Shown: positions 1 to 64,000 of the stretch, in pieces | Numbering within the stretch: the stretch's first letter is position 1 | How the letters are laid out: each line of letters opens with the position of its first letter | Assembly: GCA_028753945.1 (NCBI GenBank) | Contig: JAPNXP010000003.1 | Location: 5,704,001 to 5,768,000, forward strand | DNA length: 64,000 bases | Direction: 5' to 3' | Source of the DNA: Hexactinellida sp. DTS-2022 | Taxonomy: Eukaryota; Porifera; Hexactinellida | Translations under genes and position numbers: made by a program | Notes under the pieces: model-generated | Told to the model about the DNA's origin: nothing | Database searches by the model: none | What the model saw: only the letters and a program-made list of their open reading frames with translations

Positions 1-470
1 AACACTTTATCCCTGACTGACGTATAACACATGGTATAACACTTTATCCCTGACTGTACGTATAACACATGATATAACACTTTATCCCTGACTGTACGTA
101 TAACACTTGATATAACACTTTATCCCTGACTGACGTATAACACATGATATAACACTTTATCCCTGACTGTACGTATAACACATGATATAACACTTTATCC
201 CTGACTGTACGTATAACACATGATATAACACTTTATCCCTGACTGTACGTATAACACTTGATATAACACTTTATCCCTGACTGTACGTATAACACTTGAT
301 ATAACACTTTATCCCTGACTGTACGTATAACACTTGATATAACACTTTATCCCTGACTGTACGTATAACACTTGATATAACACTTTATCCCTGACTGTAC
401 GTATAACACTTGATATAACACTTTATCCCTGACTGTACGTATAACACATGATATACACTTTACCCTGCGC
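1..470. repeat. 38-bp minisatellite abutting the acceptor of the first visible exon
   Basis: About a dozen tandem copies of a 38-bp unit containing TATAACACTTTATCCCTGAC and GTACGTATAACAC. The array fills the visible part of the intron and ends a few bases before the acceptor at 484, whose own bases (TATAACACACAG) look like a truncated unit. Copies are close to identical, implying recent expansion. Confidence 0.92.
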
Positions 471-484
471 TGTATAACACACAG

Positions 485-3400
485 GTCTGTTGCTTGACGA
501 GGCTACTGTCCAGAGGAGCCCCTTCACGGTGCCGCCCTCCCTCTACAAGTGCGGGTGTGTGGAGACCCCGCAGAAGGGCCTGGAGGTGGCTAAGCAGATT
601 GGATTCCCAGTTATGATAAAGGCGTCCGAGGGGGGAGGGGGGAAGGGGATCCGGAAGGTTTGCTGCGAGGAGGAATTCCACACTCTCTTCAGACAGGTAA
701 CTACCTTGTATATAACTACAGTTGACTGATTATATGGACACAGATATGGCGAATTTGCATAGCCTATAAAACACATGCGAGTGACTCCGGTTGATACGAA
801 TTCAGGAAATTCCGTACAAATTTCTACGGTCCCCTTGTGTTCGTATGCGAGAGTCTACTTGTGTTTTACATTAGTTTTTATTAAAATTTAATTTAACATT
901 GTATATGTTGACTGCGTTATAACGAAGTGCTTGGAACCTGTAAATTCCTTCGTTATATCCGGATATTCGTTATATGCGGTAATTATTTATTTATTTAGTG
1001 CTCTGGGGGAAATCTCCATTACGTTTAAGTGGTTATTTGTTATATCCGACATGGTTATAACGGGAGTTCACTGTAGTATTGCTCTGGAGAAAAAAATGTA
1101 TTTGTTGTTAGTAGATATTCGGTATTGTCTTTTATTCAGAATGCTAGTTATTGTGATACTGTATAACTCTATTATATCTATTAGGTGCAGACAGAGGTGC
1201 AGGGCTCCCCCATATTCGTAATGAAGCTGGCTACCAACGCCAGACACCTGGAGGTGCAGATCCTGGCAGACGAGTCCGGCCAGGCCATATCTCTAATGGG
1301 GCGGGACTGTAGCGTGCAGAGGAGACACCAGAAGATCATAGAGGAGGCCCCCGTATCGATAGCACCCGCCGCTGTCTTCCAAGAGATGGAGCGAGCTGCC
1401 GTAAGGCTGGCTTCTATGGTGGGGTATGTGAGCGCTGGGACTGTGGAGTATCTGTATACAGAGGAGGAAGGGTTCTACTTCCTGGAGCTAAACCCAAGAC
1501 TTCAGGTGTTGCACTAGTGCAGTATTAGTACTGTAGTACCTCGTTAGTAGGGACACCAGGGGACAGTAATACTATGCTTTCGCCTTATCTGGAATTCGTA
1601 TCGTATTGAAAAGGCTTTGAAGGGGACTGAAATAGTCTTCGTATTTAACCGGAATTTCGTATTAACCGGTGTCAGTCGTATTGAGAAGGCTTTGAAGGGG
1701 ACTGAAATTGTGTTCATACTAACGAGGTTCTACTGTATTTAGAGCTTAAGTTATACCCTAAGTATCTTGCTTTCATCCAAGCAAAATTTATTGCTCGTCT
1801 AGATTAAGTTTGAGCTCTCACACGGCCTAGAATACACATTTATATTACTTCTATGGGAGCATCTCTCGATTTTCGCATACCTAGAAAAGTTTCCTTTCAA
1901 TTGAGAATCGTGCCGCCTGGATGAAACACTACTAAGGTTCTACTGTAGTACTTATAGCCTAGGTTATACCCTAAGTATCCACTGTATAACCTGTATAACC
2001 TGTATAACCTAAGTATAAACTGTATAACCTAAGTATAACCTGTATAACCTGTTAACCTGTATAACCTGTAGGTAGAGCACCCCTGCACCGAGATGGTGAC
2101 AGAGGTTAACCTGCCGGCTGCCCAGCTGCAGATAGCTATGGGGGTACCTCTCCACAGAATCAGAGACATAAGGGTGCTCTATAACGAGGATCCTCTGGGC
2201 AGCTCTAAGATAGATTTCTGTAACCCCAGACATGTGCCTGTACCCAGAGGGGCAGTCATAGCCTGTCGGATAACAGCTGAGAACCCGGACGAGGGCTTTA
2301 AGCCCAGCTCGGGTCGGATCCACGAACTCAACTTCCGGTCTAGCAGGAATGTGTGGGGATACTTCAGTCTGGGCGTTTCAGGGGGCCTGCATGAGTTCGC
2401 AGATTCTCAGTTCGGACACTGTTTCTCTTGGGGAGAAACCCGGGCCCAGGCCAGAGGGTCAGTTGCATGCCATCCTATACAGTATAGGCTATAACAGACA
2501 TGTCCATAACAGACATGTCTATAACAGACATGTCTATAACAGACATGTCTATAACAGACATGTCCATAACAGACATGTCCATAACAGACATGTCCATAAC
2601 AGACATGTCTATAACAGACATGTCTATAACAGACATGTCTATAACAGACATGTCTATAACAGACATGTCCATAACAGACATGTCCATGACAGACATGTCC
2701 ATAACAGACATGTCCATAACAGACATGTCTATAACAGACATGTCTATGACAGACATGTCCATAACAGACATGTCTATAACAGACATGCTGTATAGGAATA
2801 TGGTTCTCGCTCTGAAGGAGCTCATTATTCGCGGGGACTTCAGGACTACTGTAGAGTATCTTGTTAAGCTTCTGGAGACGGAGAACTTTCAGCAGAACAA
2901 CATACACACGGGTTGGTTGGATCAGCTGATCAGCGAGAGAGTCAAGGCGGAAGCTCCTGATACTATAATAGGTAGGAACCTAACTGTGTTCATTAGTTTA
3001 TGAGTTAATGATTAATTGATGATTTTATTTGGGATACTTGTATATCGGCCAACTCTTTTCAATATAAAACCCGGGTTCACAAAGATGAATTGTTGACATC
3101 TAACATGAATGAAAATGGCATAGAAAAAAGTGATTCTGTCCTGAAAAATCTCTCAATTAACCTAAGTAGAGCTAGGTAGATGTATTTCCAATAATATTTA
3201 ACAAACAGATTTGATACAAATCATGTTGGAACTGGAAGCGACATATATAATATACTTTAATTCAGTGGCTTCCAACCTGGGTCCACAAGATCTCAAAATC
3301 TATATTACGGGCGATGGGAGGGGGTCCACAGGATGTCTAATATTACTATAGGGGGTACACGGATGAAAAATGTTGGGAATCACTGCTTTAATTCGATTAA

Positions 3401-6400
3401 TACACGAACACAAACAGATGATATACATCATGTTGGACGGACATGTATAATATACTTAATTGTATTATTATAATTAGGAGTTATCTGTGGGGCTATCTGC
3501 ATATCTGAGGCTACATTCCAGAAGCGGTTCGCTGACTACAGAACCTGTCTCAGTCGGGGGCTCGTGCTTAACGCGGGGTTTCTTAACAACTCCGTTGACA
3601 TAGAGCTCACTTACGAAGGTGTCAAGTACACCCTCTCCTCCTCTCGGATAGGCCCCACTCTCTATCTCCTGGCGCTCAACGGGTCCCATCTGGAGGCTAG
3701 GGTGCATAGGCTTAGCGACGGGGGTCTCTTGATATCCACACAGGACAACAGCTACACTGCATACATGCGGGAGGATGTGGACAGACACAGGTGCTTGTTA
3801 TATGCTAGCGATTATAGGGACATGTGTGTGGGGTTATGGTGCTAATTAGAGCGTGTTAGTACAGGTGCTTATAATAGTAGACTAGCGCTTCTATAGGGAA
3901 ATATGTATGGGATAGTAGTACAGTTGTTATATTGAGAATAGATTAGTACACAAGATTGGTATTTTTAAATTGCTCTTAAATTAATTAAAGACTTGAAATT
4001 TGTCTCTCCTTATTTACATGCTGGCTATTTACAATATCAAACTACTGTCTTGTCTGCTTATTGGGAACAATATTTCGTCTGCTTAATATACAAACTTTGT
4101 TATGAACAAGGCTTATGATCCCAATTTATCAACTTACATAGAGTTTGTATTAAGTTGAGTTCGCTTTTTATCAACTCTCTATATTATGAACACACTTTTG
4201 TGCCTTGAGTGTTCACAACAAAAGAAACTGACTCTAGTTAGCATGCTTCCATCCATGCAAATTTTCTGCTCGCCTAGATTTAGTTTGAGCTCGCTCACAC
4301 GCACCTCAACACTCATTTTTGAGTTGACTGAATTAGACCGAAAATCTAGGCAGAAAATCTGATTTTCTAAGACTGGAATAAGACCGAATGGAATAAGACC
4401 GAAAAAAAATCAGGACTGGAATAAGACCGAATGGAATAAGACCGAAAATAATGAGTACTGGAATAAGACCGAATGGAATAAGACCGAAAAAAAATCAATA
4501 CTGGAATAAGACCGAATGGAATAAGACCGAAAAAAAATCAGTACTGGAATAAGACCGAATGGAATAAGACCGAAAGGAAATAAGTACTGGAATAAGACCG
4601 AATGGAATAAGACCGAAAAAAAATCAGTACTGGAATAAGACCGAATGGAATAAGACCGAAAAAAATCAGTACTGGAATAAGACCGAATAATATAAGGACT
4701 ACTCTGAAATACGTATCTATTGGTAAGAATAAAAGTGAAACCTCGACTTTCTAAGCGTGAATTATGGTTCATTGAGAAAACACCCGACTATGTGATTAAT
4801 GGAGAAAATACTCGCCTTTTTAAGTGTGATATATGTATCATGGAGAAAACACTGGCCACTCTAATTGTCTTTTATGGAGAATGGTTAAAACGCTCGCCTT
4901 TCTAAGTGTCTAATATTGATCAGGGTGAAAAGCAGCCCTTATATTTTTTCGGTCTTATTCCATTCGGTCTTATTCCAGTATTGATTTTTTTTCGGTCTTA
5001 TTCCATTCGGTCTTATTCCAGTACTGATTTTTTTTCGGTCTTATTCCATTCGGTCTTATTCCAGTACTGATTTTTTTTCGGTCTTATTCAATTCGGTCTT
5101 ATTCCAGTATTGATTTTTTTTCGGTCTTATTCCATTCGGTCTTATTCCAGTACTGATTTTTTTCGGTCTTATTCCATTCGGTCTTATTCCAGTACTGATT
5201 TCCTTTCGGTCTTATTCCATTCGGTCTTATTCCAGTACTGATTTTTTTCGGTCTTATTCCATTCGGTCTTATTCCATTCGGTCTTATTCAGGTTTCCCTC
5301 ATTTTTGTATATTTATCTCTCGATTTTCGCCTAAAAAAGTTGCCTTTCAAATTATTCGCATCGCACTGCCTATATAAACCCCTGCTATATACTATTTATT
5401 TGTGTAGGTTTGTGATAGACGGCAAGACGATAGTGTTTACGAAGGAGACTGACCCGAGTCTGATAAGAGTCTCCAGTCCGGGTAAGCTATTACAGTACTT
5501 CCCGCAAGAGGGCACCATGGTCTGTGAGGGGGACACTATTGCTGAGATCGAGGTTATGAAGATGGTCACTACCGTCCTCTCCTCTGCCACGGGAGTTATC
5601 AGCTTCGTTAAGAGACCCGGGGCCGTCTTACAAACAGGGGATGTTATTGCTACGCTAGAGTTAGATGATAGTTCTATGCTTATACAGGTACGTATGTACT
5701 GGGAATGGTATAGTAGATGCCGGTATAAGAACACTGGTTATAACTTATAAGAACATTCTACTGGATAACGGTTGCCATATACCCCTATTAATATATGTCG
5801 GTTATAAGAACATTATATGCAGTTCCCGACGATGTTCTTATAACCGGTATCCACTGTAAAGGCAAGGAATTATCCAGGAGCGCGAGACGCTCCTATGGGA
5901 GTATGATTTTTGAAAATATTAATTAGGAGCGCGAAAATTTGGAATCTTCTCCTATACCGTAACATTAATTTGTGATTTAGGCGTATGGAAATTGGATCAG
6001 ACCAGGATTAAGAGCGCATTTACAATGCCTGTACAATACACTGGATATATTATATACCGTATTTCCTCGAATAAGCGCCGGGTCAATGAAATGGCATTGG
6101 TAATATGGTATGATACAATTTAAACACATTAATTGATTACTACACAAGTTTCAGTTACAGTGGTGTTCGCCTAATAGCAATATTGCTCAATTAGCAAGTC
6201 ATTTTCAGTCCCCAAGCGAGCATTTAATGTTAATTCTGTTCCTCTAATAGCAAGTTCGCATATTAGCAAGCAAATTTCATACAAAATGCGACTTGCTATT
6301 ACTGGAACACCACTGTACTACTATTTATGTTATACTGTGTATTATCTAGGCGGACCCCTACACAGAGCAGTTCCCTACCCATCTAACCACACCAAAGGTT

Positions 6401-9400
6401 TCTACCGAGAAGGTTAGCAACTCCTTCCAAGACGCACTCGAGAGGATACAGTACCTAATGTCCGGCTTCGCTCTACCGGAGTCCATCGCTAGACATCACA
6501 TGGAATCCGTGCACAGCAAACTGATCAGCTGTTTGAAGGACCCGAGGCTCCCTCTGCTGGAGCTGCAGCAGGTCATGTCGAGTCTGTCCGGGAGAATCCC
6601 GCCGGATGTGGATAGAGGGATAAACGATGAGCTCAGATGCTATGAGAAGAACTGTACCTCGCTTATAGTCCCGTTCCCAAGCCTGCCGGTTAGTTGGGAT
6701 TGGGAAGAAGTTAGATTATTGAACTTGTGAATACAGTAGTGTTTGAAACATAATAGCAAGTCGCATTTTGTATGAAATTTCCTTGCTAATAGGCGAACTT
6801 GCTATTATAGAAACAGAATTAACGTTAAATGCTCGCTTGTGTACTGAAAATAAATTGATAATAGAGTAATATTTTCTATTAGAGCAATTGCTATTAGGCG
6901 AACACCACTGTAGTATAAATTTTGTTGTTGTAATTGTACAAGGACTTAATTCATTATACAAACAGGCTTACAATAGGTGAATTTTTGATGTTAAAATGAC
7001 TTTACAAATGTTACGCTGGAAAAGGCAATATATACTTGACTTTCTTTCATAAGAACATCAGGTGACTGTCAAATTTATTCGTATTATCCATAAGCCAGAG
7101 TCACTTGCATGCATTTGTATAGGCAGGGGAATTAAACTTTGTACTCCTTAACCGATAGATAGTTGGCCTTATCCGTGTTCTTATTATCGAGAGTCTACTG
7201 TACAAATAACTCTTTAATTGCTTACTCCATTGCTTTATCTATCAATACCAATATCTTTATCAATAACCAATTTCAATATCAGTCTACTGTATAGTAATTC
7301 CATAATATAATCCATTGCTTTCCTTTCAGATAACAAACATTCTGGACATGCACGCGGCTTCCCTCAAGCAGCAGGCCGAACAGAATGCATTCTATCTGTC
7401 CACTCAGCCTATTCAGGATGTGGTCAGGAAGTTTGCTAACGGAATTATTGGGCACTTGAAGTCCACTATAATAAACCTGCTCAGCGAGTACTACAGGTGT
7501 GTTGTAGATAGCAACAACTTAATTGCAGGAATCTAATTAATATATATACTAAGTAAGGCAGAAAAGTCTGTTAACACATTTGAAGAAGTAGTATAAAGAA
7601 ATATAAAAATATATAGACAATAAATACTATCAGGATTTCGTCTAGTATTTCGTTTTACCCAGAGTAAAAATTAATTACTCTATCCGTTTGGGAAATATAG
7701 AGTAAAACATCCTTATAAGCAGATATTTCGTTATATCCTACTTCGTTATAACATTAGATGGTTTACTGTATTCAAAATTACTTGCAATTTGAAAAAACCC
7801 TACTTTGTTTTAAAAACCAGGAAATACTTTCAGTATTGTTCACAAACAGTGGTTATTCCCTACATTACAATACAATTAATATCATTACCCTCTACTAATA
7901 TATAGAGTGGAGAAGGTATTCAATCTGAACACATATGAACAGTCAGCAGAGCTCCTTAAGGCCTCACACAATGACGACATTAGCAAAGTTACAGACGACA
8001 TATTCTCTCACTTCTACGTGAGTTGTAAGAACTCCATCGCCAATAAGATTATAGCGGACCTGGGTAATCTGTCGGGGCAGCTCAGTGATGAGGTATACTC
8101 CATTCTACACGAGCTGACTACTCTAACCAACCATAAGAACTCCAAGGTCAATCTAGCCGCCAGACAGGTAACTGTACATACATGCAGTGTGTTATACAGC
8201 ATTTGTAAATACGCTCCTAATCCTCGTCTGATCCAATTTTCATACGCCTAAATCACATATTAATGTTGGGTATAGGAGAGGATTCAAAATTTTCGCGCTC
8301 CTAATTATATATTTACCAAAAATCTTGCTCCAAAAAGGAGCGTCTCGCGCTCCTGGATAATCCCTTGCATGTATGATTCATATGGTATATACGCTTCTCA
8401 CAGTGTTTATAGTATTTGCTAACTATACAATCCAATGGTCATTAGTTGTAAAATTGTACGATTTTAAAACTCCATGTTTATTTAATTCTTATAACTTATA
8501 ATTTAATAATTTAATTTTAATGTAATTTGATTATTTATTCTGATTTCGCTCCATTTATTTGTTAGTTTGTTAGTTTGTTAGTTAGTTAGTTAGTTAGTTA
8601 ATTTGTTTGTTTGTTTGTTCATTCGTTTATTTGTTCATTTATTTATTTGTTTATGTACTTGTTGGTTGTTTGTTTGTTTGTTCATTTGTTTATTTGTTCA
8701 TTTGTTGTTAGTTTATTTATTTGTGTATTTACTAATTCTATTTATGTATGTATATATTGGTTATTTAGGTGTTAATCCAGAGCCTGCAGCCCCCGTACCC
8801 GGTGCGCTATAATCAGGTTCAGTCCATATTCCTGCAGGCGGTGGCAGAGGACGAGTTTGCTTCCGAGAAGCTGCAACAGCTGATTCTCTCGGACTCAAAT
8901 CTATTCGATATTCTCCCTCAGTTCTTCTACCACCGCAACTCCTCCGTATGCAGAGCAGCGCTGGAGGTAATGCCACAGCTAACTAGCTAGCTAACAATAG
9001 CTAGTGTATAGTTATAAGCTGTATAATACGCGTATGCATATTAGAAATAGATTTAGTAAATACAACATATTTGTACGTAGTATATGCATAATAAGTTATT
9101 TTGACATACCAAACTTGTTTTTATTCAATGACATGTTCCATAATTTGGCTACATAATTTGTAGTTATCTAAAATATTACGTACGTACTACATACAGTAGT
9201 CTCGTTAGTAGGAACACAGTTAATACGAACAGTATTTCTCAATTCTTCAAAGCCTTTTCAATACAAACTTCATTAGTTAATACGAATTCTGGATAAAGCG
9301 ATTACATTTTGACGGTCCCCTAGTGTTCGTACTAACGAGGTTCTACTGTATTATAACTTATAATTAAACTTACGTATAACACTTGGTGTACATATTAATC

Positions 9401-12400
9401 AGCTCTCACTAGGTGTATATCCGTCGGGCCTACACCGCATACGACATATCCTGTCTGAGTCACTGCCGGCTCTCAGACGCTACCTGTCTGGTGCTCTCTC
9501 AGTTCACTCTCCCCTCCTCGCACCCACACAGACAGGCAGTCACGAGACGCGCCTCCCTCATAACCAGAGAGGAGAGCTACTCCAACCTAGCGGACCTCGT
9601 CTCTAAGACACAGGATGTGCAGAGAGTAGCGCTACTGGCGGCACTAGACTCGTTAGAGCATGCTGATAAGTTAGTTGTTACATACGTACAGTAGATACCG
9701 GGTTAAATACCAAGTTAATACCAACTAGTTAATACCAAGTGTATAAATACAGTATGCAGCTGATAAGTTAGTTGTTACATACAGTAGATACCAGGTTAAT
9801 ACCAACTAGTTAATACCAAGTGTATAAATACAGTATACAGCTGACAAGTTAGTTGTTACATACAGTAGATACCAGGTTAATACCAACTAGTTAATACCAA
9901 GTGTATAAATACAGTATGCAGCTGATAAGTTAGTTGTTACATACAGTAGATACCAGGTTAATACCAACTAGTTAATACCAAGTGTATAATACAGTATACA
10001 GCTGACAAGTTAGTTGTGTACATACAGTAGATACCAGGTTAATACCATTAGTTAATACTAAGTGTATAAATACAGTATACAGCTGACAAGTTAGTTGTAC
10101 AAATACAGTATGTATATCCAGCTGCGATCATTAAATAGTAAAACAAACTTCTATGTGCACTGTGCAGTATATAGAGTGGAAAATAGTTTTTGTTGGAAGA
10201 GTAGTTTGTTGTTGCAACGATTTAATTATACGTAGTTGCAAAGTGTGTTTATAACTTTATACTATACACAAGTTAGCTATTAATCAGCTTCGCGCGTACT
10301 AACGGTAATCTGAGTAATACAAAACTTGAAGGGGACTGAAATAGTGTTCGTATTAACCGGAATATCATATTACCGTGTTTCTACAAATAGAGCCACTGTA
10401 TACTATTCCCATACTAATGTGTGTGTAGATATCTGACAGACCTGATAGACTTCCTACAGTGGCAGTCTCGGCAGAACTCCCCCACCAGTCTCAGCTCAGA
10501 CTTCGACAGCGCTCTCTCCTCTCCCACCGTCTCCAGTCTGGAGAGCCCCGTGGACATGCTGGAACATAATGCAAGTCTATTCTTTGTTATACTTATGTTA
10601 ATACCGTTATAACTCCATATTGTTGTCAAACTGAATCAGGGTTTCATCCAGGAAAATTTTCTGCGCGGCTAGATTAAGTTTGAGCTTACTCACACGCTCC
10701 TAAAGTACTCAATTTGTATTACGTATATGGGAGCATCGCTCGATTCTTGCACACACCTGGATGAACCCTGAACTGAATACTACTTATACTATTTGGCAAA
10801 GCTCAACCGAATATTCAACTATAGTAGAACCTCGTTAGTACGAACACCAGGGGACCACCAAAATATGTTCGCCTTATCCGGAATTCGTAATATCCAAGTA
10901 GTTTGACCCTGTTCGTATTAAGTATTAACCGTGTTCGTATTGAGTATTAACCGTTTTCGTACTAGCGAGGTTCTACTGTATTCGGTTACAACCTTAGTTA
11001 AAACCAGTCTTAAACTCATATCTATTTACCATCGAATGATCTAATACTCCAGGGGCCTTCTAAATTTTCTAAAAGGGGCCTTCTAAGTTTGTATTAGTTA
11101 TTACTATTGCCTTCATCTAGTTTGTATACTATTGCCTGCACAATATAATTTGTATACAATTGCCTTCACAATATAGTTTGTATTAGTTATTACAATTACC
11201 TTCTAGTTTGTATAATATTGCCTTCACAATATAGTTTGTATTAGTTATTACAATTGCCTTCTAGTTTGTATAATATTACCTTCACAATATAGTTTGTATT
11301 AGTTATTACAATTGCCTTCTAGTTTGTATAATATTACCTTCACAATATAGTTTGTATTAGTTATTACAATTGCCTTCTAGTTTGTATAATATTGCCTTCA
11401 CAATATAGTTTGTATAAGTTATTACAATTGCCTTCACCTAGTTTGTATACTATTGCCTGCACAATATAATTTGTATACAAATACAATTGCCTTCACCATC
11501 TAGTTTGTATAAGTTACTATTGCCATCACCATCTAGTTTGTATACTATTGCCTTCACCATTTAGTTTGTATAAGTTACTAATGTTGCCTTGTAGTTTGAG
11601 GATAACTGGAACCTGCCTAACATAATGTACCTGTCTATCCCGGCTGTCTCTCTGGAGGGTGCCCCCGGTACCGACCTGGATAAGCTGCAGGTGTTCCTGA
11701 ATACCCACTCCGAGCTGCTGTCCCTTAACAAGATACGGAGACTCACGTTCCTAATCATTCGAGAGAAGACTTATCCCGTGTTCCACACATTCAGAAACAG
11801 ACTTAATGTGAGTGTATAGTGAACTCCCGTTATAACTAAGTCGGATATAACGAAATAACTGCTTATAACAAAATGGGGATTCACTGTATATTGATACAGT
11901 GGATAACGGTTATATGAACAGGGTTGGAGTAGAGCAATGTTCTTATAAACGATACTTTTCAATAGTGATAAATAGAACCATTACAGGAAAATTCAAAACT
12001 ATTTTATATCAGATTTAGTTAATAGCATTTACCACTTAATACAGTACACCCTCGCTAATCCGAACGGGAGACCCAAAATTTATTTAATAATATAAGTAAC
12101 AAAAATTAAATATAGCTATATTACTATGGAATGAGAAATATATTTTAAGTAGTTCACTAGATATTTTGTTCGGATTATCGCGGTCATCACTTTATAGATG
12201 CCTATAGAAAATGTAATACGTACTTCACTAATCGGATCAGTAATTTTTAGATCAAACACTGCTGTTCGGATTAGCGAGTGTGTACAGTATATATTCTTAA
12301 CAAGTAGTATCGGGTATAATTCTTGTGTTCCTATCTGTTTAGTGGACTGAAGATTCCATCTACAGACACCTGGAGCCAGCTCTGGCCTTCCAGCTGGAAC

Positions 12401-14853
12401 TAACTAAGATGAGCAACTTCAAAATAGTTCGTATCAACGTTAACAATCCTACCATTCACTTCTACTTTGGGACCGCAAAGGTATTCAGCTTTAATAAACA
12501 AACAAACAAACAAACAAACAAATAAGTAAACAAACAAACAAATAAATATACAAACAATAAATAAATAAATAAAGTTAAGGACTTACCATAAGCATTCTAT
12601 GGGACTAACTTAATTTTCTGGATCGGGGATTGGTTAGTACATTCAACTAAATATATGCAATGCAATTAAAAAGCATGCTGTAAAAAATCATGCTGCGAAA
12701 AAAGCATGATGTTAACAAAATTATTTTGCTAATGGCTATTTTGCTAAATGCCATTTTACAGGTGTATTATAAGTAATTCCATATAAACAGAATTACTATT
12801 TATATAACTGTTATTAGGTTGAGGGAGGCAGTAAGGTTACCGACAAGAGATTCTTTATCCGCTCTATTCTGGGACACTCGGACCTGGTAGATCGGTCCGC
12901 TTCTCTGGAGTACATGATTAAGGAGGGAGAGAGAACCTTCTTAGAAGCTCTGGATTATCTCGAGTTGTTCTTCACAGAACCGCAGTACCAGCCGTCTGAC
13001 TGCAGTCACATATTCCTACACGTTATACCCACCGTCATCATAAACCCGCTTAACGTATGATGTTAGATAGTTAGATATACAGTAGAGCCTCGTTAATACC
13101 TACACCAGGGGACCGTCAAAATGTGTACTTATCTTAAATTCGTGTTAACTGGTGTCATTTTTACTGAAAAGGCTTTGAAGGGGGCTGAAATAATGTATGT
13201 ATTAACCGAAAATTCGTATTAATTGGTGTAATTTGTAACGAAAAGGCTTTGAAGGGGACTGAAATAGTGTACGTTTAACCGAAAATTCGCATTACCGTGT
13301 TCTTTATAACGAGGTTCTACTATGTTACTGTCTCTACATTCCTATTACCCTGTACCGTAACCAGGTAGAAGAGGAGCTCTACAAGATGGCTATGACTCAC
13401 GCTATCCGTCTGCTGAGACTGAGAGTAACTGTGGCGGAGATAAAGTGCACTGTGCGCGTTTCCGAGGATCCGCACTCTTGCGAGGAGAATATTAGATTCT
13501 TCCTAATTTGCGAATCCGGATTCTATCTCAAGATATACGCGTACAGGGAAATAGAGGGGCCAAATGGTATGCCATGTGTTGTATTGTTAAGCTGCTAGCA
13601 ACTGTTAGTTACTTTTAAATAACAACATAAATATTATTCATATTAGAAAATAGAAATTTGCAAATGCGAAATTCAGCATACTTGTTCATCTATGATCTAT
13701 TGTAATCACTTGGAAGTTAGTCTCTATCTCAACTATTAATGCGTTTCATACCCTTATCAATTTAATGCAACTGGCCAAACAAACAAACAAACAAACAGAC
13801 AAACAATAATCTAATTTAATAATAATGCAAACTCGACCATCAGAATACACCTGGCTGGTAAATTCGTTCAGCCTTAAATTATCCGAATATGTTAGACTGT
13901 CCCAAAGAGTTCGAATAATCTATGTACGTAGTATACTTATTAATTAATTGATACTAAGTATAGTATATAAATCGTGTTGTTATACCTGTTAGTATTTGGT
14001 ATTTAGCATTGAGACTGTCTATATTAACATTATCATCTGTTTCCAGGTAATCTAATATTTGACTCTATCTCGCTGGGGCGGGGGCGGGGCCCGCATCACG
14101 GCATGAAGGTGCACTATCCGTACCTGACTAAGGACCACCTGCAGTCCAAGCGCTTCACAGCACAGTCCATGGGCACCAGCTACGTGTACGACTTTCCGGA
14201 GATATTCCAGCAGAGCCTCAAGCTGCAGTGGGAGCTGTATGCTGAGAGGAGCAGGCATAAGGTGAGCATTCCTGAGGAGCTCATGGTTGCTACCGAGCTA
14301 GTGCTATCTGATGATGAGACTGCATTGGAAGAAGTTAATAGGGTGTCTGGGCTGAATAAGGTGAGTGTTGTTGTTGTTGTTGTTGTTGTTGTTATTATCA
14401 GGGTTTCCCCACTTTAAAAACCACTTACACAACGAAGTTTTAATTTATGCCCCCTTAAGAATGTACATATCCCAGATTGCCCCCCTTACATGCAAATCCT
14501 GTATGAAACACTGATTATTATTTGTTATTATTGTTGTTATTATTGTTGTTGTTATAACTATTGTTGTTGTTATTGTTGTTGTTGTTGTTGTTGTTGTTGT
14601 TATTATCAGGGTTTCCCCACTTTAAAAACCACTTACACAACGAAGTTTTAATTTATGCCCCCTTAAGAATGTACATTTCCCAGATTGCCCCCCTTACATG
14701 CAAATCCTGTATGAAACACTGATTATTATTTGTTAATATTGTTGTCCTTATTGATGTGTTGTTGGTGTTATTATTGTTGTTGTTAGTGATATGTTGTTGG
14801 TTTTATATTATTGCTTCTTCTTCTTGTTATTGTTGTTGTTGTGTTGTTATTGT

Positions 14854-14886
<33 letters not shown>

Positions 14887-17800
14887 CTTCTTCTTCTTGT
14901 TATTGATGTATCGTTATTATTACTGTTGTTGTTATTGTTATTGTTGTTGTTGTTGTTGTTTACAGGTGGGGATGGTCGCTTGGAAGCTGCGGCTCTACAC
15001 TCCCGAGTACCCCGGGGGGCGGGACATAATCCTGATATCTAACGACATAACATTCCAGATCGGTTCCTTCGGTCCCAAGGAGGACATCGTGTTCCAGCTG
15101 GCTTCCCAGCTGTCCAGGCGACTCTCGCTTCCCCGCGTCTACATTTCTGTTAACAGCGGAGCTAGGATAGGCCTGGCAGAGGAGGTTAAGAAGCTGTATA
15201 GAGTGGCATGGGTAGACCCTGGTGATCCGGATAAAGGGTACAAGTACCTGTATCTCACTAGCGGAGAGTTTGCAGAGGTGAGTATACACGTATTAGGATT
15301 GTTTGTTCGGGAGAGAATTAGATTATTCTCTTATTAATTCGTAATCTTGTAAATACCCTATCAGGCCTATCTAAAGTCAGGTCTGCTTATTTTAAACATT
15401 TTTCGTCTGCTTTATATGGAAATATTTTATTATAAACAAGCCCTTTGGTGACAAATACTGACAATTTAAGAACTTACATATAGTTTTGTATTAAATTGAA
15501 GTCGTTTTATGAAGTCTCATTATTAACACAATATTTCTCCCTATAAAATATAATAACCTGACTGTATGAGATTACTAACATACATGCAGTCGACAACCTT
15601 TAATCCAAATACCCGTTAATTCCAACTTTCACTAATTCGAACAAATTTATTTTTCCCTTCGAAGCCCCTCCCATACAATATCCGTTCCATAATTCGAAAT
15701 TCGTTAATTCGACCAAATTTATTTCCCTTGAGTGTTCGAATTAACGGATGTTGACTGTACAGTAGATGTCGGATATAAGCACACCAGTTTATGCCGGTTA
15801 TAAGCACATTAAGTGCAACTCCCAACTATGTGCTTATAACCGACATCCACTGTAATACAGTGCTACGATGAATACCTTTGCTGTATATATATATATATAT
15901 CCTTATTACGCTGCACTGTAGTTATCGAAGAAGGGCTCTGTTAAGGCTGAGCTAATAGAGGAGGGGGGGCAGAGCAGATACAGAATAACAGACATTATCG
16001 GGGAGAAGGACGGTCTGGGAGTTGAGAACCTTAGGGGGTCTGGCGCTATCGCTGGAGAGACAAGCCTAGCGTACGAAGAAGTAGTGACCATTAGTCTTGT
16101 GACCTGTCGAGCTATCGGCATAGGGGCGTACTTGGTGCGATTGGGACAGAGAGTTATTCAGGTTGAGGACTCGCATATAATTCTAACTGGGGCCGGGGCG
16201 CTTAACAAGGTGTTGGGAAGAGAGGTGTATCTGTCTAACTATCAGCTGGGGGGAACGCAGATAATGCATAATAACGGTGAGTAATTGGATGGATTTATAA
16301 GTACAGTTGAAACCGGTTTTTTCTAACCATTTCTTTTCAGATAAAAATAGTTAGTAAAACCGATAGTTAGAAAAAACCGATGAAAAATACTAGTAAAGTT
16401 GGAATTTTTTACAAAAGATTGCATTACCAATAGTTAGAATAAACCGATAAGTTAGAATAACCCGAGTTAGAATAAACCGGTTTCGACTGTACAGTAGTGG
16501 TCGCCAAGGATTTATCCAGGAGCGCGAGACGCTTCTTTTGGAGTATGATTTTTTTGAAAATTTTAATTAGGAGCGTGAAAATTTGGAATCTTCTCTTTAT
16601 ACTGCAACATTAATTTGTAATTTAAGCGTATGAAATTGCATTAGACCAGGATTAGGAGCGTATTTACAAATGGATTTATAATACACCGTGTTCGCCTATT
16701 AGCAATTGCTTTAATAGCAATTTATATTGCCTCTTAGCAAGTTATTATCCCGTTATATCGATGTCAATCCTTGTTTCCGACTATTTGAATGTGTCTACGC
16801 CCCTGTAATATCCTTTATAATGCAAACATTAATTTAGACTATATAATATAATATTCTTTATAGACTCATTAAAATAACATAATTCGTTTGAATTAGTGAC
16901 GGAAAATGTAGCGATGTTTTAACAGATTCCTTTTACATTGTGCTTCAATTTTGTTTTGATTGTTAGTTTCTTGGTGATTATATTAGCAAATAGCGAATAT
17001 AAACATTCAATATAATTGCCTGCAACAAAACTTCGATTTCAAAACAGAGAATTAACAGTGTTACTTTATTTTCAATTAAGAGGCAGAAACTGAATTTAGT
17101 ATAGAATTTAATATTAATTTATTGAACTACACTTATAATTAGTCAGCTCATAATTAAGTAACAATTAATAAATTTATCACCAATAATAATCTTTTTCTAT
17201 GGTTTTGCATTATGTATAAATTGGAAGGAAAATATTTACAATAACCACAATAACATTTGTCAAAAGGGTATTACCAATTATTAACAGTATTGGCTTTAAT
17301 AAAAACGACGATACATCTCTTCATGATAATCTCTGAGAAGCGGCTTGATTTTATCGTTAATTCGGATGAGATTTCGTTTCTTTCTACAATACTTAAAGGT
17401 TATTACGAATGTCACATACCCATAATTAAGGTTGAGCAAGAGTTGATATATTATTCCAATATATTTACTTGGGAGCTCTATAAAAGTGGCCCATGCCTTG
17501 TTAGTGAAATAGGATCGATTGAGGATAGAAATGTCCTGATTTAGAGCCGACACGTCAAAACTTATTGTCGACAAAATACTAAATATAAACGCAATACTAA
17601 CCAAGATTGTTGCTATTTTGAAATGAATACGAACATACTTCCTCGATATAATCTCCTTTATCCATAAATAGTTTAGCTTCTAATTCTCTGCTCTTCAAAA
17701 GTAAATAAAAACGTTTTGCGTAAATACAGTATGTAGTTAAGTCAATGATAGCGAACGCAGTTGCCATTGAAAAGTTTGTGGTTTTACGTATTGAAGCTAT

Positions 17801-20800
17801 GAAGTATTGTGGAATATAATCATCTGACTACAAACACCCAACCATTCACACATATACTGTATACGATTGGCCTCAATATCATGTATACTGTCCACCTAAA
17901 AATGGTGTGTTTATATGGGTGATGTAGATAAGCTAACCACAGGACTTTGAAAAATAGACAGAGAATAGGGAGATAGCAGAAAATTGAATAAATCTTTATT
18001 ATGTATACGGTATAATATAGTATGCTGTTTATACCAATCCATTTGAACTGAGCAAACCAGAAGTCTACGTTAAAGAAAAATTCGCTAAAATTCATAGAAA
18101 TCTCGTTCAAGAGGATTACAATGATGAAGTTTGAAATCATCGCTTTTATTTTCAAATTTTTAAGATGATTTTGATAGCTAGGATGCCAGAGTTGTGACAG
18201 ACTAATTTCCTTAATTTCACGATTCAGTTTATACCTCCTACGAATGTAATAAATGAGAACCGAGCAAGCAAGTACACAGAATGTGAGAATAGTAAAGAAT
18301 TGCAAGCACTGTGACTCTAAGTTTAAGTCTGTAATAGCAACTATCGATGTAGAATTCATTTTCTATCAATCTTGAGTGACGATGAAGTTGTACCATGTTT
18401 TCTAAAAATCTTTATAAATAGTTGCAAGATTCCATATTTCAAACAAATGCTAACAGTTCGCTGTTACCTCCTTGTACACTACATGTTAGCAAATTTGAAC
18501 TTTTTCTCAAAATTGATACATTTTCAGATGCACTTTACATAATTCACTTTTCATAATTATGCAATTACATTATCAATTCAGCGTCTATTATTCTGCCCAA
18601 GTATAATTGCTTATTTGTAATACTGCTGCTATCTTACTATATACTATTTGAATATTATAATACCTTCTGGTAAAATTCCTTCTACAACTACTGTATTTGA
18701 ATTACAATATTAATTTTGATAATAAAAGTACCAGAATTACAACATAGAAAGAAATGATAATAAGTTTGAAAAATCACATTTATTCCACTTAATTAAGACA
18801 AATATCCAAAAACTAGTGTTCCATTGTATACTTTTCAAGTTTGTAGCTTTTACCAGTTCCTCAATCAATTCTGGACAAACAGACAAAAAATATTTGTGAT
18901 TTAATATATAAGATACAGACAAACAAACAAACAAACAACAAACAACAAACAAACAACAAACAACAAACAAACAACAAACAACAAACAAACAAATAAACAA
19001 ACAAACAAACAAAAAACAGACAAACAAACAGACAACCAAGAACCAACCAACCAACCAACCAACCAACCAACCAACCAACAAACAAACAAACAAACAAACA
19101 AACAACAAATTAACAACAAATAAAAAACAAACGAACAGACAGCAATCTACTTTTAATTAACACTACGTATACGACTATACGTATAGCAATTTACTATATC
19201 CCTGACATAACAAGTATAACATACCGTACTATCTACAGGAGTGAGTCACCTGACGGTACCAGACGACTTCCACGGGGTGTCTGCTATTGTTAACTGGCTC
19301 TCCTACATTCCATCTGTCCGCTACGGTCCCCTCCCAGTCCTCCCCTCTACCGACCCAGTGGACCGAGAGGTGGCATTCGTGCCGTCTAGGAGTGCGTACG
19401 ACCCCAGGCTGATGCTGGCGGGGCGTGTACGCTCTGTGGAGGGAACTGAGGTGTGGGAGGGAGGGTTCTTCGATCGGGACTCCTGGACCGAGACACTCGG
19501 GGCCTGGGCACAGACCGTAGTGTGTGGGAGGGCTAGACTAGGGGGCGTACCCGTGGGGGTTATAGCTGTGGAGACGCGCACTGTAGAGTGCCACATTCCT
19601 GCAGACCCGGCCAACCTAGACTCAGAGTCAAGGGTTAGTTTGTAACTAATGTATTGTTATAGGCCATGCCAGTGGTTCTCAACTGGTGGTGTATTATTCT
19701 GTGATAAACTAACTTGAATTTATACTAATATTTATAAGATTATTTGTATATCTTATTACCAAAGCCACTTCATGTTATACAAAGGGTACTGTAGTATTAA
19801 AAGTTTGAGAATCACTGATATTATAGTATGTCATAAGCATAACTGTACTAAATTAAGCAATAATATATGTAGTTTATTGTACAATGGTAACACCTAACAG
19901 TTAACTACTCTGTATACCCGTTTCAGGTGGTTCAACAGGCCGGCATGGTGTGGTTCCCTGACTCAGCCTTCAAGACGGCACAATCGATAGAGGACTTCAA
20001 CAGAGAGGATCTCCCTCTCTTCATATTCGCTAATTGGAGAGGGTTCTCGGGGGGAATGAGAGGCCAGTTCTGTACAATTATACTTAAATAATAACTCGGT
20101 TTTAACGTACCTGGGTTAGTACGTACCACTATATTTTAACCAAGTTTATAAAGCAGTATGTATTTCTATGTAGGGTAAACTCGGTTAGTACGTACTTATT
20201 TTCCTTTCCCAAGGGGGTACGTTATAACCGAGTCCTACTGTATTTATACAGTATACTCCGCTTATTAAAGCCAACAGTTGATCGGGTCAACATTTCAGGG
20301 GATTTACGGAACGGATTTACGGAATTGGTTAGAAAAAACGGTTTCAAATGTAATTCGAACAAATTTATACGATTCCTGGAAACTAAATCTAGGCGCACAA
20401 AATATTGTCTGTATGAAAGTCTGTTTACTCTCTACCCTATAGACATGTACTGTACATGCTACTGTTTACTCTCTACCCTATAGACATGTACTGTACATGC
20501 TACTGTTTACTCTCTACCCTATAGACATGTACTGTACATGCTACTGTTACTATCTAACCCCTATAGACATGTACTGTACATGCTACTGTTACTCTCTGCC
20601 CTATAGACATAGACTGTATTCTTAACTACCTATCGTATTAATTCCTATTAACAGAGTCCACTGTACACATTACTGTTACTCTCTGCCCTATGCCTATAGA
20701 CATGTACGAAGAGGTGCTGAAGTACGGCTCTCTGATAGTGGACGCTCTTCGGAGCTACTCGCAACCTGTGTTCATATACCTGCCGCCTAACGGGGAGCTG

Positions 20801-22461
20801 AGGGGCGGGGCCTGGGTTGTGGTGGATCCGACCATCAACATAACTCAGATAGAAATGTTTGCAGACCCGGAGAGCAGGTTAATATTAATGCTACAGCGGT
20901 GCCACAGCAGCTTAATGGCAAGTCGCTTGATAATAGCGAACTTGCTAAGGGAAACAGAGTCAAATAAAAATTAATTATTAGATACAGTAATAGCAAGTCG
21001 CATTTTGCACGAAATTTGCTTGCTAATAGGCGAACTTGCTAAGAGAAACAAAATTAATATTAATGCTCGCTTGGAGACTTAAATTAACTTGCTAATAGAG
21101 CAATTGCTATTAGACGAATACCACTGTAATTATATGCGACTGAATTGCAATAAGAGACGGTTTTTAATGGAATTACTTATATATCGGCCAATACTACCTT
21201 TTCTAATTCAATTTGCCCCAAAGCGAGCATTTAATATTAATTACTATGTTCATCTAATTGCAAGTTCGCTTATTAGAGCGAATTTCGCGCAAAATGCAAC
21301 TCTATTAAATTAACTCTACTCACTGATTAAGTACAATTGCTATAGGCAGTAGAACTTCGTTAGTACGAACACGGTTAATACCAAAGTTGTTGTTTGTATA
21401 ACTCATTAAGAACAATTGCTATACATACATGTATATGTATTATGCTGTAGGGGTGGTGTGCTAGAGCCAGAGGGTATCGTGGCTATAAAGTACAGAGAGA
21501 AAGACGTGCTGGCCACTATAAACCGACTGGACAGTCTCTGTATAGACATCCTGAGAGAGTTAGAGGGCACAGAGCTCTCTCAGCCCGAGAGGAAGGAGCT
21601 GGAAAGCAAACTGTCGGACAGACAGACTCTGATGCTGCCCATGTACCATCAGGTGGCAGTGCAGTTCGCAGATCTGCACGATACGGCCGGACGCATGAAG
21701 GAGAAAGGAGTCATATCTGTGAGCAGTTATTATATGCTAGTGTCTATAGTAGACCCTGGCTAATGCGTACAAGGTGTTCTGATTCTAAATGTTATGTTCC
21801 GATTAGTGAATTCGTTAGGATTAGTGTAACTAACAGAATAAGAATTTTGGAAACGCTGGCCGCCAACAGAATTTGATTTTGAGCATTGTATATTAGGACC
21901 TTTCAAACGTTATGTAACGAAAATTCACGAGATTATACACTTCCATTTGACCATTTTGTAACACATCTGTCACAGATTGGTTAACCTTAACCAATCTGTG
22001 ACAACCAATTGATGCTAATTATAACTGCACATAACCAATCCCTTGGAAGCGTTACGTTCCATACCGTAATGATCAATAATAAGAGAGTGTGCTACCCGAA
22101 TCGGATAATTGACCGAGAAATACTGTAGTTTCGTGGTACTATGCCCCTTGTGTTAACAGCATTCCTATCGCAGGGTATCGTTGCCTGGCGTGGCTCGAGA
22201 GAGTTCTTCCACTGGCGACTGCTGCGGCGCCTGGAACAGCTGCGACTGACGAGAGAGCTGATGACGCAGGACACCAGTCTGCAGTTCCAGCAGAGCCAGG
22301 CCATGCTCCGGAGGTGGTACCTCGAGCAGAGGGCCGTGCCAGGGTCAGACAGAGAGGTGTATATGTGGATGCAGGGGGAGGGAAGCAAGGTTATAGCAGA
22401 TAATATGAGGAGAGTAGCGGAGGCAGCGATAGTTAGGAAGATAGGAAGGTATGTGTTATAA
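485..22461 (+). CDS. ACACA: Acetyl-CoA carboxylase (cytosolic multidomain type), 3' 24 exons, 5' end outside window
   Basis: Makes malonyl-CoA from acetyl-CoA, bicarbonate and ATP, the committed step of fatty-acid synthesis. Exons: 485-696, 1185-1505, 2072-2457, 2796-2971, 3478-3790, 5408-5687, 6350-6688, 7330-7496, 7906-8167, 8769-8966, 9413-9669, 10429-10570, 11595-11807, 12343-12480, 12818-13054, 13365-13566, 14047-14360, 14966-15277, 15922-16276, 19239-19633, 19927-20062, 20700-20877, 21451-21718, 22174-22461. All joins keep frame, giving about 2,028 residues; about 300 N-terminal residues of the animal enzyme lie upstream. Visible in order: ATP-grasp glycine loop ([10 protein letters not shown]), [22 protein letters not shown], biotin site EVMKM, the long central region, then carboxyltransferase motifs ([36 protein letters not shown]). 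Two introns appear to use GC donors (10571, 20063). The stop at 22459-22461 is followed by AATAAA at 22476. It ends about 35-40 residues earlier than the human enzyme, so a missed last exon is possible. Confidence 0.97.
697..1184. repeat. Intron with two degenerate short inverted-repeat elements
   Basis: About 777-865 resembles the GTTAGTACGAACACC family (TGACTCCGGTTGATACGAAT ... GGTCCCCTTGTGTTCG). About 908-1078 is a TTATAACGAAGTGC / TTCGTTATATCC element whose best copy is at 43499-43656. No coding potential beyond chance ORFs. Confidence 0.6.
1506..2071. repeat. Intron with two transposon copies and a 10-bp tandem array at the acceptor
   Basis: A GTAGTACCTCGTTAGTAGGG element (about 1530-1735) starts soon after the donor. 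About 1776-1930 is a diverged relative of the hAT-like element at 10638-10770 (TTTCATCCAAGC ... GCCTGGATGAAAC). From about 1979 to 2070 the unit CCTGTATAA is repeated, and the last copy supplies the acceptor (ATAACCTGTAG, exon starts 2072). Confidence 0.7.
2488..2790. repeat. 15-bp minisatellite filling a carboxylase intron
   Basis: About 20 copies of ATAACAGACATGTCY. The 15-bp length keeps all frames open on both strands, creating repetitive ORFs (ITDMS, NRHVY and similar) with no other support. The intron is only 2458-2795, so the array is nearly all of it. The last unit runs into the acceptor CTGTATAG at 2795. Confidence 0.95.
2972..3477. repeat. Intron with a hAT-like remnant
   Basis: About 3262-3390 is an inverted, degraded copy of the TCTCAACC...GGTTGGGAACCACTG element (best copy 43682-43786): CTTCCAACCTGGGTCCACAA on the left and GTTGGGAATCACTG on the right. 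The rest is AT-rich with no recognisable feature. Confidence 0.55.
3791..5407. other. 1.6-kb carboxylase intron
   Basis: Apart from the inverted arrays at 4376-5289, it holds a fragment (about 4030-4200) of the element also seen near 15360-15510, 26370-26515 and 58320-58510 (motifs TTGTTCACAATAAGCAG and AACTTACATAGAGTTTG). No genes seen. Confidence 0.55.
4376..5289. repeat. Large inverted pair of 43-44-bp tandem arrays inside an older transposon
   Basis: Left arm (about 4376-4688) is a tandem array built from GGAATAAGACCGAAT and a poly-A/TCAGTACT spacer. The right arm (about 4947-5289) is the same array in reverse orientation, separated by about 260 bp. The arms could form a hairpin of over 300 bp. 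The flanks (about 4235-4370 and 5300-5350) match the ends of the element seen whole at 10638-10770, so the arrays look inserted into, or expanded within, a copy of that family. Confidence 0.85.
5408..5687 (+). other. Biotin carboxyl carrier exon of acetyl-CoA carboxylase
   Basis: This 280-nt exon encodes the biotinyl domain. The sequence EIEVMKM is read at about 5544-5564, and the lysine codon at 5559-5561 is the residue that carries biotin in all known carboxylases. The flanking text (GKLLQYF before it, [20 protein letters not shown] after it) is the normal hammerhead fold, so nothing suggests loss of function. Confidence 0.95.
5688..6349. repeat. Intron with four kinds of short transposon
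   Basis: About 5705-5860: inverted element with CTTATAACCGG ends (family of 15760-15852). About 5870-6050: element with CCAGGAGCGCGAGACGCTCC at one end. About 6057-6120: deleted copy of the CGAATAAGCGCC element. 6158-6315: complete CAGTGGTGTTCGCC ... CCACTG element flanked by TA on both sides. Confidence 0.75.
6158..6315. mobile_element. 158-bp TA-flanked MITE (GTGTTCGCCTAATAGCAA family)
   Basis: Terminal inverted repeats begin CAGTGGTGTTCGCCTAATAG and end with the complement, ATTACTGGAACACCACTG. TA precedes and follows the element, as expected for Tc1/mariner-pogo target duplication. Other copies or fragments: about 6735-6914, 16685-16745, 20895-21122, 21210-21310, 27828-27965 and 52410-52500. 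No coding capacity. Confidence 0.8.
8200..8372. mobile_element. Short inverted-repeat element (GGAGCGCGAGACGCTCC family)
   Basis: Reads ACGCTCCTAATCCTCG at the left and AGGAGCGTCTCGCGCTCCTG at the right, with an internal CGCCTAAATCACA. It starts about 30 bp after the donor at 8168. Copies: 5870-6050, 16505-16676, about 47380-47530 and about 52530-52688, in both orientations. Confidence 0.7.
8520..8768. repeat. TTTG/TTAG microsatellite running to a carboxylase acceptor
   Basis: Low-complexity GTTAGTTTGTTT-type sequence fills the 3' part of the intron, directly before the acceptor at 8768. The leucine/cysteine-rich ORF through it is a by-product. Confidence 0.9.
9194..9348. mobile_element. 155-bp TA-flanked MITE (CTCGTTAGTACGAACAC family)
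   Basis: Ends CAGTAGTCTCGTTAGTAGG ... ACTAACGAGGTTCTACTG with TA on both sides. This is the commonest repeat in the window. Other copies or fragments: about 1530-1735, 10270-10390, 10821-10980, 13080-13320, 24514-24703, 41122-41250, 45788-45957, 45974-46063, 46535-46655, 48149-48330, 51970-52095, 52165-52320, 52975-53150, 60296-60455, 61001-61171 and 63551-63590. Termini and TA target resemble pogo/Tigger non-autonomous elements. Confidence 0.8.
9655..10110. repeat. 81-bp tandem array that repeats a 5' splice site
   Basis: The unit starts with the last exon bases plus donor of the carboxylase exon ending 9669 (GCTGATAA/GTTAGTTG) and continues with ACATACAGTAGATACC. Donor-like GT positions recur at 9670, 9767, 9848, 9929, 10009 and 10090. 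Only the first is joined to the open reading frame. Confidence 0.9.
10638..10770. mobile_element. 133-bp hAT-like MITE with perfect 8-bp target duplication
   Basis: Termini CAGGGTTTCATCCAGG and CCTGGATGAACCCTG are inverted repeats. The flanks are identical 8-mers AACTGAAT at 10630-10637 and 10771-10778. An 8-bp duplication and CAG...CTG ends are hallmarks of hAT elements. Related copies: about 1776-1930, and the ends of the composite at 4235-5350. Confidence 0.85.
10821..11594. repeat. MITE plus about 58-bp tandem array that repeats a 3' splice site
   Basis: 10821-10980 is a CTCGTTAGTACGAACACC element. From about 11090 to 11594 a unit containing TTGCCTTCTAGTTTGTATA and CACAATATAGTTTGTAT is repeated about seven times. 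The real acceptor (GCCTTGTAG/TTTGAGG, exon starts 11595) is the last member, so each upstream CCTTCTAG/TTTG is a near-copy of the junction. Confidence 0.85.
11808..12342. other. Carboxylase intron with short inverted-repeat elements
   Basis: About 11815-11890 is a GTGAACTCCCGTTATAAC element beginning within about 10 bp of the donor. About 11890-11955 resembles the CTTATAACCG family. About 12040-12295 has ends ACACCCTCGCTAATCCGAAC and CGGATTAGCGAGTGTGTAC, another pogo-type MITE. Confidence 0.6.
13080..13322. mobile_element. MITE of the CTCGTTAGTACGAACAC family in a carboxylase intron
   Basis: Begins AGTAGAGCCTCGTTAATACC, 25 bp after the donor at 13055, and ends ATAACGAGGTTCTACTATG. It contains an internal duplication of the GGCTTTGAAGGGGNCTGAAAT segment typical of longer family members. 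Confidence 0.75.
13567..14046. other. Carboxylase intron, no gene
   Basis: AT-rich. A short CAAA microsatellite with the tail AGACAAACAATAATCTA (about 13775-13815) resembles the repeats at about 18835-19145 and 60113-60275. About 13845-13925 has weak similarity to the TCCGAATA MITE ends. Nothing else recognised. Confidence 0.5.
14361..14965. repeat. GTT triplet arrays and a duplicated 137-bp block across one intron
   Basis: GTT repeats begin immediately after the donor (GTGAGTGTTGTT) and run up to the acceptor at 14965. A block of about 137 bp (TATCAGGGTTTCCCCACTTT ... AACACTGATTATTATTTGTTA) occurs at about 14394-14530 and again at about 14601-14735, with GTT tracts between. Poly-leucine ORFs here are artefacts. 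Confidence 0.93.
15278..15921. other. Carboxylase intron with three repeat elements
   Basis: About 15360-15510 is a fragment of the TCTGCTTAATATG / AACTTACATAGAGTTTGTA family. About 15590-15755 is an ACCCGTTAATTCCAACTTTC...GAATTAACGGATGTTGACTG inverted element. 15760-15852 is a 93-bp palindrome with GATGTCGGATATAAGCAC / GTGCTTATAACCGACATC arms, flanked by TA. A short TA microsatellite precedes the acceptor. Confidence 0.7.
16277..17290. other. 5' part of the longest carboxylase intron
   Basis: About 16305-16490 is an inverted-repeat element with AAACCGGTTTTTTCTAAC / GTTAGAATAAACCGGTTT arms, starting about 28 bp after the donor. 16505-16676 is a GGAGCGCGAGACGC element. About 16685-16745 is a piece of the TTCGCCTATTAGCAA family. 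16750-17290 is AT-rich with no recognised feature. Confidence 0.6.
17296..18359 (-). pseudogene. Decayed multi-pass membrane protein gene, paralog of the 56.7-58.0 kb gene
   Basis: Three pieces read on the minus strand: 18359-17820 starting at an ATG, then about 17790-17625 in another frame, then 17604-17296. Aligned to the 56.7-58.0 kb gene they follow the same order: hydrophobic helices, a shared RFYxxLKSRxxEA segment, then a TM7-like helix and the C-tail pattern IxPLxxxYHxxxY. The first piece stops at a TGA just after its fourth hydrophobic segment. A one-base excess (GAG-G-AAG) near 17625-17630 separates the second and third pieces. The intact relative reads through both points, so this copy looks inactive. 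It lies wholly inside a carboxylase intron on the opposite strand. Fast, unsampled splicing is the alternative explanation. Confidence 0.7.
18835..19145. repeat. Dispersed repeat with expanded CAAA microsatellite
   Basis: The left part (CCAGTTCCTCAATCAATT, TTGTGATTTAATATATAAGA) matches about 60113-60200. Both copies contain a CAAA tract and end near ACAGCAATCTA / AACAATCTAG. Here the tract has grown to about 200 bp with CAAC and CCAA variants. The FVCLFVC-type ORFs on the reverse strand come from this tract. Confidence 0.8.
20409..20699. repeat. About 41-bp tandem array repeating a 3' splice site and exon start
   Basis: Units contain CTCTACCCTATAG/ACATGTAC followed by TGTACATGCTACTG. The real acceptor, CCTATAG/ACATGTACGAAG (exon starts 20700), is the final member. 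Decoy AG positions fall near 20442, 20483, 20524, 20574 and 20605. Using a 41-bp decoy would add an in-frame TAG after about 13 codons. Confidence 0.93.
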
Positions 22462-22925
22462 TCATCTTGTATATAAATAAATTGTAAATGTTTTTTTGTT
22501 TGTTTGTTTGTTTGTTCTGGATTGATTGGGGAACTGGTATAGTAAGAGCTACAGACTTGGAATTTGGCAGGGGGGGTATAAATATTGTATCTGAAACAAG
22601 TTATAATAATATCTAAGAAAAATATTCATTTCCCATAATATAATCAACTTGTGTATGAGGCCTCCAACGGGGAGAAGGATTACGAATGTGACAGACCATG
22701 CTTCTTATTACAAATAGCAAAAACGTGACATAGGGAGAGGGGATGAATGAATTTCGTTAATTTTTCGTTACATTTCACTATATTTAAATACAACCGGCAT
22801 ATCATTTGAAAGGGTATTTGCTTTGAATACAAGCGAGGGCCGCAGGCCCGAGTGCAAGTTGTAAAAAAGCGCGTATCACGGACGAGCAGCTAGCAGCTTA
22901 TTATAATAATTTACAGTATCACACA
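22462..22925. other. Carboxylase 3' flank / convergent intergenic gap
   Basis: Holds the carboxylase AATAAA signal at 22476, a short TTTG tract (about 22490-22516), then AT-rich sequence. The downstream gene is on the opposite strand, so the two 3' ends converge here. No coding sequence recognised. Confidence 0.6.
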
Positions 22926-24152
22926 TTAATTAGAGAATATTATTAGCTGGTCAGAATACACCGTTACTACATTCAGATTATTTGTTAGAGTTATTCCATA
23001 CAAGTTTCCTCCGCCCTCTGGTCTCTGTATGGTGTGTAGGAGTGTGCCATTCTTGGTTAGTATTCTGATATTGTGAGTATCCCACTCTCCGACTAGTATG
23101 TTATGTTGTGCGTCCAGACAGAAGAAGGGAGGACTAGTGACAGACTTCCGTTGGCAAGGTTGCGTATCGAAAGTGCGTATCATATCCCCTGTGTAGGTTA
23201 ACACGTGTATGTATCTATCAGTTAGTACGTACACCTCATCTGTCAGTTTAACGTCACGCGGGCATTGCATTTCTTGATACGTTATGAAGCTTTTGAATTG
23301 TAGGGAGTCATCTAGGATTTGGATTCTGTTGTTGTTAGAATCCGCTACGAACACATCTCCGTTGGTAGAGACGGAGAGTCCGAGAGGGCTATCGAACTGT
23401 CCCACACCAGATCCCTGATTTCCTAGGTTAGCGACGAGACGCATGTCAGTCTCTATTTCGAATCGGAACACAGCGTGTACTCCTGTGTCCGTCACGTACA
23501 GGTTGTCTCGATGGATCGCTATACCGTATGGTGCTCTCATTTCTTGTTCTCTGAAAGTATTTAGGAATTCGCCAGTATCCGAGAAGATTGAGACTCTACA
23601 GGAACTTGACCCTTCTGCGACATAAATCCGATTTGTGTTCTCATCGATAGCGACACCACGAGGATCCAAGAGCTCTCCAGGAGCTTGTCCTTTCTCCCCG
23701 ACAGATACAAATGGTCCCATTTCTTCATATCGGGGTACAACGGGCGCTTCTAATGGTACAACGGGCACCTCCTCCTCGACTACCTCTCCCACACCTGCGA
23801 TCACCTGCTCCAGGTGTCCACAGGTGCCTCGGAACACCACGCGTGTCTCGGGCTGGGGTACCCTCACCTCTGCTAGCGCTTGTTCTATTTCCGATAGGAT
23901 TCGCTCCTGGATCTCTCTCAGTTCGTTCATTTGGAGATGAACCTCGGTTTCGGATTTAAGTGCGATCAGTTCATCTTCTTTTCGCGCGCGGGCTATGGGC
24001 CTAGCGGCTATTTGGTCGCGTGTGTCGCGGTATGTGTTTATGAGTGCCACTCGTCGCTGCTGGACACACATAATTATGCGGTCGAATAGTTGGTGTATTT
24101 CCAACTCGACAGGGTCTACGGGGTGTATCGGGTCAGGGAATCGAACTGCCAT
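22926..24152 (-). CDS. Intronless coiled-coil / NHL-repeat protein
   Basis: A 408-residue protein read from ATG at 24152 to a stop at 22926. Residues about 1-100 are charged and helical (REIQERILSEIEQALAEV); about 100-140 is a short linker. Residues about 150-408 form NHL-type beta-propeller blades with the usual signature, e.g. GELLDPRGVAIDENTNRIYV, GQFDSPLGLSV, DVFVADSNNNRIQI, ILVGEWDTHNIRI, about five to six blades. NHL propellers bind RNA or protein partners, and many relatives carry RING and B-box domains at the N terminus (TRIM family). No cysteine/histidine zinc pattern is present here, so ubiquitin ligase activity is not supported. Similar single-exon genes are numerous in sponges and some cnidarians. 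It is divergently oriented to IDH3A. Confidence 0.85.
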   Translation of the reverse strand: MAVRFPDPIHPVDPVELEIHQLFDRIIMCVQQRRVALINTYRDTRDQIAARPIARARKEDELIALKSETEVHLQMNELREIQERILSEIEQALAEVRVPQPETRVVFRGTCGHLEQVIAGVGEVVEEEVPVVPLEAPVVPRYEEMGPFVSVGEKGQAPGELLDPRGVAIDENTNRIYVAEGSSSCRVSIFSDTGEFLNTFREQEMRAPYGIAIHRDNLYVTDTGVHAVFRFEIETDMRLVANLGNQGSGVGQFDSPLGLSVSTNGDVFVADSNNNRIQILDDSLQFKSFITYQEMQCPRDVKLTDEVYVLTDRYIHVLTYTGDMIRTFDTQPCQRKSVTSPPFFCLDAQHNILVGEWDTHNIRILTKNGTLLHTIQRPEGGGNLYGITLTNNLNVVTVYSDQLIIFSN

Positions 24153-25471
24153 TTAGTTATTATTTGCTGGTTAGCTAGTTAGTTGTTATGGAAAGGAAAG
24201 TAGTTTGTTAGTAGAATGCTATAGAGAATGTGTCTCGTGTTTTATAGCAGAGCTAGGTGGTGGAATTGAATGTGGCATCTGTTTGTGTGCCGCCTCTTCT
24301 GATGCACATGGTGACTCCATCCAGTCAGGAATGTAGTGAAAGGAAATACTTTCATGCGTAATCAATGCTAGGATACTAGATAGTCACGATGGAATGTTTC
24401 ACTTATGACTCAATTAGTCATGCAACATAATACGCTTGCTTCTGTACTGCTCAGTTAAACTCTAATTGTTGAGTCACTAAAATAGTGGCTCATTAGTGAC
24501 ACTATTAAACCTACATATCAGGAACACCAGGGGACCGTCGTAATCTGTTCATATTATCCGGAATTCGTATTAACCGGAGTCACTTATGCATTTGTCTATA
24601 CAAAGTGATTCCGGTTAATACGAATTCCTAGGGAATTAAACCTTGTTCTCCTTAACAAATATTTCCTTTATCCGTGTTCCTATTAACGGAGTCTACTGTA
24701 GTTCCTATTGCCCGTCTCAATAATAACACAACAAGGATTTGAGACGCTCAATAAATTCCAGTTTATACATGTACAGATTGTACATTTAGAGAATCTTTAT
24801 GTGAACTTTGGGAAAATTTTGAATGTACCATAATTATGAGACGAGAATTACTGATTGCTTATTTATTTTTATTCTTTGTAGTTTGCTTTCTGACAATAAT
24901 CTCTCGTCTGGGTCTATGAATGTAATTGCACAGAAACTATCAATAACTCAAAAGAAAGAACTTATTTCTATCTTGCAGTCATCTCTAGAACAATAACTAT
25001 GGTATTATTAATCGCGAGATTTGTTCGAATAGGTAGTTTATTTCCGAGATTTCTAGTTATATTTATTCTTTAGTTTTTATATATTTTAAATTGTGTATCA
25101 TTTATTATCGAAAATTTATATCTTTATTTTGATAAATATTAAATGTTAAAAAATATAATCTAGGGCTTTGACTTATTGACCCAACCAAACTGTACCTTTA
25201 AGCAACGTCTGTTAAATGTTACAATTAATTTGCATTCATAACGACAATGTTGTCTCCATGATATTATTTACCTATTTATTAAAACTTTTTCTTTTGGTCT
25301 CCCCTTTTGTGTTTATTTTGTCGCTTAACTTGTGCAAAAATCCATCTCTGGGCAATCAAATTGAAATCAATTGAAAATTTGCGACTACCTTGGGTTACGA
25401 CTCGTGTCTTGAAGAACATTGTTATAAGTGACTTGCAATATTACTATTAGCACAGACTCATTATCGCTCGA
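24153..25471. other. Divergent intergenic region between NHL gene and IDH3A
   Basis: Should contain both promoters. About 24514-24703 is a degraded CTCGTTAGTACGAACACC element (GGAACACCAGGGGACCGTCG ... AACGGAGTCTACTGTAG). The rest is AT-rich, with no TATA box or other motif I can assign confidently. Confidence 0.5.
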
Positions 25472-28400
25472 ATGCTATCCAGATTCAGATTTAGTGGTTC
25501 TTTGAGAAAGCTCGGTTCCCAATATTACCAGCTGCGCAATAGCTCAATGCGCACCGTGACAATGATAGAGGGAGACGGGATAGGGCCCGAGATCTCATTG
25601 GCTGTTAAGCGGATATTCGCGGGCGCAGGGGTGCCTATAGAGTGGGAGACTGTCGAGGTTAAACCTGTACTTCTGAACACGGGGAAAATAGCGCTCTCTA
25701 AGGAAGTGATGAGCTCCATGAATAGGAACAAGATCGGGCTAAAAGGTAATACAGTATACTCCGCTTAATAGAGCCACCGGTTAATAGATTTCTCCGCTTA
25801 ATCGAGTAAAATTTCACAGGGTTTATAGGACGGAATCATATTTTCGGTTAATATATTTCTCCGCTTAATCAGGTCAAAGCAACCTGGTCCTGAGGTGACT
25901 CTATTAAGCGGAGTCGACTGTAGTTTTGCATCGATTATCATAACTGACTATTTTTACGAGAATACTTATATAGAGTTCAGTTTTTATAATAGTAAAAGAA
26001 TCAGTCTTACTTTCTAAATATCCATTTTTGAACTGTAAATTTCCCAGTGCCTGAATTTAGTATAGTATGTATTAGAAAAACTGAACTCTATATAAGTTAT
26101 TTCTTTATTTTATGTTTGTTTCCTATTTAATTTAAGGACCTCTCGAGACCCAGATAGGGAAGGGAACGATATCGCTTAACCTGACCTTAAGAAAGGTGTT
26201 TAACCTCTACGCTAACGTCAGGCCCTGCAGAAGTCTGCCTGGCATTACGACTAATTACAGAGACGTTAACCTGGTCACTATACGGGAGAACACGGAGGGA
26301 GAGTACTCAGGGATTGAGCATCAGGTTAGATACATTAGTGTACCTTTGGTATGCTGGTTAACTTACATTAAAGTAGTATTGTTCGTAATAAGCGGACTCA
26401 ACTTAATACAAACCCTATGTAAGTTGTTAATTTGGGACCATAGGGCTTGTTCATAATAATAAAACCTTCATATTAAGCAGAAGAAAAATTGTTCACAATA
26501 AGCAGACCTGACTGTATTGTCATTAGGTCAATTGCTATTACATCTACAGTAGACTCATTAATACGAATACGAATAAGGTAAAATATAGGTATTGTCCGTA
26601 TTGAGTACAAGGTCTAATCTCATATGCAAATAGTATATACAAACAACTCAGATTTAGACAGTCCCTTGGTGTTCGTATTAACCAAGTCTACTCTATACTG
26701 TATTCAGTATAACCTGCATAATCCGACACCTGTTGGGGTAGCCCGGATAGGGAAAAATATCGGATTACCAAATTGTCGGATTATGCAGGTTCTACTGTAC
26801 TATATACTGTATCTTTATGCTGTATTCCTATCAGATTGTAGAGGGGGTGGTTCAGAGTATAAAGCTCATAACTCGTGAGGCTAGCATGCGCGTGGCGGAG
26901 TACGCATTCAAGTACGCGGTACAGGAGGGGAGACAGTCTGTGACCGCAGTGCACAAGTCTAACATAATGCGGGCTTCCGACGGCCTATTCATCCAGTGCT
27001 GTGATGTTGTAGCGCAGAAGTAAGATAATAGTCTCATCAATTGTAGTATACCACTTAAACCAATTGTTTAATGGCCATTCAAACCAAGGTATTATACGGC
27101 CTATTCATCCAGTGCTGTGATGTTGTAGCGCAGAAGTAAGATAATAGTCTCATCAATTGTAGTATACCACTTAAACCAATTGTTTAATGGCCATTCAAAC
27201 CAAGGTATTATACGGCCTATTCATCCAGTGCTGTGATGTTGTAGCGCAGAAGTAAGATAATAGTCTCATCAATTGTAGTATACCACTTAAACCAATTGTT
27301 TAATGGCCATTCAAACCAAGGTATTATACGGCCTATTCATCCAGTGCTGTGATGTTGTAGCACAGAAGTAAGATAATAGTCTCATCAATTGTAGTATACC
27401 ACTTAAACCAATTGTTTAATGGCCATTCAAACCAAGGTATTATACGGCCTATTCATCCAGTGCTGTGATGTTGTAGCGCAGAAGTAAGATACCGTATTGC
27501 TTCAAATAAGTTTTCGTGGGACAAAATTATCCTGATTTTTTTGAAAAATCCAGAAAATAATATTTAGATCGGTTCTAATGGTTCTCACCAACAGTATACA
27601 TACCAAAGTTTCCAAAATCAATGGAATTACACTCCATTGATCAACTAATGTGTTGAAATTTTACCATAGCAATGCCATTTTTATTGACCCGGCGTTTATT
27701 CGGGGAATACTGTATACATTTGTATTAGTCTCATCCATTGTAGTACACCGCTTAAACCAATTGTTTAATGGTCATTCAAACGTAACGCAAAATTCCAGAA
27801 ATTTAGACACCTTTGCTATGTCACGAGCTACAATAGTGTTTGCCTAAATAGCAATATTGCTCTATTATGAAGTTATTTATGTCCCCAAGCGAGCATTTTA
27901 TATTAGTTTTGTTCCCCTAATAGCAAGATCATCTATTAGCAAGCAATTTCGTGAAAAATGCGACTTATAATAAAAAGGATTGTATGTCACTCATTGCTTG
28001 ATTGAAAGCGTTACGTAACGTTTGAACGGCACCTAAGTAAGTTGGTTAATGCTTAATTTGCATAGGTATCCACATATCCATTATCAGAAGACTTTGATAG
28101 ACACCTGTTGTCTCAACTTGGTGCAGAACCCCTCTCAGTACGATGTCCTGGTTATGCCTAATCTGTATGGAGACATTCTATCCGACCTTTGTGCTGGTAA
28201 GGTTAATGTGCAATCCATGTTTGTTACAGTCGTTAGAAGCATTTAATTAATTAATTAAAAAATCTATAGAATAGTCATTTCTTAAATTCTTATACAATAG
28301 ATCCTATATAATGTGACCCGCTTTAATCCGGAATTCAGCAGAACCGACACTTTTCCTTACCCCAATGAGATATAGCGGTCATTCCGATATTCCGGGCACT

Positions 28401-29569
28401 TTATAAAGTCCCGTTTGACTTCATATTGTAGATACTAACATTTATTTATCTCACAATCACGGCCATTTTTATCAGTCCCGAGCAGTGTTGTAAATCAAAT
28501 CAAATATTTCAAATATTTGATTTGATTTGATTTGATTTAAGAGAATTTGAATTCTCAAATGATTTGATTTGATTTGATTTGAAATTATTTGAATCCTCAA
28601 ATGATTTGATTTGATTTGATTTGAAAATATTTGAATTCTCAAATGATTTGATTTGATTTGATTTGAAATTATTTCAAATCATTTTCAAATCATTTTCGAA
28701 TCATTTTTCCAATCATTTTCAGATCATCTTCAAATAATATTCGGTAAATCATTTTCAAATCGTTTCCAAATCGCTTTAGTATAATTTCACTTCATTTTCA
28801 ATTCAATTTCAAATATATAAGATCATTTTCAAAATTTCTATACGTTTTGACAGTGATTCAGAAATGATTTGAATGTTTCAAATATTTCAAATATTTGATT
28901 TGATTTGATTTGAAATTATTTGAAATTTCAAATATTTGATTTGATTTGATTTGATTTGAAATTATTTGAAATCTCAAATGATTTGAAATGATTTGATTTG
29001 AAATAATTTTAAATCTAAAATGATTTGATTTGATTTGATTTGAGAAAAAAAAAATGATTTATTTACAACCCTGGTCCCGAGGGTGACCGGAATTCCGTGG
29101 TTCCACTGTGACAATACATTTCTCGGTCCCGAGGTATTATTACAGCCATAGCATTCTACAGCTATTGCATTATTACAGACATAGCATTCCATATCATTCT
29201 ACGTATTAGAATGCTATGTTACAGCGTGTCCACTATACTCAGTTCCTTGACTGTACTATAGGGCTAATCGGAGGTCTCGGCGTGACGCCCTCTGGTAACA
29301 TGGGCAAGGACGGACTCGCTCTGTTCGAAGCGGTTCACGGCACGGCCCCCGACTTAGTCGGGAAAGACAAGGCTAATCCCATGGCGCTGCTGATGAGCGC
29401 TTGCATGATGACGTCACACATGGGCATAGGGCACTACGGGAAGCAGATAGAGAGTGCGATATTCAAGTGTATCGCCGAGGGAGCGAAAACGGGGGATATC
29501 GGCGGTAAACTTAAGTGTTCCGAATTCGCTGACGCTATTATAGAAGTTATTCAGGACGAAAAGCGCTGA
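25472..29569 (+). CDS. IDH3A: Isocitrate dehydrogenase [NAD] subunit alpha, mitochondrial
   Basis: Catalytic subunit of the mitochondrial NAD-dependent isocitrate dehydrogenase, converting isocitrate to 2-oxoglutarate in the TCA cycle. Exons 25472-25745, 26137-26324, 26835-27019, 28066-28196, 29262-29569; 361 residues, close to the animal norm. The N terminus ([17 protein letters not shown]) is arginine-rich and lacks acidic residues, a plausible mitochondrial presequence. Signature stretches are intact: [91 protein letters not shown]. Donor sequence 3 (27020) lies at the start of a five-copy tandem duplication carrying four extra donor copies. Start chosen as the first ATG in frame with a targeting-type N terminus. 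Confidence 0.97.
25752..25920. mobile_element. 169-bp TA-flanked MITE (ACTCCGCTTAATAGAG family) 6 bp after a donor
   Basis: Ends CAGTATACTCCGCTTAATAG ... TTAAGCGGAGTCGACTG with TA on both sides, starting 6 bp into IDH3A intron 1. Other copies: about 20247-20330 (fragment), about 49185-49334, about 54296-54478 and 63315-63499. Termini and target are pogo/Tigger-like. Confidence 0.82.
26325..26834. other. IDH3A intron 2
   Basis: About 26370-26515 is a fragment of the AATAAGCGGACTCAACTTAA / TTCACAATAAGCAGACCTG family. About 26540-26700 is a degraded TACGAATACG element. About 26703-26797 is a MITE with ATAACCTGCATAATCCGACA / GTCGGATTATGCAGGTTCTA arms. No coding sequence. Confidence 0.65.
26981..27490. 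repeat. 116-bp tandem array duplicating the 3' end of IDH3A exon 3 with its donor
   Basis: Five copies at 26981, 27097, 27213, 27329 and 27445 (last one cut). Each unit holds the last 39 coding bases of exon 3 (starting CGGCCTATTCATCC), the donor AA/GTAAGATAAT, and intron sequence to AAACCAAGGTATTATA. Copies are almost identical (copy 4 has GCACAG for GCGCAG). Only the first is attached to the upstream reading frame, and TAA follows immediately after each exon piece in frame. Confidence 0.95.
27491..28065. repeat. Rest of IDH3A intron 3: two transposon copies
   Basis: About 27491-27715 is a copy of the element at 44381-44784 (shared GGACAAAATTATC, CGGTTCTAATGGTT, CCCGGCGTTTATTCGGGGAA) and serves as an unoccupied-site reference for the nested insertion there. 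About 27828-27965 is a TTCGCCTAAATAGCAA family copy. Confidence 0.75.
28483..29073. mobile_element. 591-bp non-autonomous hAT element with perfect 8-bp target duplication
   Basis: Begins CAGTGTTGTAAATCAAAT and ends ATTTACAACCCTG, flanked by identical 8-mers GTCCCGAG at 28475-28482 and 29074-29081. The interior is a long ATTTG/ATTTGAA pentamer-type microsatellite with no ORF. It is inserted into another element whose ends, TTTAATCCGGAATTCAGC (about 28322) and GGAATTCCGTGGTTCCACTG (about 29090-29109), are still visible. Confidence 0.88.
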
Positions 29570-30160
29570 ATTATAGTACACAATCACTTCTGCTTACCAG
29601 AGTATTGTAAATTTACATATTATTCATATTCAATGTGTATTATGTATATTAATCCATTCATTTCAATGGTAAGCATTGTAACGCATTAGCCTATATCAAC
29701 TGTATCACAAGAAATATGCATTAAACATCAGAAACATATATTTATTTTTAGAATTAGCACATTTGTATGGACACCGTATTCGTTCTAAGTCAAGCGCCCC
29801 TGGCCAGTAAAGGGGTTTTTCTCTGTTTCATTAAAAGGCAACCCTTACGGAATAACCTTTTTTGGGCGCTTACATTTGCACTTGCCAAAACTGAATCTGA
29901 GAATCTGAGATAGAGAATAATTAGTTGGGAAGTATTTCTTGATTTTCCAGATTATTTCTTAGAATTAAGGCTCCCTTAATTAGCTTGAATAGAGTGTTCA
30001 TAGTACAATAGCATATAAAACTAAAATAGAACTAGTAACCCAATCTGCTAGTGTTAAGCTATATGAACACAGACAATACTCAAACAGTATACAGTATTCA
30101 GTCGGAACTGAGAGCTAACCTAACTAACTAATTGCATAAGTATTGTTTGTGTGTGTATTA
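29570..30160. other. Intergenic gap IDH3A to second NHL gene
   Basis: AT-rich 3' flank of IDH3A (ATTAAA-type signal near 29720) followed by the presumed promoter of the next gene. No repeat family recognised and no coding sequence. Confidence 0.5.
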
Positions 30161-31411
30161 ATGGCGACACGCGTGTTGGCAGCAGGAGAGCTGCTGGGGG
30201 CTGATGGGTTGGAGAGAGCGCTAGCGGCTCTGGTTAGCCACGTGCAGCGAGAGAAAGAGAGCGTGAGGAGTAACTTCCTACAGCTACACTCTCTGCTAGC
30301 AGCGAGAGAACTCAGTCTGCTGCAAGAGATGGATGGGATAGTTGCACGAGCGAGACACGAGTTGGCAGAGAAGAGAGAGACCCTCAAGGAACTGGACACA
30401 GCCAGGGAAGGCCTAGAGAGAGATCTGACCAAGAACAGACTGAGAGATGTGCTCGAGAAGAATCTCCGTACGCTAGAAGATAAGATCGAAGAGGAGGTAT
30501 CAAGGGATGTGAGTGTGGGGTGGGTAGAGTTGGAATGGAATAAGGAACAGCTGGAACAGTCAGTGATTGAAGTGTGTACGGTTGTGACTCTGAAGGAGAG
30601 ACTTTTCAGATCAAAGGACTATTCTCTGAAACTGAGTCCTGTCTGGTCCCGTGAAGGGACAGGGCCTGGTGAGATTAAGCGTCCGATGCAAATAGCGATC
30701 GACAGCACAACGCAGAACATATTTGTGGCTGATTTCGATGCAAACACAGTTCAAGTATTCTCAGAAGAAGGCATCCATCTCTACAAGATACCTACAGCTT
30801 TACATCCTATTGGCATAGCTCTGACAGAAAAATATATTTTCGTATCAGCTAAAGACCAACTAGCGAAGATAAGAAAATCTAACAATACATTTGTGAAGTT
30901 AGTTAAAACAAAGTTAGTCTATGGGATCGATATTGATGAAAACACAAATATTTACGGATGTGAGGTTCAGAACAAATCAGTTATCGTGTTTGATAACAAT
31001 CTCGAATTCCTGAAAAGAATCAAACTCCAAACTTCTCAAATCAAATCCATCATATTCACTCACAGCATCAAACTCCACAAAGACAGTATGTATGTCATGT
31101 TTGTTAACTCTCCTTTCCCTCTGCAGATATTCTCCCTAGATGGAGAGCTAGAGAGGTGTTTGATATCAGAAAGTGAAATTGGAAGGAGTGATTTCTTCTC
31201 ACTTGACCGATTGGGGAATATCATTGTAGCTGACTGGGGTAAGAATCGAATCAGGATATTCAGCAAAGAAGGAGAGCCAATACGCACTATCGACAGTGAT
31301 ACGCTACCTGGAGATCAGAAGTTCGATAATCCTACTGGAGTAGCTGTTGACAGAAATGATAGGATTATTGTAGCTCAGCAGAACAAGGAATGCTGTCTCC
31401 TAGCTTTATAG
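30161..31411 (+). CDS. Intronless coiled-coil / NHL-repeat protein (second copy type)
   Basis: A 416-residue protein from ATG 30161. Residues about 18-145 are a charged coiled coil (SLLQEMDGIVARARHELAEK, RLRDVLEKNLRTLEDKIEEE). From about 170 to the end are NHL-like propeller blades: GPGEIKRPMQIAIDSTTQNI, FVADFDANTVQVFSEEG, GNIIVADWGKNRIRIFSKEG, FDNPTGVAVDRNDRIIVAQQ. The arrangement matches the neighbour at 22.9-24.2 kb, but the sequences are too different to be a recent duplicate. No RING or B-box is visible. Same strand as IDH3A, which separates the two NHL genes. Function unknown; propeller-mediated binding is the only safe inference. Confidence 0.85.
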   Translation: MATRVLAAGELLGADGLERALAALVSHVQREKESVRSNFLQLHSLLAARELSLLQEMDGIVARARHELAEKRETLKELDTAREGLERDLTKNRLRDVLEKNLRTLEDKIEEEVSRDVSVGWVELEWNKEQLEQSVIEVCTVVTLKERLFRSKDYSLKLSPVWSREGTGPGEIKRPMQIAIDSTTQNIFVADFDANTVQVFSEEGIHLYKIPTALHPIGIALTEKYIFVSAKDQLAKIRKSNNTFVKLVKTKLVYGIDIDENTNIYGCEVQNKSVIVFDNNLEFLKRIKLQTSQIKSIIFTHSIKLHKDSMYVMFVNSPFPLQIFSLDGELERCLISESEIGRSDFFSLDRLGNIIVADWGKNRIRIFSKEGEPIRTIDSDTLPGDQKFDNPTGVAVDRNDRIIVAQQNKECCLLAL

Positions 31412-31752
31412 CTTTATCGAATTAGTTTGTTTTAGACGCCACATAATGGGTGTTATTGTTTGCATTTGATTGTGCACGATAATTACATTACAATTCTCAA
31501 TCGTTATAATATTATTAATTTATTATACCCCTACTTATTATAATACCTATTATTCATTCATAAGTAGCTACAACGGAATCTGTTAATCCCACTACATGTA
31601 ATATGCAATAACTATTAATAAGTAATCTATATACTTATTCTATTAGTCTATAACTAGAAATGAATATATGAATATGTTAGTTGTGTATTCGAAATTCTGA
31701 AAAACTAAGATAATACTGTATACCTATTTTATTCCCATTTACTTGAGTATAT
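31412..31752. other. Gap between NHL gene and large inverted-repeat element
   Basis: AT-rich 3' flank, no feature recognised. Confidence 0.4.
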
Positions 31753-34159
31753 GTTGTAGGCGAAATTGAGTACCAGGCGAGATTGAGTCTCAATTTCGCC
31801 TGAAACTCAATTTCGCCTGCGAGGGTCAGGCGAGATTGAGTACCAGGCGAAATGGAGTCATATTACTTATAGAAAATTTTGAACTAAATATTATGGGTTG
31901 TTAAAAATTGATTATATCCCAGATCTAATCCAGTTATTCGTTCACTTATCATACTAGGTAAACAAAGTATGCTGAATACGAATTTGACACTCACAAGTTT
32001 CTAATACAAATATTTATTGTTGTTATTGACAATATAGGTAAATAAGTTTGTAAAATATTAGAATTTACATAGAGATGAGACGATTATTTTAAGTAATTGC
32101 ATATGCTAAATACGAATTTAGAATTAACTACTTGCAAATAAGGGCTGTTTGTTGTTAAAGTTGGGGAATTAATGACTAAGAATAAGATTGAGATTTTAAA
32201 ATATAACTAAGTAAGCAAACTAGTATCATATAGTTACGTATATAGATTAATATTGAAGACTTGACAAAAGGAATACGAATCCTTTTGTAAGTTAATTATA
32301 TTGCGTTGTAAAGTGTAAATTATACATGATAATTAATTAAGTGGAATAGTTAAGTATTCCCTAGCAAAAGCGAACGAGATTATACTGTAGGCTCGTATTG
32401 CCTCCTAATAAATATTTATCCTAATCTACTCGCGAATTCAAACCATTTAACTCAAGCCACCAGTTTAATCTCCAATACATATAATTTTCAATACATTCAC
32501 CATAAACAGAACATAATTAATCGCGACACATTCTCAAATGAATGTTGAGTTTATTGATAAGCTGGTTGTGTTGTTAGTTGGTTTAATAGCTGGTTTTGCT
32601 GTTAAATCAGCTTATCAATATCACTCAGTTGAGAATGTATAGTGAGTAAATGAGTAATTACCTTCTAGTTATGTAGTAAATGTGTTTAAATGTGCATCTA
32701 TAAATTAACAATACAAAGGCGTAGGCTCTGGTATAGTCGGTAGTACCGTAGTAGGGCCATGGCGATACAAAAATTTGCCAATTGAATCAGCAATGGGCAT
32801 TGATCTCACAATGTCACCGTAATGGACTAACCTATGGGCCCTACTAATCCCATTCTGAGACTACGTCAAACTCCGTATGTGGGAATTCTCCGAATCTAAG
32901 ATGTTGACATTTTTCAGACTACTTTCTCAATATTGGAAAATAGTCTAAAAATAACAATTGTTATAATATGCAACCAGAGATGGGGCCAAATCCCTATGGA
33001 AATTATAGTTTAAAAGATTTTAAGATTAATCCCAGTCCATTCAGAATGGGATTGGGAATTAATCAGAAAATCTCAAACTCAAGGTCAGTGTGTGGGAATT
33101 AAGGAACTTCTAAATGATATTATTTCGAAACTGCTCTGAATTGGTGAATGACAAATACGAATGTTAATCCAAGTTATTTAATTTAATTCTGCAATCTACA
33201 CCAATTTGCATGTCTACAGGGTCTGAAAGTCATTTCGTTTCTCGTACCTTCAAACAAACAATAAATGTGTATTGTAATTATATGTAATATAAATTATATA
33301 ATTGATAATAAAAATTATTTAGAAGCTTCATTACATTTTACTTTCACTAAGTAATATAATCTTTGGACAGGTGCGAAGTCAGCCCTAACTATAGTGGGTG
33401 TCAAGTGCGTAGGAGTAAGTATAGCCAGCGACCCTAATGGGTGCTCAGCAGAAAACCTCTTACACACTAAGAGGCCTTGTTAAATGTTAATTCAGGAGCA
33501 CTTTCTATAAAAAAGGTGCAATTTAACGACTGAAAAAGAAATAGCACAGTAACACATATTGACTGTGAAAGCTAACTAATATGATTACATTCTTGACTGA
33601 GCTTAGCTAAAAAGAGCACTAGCCTAGTACATTGATTATCTTTCTTTTGGATACAAACAACTTGTGACCTTCATATGTTCTATATTTTGAACAGCGATTT
33701 TATTTATATTGAGCCAAAGTAAAATCCATGTTAATTTAAATATCAATTACTAAATAGCATTAATATATTTATTATACGTATTCTATTATTAGCCAATATA
33801 TCATCTTTAAATAAAACACAAGATCTGAAAAGTACATATATCAACAAAAATTGTGTTGAGTGAAAACATAAATAAATTACAACTGTTATTGAATACTCAC
33901 ATTGCGATACTTAATAAACAGTCGGAGAAATGCCAGCATAAACATAGAGACAAAGTAGTCGGAAAATTCTAAACATTTGATATTTGGAATTTTTGACAAA
34001 TGCCGACATACGGAGCCGGACAAATGCAGGCCTCTAGTTAGTTTTTATCTCAAATAGAGATGCGTTTTTTATCTCCGAATTACTTTAATGTAATCCGGAC
34101 AAACACACACACACTCACAAAGAACTATTGTGCTTTTAATATAGATATTATTGTGGTCT

Positions 34160-34350
34160 GCTTAAGCACTGCCGGATTTGGTAGCCCGCGAGACCATAGG
34201 CGGGCTAACAATAGTGCAATCTTTAGGATAAGGTTATCCACCAGTTGTAATTCTGGTAGTTCAATAATTGTTTTGCTATCTCGTAACCTATCTTATTCAA
34301 GAGGTTTTGATCCGGGGTCCCGGCTGTCTATTAACGGCCACCCCAAATAA
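34160..34350. other. GC-richer unassigned segment inside the transposon
   Basis: Sequence such as GGTAGCCCGCGAGACCATAG and GATCCGGGGTCCCGGCTGTC stands out from its AT-rich surroundings. It contains part of a 96-codon ORF without recognisable similarity. It could be captured host sequence or a structured RNA remnant; I cannot tell. Confidence 0.3.
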
Positions 34351-34409
34351 TATTATGAGGGGCGAAACGATACCTACAGACTAGACTCAATTCACAGGTC
34401 TAGAATAAA

Positions 34410-35032
34410 TTCGGTTAGCCGGGTGACCGCTTAACAGCTGCTAATATTGGTTAACTGTTACAGATTTAATTGAGCAGTTAACCGCTCTGTTAATCTAGTT
34501 AAATAATATCAATGTAATTGCGTATATAAAACACTAATTTAAATTATATTAATTTTGTTAGAATATGGTAATCTTAAATATATGCAATTCCATATGTATG
34601 TAGTAAATTCCTATAAACCAAGGGTGGGGTTGGTTAACCATTTTGAGGCCACGGTTACGATTATCTTCACACTACGGTTAACCGGCACTGAAAGTTATAA
34701 CAAAATATATAGACATTTCTCAGAAAATATCTAAATTGTAGTAACGAAAAACACATTCTTTTAGCCAAGTACTCTATTAGTACAATTAACTGCGGTACAA
34801 GTTTATCACTTCAGGTTACTTCTACACTGTGTTGTCACCAAAATATATCTGTGACTATGGGTAATAAGTCTAAATAAGATAAACAATTATTATATTCTGA
34901 ACAAAATGCGTGCAAATTCACACTGTTATCCAATAATTTGTACTTCTAATTGTAAATTGTAATATTAACATATCGGTTAACTGATCACTAAAATCCGTAA
35001 CAGTTAACCGGTATTAGCGGCGGTTAACCGAA
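34410..35032. mobile_element. Element nested within the 4.2-kb transposon
   Basis: Ends TTCGGTTAGCCGGGTGACCG ... GCGGTTAACCGAATTC are imperfect inverted repeats about 620 bp apart, with further GGTTAACTGTTACAG / CGTAACAGTTAACCGG pairing just inside. No ORF. Between about 32740 and 32860 another hairpin (GTAGTAGGGCCAT ... ATGGGCCCTACTA) may be a separate small element. Confidence 0.55.
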
Positions 35033-35900
35033 TTCAGCCTTGATTTAATATTTTCTGAAGGACGAAATGTAGCAGTAGTAAGGATACTAAGGAATAAAAA
35101 CAAAGCTGAACCTTACTAATTATGTAGTATAAATAATGTTCTACTGTGGTGATCAGCATGGGCGGTTGACTGGCTAACCGTGGCGAGAAATTGAATCGTA
35201 ACCGTAACCCCAGAATTTACCATTGAATAAAATATTGAGAACAACAAGATACTCTCCCCTGACTTGAGGGTGGGGTCGACACCTCCCTCCTGACGCTATA
35301 CAGTAAGTGCATAGGCGTCGTAAATGCAAAGGTCAATCCTTCGGGCAGCCAGGAAATTCCGGGTATAGTATTAGTAGCATAAGGGCAACCCTTCTGGGCC
35401 GCCCGGACATTTCCGGGCACCCGGGCGAGTAACGACGCCTATTACTAACTTAGTAAGTGGCTTAGAAATTAGTATGTATCTCAAATACAAGTGTCACTAA
35501 GTGTCTCTTTAACAACAAACAGCACTTATTTGCAAGTACATATGTAGTTAATTCTAGACTAAATTCGTATTTAGTATACTATGCAATTACTTAAAATAAC
35601 TGCTAGTCTCTATGTTAATTTGGAATATTCCTTAATTTGGAATATTCCTTAATTTTTTTACCTATATTGTAAATAACAACAATAAATAGACATAATAGAA
35701 ATTTGTGAGTGTCAAATTCGTATTCAGCATACTTGATTACCTAGTATTAACATTTGGAAGTGAACAAATAGCGGGATTAGATCTGGATATAATCAATTTA
35801 TAACAACCCATAATATTTAGTTCAAAATTTTCTATAAGTAATATGACTCCATTTCGCCTGGTACTCAATCTCGCCTGACCCTCGCAGGCGAAATTGAGTT

Positions 35901-37136
35901 TCAGGCGAAATTGAGACTCAATCTCGCCTGGTACTCAATTTCGCCTGCGACATATATAACCCTATTTTTGAAATCTTCTAAATAATGCTTCATTTCGTTA
36001 AATTCAATTGAATTTGTTTGTCTGAGAATTGGTGTAGCGGAGCTTTCTAGGTTACTAGTAACTAAGTCAAACTCGGCCAAATTCCGAGCCAAGTTGTTAA
36101 GCATTAGGCAAAATTGTGAGTCGCTTTTAAGCACTATAGCTATGCTGTGCATCTTTGTAACCTGCGCTGTTATTTCTTTCAGACTCTTGGAAAGGAGAGA
36201 TATCTGTTTCGACTTATTCTTCAGAACGATTATCTCAGAAGTCTGGTTCTCTATTTCTGTTTCGATTGACTTTCTAGCTTTTTCTAGTTTACAACAATCT
36301 TGTCTCAAACTTACATTAGTCAATATAGTGAGAAGCGACGCTGACTTTAACCCGTGTAAATGCTCCATTTTCAAGTCTAACATTTTAGTTTTTTCTTGCA
36401 GTTTATTTTCTATAGCTCCTAATTGATCTAGTCTGCTCTTGATTCGTTCTTTATTTTCAGTAATATCATGTCTCATATTTTCAATTTTAGCCTGTGTAAT
36501 ACCAAGTCCAGCGCTTCCTACAGCGCCACCAGCTGCCGCTAATAACAATGGCGTAGTCGCTCCCAAAGATAATACAACTGATACGCCCGAAAGAATAGTA
36601 CTCGCAATTAATATACCACGAGCTACTCTTAAATTAGATTCTGCCTTTTTCTGTTCTTGTATAATACTTTCTAAACACTTGAGTTCTTCATTGATTTTGT
36701 TTATTACCAAATCTAGAGAACTCTTTTCGAATGTCAATTGTCTTATTTCCAATTCTAGCTCAAGTACTTGGGCTTCCGCCATTATTCTTTCAAGCGCATT
36801 AAGAAGGAGTTTTCTTTCGTTGTTTGAAAGTAAAATCTCCTTTTCTGTCTTTTCTGTTGATTTTGTTATCTTCAATTTTTCCATTTCGATATTTTTCGAG
36901 AACAACTCTTTCTCTTGTTGTTCTATTCTCATTCCTACTTCGCCTACTTCCCTTATGGCATTCGATAAACTATTTTCTAATTGAAAGATTCTGCTTTTGA
37001 CTATTTCAGCTTGTTCATCTAATAAGGCCATACCAAACCTGTGGAATTTCACGCCATTCAGCTCTGTTAGCAAATCTGTGATAATCGAGTAGCACGGGTT
37101 GAGGAGTTTAGAGAATACCCTAACACTTGTTGTCAT
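35901..37136 (-). CDS. Coiled-coil protein with a central hydrophobic stretch, family unknown
   Basis: A 411-residue ORF from ATG 37136. Residues about 40-170 are heptad-like coiled coil (QQEKELFSKNIEMEKLKITK). Residues about 174-212 are strongly hydrophobic and small-residue rich (ILSGVSVVLSLGATTPLLLA, AAGGAVGSAGLGI), followed by a second coiled coil to about 340. Two long helical arms around a hydrophobic hairpin is a layout seen in membrane-inserting helical proteins, including the alpha pore-forming class, but this is only architectural resemblance. The last 16 or so codons and the stop lie inside the terminal repeat of the 4.2-kb transposon, so the original C terminus may have been replaced. 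It sits beside, and on the same strand as, the coiled-coil pseudogene at 37.6-40.7 kb. Whether it is transcribed is unknown. Confidence 0.6.
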   Translation of the reverse strand: MTTSVRVFSKLLNPCYSIITDLLTELNGVKFHRFGMALLDEQAEIVKSRIFQLENSLSNAIREVGEVGMRIEQQEKELFSKNIEMEKLKITKSTEKTEKEILLSNNERKLLLNALERIMAEAQVLELELEIRQLTFEKSSLDLVINKINEELKCLESIIQEQKKAESNLRVARGILIASTILSGVSVVLSLGATTPLLLAAAGGAVGSAGLGITQAKIENMRHDITENKERIKSRLDQLGAIENKLQEKTKMLDLKMEHLHGLKSASLLTILTNVSLRQDCCKLEKARKSIETEIENQTSEIIVLKNKSKQISLLSKSLKEITAQVTKMHSIAIVLKSDSQFCLMLNNLARNLAEFDLVTSNLESSATPILRQTNSIEFNEMKHYLEDFKNRVIYVAGEIEYQARLSLNFA

Positions 37137-37640
37137 TTCAGTAAGTACTACATAGACATATTTGTCAATAAAAAGTTTTAATATTCATATTAAAAATTAC
37201 ATAATTTCGTGGGACCGTGTGTTGTCTGATTCTCAAGATTTAAATCCAAAGAACACAACTTGATTATAATCGAGTTAGAAATAAGAGGTAATCTAACATT
37301 CCGAAAACCAAAAATGATTATATTTACATTGTTAACTGTGGCTCCTTAAATAATTATTACAAATTTACAATGCCATATTTACTAATACCAGAAACTTTTG
37401 ATTAATTTTACTATTATTTATTAAGTTTGATCAGAGTTTAGAACCTGGCAAGACCCCCAAAGTTGGGTAACATATACTAGTTTGATAAATAGAATAGAAA
37501 TCGTAGATAGTAGGATAAATAAGCGTAAACTAGGTAAAACCTATAAGTAGGTATGTAGCGAGATATAACCTATACTACTCTACTAACTAATATTAATTAA
37601 CTAAGTAGTGACTTATACTAAATAAGGTTTGTGAAATTTA
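37137..37640. other. Gap between two coiled-coil genes
   Basis: AT-rich; no repeat family or coding sequence recognised. Confidence 0.4.
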
Positions 37641-40600
37641 CTAATGAGAGGCTTCCATTTCAAGGGCTTTCATCTTAGTTTCATTCTGTAGTTTCATTAT
37701 TTTCACAACCTGTCCGATATACTCAACTGTATTCTTACATCTGAACTGAATTGCTTCCGTCTTTTGCTTAATCTTTTCAGCATCTTGTTCAGAATCCAGG
37801 GCCAGTAGAGTTCCTAGCTCTACAATAGAAGGCATCAAAAAGTCAGTCGATATCTTAAGGTAGCAAGTCGCTACAGAGCTAACTCCGCTGCAGTTTGAAT
37901 ATGCGGCGAAAGCGAGTTTTGTTAGTGTTTTCTTTTTGAAAGCACTCAAAGAGGTGGCTTGAATTGCACTACCAGTTGCTTTGGAAAAATCTTGAATTGC
38001 CTTTTTCATTGCAACTTCCACAATATTGGCTACACTTTCAAAGAAAAGAACCAGTATTTTCCATTTTTCTTCAAGCGCTGCTACTTGCTCTATACCCTCA
38101 CTTAGTAATTTCTTGATATAATCTAAATCCAACTTTTTTACATCGTTTGAACTTAATTCAATAAGTGCAGCGCTGATTCTGTTTGCTAACTCATCCATAT
38201 CATTTAACGAAATTTTCTTTTCGTCATACTTATCCTTTTCCTTGTTCTGTTTGGCTTCTTTCTTTTCTTTAATTATTTTTTCCTCTGTTTCAATCTCGAT
38301 GGCCACTTCTTTACGTTTGGTTTCTACTTTTAGTTTCTTTTCTTTAACCTTTCCCGCTTCAGCTTCCTCTTTCTTTAGTACACTTTTTACTTCATCTGTG
38401 TCCATATTGAATAATTTGTGAAATATTCCTCTAGCTGCACGTGCATGTTCTACTTCCTGGGATGCCTTCTCTTGTATAAGCTTTATTTCCCCCAATTGAT
38501 CTTCTACTGAGATTACCTCTTGCTTAGAATTACGAATTTTATACTGAGTTTCCTCAAAATCTTTGAGATATTGTTTTTCTTCTTCGTCAATTTCTTTTCA
38601 AGTGTTTTCATTCGTTCTTGTTTTTCTTGTTTACTTTTTTGACTTGCTTCTTTTTCAATTTCCAACTCTTTCTTTCGGCGTTCAATTTCTTTTATTTTCT
38701 CTTCGTTAGTCATTTGTGAGGCGTGACAAGAGCAATGTACTTCCTCTAACAACTCCAGAGCGTTATGGAATTTACTCACAATCTCTCTGCTCCAATCTGC
38801 ACATTCGTTTGCAGTTGTAAGCATTGATTCTAATGAAATCGGAACAAAGGTGTTGATATCGCTACTGTCTCCTTCTCTTATACACTCCATAATTAAGTCG
38901 ATGTGTTGTTCAGTATTGTCGCAAGCTAGCTTTATCTTATCCATGTTTGAATGTGCAGCAAGGAAGGCATGGTATCCCGCAGAGCTAACCTACATACTAC
39001 ATGTAGTAATTATTTGTCTATCTGTATATTCAAAAATCTAAAATTACAGCTGTGCCGTTCCTTTGGAGGCACTATTTTTGGTGGTTAGTGGATTGATAGT
39101 GCCTCAAAAAGAAATACTGCCGGCACAGGTGTAATTTTATATTTTTTGTCATGTCATCATCACTATAAAGGTGTTCTTGAAAGTTTCCTTTAAGCCCACT
39201 TCATTTAAGAGAGATTCTCGTTTCAATTTGAATATATGTAATAGGTGATGAGTCAGCATTTTTGTGTGCATGTTGGGTGTTCAGTGTTCACCCAACGCCA
39301 ACCAACACATTCGAAACATCGAATTCGCAAAATTGTAAAAATCACATTTTTTTGACGATTTCATTATCACCTCAAGGTGTTAAAACTAACTTGTAAAGGT
39401 GTACAATTGATGTATTGGAAGTTTGTTTCAATCATGTATCATCTCTGAGATTAATGATATTTACTATTAAATTAGTATCAATAATTATTGAGTTTATTAA
39501 TAATTTTACACCAATTTCAATGGATGTTTATATTTACAAATTAATTATTTGGAATAGCTATTAATGTAAAATATTTGAATTTAGCACACTCGATATTATC
39601 CCCTATAAGATATTGGATCCGTGTATATGTTAACATTTTCAATTAAACTGTTAGTTAGGAAATTAACTCAATTATGGCACAAACTAAGCCCAATTTAACA
39701 ATTCGTGCACTGTGAAAAGGTGTATAATTAAATTCTCTATCGAATGCAAATTGTACATCATGTATTGTTCCTACTGTGACACTTTACAGGTGTAAAAATG
39801 TGTCGAAAAAAATGATCCAAAATCGTGACCCCAGGCCCAGGTGCACATCTGTAACCACACCTATCCTGGAATTTTGTCTTAGTTAATTGAACTGTTCTGT
39901 GGATGAGATATGGATAAATACTATACCAAGCAGTCATTTTAGAACTGGCCTGCTAATAGTAGTTGTCAAGTGAAAACACAATTGTTTTTAGTTTGTGGTC
40001 GGTTTGTTTGTCCAGAATTAATTGCAGACTACGAGTCCCAGAATGCTGAAAATTTTTGTCTATGGGTAATTTTGTATTGCGACAACGATCTATTGGTTTT
40101 TTGAAGCGGAATTTTGGGATTATGACGTAATAAGTTAGGTATTTTTGGCATAACTCCTTCAATTCCGATCGGATGTGAAACACCTGTTTACAGATTGTGG
40201 TTACATGATGTCGAGAAATAACAAATTACTTAATTAAGTTATCCCCTACATTTTTCACTCAATCACTCCCAAAATTTGTCGCTTTCTAGAACTAACTATG
40301 TAATTTTTCGTTTGGTATTATAAAAATTTAAACCTAGTTTTGAATAAAAAATTAGTTTTTTTAAGCAAAAACTAACTAACTTGTACGAGAGTTGCTCTGA
40401 ATGACTCAGGATGAGTTATGTACTTGAACGCTGCTTTCGTTTCAAAAAGGCTAACATCTTTAATGGCTGTATCCACTGCCCCTTCAGAGTTTGGCTCTTG
40501 AGTACTAACTGGGATTGTAGTAGTTGGTTTGGAGATTAGACTAAAATCCTGTTTTGTAGCTAGCAGCATTACTTGTCCGAGAATGGCCAATGAGTAGGGA

Positions 40601-40682
40601 GCAACGATTACATTTTCTTGCAGGAATCAAGACTTTGCTCTTTCGTTTTACTTTCTACAACTGTTTTAGTTGTTTCAGCCAT
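37641..40682 (-). pseudogene. Two-exon coiled-coil family gene with two single-base deletions
   Basis: Exon 1 40682-40381, exon 2 38989-37641, joined by a GT-AG intron at the same place and phase as in the intact relative at 58.7-60.8 kb. Both exons are one base short of a multiple of three. Exon 1 shifts frame near 40620 (between the LDSC-like and VIVAPYSLAILGQ stretches). Exon 2 shifts near 38597, where the A run in the LEKE codons is one base short. Outside these points the protein aligns along its whole length (VIVAPYSLAILGQVMLLATK, NAECADW/CAEWSREIV, EEVHCSCHASQMTNE, WKILVLFFESVANIV, MPSIVELGTLLALDSEQDAE). Either a young pseudogene or two assembly errors; the second site is a homopolymer, the first is not. 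Confidence 0.75.
38990..40380. other. Intron of the coiled-coil pseudogene
   Basis: About 39041-39136 is a hairpin (AAATTACAGCTGTGCCG ... CGGCACAGGTGTAATTTT) that is a relative of 43122-43248. A second small inverted repeat (GTTGGGTGTTCA/GTGTTCACCCAAC) lies near 39268-39296. The rest is AT-rich and unrecognised; the 76-codon reverse ORF at 39953-40183 has no support. Confidence 0.5.
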
Positions 40683-41439
40683 AAACAAATATCAACAAAT
40701 ATCTTTCTGCCACTTGAGTTAGAAATTACAATATTGAATGAAAACGCATGATATTTATAGAAAATCCTTACACCTACTTGAGCTAAAATTGTGTTCATAA
40801 GTAATAATGTACATGTATATATGCTAAATATATAACTCTTCATAACGTGTGATGTTTTACTTATGATGACAAGCAATTGGAATTTAGTTCCAAACTTATG
40901 ATGACTAGCTATTGTTGAATCTCGGAGTGCTCCTTTAGCTTATGATTTTTAATCTGCATATAAATTCTTTAAAATGAATTTGTTAAATTACCACAAATTT
41001 ATTGAATTCTGACATCATTGACGAATGCCCTACCATTTCACAAAGTCAATTTTGTATTTTAGCATTTTTTATTATTTTGAATAAACCCCATACGCTTTTT
41101 CTATAACGTGTAGACTAATTACAGTGGAACCTCGTTAGTATGAACACCAGGAACCGTCGTTTGTCTTAATCGTTCGGAATTAGTATTAACCAAAGTCAAT
41201 TGTATTAAAAAGCTCGGTTACCACTAGTACTTTCTGTATTGCCAGGAATGTAAATTTGGATAAGAAGGCTATTGCTTACACTTTCCCAATATATTACGTA
41301 GAACTTGGTTATTCTCCTATAACAGAGTCATATTGATGGTTGTATGCATTGGTATATGAAAATTATTTGCCCATTTCACAGCATGCTTTTTTACAGCATT
41401 CTTTTTTTTACACCATGCTGTGCTTTATGCTCTCAAAAA
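40683..41439. other. Intergenic stretch upstream of the coiled-coil pseudogene
   Basis: A degraded CTCGTTAGTATGAACACC element at about 41122-41250; otherwise AT-rich and unrecognised. Confidence 0.45.
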
Positions 41440-41615
41440 TAAAAAAGTCTCAAAATATTTGAGATGTTGTTTTTCTTCGTCAATTTCTTTTTCAAGTGTT
41501 TGTATTCGTTCTTGTTTTTCTTGTGTATTTATTTGCCCATTTTCAATTTTTATCTTTTTCTTTCGGCGTTCCAATTCTTTGATTTTATCCATGTTTGAAT
41601 GTGCAGCAAGGAAGG
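41440..41615 (-). pseudogene. Third fragment of the coiled-coil family, internally deleted
   Basis: On the plus strand TCGTCAATTTCTTTTTCAAG through TTCCAATTCTTTGATTTTAT matches exon 2 of the other two copies. It then jumps directly to CCATGTTTGAATGTGCAGCA, which is the start of the same exon. About 230 bp between the two points are missing, with TTATC present at both edges, so a microhomology deletion is likely. This copy keeps the extra T whose loss breaks the 37.6-40.7 kb gene. Confidence 0.75.
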
Positions 41616-41802
41616 AAATGCAACTTGCTATTACTGTATTTAATAATTATAATTACTGTTATTATACAACCATTTAAATTAGTTCTGTGTTATTACAACC
41701 CGAACTAGATTGACTTTCGGAAAATCGATGTGTACTGTAATAATATTAATCAAAATGATTATGTCGCTAACCAATTCTAAGTTTTATTTACGTTTTTACT
41801 GT

Positions 41803-41968
41803 GCCGACTATACTATAGTATAGTGGCCCAGTATTGGTCTTAGTGCTTTAGTATATTATTATTACTGTGCCGACTATACTATAGTATAGTGGCCCAGTAT
41901 TGGTCTTAGTGCTTTGGTATATTATTATTACTGCCGACTATACTATAGTATAGTGGCCCAGTATTGGA
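41803..41968. repeat. About 65-bp triplicate with an internal palindrome
   Basis: Three tandem copies of a unit with ACTATACTATAGTATAGTGG and CCAGTATTGGTCTTAGTGCT. The core ACTATACTATAGTATAGT is a perfect palindrome. The third copy runs into the 21-bp minisatellite. Confidence 0.85.
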
Positions 41969-41977
41969 ATCACTGCC

Positions 41978-42590
41978 TTTATTATTCGTGAAATTGGATT
42001 TCTTGTTCGAGAAATTGGATTTCTTGTTCGTGAAATTGGATTTCTTATTCGTGAAATTGGATTTCTTGTTCGTGAAATTGGATTTCTTGTTCACGAAATT
42101 GCATTTCTTGTTCGTGAAATTGGATTTCTTGTTCACGAAATTGCATTTCTTGTTCGTGAAATTGGATTTCTTGTTCGTGAAATTGGATTTCTTATTCGTG
42201 AAATTGGATTTCTTGTTTGTGAAATTGGATTTCTTGTTCACGAAATTGTATTTCTTGTTCGTGAAATTGGATTTCCTGTTCGAGAAATTGGATTTCTTGT
42301 TCGTGAAATTGGATTTCTTGTTCGAGAAATTGGATTTCTTGTTCGAGAAATTGGATTTCTTATTCGTGAAATTGGATTTCTTGTTCGAGAAATTGGATTT
42401 CTTGTTCGTGAAATTGGATTTCTTGTTCGAGAAATTGCATTTCTTGTTCGAGAAATTGGATTTCTTGTTCGTGAAATTGGATTTCTTGTTCGTGAAATTG
42501 GATTTCTTGTTCGTGAAATTGGATTTCTTGTTCGTGAAATTGGATTTCTTGGTCTTGAATTGGATTTCTTGTTCTTGAAATGGAATTTCT
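41978..42590. repeat. 21-bp minisatellite, open on both strands
   Basis: About 29 copies of TTCTTGTTCGTGAAATTGGAT, with variants GAG for GTG and CAC for GTG. Because 21 is divisible by three, it gives a 278-codon reverse ORF (NFTNKKS repeats) and a 204-codon forward ORF (LFVKLDF repeats). No conserved flanking domain or splice context supports either as a real protein. Confidence 0.9.
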
Positions 42591-42599
42591 TGGTCTTGC

Positions 42600-43954
42600 A
42601 TCGGATTCTTTGTCCTTCTAATATGTTTGCCCTGTATGCATAAAATTGCAGAGCGGAGTAGTGCAAAAGGGAGGTTTGTGCGCAGCCAACAAACTGTCCG
42701 GCTGTCTAGACAATTGTTGAAAATGTTTGCTGTATGTCCCATTCCGCCACAAGCAGAGAATACTAAAGGTGTGAAAGATGACTTTTCAACTTCAACACCG
42801 TTGTTGATATTTTCTACGCTTCTCTAGCTCTTGAGATCTAGAAACCTTGGATAGTCGGCGGGATCCTTATATCCTTATATCATAGATTGCTTTTTCAAAT
42901 CGACCCCCCAAAAACCCACGAGAAGATAATATATCAAGTCTTGCAGTATCATCATCATGATACTATATCAAGTATACTATATCTATATCAATATCAAGAT
43001 ATATCAAGTCTTGCGGTATCATCTACTACATCGTAACTTACTTTACTGAGCAATTCATTCACTGAGCAATTCATTAGTAATAAATACTCAATTCTGACAC
43101 ATAGTAAAAAAGAATAATCATAAAAATCCAAAATTGCAGCCTGTGCCGACGCATGTTCCTTTGGTGGCACTATATTTTGTTGGTTGGTTTATTGATAGTG
43201 CCTCCAATGGAACATGCTGTCGGCACAGGCTGCAATTTTGGATTTTTTTTACCAAAATCAGCCGTCATCTCCATATTGTAATTCATAATAGTTTACTGAT
43301 TCTACAAGAACTATTACATTAGTCTTCTACTGCTTGATAAGGACTGTTATTCTTATTATGTTGGGGTCTGAGTGAATGGTGGAAAATGGCTGAATTATTG
43401 AACCATCATTATTATTATTTTTTTAAATGATAGTTTAGAAAGAATAACTTCTAACTTGCTCAACATCAGAGACTTATATTATGTGCAATAAGCACCTACA
43501 GAGAACTCTCGTTATAGCGAAGTGCTTGGGACCTGTAAATTCCTTCTTTATATCCGGATAATAGTAATGTATTTAGTACTCTGGGGAAAATCTTCATTTC
43601 ATTATATAAAGCGGTTATTTCGTTATATCCGACTTCGTTATAACAGGAGTTCACTGTAGCTTGCATTGAAAGGCTTTAAAGCAGCGATTCTCAACCTTTT
43701 TCAACCGTGGACCCCCTATAGTCATTCTGTGGACCCCCTCCCATTGACCGTAATTAATCTTGTGGACCCCAGGTTGGGAACCACTGCTTTAATTAAAGGG
43801 TCCTAAAAAGGCGTTCATAATAACCGGAATTTCGTAATAATCGTGTTCGTACTAACGAGGTTCTATTGTATATGTTGACTATTTCTGTTAGTTTATATAT
43901 TGGATATGTTATATGTTATAACGCTCTGTTTGTGTATTTGCATTGCTAGCACCA
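42600..43954. other. Intergenic region upstream of RAD21, several short transposons
   Basis: 42627-42827 has a 66-codon forward ORF of ordinary composition but unknown origin. 43122-43248 is a 127-bp hairpin (CCAAAATTGCAGCCTGTGCC ... GGCACAGGCTGCAATTTTGG). 43499-43656 is a TA-flanked GAACTCTCGTTATAGCG MITE. 43682-43786 is a hAT-like MITE. About 43795-43870 is part of a CTCGTTAGTACGAAC element. The RAD21 promoter should lie at the right end. Confidence 0.6.
43682..43786. mobile_element. 105-bp hAT-like MITE
   Basis: Termini CAGCGATTCTCAACC and GGTTGGGAACCACTG are inverted repeats, and the flanks CTTTAAAG / CTTTAATT look like an 8-bp duplication with two changes. Degraded relatives: about 3262-3390, 19668-19810 and 56569-56668. 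Confidence 0.75.
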
Positions 43955-46900
43955 ATGCTGACTCCAGGATATATAACCGCTAAAAAGGGGCCTCTGTACA
44001 CAGTGTGGCTAGCGGCTAATTGGGAGAAGAAACTCACGAAATCAAACATATCCGACTTGAACTTAGAGTCTACAATAAAGACAATTCTCTCTCCCACAAT
44101 GCAAATAGCGTTACGGACATCAGCCCACCTTTTGCTGGGAGTAGTACGCATTTACAGCAAGAAAACTAAATATCTGCTAATCGACTGTTCCGAGGCGTAC
44201 GTTAGAATAAAATCTGCTTTCCGACCGGGGATAATAGACCTGCCTAAGGAGGCCAAGGGGGCACTGGGACACGACCCCAATATCCTGCCAGTCGTATTCG
44301 CAGACTTCGATATCCCAATAAACGATATTCTATCCATCAGGTAAGCATACTCAGTTGAACCATGGATATTGATATTGATTTATTTCCCCGAATAAGCGCC
44401 CCGGCGCTTATTGTTTTCGTGGGCCAAAATTATCGTGAAATATTTGTGAAAAATCGAGAATATAATATTTAGGTCGGTTCTAATGGTTTCCACCAACAGT
44501 ATACCTACCGAAGTTGTCAAAATCAATGTAATTACAGGGCCGTAGCCACCAAAATCAAAGTGGTCAGGTTAATTTGACCAACCTGACCGAGTGGTGCCAT
44601 ATTGGGAAATTAATCAACCAAAAGTGGTCAGGTTGAAACCTGACCAACCTGACCAGTGGCTACGGCCCTGAATTATATTACAGTGATCAACTATAAATGT
44701 ATATAAATTTTATCATACCAATGTCATTTTTATTGACCCGGCGCTTATTCAAGCCCCCGTCGCTTATTCGGGGAAATACGGTATATTGATTTGTTTCATT
44801 CCAACGTTATGATCGCAAATTCTCGAGAATTAAACAACCCATTTCCTATGGCACGCTTTTTACCATTTGTAATACAAAAAGATCCTTGAAGGTTACTTAT
44901 TGTTTGAACGGCCCCGATTTAAATTTGAGAGAAACCTGGATTATAAGGATGTAATGCAAAATATTTTTATTACCTGTGAACATTAAATTTGGGGAAGAGA
45001 GTTTGTCTTTCGGGGACAGACTTTCCTAATAACACAGACACCTAATTGAGTATCCATAGTTTGATATAACTTTGACTTACATTCTACTAGAAAACGGTTG
45101 CCTTATACCCCTATATACTTTATGCTGTTTATAAGAACATTATATGCAATTCCCGACGATGTTCTTATAACCGGCATCCACTGCACCTATCTGAGTATCC
45201 CTGGTTCGCTATGCTTACTATGTATCTGTTTAGCGGAGCTGAGTTCCTGGAGCCGGAGCCGCGTCTGCTTAACAACTTGGAGAAGATAACTCTCCGCGGC
45301 AGTCCCGCCCTCTCCCGACACATTAACGGGTCTCTCTCCCACGCAGGAGAGCTCACAGAGCTGGATAGTGACGTCATGCGGGGGCGGAAAGGCTCCAACG
45401 CGAGTGAGATATTCCTCGGAAACGATAGCGCCAATCACGGTCCCAATCTGACGCCGCGACCGTTCGCAACTCCTGATTCTAGAAGAGATTTCGATGCGCC
45501 TATTGATAACGACTTTGGAGACATGGACATTAACCTGGGGACGGGTCTGCCTATTGACTTTCCAATGCTGGACATGGATACGATTGATACTCCCCTGCAG
45601 CCCATTGATACTCCCCTGCAACTGATTGATACTCCCCTGGAACTGATTGATACTCCCCTGGAGCTAGCTGAGACAGCCAATGGAGAGCTGGGGTTGGTGG
45701 GAGCGGAACAGACACACGAGGATCATGAGGTAGAACTGGTTGTCAACGGACACGATAAAGGTATGTGGGATTAGAGGCTGTTTATGTACAGTAGAACCGC
45801 GTTAATAGGAACACCAGGGGACCGTCGAAATTTGTTCTTATTATCTGGAAACTAATATTAACCGAAGTCACTTGATGCATTTGTATAGGCTAGGGGAAAT
45901 AAACCTTGTACTCCTTAATTAATCGATATTTTATTATTAACGAGAGTCTACTCTACTGTACTTACAATAGTTATACAGTAGAACCTCGTTAGTATGAACA
46001 CCAGTGGACCTTCAAAATCCGTTCGCCTTATCCGTGTTCCCTATAAAGAGAGTCTACTGTATATACAGCCCTATACTATAGATATATGTACCATTGCATT
46101 GTGTAGAGATAACTAGAGAGGTTACTCTAACGGGGGAGTACGAGACCACATTCCAACCGGATGAAGGGACCAGAGGCACATACCTATTGCAGCCTTTGGT
46201 AACCACGCGGGAGCGAGGCAAGAGAAAGCGCAAGTTGATAATAGACAGCTGCAAGGTTCTGACCAATAAGATGATTCGCACACAGCTCAGCGACTGCGCT
46301 GACACAACATTCCAGACCAGAGCTTTCCCGCCCGTTTCCAGACGCGCTATTCTCTGCAAAGCCAAGTGCGCTGACGAGACTCTACTCAACATGCCAGCTG
46401 TTGTGAGTAGTTAGCAGTATAACCATGGATATTGTATAGTGGTGTTCCCCTATCAGTTTTTTAAAAACGAATTACATTGTAAATTTCTGAACTAGTTTCT
46501 GTCAAATCCTAAATAAACATTGCGTCTCTACCGTAAAAAGTGTTCGCCTTATCCGGCATTCGTATGAACCAGAGTAATTTATATTTAAGGGCTTTGAAGG
46601 GGACTGAAATTGTGTTCATATTAACCGGAATTTCGTACTAAGGAGGTCCTACTGTATGTTTGTTAATAGCAAGCAAATTTCGTGATAAATATATTACTAA
46701 ATCGAACACCACTTAGTATCTACAATTATAAATTCAATTAAAATTAGTTGATTTGCTTAATTACCAAATTAAATTAAATTATTTGACTGCTTATTTACCA
46801 ATTTGCCTTTACTTATTTAGGCGGTTAACCAAGACTGGTTCCCTGAGCCCATCATAGACATATTCAGCTCTAACTTTACTCACGAGAGATTCAAAGTCTC

Positions 46901-48530
46901 CTACGACCCCTCCTCCCTATTCGACAACAGTCTCCTACCCACTAACGATCTCCCAGACAGTTCTCTGCTTAACCAACTCGACCTGCCTTCTCCCTCTCTT
47001 ATATCCCACCCAAGGGACTCCACAGAGCTCTCTCCGCAACAGACAGACACACCCGTACTACACACTGTAGCTAGTCCCCCTTATGACGTCACGCCGGTGG
47101 CACTGTATGATGCTATAGCAGATACAGACGTTATGCCCGAGATGGATACTGCTGGTTAGTATTAGGGCAATCCAGTGTATTAACAGACATTTGTAAATAC
47201 GCTCCTAATCAGTGTATTATACAGACATTTGTAAATACGCTCCTAACCAGTGTATTAACAGACATTTGTAAATACGCTCCTAATCAGTGTATTGTACAGA
47301 CATTTGTAAATACGCTCCTAATCAGTGTATTGTACAGACATTTGTAAATACGCTCCTAACCAGTGTATTGTACATACATTTGTAAATACGCTCCTAATCC
47401 TGGCCTGATCCAATTTTCATACGCCTAAACACAAATTAATGTTACGGTATAGGAGAAGATCCCAAATTTTCGCGCTCCTAATTAAAATTTTCCAAAAATT
47501 ATACTCCAAAAGAGCGTCTCGTGCTCCTGGATAGTTATAGATTATGTTAAATCCCATTGCCAATCTGAAACGGATTGAAAAATAATCTGAAAATTTCAAA
47601 CCCCATGGTATTAAATCCCAAAATTTATAGTAATTAATGGGAATTAAGGATTCAATCAGTTTATTCTAACTATCGGATTTTTCTTACTTTATTTCCATGC
47701 AAAAAATTGGTTTAAACCCGGTAATACTATACTATAACATACTGTCTATAAATACAATCTCCAACTATTTACCTATATTAACAGGGTTAATACTATACTA
47801 TAACATATAAGTATCTTTCCAGGAGTGGATCAGATATCGAATGAGAGAGAAGAGGAATTAGAGGAGAGAAGATGGACACAGAGAGTTCATGTGTTCCTAA
47901 AAACTCTCAAAACTAACTTTAGAGATAAAGAAGAGCTCTCATTCTTCTCTGACCTAACAAACGAATCCTGTAACCGCAAGAAGGCTGCCACTGTCCTATA
48001 TTCGTGTCTCTTGCTAGCCAAAGAGAGCACCATTGTAGTTAGGCAGGACGAGGCATACGGGGATATTGCTATCAGAAAAGGTAGTCTATTATGTGTCTAC
48101 AGTAGCTTAGTTAATACGGACATTGTTAAGGAGATATATCAGTTAATTACAGTAGAACCTCGTTAGTACGAACACTGTTAATACGAATTTCCGGATAAAA
48201 CGAACAAACAGTTCCACAAAATCAGGTCCCTACAACGGCATTCAATGGGTATTACTCCGGTTTATACGAACTCCGGAAAAGCTAGCAAATTTTACCGTCT
48301 GTTGGTGTTCCTACTAACGAGGCTGTAATTTGAACAAATTTCGACGGTTCTACTGTAATTAGAACAAATTTCGACGGTTCTACTGTAATTAGAACAAATT
48401 TCGACGGTCCCCTGGTGTTCATATTATTGATTGTCTAATATACAAGTAATACACAGTTTGTTACAATATTTTAATTACGAATTGTATATTTATAGGTAGC
48501 GGAAGTAAGGACTCGACATTCAGCTTATGA
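43955..48530 (+). CDS. RAD21: Double-strand-break repair / cohesin subunit RAD21 (SCC1) homolog
   Basis: Kleisin subunit that closes the cohesin ring; acts in the nucleus in sister-chromatid cohesion and chromatin looping. Exons 43955-44340, 45234-45760, 46107-46402, 46821-47154, 47823-48080, 48496-48530; 611 residues, near the usual 600-630. The N-terminal SMC3-binding domain is clear (AKKGPLYTVWLAANWEKKLT, ALRTSAHLLLGVVRIYSKKT, AFRPGIIDLP). The middle is acidic and proline-rich, with a KRKRKLIIDSCK block in exon 3. The C-terminal winged helix is in exon 5 (EERRWTQRVHVFLKTLK, NRKKAATVLYSCLLLAKEST). Exon 2 carries an in-frame 21-bp repeat. ATG 43955 gives exactly the conserved spacing to the KKGPL motif. 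An AATAAA lies near 48580. Confidence 0.96.
44381..44784. mobile_element. Nested elements in RAD21 intron 1
   Basis: The outer element has CCCCGAATAAGCGCC at the left and GCTTATTCGGGGAAATACG at the right, and is homologous to about 27491-27715. Inside it, 44535-44670 is a 136-bp hairpin with CAGGGCCGTAGCCACC and GTGGCTACGGCCCTG termini, flanked by AATTA on both sides. The IDH3A copy lacks this insert, so it marks the pre-insertion sequence. Confidence 0.85.
44785..45233. other. Rest of RAD21 intron 1
   Basis: About 45085-45185 is a CTTATAACCGGCATCC element of the family at 15760-15852. The rest has no recognised feature. Confidence 0.5.
45583..45666 (+). repeat. In-frame 21-bp coding repeat in RAD21
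   Basis: Four tandem copies of ATTGATACTCCCCTG plus six variable bases encode IDTPLQP, IDTPLQL, IDTPLEL, IDTPLEL in the unstructured acidic linker. Third-position identity between copies implies recent duplication. Confidence 0.95.
47175..47530. repeat. About 38-bp array grown from the end of a short transposon
   Basis: Six copies of CAGTGTATTGTACAGACATTTGTAAATACGCTCCTAAY-type units begin about 20 bp after the donor at 47155 and lead into a full GGAGCGTCTCGTGCTCCTGG element ending about 47530. The unit equals the terminus of that element, so the array arose from the transposon end. Confidence 0.85.
48149..48430. mobile_element. CTCGTTAGTACGAACAC element with duplicated 3' end in RAD21 intron 5
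   Basis: Starts CAGTAGAACCTCGTTAGTAC 68 bp after the donor and reaches ACTAACGAGGCTG. It is then followed by a small tandem of ACAAATTTCGACGGTTCTAC units, again growing from the element end. Confidence 0.75.
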
Positions 48531-49420
48531 GCAACCAATTAATCCCAGCGAAAACAACTCTCCTTTCTGGTCCTAATACAATAAATTCCTTTTAGACAAT
48601 GCAGCAATTACAATACAGTTTGTTACGTAATAGAAATCTCTTGAAACTTAATTATCCGCAATACTCGTTGTATTTCTTTAACTATTGTACAGTAGAATTT
48701 GCCATGTCAATTCTATCCAAACTAACTTATTTTATTATTATGGTGAAACCTGAATATTAATTATTGTTAAGCGAATTCTACTCTACTTTCTCTATGAACA
48801 AGTACGTATTAACAGAGATAATATCTTTAAATAGTTTGAGAAACTTATTATTGTAGAGGGCAATAGTAATTTCCTTAAAAAATATTAGGAAATACTTTGG
48901 ATCCTATAATGTGTGTTAATTTCAACAAATTTAGTGCTTTTTTGTCAAACGGTTATTTATTATTAGACAAACAGACATTAGTCTCACAAAGTATATTGCA
49001 TATGATACTAAGTGAATTAAATACAGTAGAACCTGCATAATCCGGAATTCAGCAGAACCGACGCTTTTCCTTATCCCAAAGGGTGTCGGAGTTTGAACTC
49101 CGTAAGTTAATTGAGTCTCCGGTTAATTGGGTTAAACTACCCCAAATAAACAGAGTCGATTATATATTTGTAAATCTGATATTTATGAACTCTGCTTAAT
49201 CGGGTCAAGATTCCACAGGATTTATAGGATCGAATGCCATTTGGCTTAAAATATTTTTGTCTAATAGATTTCTCCGCTTAATCGGGTCAAAGTAACCTGG
49301 TCCTGAGGTGACTCTATTAAGCGGAGTCGACTGTAGTTAGATTTATATTCACTATCTTAATTCTATTCCTATTTATCCTTATAAATAGGTTATTTATAGT
49401 TATTACTATTGCAATACTGA
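48531..49420. other. RAD21-EIF3C intergenic region
   Basis: RAD21 poly(A) signal near 48580, then AT-rich sequence. About 49023-49110 is a piece of the AGAACCTGCATAATCCGG family. About 49110-49334 is a composite of the ACTCCGCTTAATCGGG family ending GCGGAGTCGACTGTAG, about 85 bp before the EIF3C ATG. Confidence 0.6.
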
Positions 49421-51895
49421 ATGCAGAATTTGAATTGGAGCAACAGCAGCGACGAGAGCGACGAGGGGGCTCCCAAGAAACCTGCCAAAACCGAGAAAAA
49501 GCCACAAATAAGTGTGCTAGAGGTCGATACCAGGGAGGTTACCAAAGCGGTAGTTAGGAATGTGAGAGAAAAACGTACAAAAGAGTTTGACGATGCAATC
49601 ACGTTAATAAATAACAGCGCTCGTATAAAGGATGTTTCTAAAGTTTGTGATTCCTTCGCGTTATTAATCCAAGCGTTTGAGAAAGGAAAGTTTGACCTAC
49701 ACACTGATTCCAGTGTTGGTAAGAGCTACCTTAAAGCTCTTATAGATTTAGAGAATTTCATAACAGATCAATGGGAGAACAAATCTAAGCTAAACAAAAC
49801 GAATGCAAAAGCGCTTAATACGCTACGACAGCGATGGAGGAAGTACACAAAGGATTTCCAAACTGAATTAGAGGCTTACAAAGAGGACCCCACGGCTATA
49901 TCTACATCTGAAGACGAAATGCCTGAGAGAGACCTAACCCCCTTACCCGCCCTTCTGCCCTTCCCTATTGCAGCGGAGCCCACAGCGGATTCTGACGAGA
50001 AAAGCGAGGGAAAGGAGGACAGCGAATGGAGCGACGAGTCAGTCTCAGGCGGGGAGTTCTCTACCGCCGACACGGACAGTGACATAGGGGGGGAGATTAA
50101 ACTGACCGCAAGACACTTTCTGAAGTCGTATACAGAGGCTAAGAAGTCAAGCGAGGTTACTAAGAAGAGAACCACTGAAGCGAAGGAGAAAAAACCGAAA
50201 GATGAGATCGATGAGGAAAAGAAGAACTTAAAGCAGGGCGAGCAAGTCGAAGAGCTCACAGTGCAGAGGGTACTCAATGAGGAGGATAAGATACTGTCGC
50301 TTAGGGGTAGAACCTCAGAGCGACCCACTCAATTGGTGGAGGGACTTATTAAGCTGCAGAGCAAATCTAGAGAAGCCAAGCTAGGAGAAGCTTTATCGCT
50401 TAGATTGAGTTTCAGGATAATATCCGCTATTTTCGATCTCAAGCCTAGCTCGGTTAACACGTGTGGACAAACGCGAAAATGGGAATTGTCGCTTAAGTAT
50501 ATCCGCGAGGTTCTGGAACAGCTGTTAATGAATCCGGAGATAAACTTGCACTCGAGTTACATCGAAGGAGAGACTGAGTTGGCAGAGGAGGAGGTGCCCG
50601 TTATAGGGGACCCGATTATGTGGGTGGAGAGGCTTAACAATCAGCTGTTCCACTTGCTACAACACACAGACCACAATTCGTATCTGTATGTAGAGAGACT
50701 GAGAGATGACACTGCACTATTCGTTATATTCGGTTTGTTGGAAGATTTCCTAAAGTCTACAAATGCTATAGACGATTCCTTCGTGCGTCTCAATGTGTTA
50801 CGCTTAGAGCATTTGTACTATAAAACCACTGCTCTCTTAAAGGCGACATATTACAAGGATGAAGGACAGGACCCTGATCATATAGTGACGTCACTCGCAG
50901 AGTTCGTATTCGAGCATGATACCAAGGAACTGTATACCAAGGCTGTCATATTCCTAGTGTACTACCAAGCTATAAACGATAACTGGGGCGTGGCCCAGCG
51001 TATAATGCTCACACATAGGGTACAGGATACAATACAACAGTACTCTAAAGAGGTACAGATCTTATACAACCGGGTTTTGGCCCAGTTAGGCATATGTGCG
51101 TTCAGACACGGGTTCCTTGACATAGCACACGATACACTACTCGACCTGATATCTAATTCTCGATTGAAGGAGCATCTCGCGCAAGGGTTCAACCCCCGAT
51201 CTCTCGATTCAGAACAAGAACCAGTAGCCATGAAGTTCATACTGCCATACCACCTGCACATATCCGTTGAGCTCATAGAGTGCGTGTATATGACGGCCGC
51301 AATGATAAGGGAGGTGCCCTACATGGCGTCTAAGGAACTGGAGACTAAGAAACGACTGATTTCGCGTCTCTTCCATAACCAGCTTAAGAACAGAGAGAAA
51401 CAGCTGATCGTGGGCCCGCCTGATTCTAGCAGGGATTACGTCATCGCTGCTGCTTATAAGATGCGGGAGGGTAACTGGAGATCGTGCTGTGATCTTGTGC
51501 TGAATATCCGGGTTTGGGCCCTGTTTAAGCGAGAGAGAGAAGTCAAGGAAATGCTGGCGATTAAGATTAAAGAGACCACGCTTGAAACCTATCTATATGG
51601 TTTCTCCCAGGCTTATTCTTCCATCAGTTTAGTATCGATTGCTGCTAAATTCGAGTTGACAGAAACCTCGGTTTGTAGGATAGTCAGTCAGCTGATCACC
51701 TTACACAAGCTACAGGCGTCACTGGACGAGCCCTCCCGCTCTATAATAATACACAGCACTCAGGCTAATAGGCTGCAACAGCTCTCAATGCGACTATCTG
51801 AGAAGCTGGATGTGCTAGCAAGTGCTAACCAGGATCTGGCTAAGTTCAAGCAGATCACATTTCCGCAGCAGGAATACCAGAGATCCAGGCACTAG
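49421..51895 (+). CDS. EIF3C: Eukaryotic translation initiation factor 3 subunit C, intronless
   Basis: Scaffold subunit of eIF3, part of the 43S pre-initiation complex. 824 residues in a single exon. N terminus: acidic/serine stretch (SSDESDE), then the conserved helical block (KDVSKVCDSFALLIQAFEKG, NKTNAKALNTLRQRWRKYTK), a charged linker, then the TPR-like and PCI region: VQILYNRVLAQLGICAFRHG, FILPYHLHISVELIECVYMT, MIREVPYMASKELETKKRLI, ETYLYGFSQAYSSISLVSIA. It is somewhat shorter than human EIF3C (913), mainly in the linker and the arginine/glycine-rich tail. The other conserved genes here have 5-24 exons, so the lack of introns is notable. The start ATG is the first in frame and gives the normal serine-rich N terminus. 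Confidence 0.96.
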   Translation: MQNLNWSNSSDESDEGAPKKPAKTEKKPQISVLEVDTREVTKAVVRNVREKRTKEFDDAITLINNSARIKDVSKVCDSFALLIQAFEKGKFDLHTDSSVGKSYLKALIDLENFITDQWENKSKLNKTNAKALNTLRQRWRKYTKDFQTELEAYKEDPTAISTSEDEMPERDLTPLPALLPFPIAAEPTADSDEKSEGKEDSEWSDESVSGGEFSTADTDSDIGGEIKLTARHFLKSYTEAKKSSEVTKKRTTEAKEKKPKDEIDEEKKNLKQGEQVEELTVQRVLNEEDKILSLRGRTSERPTQLVEGLIKLQSKSREAKLGEALSLRLSFRIISAIFDLKPSSVNTCGQTRKWELSLKYIREVLEQLLMNPEINLHSSYIEGETELAEEEVPVIGDPIMWVERLNNQLFHLLQHTDHNSYLYVERLRDDTALFVIFGLLEDFLKSTNAIDDSFVRLNVLRLEHLYYKTTALLKATYYKDEGQDPDHIVTSLAEFVFEHDTKELYTKAVIFLVYYQAINDNWGVAQRIMLTHRVQDTIQQYSKEVQILYNRVLAQLGICAFRHGFLDIAHDTLLDLISNSRLKEHLAQGFNPRSLDSEQEPVAMKFILPYHLHISVELIECVYMTAAMIREVPYMASKELETKKRLISRLFHNQLKNREKQLIVGPPDSSRDYVIAAAYKMREGNWRSCCDLVLNIRVWALFKREREVKEMLAIKIKETTLETYLYGFSQAYSSISLVSIAAKFELTETSVCRIVSQLITLHKLQASLDEPSRSIIIHSTQANRLQQLSMRLSEKLDVLASANQDLAKFKQITFPQQEYQRSRH

Positions 51896-52745
51896 TGTAT
51901 AGGCTCTATAGGGACATTAGATATATCTATGTAGGACGCTTTGTGAGATATGTTTAGAATATAGACAGACAGTTCGTATTAACGGAGAAATACCATTGAA
52001 TAGCCATTGTAGAGACCTGATTTTGTGAAACTGTTTGTTCGTCTTATCCGGAAATTTGTATTAACCGTGTTCGTACTAACGAGGTTCTACTGTATAGCGA
52101 AATTATACACAGGTTTCCATTATTGTTAATTTTCCTAACTTTTCGATTTTCCCTCTAATTTACTTAAGACACGGACGGTTAATACGAAATTATGGTTAAT
52201 ACCAACACAGTCCCTTTCAAAGTATTTCATTACAAACTTTATTGGTTAATACGAATTCCGGATAAAGCAAACTCATTTGACGGTCCCCTGGTGTTCGTCT
52301 AACGAGGTTATACTGTATTAAGAATACAATTATATCCAATCCAATAAGATCGCTTTGCATTAGAAATACTATAAATTTATATAGTGTTGTTCTAACTTCT
52401 AAATAGCATTTGTTCTAATAACAAAAAACAGTTACGTATTTTCAGTCCCCAAGCGAGCATTATGTCCCTCTAATAGCTAACAAATTTCCTACTACTAAAT
52501 GACATTCCATTCAATGTATTATACAGCCGCTTGTAAATTCGCTCCTAATCCTGGTCTGGTCCAATTTGAATACGCTTAAATCACAAATTAATGTTACGGT
52601 ATAGGAGAAGATTCAAAATTTTCGATCTCCTAATTAAATTTTTCCAAAAATCATACTCCAAAAGGAGCGTCTCGCACTCCTGGATAATTCCTTGATTTCA
52701 TTCCCTATATCTCTCCATATACCCATTAAGCTATTAAGCTATAGC
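51896..52745. other. EIF3C-NUDC intergenic region
   Basis: Two CTCGTTAGTACGAACAC copies (about 51970-52095 and 52165-52320), a fragment of the TTCGCCTATTAGC family (about 52410-52500), and a GGAGCGTCTCGCACTCCTGG element (about 52530-52688) ending about 58 bp before the NUDC ATG. Confidence 0.6.
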
Positions 52746-55700
52746 ATGGAGGATCCCCTGGAGAAGTACGACGGCATTCTGATGACGATAGCGCAGCAGC
52801 ACGGACAGGGGGGCATAGAGGCGCTGCTGGACACTTTCTTTGGGTTCCTGAGAAGGAAAACAGACTTCTTTCAGGGCGCTCAGAGTCTGCCCAATGTATG
52901 TTAGCTATTTATACAATATACAAATATATACGAATTACGAACCTCTAAAGTAATTACCTTGTAAATACAATAGATCATGGTATAATACGAAGACAGATAA
53001 GGCCAAATATCAGTTAAGGAATACAAGGTTTATTTCCCCTAGCCTATACAAGCATGCAAATGACACCGGTTATTGCGAATTCCGGACAATACGAATAAAT
53101 TTCGACGGTCCCCTGGTGTTCGTATTAACAAGAGTCTACTATATAGATGTTTAATATAAACACAATATATAAGTAGGTATGTTTATAATTAGGTTGAGCA
53201 GATAATAACAAGGAGTTTGCGTAAGGAGTTTAAGATATTCAAAGAGGAGAGAGATCGCGAGAACAAGGCTAAGGCGGACAAGGAGGAGAAAGCTAGGAAA
53301 GCTAAGGAGGATAAAGAGAGAGAAGAACAGAAGGGAAAGGTTAGGGAGGTCACGGATGAAGAGGCTAAAAGGTATATAGAGAGAGTGTGTTTATTTGTTT
53401 GTAGTTAGTTTGTTTAGTTGTTTGTTTAGTTGTTTGTTTACAGGTTTGTTTATTGCTTTGTTTAGTTGTTTGTTTACTTGATTGTTTATTTGTTGCTTAC
53501 TAGTTTGTTTAGTTGTTTGTTTACAGGTTTGTTTATTGCTTTGTTTAGTTGTTTGTTTACTTGATTGTTTATTTGTTGCTTACTAGTTTGTTTACAGGTT
53601 TGTTTATTGCTTTGTTTATTGGTATGTTTATTTGTTTGTTTAGTTGTTTGTTTAGTTGTTTGTTTACTTGATTGTTTATTGGTTTGTTTATTGGTTTGTC
53701 TGTTTGTTAGGATTGAGGGTGGAGAGAGCGTACCGGCTCCTGAGGTTCCTCTAGAAGGCAAGAGCAAACCTACTGAGACGGATTCTGATAGCAAGTCTGG
53801 TGAGAAAGTAGATTCAATCGGGGATCTGTAGATCGTTAAATTCAGAGTTTAACTTCAATACTTATCCTAGCTATATTAATGTTGCAGGCGAAAATGAGTT
53901 TTAGACGAAATTGAGACTAAATTGCGCCTAGTTTAAATTGAGTCTCAATTTCGTCTAAAACTCAATTTCGCCTGCAACATAAATATAGTTAGGACAGTAT
54001 TGATGTTAAACTCTGAATTTAACGATCTACGGATCCTCGATTGAATCTACTTTCCCCTACTGTAAGATTGTACACTTGACAGGGACTTATTAAGGGAATA
54101 CTATACTATACTCAATACCTTAGTTACGCTATGATACAATTGTTATGTGTATTAATGTGTTTAAGATGGAGAGGTTGAGAAGGATGAGGACGATGATCCT
54201 ACGAAACTGAAACCGAACGCCGGCAACGGAGCCGATCTAGAGACCTACAGCTGGACACAAACTCTCATTGTAAGCCAAGTCTTTGTTACATTATACCGTC
54301 GACTCCGCTTAATAGAGTCACCTCGAGACCAGGTTAATTTGACCCGATTAAGCGGATAAATATATTAACCGAAAATATTTTAAGCCAAAATGTAATTCCG
54401 TTCTATAAATCCTGTGAGATTTTGACCCGATTAAGCGGAGAAATCTATTAACCGGTGGCTCTATTAATCGGAGTCAACCTTATATAAACTGAATGGAATA
54501 TTCGAAATGTAACGAACTGACATTTTCTAAACCAATGAATATTCGACTATAAGTTCGTTTTGATGACTAAGAATTAAATTAAATTCAGGACTCAAAATAC
54601 AGTGGAAACAACAATTTAATAATGTTCTAAAGTGTGTTTATATACCCAAGTTAGCTATTAATCAGCTAGTTTAGATAGGAATTATATTAACGATCTCTCT
54701 AATCTATACAAAATCATGTTGTTGCCCTAAAGTAGTAAACAAATATTCGTTTAAAACGAATATTCGGTATATTCGTTCAGTCCTAAATATAAGTCTCATA
54801 ACTATAGCATTCCTATGCTCCTTCGTGTTGTTAGGATATCGAGGTTAAGATCCCTCTGGTTGGGAAAGTCCGGACAAATGATATCACAGTTAAGTTCGAA
54901 GTGGAAAAGCTCTTCGTACAAATTCGGGGCCAGCCGCCTGTCATTAACGGAGACCTGCAGAAAAGAGTGAGTAGTGACAAACAAACAACAACACAATTAT
55001 ATTCAAACAACAGTACACACAACAACACAAACAACAACACAAATATCAACACAAACAACAACACAAATATCAACACAAACAACAACACAAATATCAACAC
55101 AAACAACAATACAAATAACGATACAAACAACAATAGTACAAACAACAACACGAATTACATTCATATAACAATACAAATAATAACACAAATAAATACAAAC
55201 AACATTTAAACAACACACAAACAATACGGATAACAAATAATCATGTTGCAGCGTATTAGAAATTTTTAACATACAAACTCACACATCGTTTAACATACAC
55301 TGCACAACATTACAAACAACACACTACAGTGGAGCTTCCCATAACGGACACTCCAAATAGCGGACAGCCTCTAAATAACGGACAACCCTCGTGGCACGGA
55401 TTTATTTATTTAGCATATGTCTAATAGAAAAGCAACCTCTAAATAGCGGACAACCTCTAAATAACGGACAACGGTTCCGGTCCCAAGGTGTCCGTTGTTC
55501 AGAGGCTCTACTGTATATACAAATACAATATGCTATAAGATCTCTAGTTATTGTATGCCGTATAGATAATGCCGGATTTCTGCACTTGGCTGATAGACGA
55601 CAATGCAGTGCAGCTACAAATGGAGAAGAAGAACAAGAGCGAGTGGTGGTCCAAACTAATGAATTCTGATCAGGAAATTAATACAAAGAAAGTAACTCCT

Positions 55701-55878
55701 GAGAACTCCAGACTGTCAGACCTTGATGGAGAGACCAGGGGTTAGTTTGTTAGTTTGTTTTGTTAGTTAGTTAGTTAGCTTTGTTAGTTTAAAACTTAGT
55801 TAGTAGTTTGTTTGTTAGTTAGTTTGTTAGTTTGTTTGTTAGTTAGCTTTGTTTGTTTGTTGGTTGGTTAGTTCGTTC

Positions 55879-55909
<31 letters not shown>

Positions 55910-55995
55910 CGTTCGTTCGTTAGTTTGTTCGTTAGTTAGTTTGTTAGTTTGTTTGTTAGTTAGCTTTGTTTGTTTGTTGGTTGGTTAGTTCGTTC

Positions 55996-56026
<31 letters not shown>

Positions 56027-56392
56027 CGTTCGTTAGTTTGTTCGTTAGTTCGTTTGTTTGTTTATTTGTTTGTTTATTTGTTTGTTTGTTTGTTTATGTA
56101 TGTATTTATTTGTTTGTTGTTTGATTGTTTGCTTGATTATTTATTTGTTTGTTTGTTTGCTTGATTATTTATTTGTTTGTTTGTTTGTTTGTTTGTTTAT
56201 CTAATTGTTTGTCTGTTTGTTTGTTTGTTGTTTATCACACTGTCTCTAGGTGTTGTCGAGAAGATGATGTACGACCAGCATCAGAGGGAGCAAGGCCTGC
56301 CCACTTCAGAGGAAAAGCAGAAACATGATATTCTCAAGAAAATAATGGAGAAAAATCCTGGCATGGATTTCTCGAACGCTAAGTTCACCTAG
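52746..56392 (+). CDS. NUDC: Nuclear migration protein NudC
   Basis: Dynein/Lis1 pathway co-chaperone with a CS (p23-like) domain. Exons 52746-52895, 53193-53371, 53711-53799, 54166-54269, 54835-54966, 55566-55740, 56250-56392; 323 residues versus 331 in human. Exon 1 has the conserved N terminus ([32 protein letters not shown]). Exon 2 is a lysine/glutamate coiled coil. Exons 4-6 form the CS domain ([52 protein letters not shown]). Exons 6-7 are the conserved tail ([37 protein letters not shown]). Every intron has GT-AG ends and most are filled by microsatellites or short transposons. Confidence 0.97.
53372..53710. repeat. TTTG/TTTA microsatellite making up NUDC intron 2
   Basis: GTTTGTTTAGTTG-type sequence from a few bases after the donor to the acceptor, including a duplicated block (about 53435-53515 and 53516-53600). 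Lysine/glutamine/asparagine and cysteine/leucine ORFs across it are artefacts. Confidence 0.93.
53804..54052. repeat. About 250-bp near-perfect palindrome at a NUDC donor
   Basis: The left arm starts 4 bp after the donor at 53800 (GAAAGTAGATTCAATCGGGG) and the right arm ends with its complement (CGATTGAATCTACTTTC); arms are about 115 bp and about 90 percent matched around a centre near 53929. The inner 50 bp of each arm (TTGCAGGCGAAAATGAG / CTCAATTTCGCCTGCAA) resembles the ends of the 31.75-35.95 kb transposon. Confidence 0.9.
54296..54478. mobile_element. ACTCCGCTTAATAGAG-family MITE in NUDC intron 4
   Basis: CGTCGACTCCGCTTAATAGA ... TCTATTAATCGGAGTCAACC inverted ends, 26 bp after the donor at 54270. 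A same-family copy lies 6 bp after the first donor of IDH3A and 15 bp after that of the IQGAP-like gene. Confidence 0.78.
54967..55565. repeat. NUDC intron 5: ACAAACAAC array and a MITE
   Basis: About 54980-55230 is a tandem array of AACAACACAAATATCAACAC units. About 55328-55515 is an inverted element with CAGTGGAGCTTCCCATAACG ... TTGTTCAGAGGCTCTACTG ends and internal repeats of CTAAATAACGGACAAC. Confidence 0.85.
55741..56249. repeat. GTTAGTTTG microsatellite making up NUDC intron 6
   Basis: The donor GTTAGT is itself the first unit of a GTTAGTTTGTTT array that continues, with a duplicated block of about 120 bp, to just before the acceptor at 56249. Confidence 0.93.
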
Positions 56393-56746
56393 TCATAGAT
56401 ATTGCATGGAATTATGTCTATAGATATAGATCTTATTAGATTTTTAATTGTTACTAGTCATGTCAGTATTCTGCGAAGTAATGATTGATGTTGGATTCCC
56501 ATTATTATAATGTTATACTACCTTCAAAACAATCAAATTGATAGGAAATAATGGTATTTTCCATTAAAACAGCAATTCCTGACCTTTTTCAGCCGTGAAC
56601 TTCCTCCCATTGACCGTAATACAAATTTTCAGATTTCGTGGACCACCATTGTTGGAACCACTCCATTAGAATGACATATTTTATCAATTTTTATCATATT
56701 TTATCAAATTTTTATCATAATACGTACACTCATTACAACAAATATC
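56393..56746. other. Convergent gap NUDC / membrane protein gene
   Basis: About 56569-56668 is a worn hAT-like copy (CCTGACCTTTTTCAGCCGTG ... GTTGGAACCACTCC). Otherwise AT-rich 3' flank of both genes. Confidence 0.55.
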
Positions 56747-57980
56747 TTATACATTAGCATTATACATACTATAGGGCTCATAAATGTTCTTATGATACTC
56801 TTCTATTAGCGGTCGTATTATAGTAGGGTTAACTCTCTGGTAGAACCTCCTCCTCCTTATAGCTCTTATAAGAATAACCAATACAACCATTAGGTAGGCA
56901 AAGAAGATGAGAAATTGATATGCATCCGCTAGTATGAATCTCACATAATCTATACTGTGATATCATATATGCGTTTAAATAGCGTCTAGATGACTCATCT
57001 AATTTGATATTAACAAGCCCATACGTAAGGTAGCTATTCACACAAACATTTGTGTGAATAAAGAAGTCGAAAATAGCAAGTCCACTGCTTACAAAAGTGC
57101 TCGCTGTATACACTAAGAATGTTATAGCTGTGTAAGTACTGGTAGCTGCATACTGGTAGAATACGTTGTATTTTTCGTTATAATCTTTCTGTGTAGAGTG
57201 CCAACGTGCCTCTATCTTCCTACTCTTAAGCACTATATAGAATCTACGGGAAGTTATCAGGAAGCGGATATAATCTGTTAGTACGAATGCGAGTTGTAGT
57301 ATATTAGCTGGGTAGTGAGTTATTCTGATGGAAAATAGGATGAATATTACTAGCGATCTCAGGAATAGGAATACGAGCCATTTAGTAACAATTCCTTTGT
57401 AGGAATAGTTGAAGAATGCTTTGGATAATATTTTGAGTAGGAGAGTGACTATCGGCATAATAAGTATCACTAGCGAACCATAAATACTGAATGGTAGTAT
57501 TATTGTTATCCAATCTTCTAATGAACTAAATTGTCTGAGTTTCTTGTTCAGTTCGATCGTACAGTTTGGTGTAAGTTCTACGTTTGTATAGTTAATGGGT
57601 GGAAGTGTTAAATGTTGTGCAATAAACTTTTTGAAATTTGGGAAGTAAGCTAAGCCGTCTACGAAATTGGATAACCATTCAATCGCGAGAATTAGTAGAA
57701 TGAAGTCACAAACTAATAATTTGAGTCGATAGTTCTTATTTTCGTTTTCAATATTAATTGGCTCATCTGATATTCTATTTGAAATATTCTTCTGTTTGGA
57801 TTTGAGGGTTTTCCTATGTTTAATATAATAAATAACTAAGATTGGAGTTATTAAGCTGAAAGGTATTATTGTTAGTAAAGTAATGTTCATCAACCAATGA
57901 AGGGAAGTCATTTTAAAATATTGTTGTAGTTTCTCAATCTTTATATTTATGGGTTTTCTGTTGATGCCAACACCCTTCAT
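56747..57980 (-). CDS. Putative seven-pass membrane protein, unrecognised family
   Basis: Read from ATG 57980. Best model joins 57980-57025 to 56954-56747 through a 70-bp GT-AG intron (GTATGG ... CACAG), giving 387 residues; without it the frame is lost just before the last helix. Hydrophobic segments: LMNITLLTIIPFSLITPILV; LLVCDFILLILAIEWLSNFV; WITIILPFSIYGSLVILIMP; WLVFLFLRSLVIFILFSI; LQLAFVLTDYIRFLI; ITFLVYTASTFVSSGLAIFD; and ADAYQFLIFFAYLMVVLVIL. Loop 1 and the segment between helices 5 and 6 are K/R-rich. The loop between helices 2 and 3 has N-glycosylation sequons (NYT, NCT). By positive-inside and glycosylation this predicts an outside N terminus and inside C terminus, the GPCR topology, but no DRY or NPxxY motif is present. 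A decayed paralog lies at 17296-18359. A sensory or orphan receptor is possible; function unknown. Confidence 0.6.
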
Positions 57981-58683
57981 GCATTCCCTTTAACCAGGGG
58001 GGTAGTTAGGTTATTTATACAAATATGAATTTATTATTCCTATGATTCCATTAATCTACTTGTAATCATTTATTATATAACTTATTAATGTGTTGAAATT
58101 GGTTATATCAATGTAATCAATTTATTTCTGTTTTTGAGTGGTGCATGATGTATTACAAAACTTTTGTGTGTATCGATTTATCATTTGTATTGTTATTGTG
58201 TTCTGCAAATTTCCTTTGGTTAATAGGGATTTTATGGTAATTATTTTTGGAATAAATTTGAATAATGGGGGTATGTAATCAATTTTATCTGTAACGTTAG
58301 TTTTAATGAATTACAGTAAATTCTTCTATTATGAACATTCAAGGGACCAAAAATTGTGTTCATAAATTAATAGAGAGACTTCATAATAAGTGAATTAAAC
58401 TTAATACAAACCTATGTAAGTTGTTAATTTGGGACCATAGGGCTTGTTATAATAAAAAGTTTTCATATTAAGCAGACGAAAATTGTTTACAATAAGCAGA
58501 CCTGACTGTATTACTAATGGACTATTGAGCGTAAACTTTTAATGCAAGATATAAACTAGTGGTACACAACAAACTATGAGCAAACGAATGAGAAAACACA
58601 CATAACTAAGCACTAACCTATCTCACTCATTAACTAAGCTAAACTGAACTAATATTGTTGGTACTTATCTTGCATTTGAGTTC
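57981..58683. other. Intergenic region between membrane protein and coiled-coil genes
   Basis: About 58320-58510 is a copy of the TCTATTATGAACATTCAAGG / TTTACAATAAGCAGACCTGA element. The rest is AT-rich. Confidence 0.5.
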
Positions 58684-60786
58684 CTACTTCATCTCAACTG
58701 ACTTGGATGTTACTTGATTTGCGTTTTCCACTTTCGCGTATTTCACAACCTGTCCGATATACTCAACTGTATTCTTACATCTTAATTGAATGGATTCCGT
58801 CTTTTGCTTAATCTTTTCAGCATCTTGTTCAGAATCCAGGGCCAGTAGAGTTCCTAGCTCTACAATAGAAGGCATCAAATAGTCAGTCGATATCTTAAGG
58901 TAGCTAGTGGCTACAGACTTCACTCCATTGCATCTTGAATATGCAGTGAAAGCCAGTTCGATTATTTTCTTCTTCATAAACCTGCTTAGGCTTTCTGACT
59001 GTGCTGCCTTATCGATTACGTTTGAAAAATCTTTAATTGCGCCTCCCATTGCCACTTGTACCACATTGGCTACTCCCTCGAAGAATATTACTAGCATTTT
59101 CCATTGTTTTTCAAGCTCTGCGACCTGTTCAATTCCCTCCTTTAGCAGTTGTTTTATTCCATCTAGGTCGAGTTTCTGAACTCCGGTGGTATTCAACTCT
59201 ATTATTGCGGCCGAAATCTTGTCTGCAAATGCTCCCAATGCATCGAGTGACTTGTCTTTTTCTTGACTTTTTTGCTTAATATTTGTGTCGGAAGTTTGTT
59301 TTTTATTTTCCAAAAGATTTTCTTCGTGTTTAACATTCTGCTGTTTCATGCCTCGCCCCTTTTCAACTGTTAATTCCTTATCTTTTCTTTTCTGTATAGA
59401 AGTCTCTTCTCTATCCATAGCAGACTTAACTTCCTCAGTATCGACTTCCCACATTTGGTCCCACAGCCCTCTGTTGTTCCTTGCTTTCTTCAGCGCTGCT
59501 TCAGCCCTCTCTTGATCTAGCTTTATCTTTCCAAGTTCGTATTCCTGATTGATCATACTTAGATTTTCTTTTAGAATATTATTTTGCCTTTTCTCGAATT
59601 CTCTTTGGTATTCCTGCCTTTCCTGTTCGATCTGTTTTTCAAGATTTTCGATGTTTTCTTGTTTTTGCTTTTTATTCTTTTCGTTTTCTGTTTTTTCAGT
59701 TTCCAGTTGATTCTTCCTGCGTTCCAATTCCTTGATTTTATCTTCGTTTGTCATTTGCGAGGCGTGGCAAGAACAGTGTACCTCTTCTAGCAGCTCTAAC
59801 GCAGTATGGAACTTCGTCACAATCTCTCTGCTCCACTCAGCACAGCTGTTGGCAGTAGATCGCATGGACTCCAGTGATACGGGCACCAATGTCTTAACGT
59901 CCTCATTGTCTCCCTCTACCACGCACTCGCTTATCAGCTCTACGTGTTGCTGTACGTTATCACAAGCCAGGCGTATCTTATCCATGTTGGAGTGTGCGGC
60001 TAGGAACGCGCGGTATCCGGCGTTGCTAACCTAAAGGAATATGTATAAACGATTTTTCTTAGATATTAGAACTTGTTTTTAGGTATAGTATTCCCGAATC
60101 CCCTGCCAAATTTGAAGCCTGTAGCTCTTACCAGTTCCTCAATCAATTTCAAACAAACAGAAAATCATCGTGATTTAATATGTAAGATTTTTAAAAATTG
60201 TATTGCCAAGTTTCGAATCAGCAACTTGTGTTAATACAATCCGGATAAACAAACAAACAACAATCTAGTTCTAATAATAGTGATTTCTTACGAGTACAGT
60301 AGAACCTCGTTAGTACAAACACCAAGTGACCGACAAAATGCGTTTGCCTTATTCAGAATTCGTATTAACCAATATCATTTGTATTAAAAGGCTTTGAAGG
60401 GGACTGAAATAGTGTCCTATTAACCGTTATCGTAGTGACTAGGTTATACTGTATTCTAATTTCGAAATAGTGTTTATGAGATTATACATTTTTAATTGTA
60501 AACTCACTTGCACGAGAGTTGCTCTGAATGACTCTGGGTGAGTTATGAATTTGAAGTCTCCTTTCGATTCGAAAAATTTAACTTCATCGGGATCAGAATC
60601 CTCAGACACGGGTTTGGAAATTAGACTAAAATCCTTCTTTGTAGCTAGCAGCATTACTTGTCCGAGAATGGCCAATGAGTAGGGAGCTACGATTACATTG
60701 CTTTGCAGACAGTCAAGATCCTCGTCTGTATTTTGGATTTGTGCAACCGCTTTCGTTTCGTTTTTGAGAGATGAGACTTCTGCCAT
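58684..60786 (-). CDS. Intact coiled-coil protein with conserved hydrophobic segment, family unknown
   Basis: Exon 1 60786-60508 (93 codons), exon 2 60030-58684; phase-0 GT-AG intron of 477 bp; 541 residues. N-terminal globular part: VIVAPYSLAILGQVMLLATK, FKFITHPESFRATLVQVS, NAGYRAFLAAHSNMDKIRLA, CAEWSREIVTKFHTALELLE, EVHCSCHASQ. Residues about 185-355 are a long charged coiled coil. Residues about 370-520 are helical with a partly hydrophobic stretch (WKMLVIFFEGVANVVQVAMG, about residue 403) and a conserved tail (MPSIVELGTLLALDSEQDAE, RCKNTVEYIGQVV). No signal peptide. Its broken sister at 37.6-40.7 kb shares the intron position and about the same length, and a fragment lies at 41.4 kb. I do not recognise the family. 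A membrane-active helical bundle is one possibility, based only on layout. Confidence 0.75.
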
Positions 60787-62958
60787 TTTAAAGGGTTATT
60801 TTCTGACCTGTAAATGTAATAGAGATTAAATTTTATGCTAAAATACGTTTCCAAGTAAAACTTGCATTTGTCGAGCTAGAGAGACTCGATACTTTGTATT
60901 GAGTTCATTATTATAGTTATAATCTAATTTTGGAATTTTTATTTTTTAATTTATTGTTTACTTTATTGTTCAATTTTCAAAATATCAATAACAAAAAATA
61001 CAGTAGAACCTCGTTAGTATGAACACGGTTAATAAGTACGAATTCCGGTTAAATCGAACACGATATAGAAAAAAACATTTTAGATACAAATATTATCGGT
61101 TGATACGAATTCCGGATACGGCGAATACATTTTTACGGTCCCCAGGTGTTCGTACTAACGAGGTTCTACTGTAGATGTTTATTCTTATTACAGTATGTTC
61201 TTATTGCTAAACTCAATGTACAACATTGAATTAAATTAAATAAGTAATTACAATTATAATTTATAAATTATTTCACCTACCTCAAGGCTTAACGATGATG
61301 TTTTCTTGAAGAATAGTATTTGTGACCAATTGATTTGTATTAAATCTCAAAAATCACTCCTTTACTTATAACCAAACTTTCCAATTTGCATTTGGAATGA
61401 CTCATTCTATAAGCGATTTATTAGTTGTGTCTGTCATTTCAATGAGTTTAATTTATTGGTTCATTGGATTACTTATAGAATGAGTCATTCTCAAATGTAG
61501 TTTCCAAATCTGTTTGTCAATTTAAATAATTTATTGCCATATAGATTTCAATGGACTGTTGTTGTGTGGTACAGTTGAACATACGTAGTTATACTTTAGT
61601 CTGTATATACTTTGCATGGAACTGTGACTTCATAATGCGAATTGACAAGAGTATCTAGAACTCAATTCGTATTACAACTATTTTCTAAATAACTAATATG
61701 TTTGCTACACTAAAAATCAAATTTTAATAACAAATATGTACATTTAAATAATATGAATATTTTGACATATAAATTCCTTCGTTATATCCGACTTCGTTAT
61801 ATTGGGAGTTTACTATATTTGTTGTAAGTATAATATTTGGTATTATATTTATTCAGAATGCTAGTTGTTGTGATAATTATCGCATATTTATTAAATGTAT
61901 AATAAAATATATAGTATGGAGTTCAAATTCGTAAAATCTTTCAATAATTATATTATATTATATCCTTTATTCAGCATGGTAACATAATTATTGATTAATT
62001 CAATTTAAGTCATTTTTATGAATTAAGTCATTGTGATTATTTATTAATTTGATCTACTATTGCATGTTTACAAAGTGCTTACTTCAAATTTTGAACATGT
62101 TATACGTATGCTGATATTCCTATTTATTTAAGCAGTTGTCAATTTATATACCAGCAGTACGTACTTAATGCGTAGTATATTAGTTAATAATGGGGGTAAC
62201 TGAATGGTGAAATCTAGTGGAAGTATTAAATTTTAGTGGAATCAATTTCTGCTATTCAGTAAAAAACTTCACTCGATTCCACTATTCAGTCGATTTTTAT
62301 AAATACCATTAAATTCCACCTTTTAGTCATCCTTGATTCCAATAAATAAATTCTATTAAATTCTATTATATTCCACCATTCAGTCAACCCCATTTCTTAT
62401 GAGATATAAAATTGAACAAGTAACATGATAATGATATTATAATTGAGTATTTTGTTGCAGTATTTTGCATTTAATAAACTAATTTGTGGAATTATGGATC
62501 TTGTGAGGAATTCACTGATAGTAACTTCATAAACTTGTAATTTAATACAAGTAGATAATAACTGCTTATTTAAATAATTGGCTTTAAATTATAGAGACTG
62601 ATAGGATATTTATGATTCTTTGATGTATTTATGTCATTAAATTCGGATACTTAACAGTGATCAAAGCAAAAACAGTTCAATTCAATTTTTGCATAGCGAG
62701 TAGGGATATCACTCCCATTACAAACCACACATTGATTGTTTTAAAGAAAATAGGTCTACTGCTAAACACCGGGTTACACCCTAACAACCATTTTACAACA
62801 AAAGAATGTGTTTCCTCCCCTCCCATACCATCTCAACAAATCCCACCTGCACTATAAATTCTACCATAGCAATATAGTATTACTTCCACGTTAATGTGGT
62901 TGAGTAGGCATCCTGAAAAAATGTGCCTTGATCCAAAACACTATATAACAATAAAAAA
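60787..62958. other. Intergenic region upstream of the IQGAP-like gene
   Basis: 61001-61171 is a complete TA-flanked CTCGTTAGTAYGAACAC MITE. About 61375-61505 has inverted GGAATGACTCATTCTATAAG / CTTATAGAATGAGTCATTC arms about 90 bp apart. About 61765-61815 is a fragment of the TTCGTTATATCCGACTTCG family. About 62190-62395 has several ATTCCACCATTCAGTC-type short repeats. Otherwise AT-rich; no genes recognised. Confidence 0.6.
61001..61171. mobile_element. 171-bp TA-flanked MITE, best copy of the CTCGTTAGTACGAACAC family
   Basis: CAGTAGAACCTCGTTAGTAT ... CGTACTAACGAGGTTCTACTG-type inverted ends of over 20 bp, with TA immediately outside both ends. No ORF; internal halves are themselves partly inverted (GGTTAATAAGTACGAATTCC / CCGGATACGGCGAATAC). 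Confidence 0.88.
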
Positions 62959-63299
62959 ATGGGATATTCGAATTTTATTCTTGACTCAATGAAACATTCC
63001 TGTTTCGGCATGACAACATCAGAATCATTTGTTACTCTCATGGAATGTAATTCAGACACCTCTGATCATGATAAGAACAATTCGGATAACCCAGTTTTAA
63101 GTTCGGACAATACTACTCTACGTAACGTTTCTATTAACAAAAGTTATTTGGATTTGAGCTCAGAAGAGACGGACAGATGGAGGAATACGCTTAATGGTAA
63201 GAAGCGGAGTTCTCTATTCGCAGACGTTAAAACTATTGAGGATGAAGGTTGCTGCTCTGTGGCCTATGAGTATTTGTGTAGACTGGAAGAAGTCAGGAG
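62959..63299 (+). CDS. IQGAP: First coding exon of an IQGAP-like gene, rest outside window
   Basis: 113 complete codons from ATG 62959, ending in a GT donor at 63300. The first 80 residues are serine/asparagine/aspartate-rich and unrecognised. The end (SVAYEYLCRLEEVRR) matches the stretch just before the calponin-homology domain in IQGAP proteins (VAYEYLCHLEEAKRW), including the preceding short helix. IQGAPs are cortical scaffolds binding actin, Cdc42/Rac and calmodulin. The identification rests on that short block only, and the CH domain itself should begin in the next exon beyond 64,000. Confidence 0.72.
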
Positions 63300-63314
63300 G
63301 TAATGCAAATAATA

Positions 63315-63499
63315 CAGTATACTCCGCTTAATAGAGCCACCAGTTAATAGATTTCTCCGCTTAATCGGGTCAAAATTTTCAAAGGATTTATAGGACAGAA
63401 ATACAGTTTGGCTTAAAATATTTTCGGTTATTACATTTCTCCGCATAATATGTCAAAGTAATCTGGTCCCGAGGTGACTCTATTAAGCGGAGTCGATTG
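63315..63499. mobile_element. ACTCCGCTTAATAGAG-family MITE 15 bp after a donor
   Basis: CAGTATACTCCGCTTAATAG ... TTAAGCGGAGTCGATTG with TA on both sides. Same family and same placement as the copy in IDH3A intron 1. Confidence 0.82.
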
Positions 63500-63550
63500 T
63501 ATAATGCAACTTTTCCATTCGTTATGATATTATTCCGTTTACATGATAAC

Positions 63551-64000
63551 AGTAGAACCTCGTTAGTACGAACACCTGGGCATAGGCGCCGAAACTCTCC
63601 AGCGCCAGGGAGGGTGTAACTTTACATTTAAATGTGAAAAGTCAAAAACGATTCCTATAGTGCATGGACGCAAAGTTTACAAGTATGAGGTTAAAGTTTG
63701 GGGAGCGGGAGCGAGTGTTTCGAGCGACCTTTGGGGAATCTGGGGCCAAGCACCCCATATAAAATGGAATGCGAGATATCCAGATATCGATTTGTTTTGA
63801 TGAATAATACGTATATTTACTGTCCTAATGATATTATAAATTTATTTTTTGTTCAGAGGGCTCTGTATCACTCTCACCAATAATGTTGGCCCCTCCAATT
63901 TTAAGGGGGGGGGGGGGGCGTACGCCCCCCAGCGCACCCCCATGTTTGCGCCACTGCTATGGTGGCAGAAAATCATTATGTTGGACGGGCATAATTGTAT
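63551..64000. other. End of window: truncated MITE and a probable hAT-like element
   Basis: 63551-63590 is the start of a CTCGTTAGTACGAACAC element. About 63591-63957 is bounded by CATAGGCGCCGAAACT and GTTTGCGCCACTGCTATG, with a G tract and a CGTACGCCCCCC segment near the right end; the right end read inward (CAGTGGCGCAAAC) is hAT-like. No transposase ORF visible; the 61-codon ORF here is unremarkable. Confidence 0.5.

Follow-up and report, generated by a model that had tools for sequence, protein, structure and literature searches.

Tandem repeats lying on splice junctions have been described in amphioxus under the name of 'mirages', for which Canestro 2002 is reportedly the source cited. 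They are described as minisatellite-like tandem duplications of exon-intron boundaries, present in Adh3 and in the globin genes BflGb6 and BflGb9; they involve 5' or 3' boundaries, have units of 10-160 bp, many with AG/GT, and the regular site was found to be used by RT-PCR (PMC3087553). In humans, a minisatellite whose units are splice donors is reported from the IFI6 (6-16) gene (Turri 1995), and two downstream units reportedly serve as donors (PMC4526556). For potato RdRp, an intron gained through tandem duplication over an intron-exon boundary is described (PMC4974935), and tandem dual-specific splice sites are described for polyubiquitin (PMC10809524).

The locus analysed here, a stretch of 64,000 nucleotides from a hexactinellid sponge (the window), shows a related pattern. 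Mirage repeats were already known in a few amphioxus genes; in the sponge genes examined, long intronic arrays that reach splice sites are frequent. As in the mirages, there are tandem units that span the junction, at donors or acceptors, with similar unit lengths and with AG/GT in many units; here exon bases lie in the unit in 5 of the 27 arrays of at least 100 bp. Unlike the mirages, most sponge arrays adjoin the junction without exon bases, simple repeats are included, and the junction bias of long arrays was measured across 87 introns and against a set of controls, in a genome of 112 Mb in 18 contigs. The array at donor 55741 resembles that of IFI6 in sitting at a donor and having donor-like units; two downstream units are used in IFI6, and in the 55741 array the real donor outscores all 102 GT sites. 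With potato RdRp the sponge arrays share a boundary-crossing tandem duplication and signals taken from the parental junction, but the potato duplication made a new intron, and here many copies lie within an intron. With polyubiquitin they share splice sites in a tandem array within a gene, although the polyubiquitin array bounds coding monomers and those of the sponge are intronic.

The 87 introns were curated by hand in 10 genes, in the window and at other loci, and arrays at junctions were present on three contigs. IDH3A was identified by a PDB match; RAD21, NUDC and eIF3C (which has no introns) were named by Pfam, and the carboxylase gene has acetyl-CoA-carboxylase domains by Pfam. An HMM gene finder recovered 35 of the 39 window introns exactly; the hand-curated set was used for the tests. 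Excluded before counting were the 5' part of AIDA, the CDK introns on either side of an exon that is missing, a single intron of INTS3 and the weakly predicted genes of the other random loci; one WASP donor (12564), in an array-free intron, is one base off. The 13 junctions named in the sequence-only reading (acceptors 484, 2071, 2795, 8768, 11594 and 20699; donors 9670, 14361, 27020, 47155, 53372, 54967 and 55741) are probably real, since all 13 join exons into open frames through the outermost site, and a repeat does lie at each: a TRF edge falls 0-17 bp from 11 of them (overlaps at 11594 and 27020 counted as 0), and 9670 and 20699 qualify by unit content. It seems most improbable that the arrays are mis-assembled or that junctions were wrongly set on array edges. 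Arrays are difficult to assemble and the gene models were built on open frames, but the frames join via GT-AG or GC-AG (GC donors at 10571 and 20063), the IDH3A alignment is gapless through 27020, and three contigs show the pattern.

Table 1. Tandem arrays called by TRF, in window coordinates except for PPP4R1.
Gene	Array	Position	Strand
Carboxylase	38-bp unit, 5.9 kb, starting 5.4 kb before the window	1..467	+
Carboxylase	9-bp unit, abutting acceptor 2071 (cctgtag)	1965..2070	+
Carboxylase	15 bp x 20, occupying intron 2458-2795, leaving 39 bp non-array	2489..2787	+
	two arrays with inverse-complement units, intron 3791-5407, at least 118 bp from a junction	4372-4688, 4798-5289	+
Carboxylase	TTTG/TTAG, 10 bp upstream of acceptor 8768	8553..8758	+
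Carboxylase	81-bp unit, past donor 9670	9707..10110	+
Carboxylase	end crosses acceptor 11594	11121..11616	+
Carboxylase	AAAC, 12 bp past donor 12481; 81 bp, under the 100-bp cut	12493..12573	+
	74 bp x 2.2, intron 13055-13364, 81 and 70 bp from its junctions	13136-13294	+
Carboxylase	TTG tracts and duplicated 208-bp block occupying intron 14361-14965, 6 bp outside arrays and dispersed repeats	14364..14960	+
	ACAA, 97 bp upstream of acceptor 19238	18915-19141	+
Carboxylase	41-bp unit, before acceptor 20699	20421..20618	+
IDH3A	116 bp x 4.4, 99% alike	26980..27491	+
	two ATTTG-rich arrays, middle of intron 28197-29261	28515-28833, 28887-29043	+
RAD21	38-bp unit, 17 bp past donor 47155	47172..47399	+
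NUDC	TTTG-type, occupying intron 53372-53710, 13 bp outside arrays and dispersed repeats	53388..53699	+
NUDC	CAAACAACA, 10 bp past donor 54967	54977..55224	+
NUDC	GTTAGTTT, from donor 55741 to 16 bp short of acceptor 56249	55741..56233	+
PPP4R1	41-bp array, 99% alike	L029 6286-6613	

The first array of Table 1 stops 17 bp short of acceptor 484, with a degenerate copy in the gap, and contains no AG dinucleotide. The 38-bp unit of RAD21 resembles, as judged by eye, the end of a dispersed repeat. Six arrays of at least 100 bp in introns of the window genes, omitted from the sequence-only reading, lie off junctions (Table 1).

The claim that arrays sit on junctions beyond chance is borne out for long arrays. 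An edge lies within 15 bp of a junction in 17 of the 27 intron arrays of at least 100 bp, against 7.45 under uniform placement in the 87 introns (p = 5e-5, the floor). The genes of the window, with the intron ending at 484, give 9/19 (null 4.9, p = 0.003). The other introns, serving as replication, give 7/7 against 2.5, or 8/8 against 2.55 with 20 kb added; the 15-bp and 100-bp cut-offs were set after the window, L016, L017, L028 and L029 had been viewed, and the only data that postdate them are these last 20 kb, with 12 introns and one array of at least 100 bp, already half seen. In repeat-collapsed coordinates, arrays score 18/26 (9.1 expected) and dispersed blocks 11 of 85 (15.6 expected), where masking drew on 284 kb only, so that residual intron length is probably overestimated, biasing towards an excess. 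Anchoring appears there in both classes, simple arrays (8/11) and longer units (10/15). Within the same introns, 16 of 26 arrays and 5 of 60 dispersed blocks of at least 100 bp lie within 15 bp, a contrast that is weaker at a 30-bp cut (18/26 vs 14/60). Geometry alone, that is, short introns with long arrays, is excluded for long arrays by the uniform and repeat-collapsed nulls, and repeat packing is excluded by the unanchored dispersed blocks. The excess of long arrays at junctions is confirmed as genuine and replicated.

Anchoring is restricted to long arrays. Below 100 bp, 3 of 32 arrays lie within 15 bp of a junction, no excess over the null of 1.98 (p = 0.32), in a test weakened by the many that lie inside dispersed repeats. 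With arrays of any length, a first window-only test gave p values of 0.003-0.07 across eight cut-offs, and among all arrays of the replication set no excess is left at a 50-bp cut-off (8/19 vs 6.7). Coverage by arrays shows no junction peak: from 20% beyond 100 bp it eases to 14% by 20-30 bp, then drops sharply over the final 20 bp, to 4.5% at 0-5 bp. Since coverage lacks a junction peak and short arrays are unenriched, the mutational start at splice sites put forward in the sequence-only reading, for example through breaks or R-loops, is not established. These counts speak for another history, in which seeds arise anywhere in the intron and long arrays, by capturing or replacing their neighbours or by deletion of the unique flank, come to meet a splice signal, where selection halts them, anchoring being the end state. 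The gaps between array and junction match minimal signals, donor information ending near +6. Moreover, in six introns that are nearly all array, the arrays and dispersed repeats leave just 6-39 bp free; as no curated intron is shorter than 71 bp, unique sequence was seemingly lost or overrun. Alone, this history leaves units with 4-40 exon bases, and two 99%-alike arrays exactly on junctions, unaccounted for. We consider it possible, if somewhat doubtful.

It is very unlikely that some of these array-filled introns were made by tandem duplication itself, according to the duplication model of intron gain. That the six introns are almost entirely array would suit such an origin, and boundary-crossing duplication is documented in potato (PMC4974935) and proposed for amphioxus globins (PMC3087553), but introns rich in unique sequence also have junction-abutting arrays.

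Exon bases in register are present in the units of five long arrays, including the four cases or more that had been claimed. At 9670, the TRF start is 37 bp inside the donor, yet gctgataa followed by GTTAGTTGTTAC occurs three times (0-1 mismatch in 20), the 81-bp unit including the last 8 exon bases and the donor. At 11594 the unit has ccttctag/tttg against ccttgtag/tttg (slash, junction), with only 4 exon bases. The TRF end is 81 bp short of acceptor 20699, but the 41-bp unit contains ccctatag/acatgtac, the acceptor with 8 exon bases. The IDH3A array begins 40 bp within the exon and repeats donor 27020, with 40 exon bases in the unit, and the PPP4R1 unit has 4. Exon bases were not seen in the units of the remaining 22 of the 27 arrays of at least 100 bp. 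The arrays at 27020 and in PPP4R1 are probably young, given that their copies are 99% alike. A junction-spanning 20-mer with an indel-free copy in the intron was found at only 3 of 150 junctions and was dropped as a general signature.

Chains of decoy splice sites, which the units had suggested, hold for a minority of arrays: decoys at least match the real site in only 8 of 30 (at 20699, four decoy acceptors score as high as the real one or higher). Arrays are not enriched in decoys, whose density is much the same within them as elsewhere. In four introns 20 inner sites were tested, and each would introduce a stop codon; at 9670 five inner donors were tried, two of them one base off register, and the stop codon precedes all five; in PPP4R1 the change would be limited to the last ~20 residues. 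Splicing at the outermost site, inner ones ending in stops, is thus supported indirectly. This agrees with the proposal that arrays are tolerated as long as the outermost site prevails. By itself, tolerance would give no excess over uniform placement, and long arrays show one, in raw and in repeat-collapsed coordinates; the sequence-only interpretation is therefore supported in part.

Retention of the arrays as splicing aids, for example with T-rich arrays acting as a polypyrimidine tract or an enhancer, or with spare sites as a buffer, receives very little credence from us. Seven simple-sequence arrays lie 16 bp or less from an acceptor, six of them T-rich and one balanced, and five A-rich arrays all keep at least 90 bp away from acceptors (both post hoc; three of the five are shorter than 100 bp). 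AG is scarce in three acceptor-side arrays (0.5 or fewer per 100 bases), and the six array-filled introns depend on their arrays to supply internal signals. However, units vary by intron, A-rich arrays occur at donors, long arrays are missing from most introns, decoys are about as dense within arrays as outside them, two acceptor-side arrays exceed the remaining intron sequence in AG (6.7 and 7.9 vs 4.9 per 100), and seeding in a T-rich tract predicts the same orientation.

We tentatively prefer the reading that duplication or slippage may begin in or across splice signals, the arrays surviving through use of the outermost site. The founding duplication would often lie in a low-complexity signal (the T-rich tract before an acceptor, a GTTAGT-like donor) or be a short one spanning the exon edge. 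Growth, by slippage or unequal exchange, would proceed towards the intron side and go further in arrays seeded at junctions. The outermost copy, adjoining the exon and presumably chosen by exon definition, would still be spliced, leaving the protein unchanged and letting the array persist, while inner copies would be removed with the intron. An array that overran the whole intron would also provide the intron signals needed. The long-array excess, the contrast with dispersed repeats, anchoring in both unit classes, the exon bases, the 99%-alike arrays, the stop codons that inner sites would bring in and the T-rich acceptor arrays, with A-rich ones absent near acceptors, argue for seeding at splice signals with use of the outermost site. 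Against it are the short arrays, the nearest proxy for young seeds, the missing coverage peak at junctions, the scarcity of 20-mer copies, the array-dispersed contrast that shrinks at 30 bp with masking that favours an excess, and the lack of exon bases in most anchored arrays, of which random junction-spanning duplications should carry more. As the short arrays are unanchored, seeding was weighted lower, and arrays halted by selection at the splice signal higher; the two readings are close.

It is rather unlikely that long tandem repeats generally originate at splice junctions across the genome, some overrunning whole introns with their signals, so that intron ends are steadily remodelled around a conserved outermost site. 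If the pattern is genome-wide, tandem repeats would start or stop at intron ends, and the arrays would offer natural experiments on how the spliceosome chooses among near-identical sites and on intron lengthening and birth. The amphioxus 'mirage' would then turn from a curiosity into a measurable process, with dispersed repeats as its control.

Most of an acetyl-CoA carboxylase gene lies in the window, recognised by its Pfam biotin-carboxylase and carboxyl-transferase domains, and the rest of its exon order was read with the human protein as a guide. The other genes are IDH3A, RAD21, an intronless eIF3C and NUDC. Thirty-nine introns were curated by hand, with exons that connect in open frames. 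All 13 junctions named in the sequence-only reading hold up in these gene models, drawn from reading frames rather than RNA, and each has an array edge or a unit that contains the junction. TRF yields 43 merged arrays across the window, covering 24% of the sequence of the 39 introns versus 4% of the 26.5 kb that lies beyond the gene spans; six arrays ≥100 bp away from junctions, absent from the earlier list, also lie in these introns. Two carboxylase introns are GC-AG, and each has an array that sits at its acceptor or is related to it.

Placement was compared with a null in which arrays were dropped uniformly within their own intron (20,000 shuffles). In the window genes and the intron ending at 484, 9 of 19 arrays ≥100 bp have a junction no more than 15 bp away, where the null gives 4.9 (p 0.003). 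Replication used one locus at a set position (2.00-2.01 Mb) on every one of the 18 contigs of this 112.4-Mb assembly, plus the 20 kb upstream of the window; 2 of these 18 contig loci yielded curated genes. The replication set comprises a gene with Pfam HEAT repeats, presumably PPP4R1, INTS3 (PDB match), AIDA (Pfam Aida_C2), PP1 (Pfam metallophosphatase), a CDK-type kinase, a further carboxylase intron, and WASP (Pfam WH1). All eight arrays ≥100 bp in these 47 introns are anchored within 15 bp (null 2.55), two of the loci having been extended (stretches L029-L032) once arrays were already visible there. Pooling 87 introns, 17 of 27 such arrays lie within 15 bp against 7.45 expected, with p at the shuffle floor, the cut-offs having been picked partly after inspecting the data and the introns coming from 10 genes of one assembly. 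Seven of the 10 genes carry anchored long arrays; RAD21 has one at 17 bp, and CDK and WASP have none. Tolerance of arrays only where the outermost site stays dominant, as had been suggested, would alone yield no excess over uniform placement, yet an excess is seen. Long arrays are not confined to introns, as an AACA array of 240 bp lies about 200 bp past the WASP stop codon.

Crowding of the introns was rejected as the cause of anchoring, because dispersed blocks of the same introns are not anchored. These repeats, which we take to be MITE-like, cover 20% of intron sequence in the first set and 41% in the second, as masked by comparison within 284 kb only. When all repeats were removed and the position of each was taken in the remaining unique sequence, 18 of 26 arrays ≥100 bp fell within 15 bp (9.1 expected), and 11 of 85 dispersed blocks did so (15.6 expected). 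Compared directly, 16 of 26 arrays versus 5 of 60 dispersed blocks ≥100 bp lie within 15 bp (Fisher 5e-7), and 18 of 26 versus 14 of 60 within 30 bp. Anchoring is thus a property of long tandem arrays. Arrays ≥100 bp occupy 17.5% of intron sequence (bootstrap 11-25%; 74 introns, that of the 5.9-kb array excluded) and 3.3% (1.8-5.1%) of the 16 random loci from which no genes were taken. By eye, two arrays are made of the 30-40 bp at the ends of dispersed MITE-like elements.

Features of the arrays and neighbouring genes (bare numbers are window positions; C9 is a contig, and L016, L028, L029, L031 and L032 are further stretches of the same assembly)
Feature	Position	Detail
Carboxylase unit with exon bases	9670	8 exon bases
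Carboxylase unit with exon bases	11594	4 exon bases
Carboxylase unit with exon bases	20699	8 exon bases
IDH3A unit with exon bases	27020	40 exon bases
PPP4R1 unit with exon bases	intron C9 15816-16609; array L029 6286-6613	4 exon bases; 41 bp x 8.1; 99% alike
GC-AG introns, carboxylase	10571; 20063
5.9-kb array, carboxylase	L028 4591 to window 467	38-bp unit; ~154 copies by length; 97% alike
Reverse-complement arrays	4372-4688; 4944-5289	TGGAATAAGACCGAA; TTCGGTCTTATTCCA
Arrays from dispersed-element ends	47172-47399; L016 9247-9351
Array-filled introns	2458; 14361; 53372; 55741; C9 14011; AIDA 3243	6-39 bp not covered by arrays or dispersed repeats
AACA array	L032 2841-3080
Single-exon genes	30161-31411; L031 7542-8798	NHL repeats (Pfam) in the first
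Nested coding stretch	22990-24150	minus strand

At least four units with exon bases had been reported, and five carry them in register, one outside the window. In the PPP4R1 array, six inner acceptors are copies of the real one in perfect register, and a seventh is shifted by one base. Use of any inner site tested (four in IDH3A, five and five in the carboxylase, six in PPP4R1) leads to a stop codon, so that the full protein depends on the outermost site; for PPP4R1 the effect would be limited to the final ~20 residues. The exon bases, together with two 99% alike arrays sitting on junctions, favour seeding of arrays at or across splice signals with the outermost site used, a reading that we hold tentatively, at not far short of an even chance. 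Arrays may instead expand from elsewhere up to the splice signal, which has an appreciable probability, clearly below even. This agrees with the lack of junction excess among arrays <100 bp (3 of 32 within 15 bp vs 1.98 expected), many of which are two-copy stretches within dispersed repeats; those outside dispersed repeats (14 of 27, 75-intron set) likewise show no excess (1 vs 0.76). It also agrees with the shape of the coverage curve for arrays ≥100 bp, which has no peak at the junction and runs from 4.5% at 0-5 bp through 13% at 15-20 bp and 17% at 40-80 bp to 20% beyond 100 bp. Arrays reach the splice signal, then end.

The chains of decoy sites proposed earlier stand in part: a decoy at least equals the real site in strength in 8 of 30 arrays ≥75 bp, but such chains are not a general feature, and good decoys are about as dense inside arrays as outside: donors number 1.4 per kb inside and 1.8 outside, acceptors 2.0 and 1.45. 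No AG occurs throughout the 5.9-kb array before acceptor 484, and two other acceptor-side arrays are AG-richer than the rest of intron sequence. The first unit of the 5.9-kb array, which fills most of its intron, overlaps a dispersed-repeat end by eye. Among simple-sequence arrays ≤16 bp from an acceptor, six of seven have T-rich units and the other (1965-2070) has a balanced composition, and five A-rich arrays lie 97-341 bp off the acceptor, both noticed afterwards. The T-rich bias fits a working-acceptor filter or seeding in the T-rich tract. In another intron, two arrays have mutually reverse-complement units, and the transcript could therefore, judging from sequence, form a long hairpin.

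Two single-exon genes on different contigs are closely alike by eye, including the upstream region, which suggests a dispersed gene family; a similar-looking coding stretch, also by eye, is nested in the last carboxylase intron on the opposite strand. A genome-wide search, with 127 of 419 candidates scored, listed 132 kinase-domain matches. Most of these cover the domain in a single open frame, a hint that many genes are intron-poor; the search is biased to intact domains.

According to PMC3087553, tandem repeats across exon-intron boundaries in amphioxus Adh3 and globins are termed "mirages", RT-PCR suggested normal splicing, and their cause is described as unclear. The human IFI6 donor minisatellite, as cited in PMC4526556, is a single-gene case. 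No genome-level count of such arrays was recognised among titles and abstract openings, in a search covering few subscription papers. The mirage definition describes 5 of the 27 arrays here, whereas the remainder abut junctions or are unanchored. The residual sequence of all six array-filled introns is shorter than the shortest curated intron (71 bp), and the spliceosome's requirements there must therefore come from the array itself.
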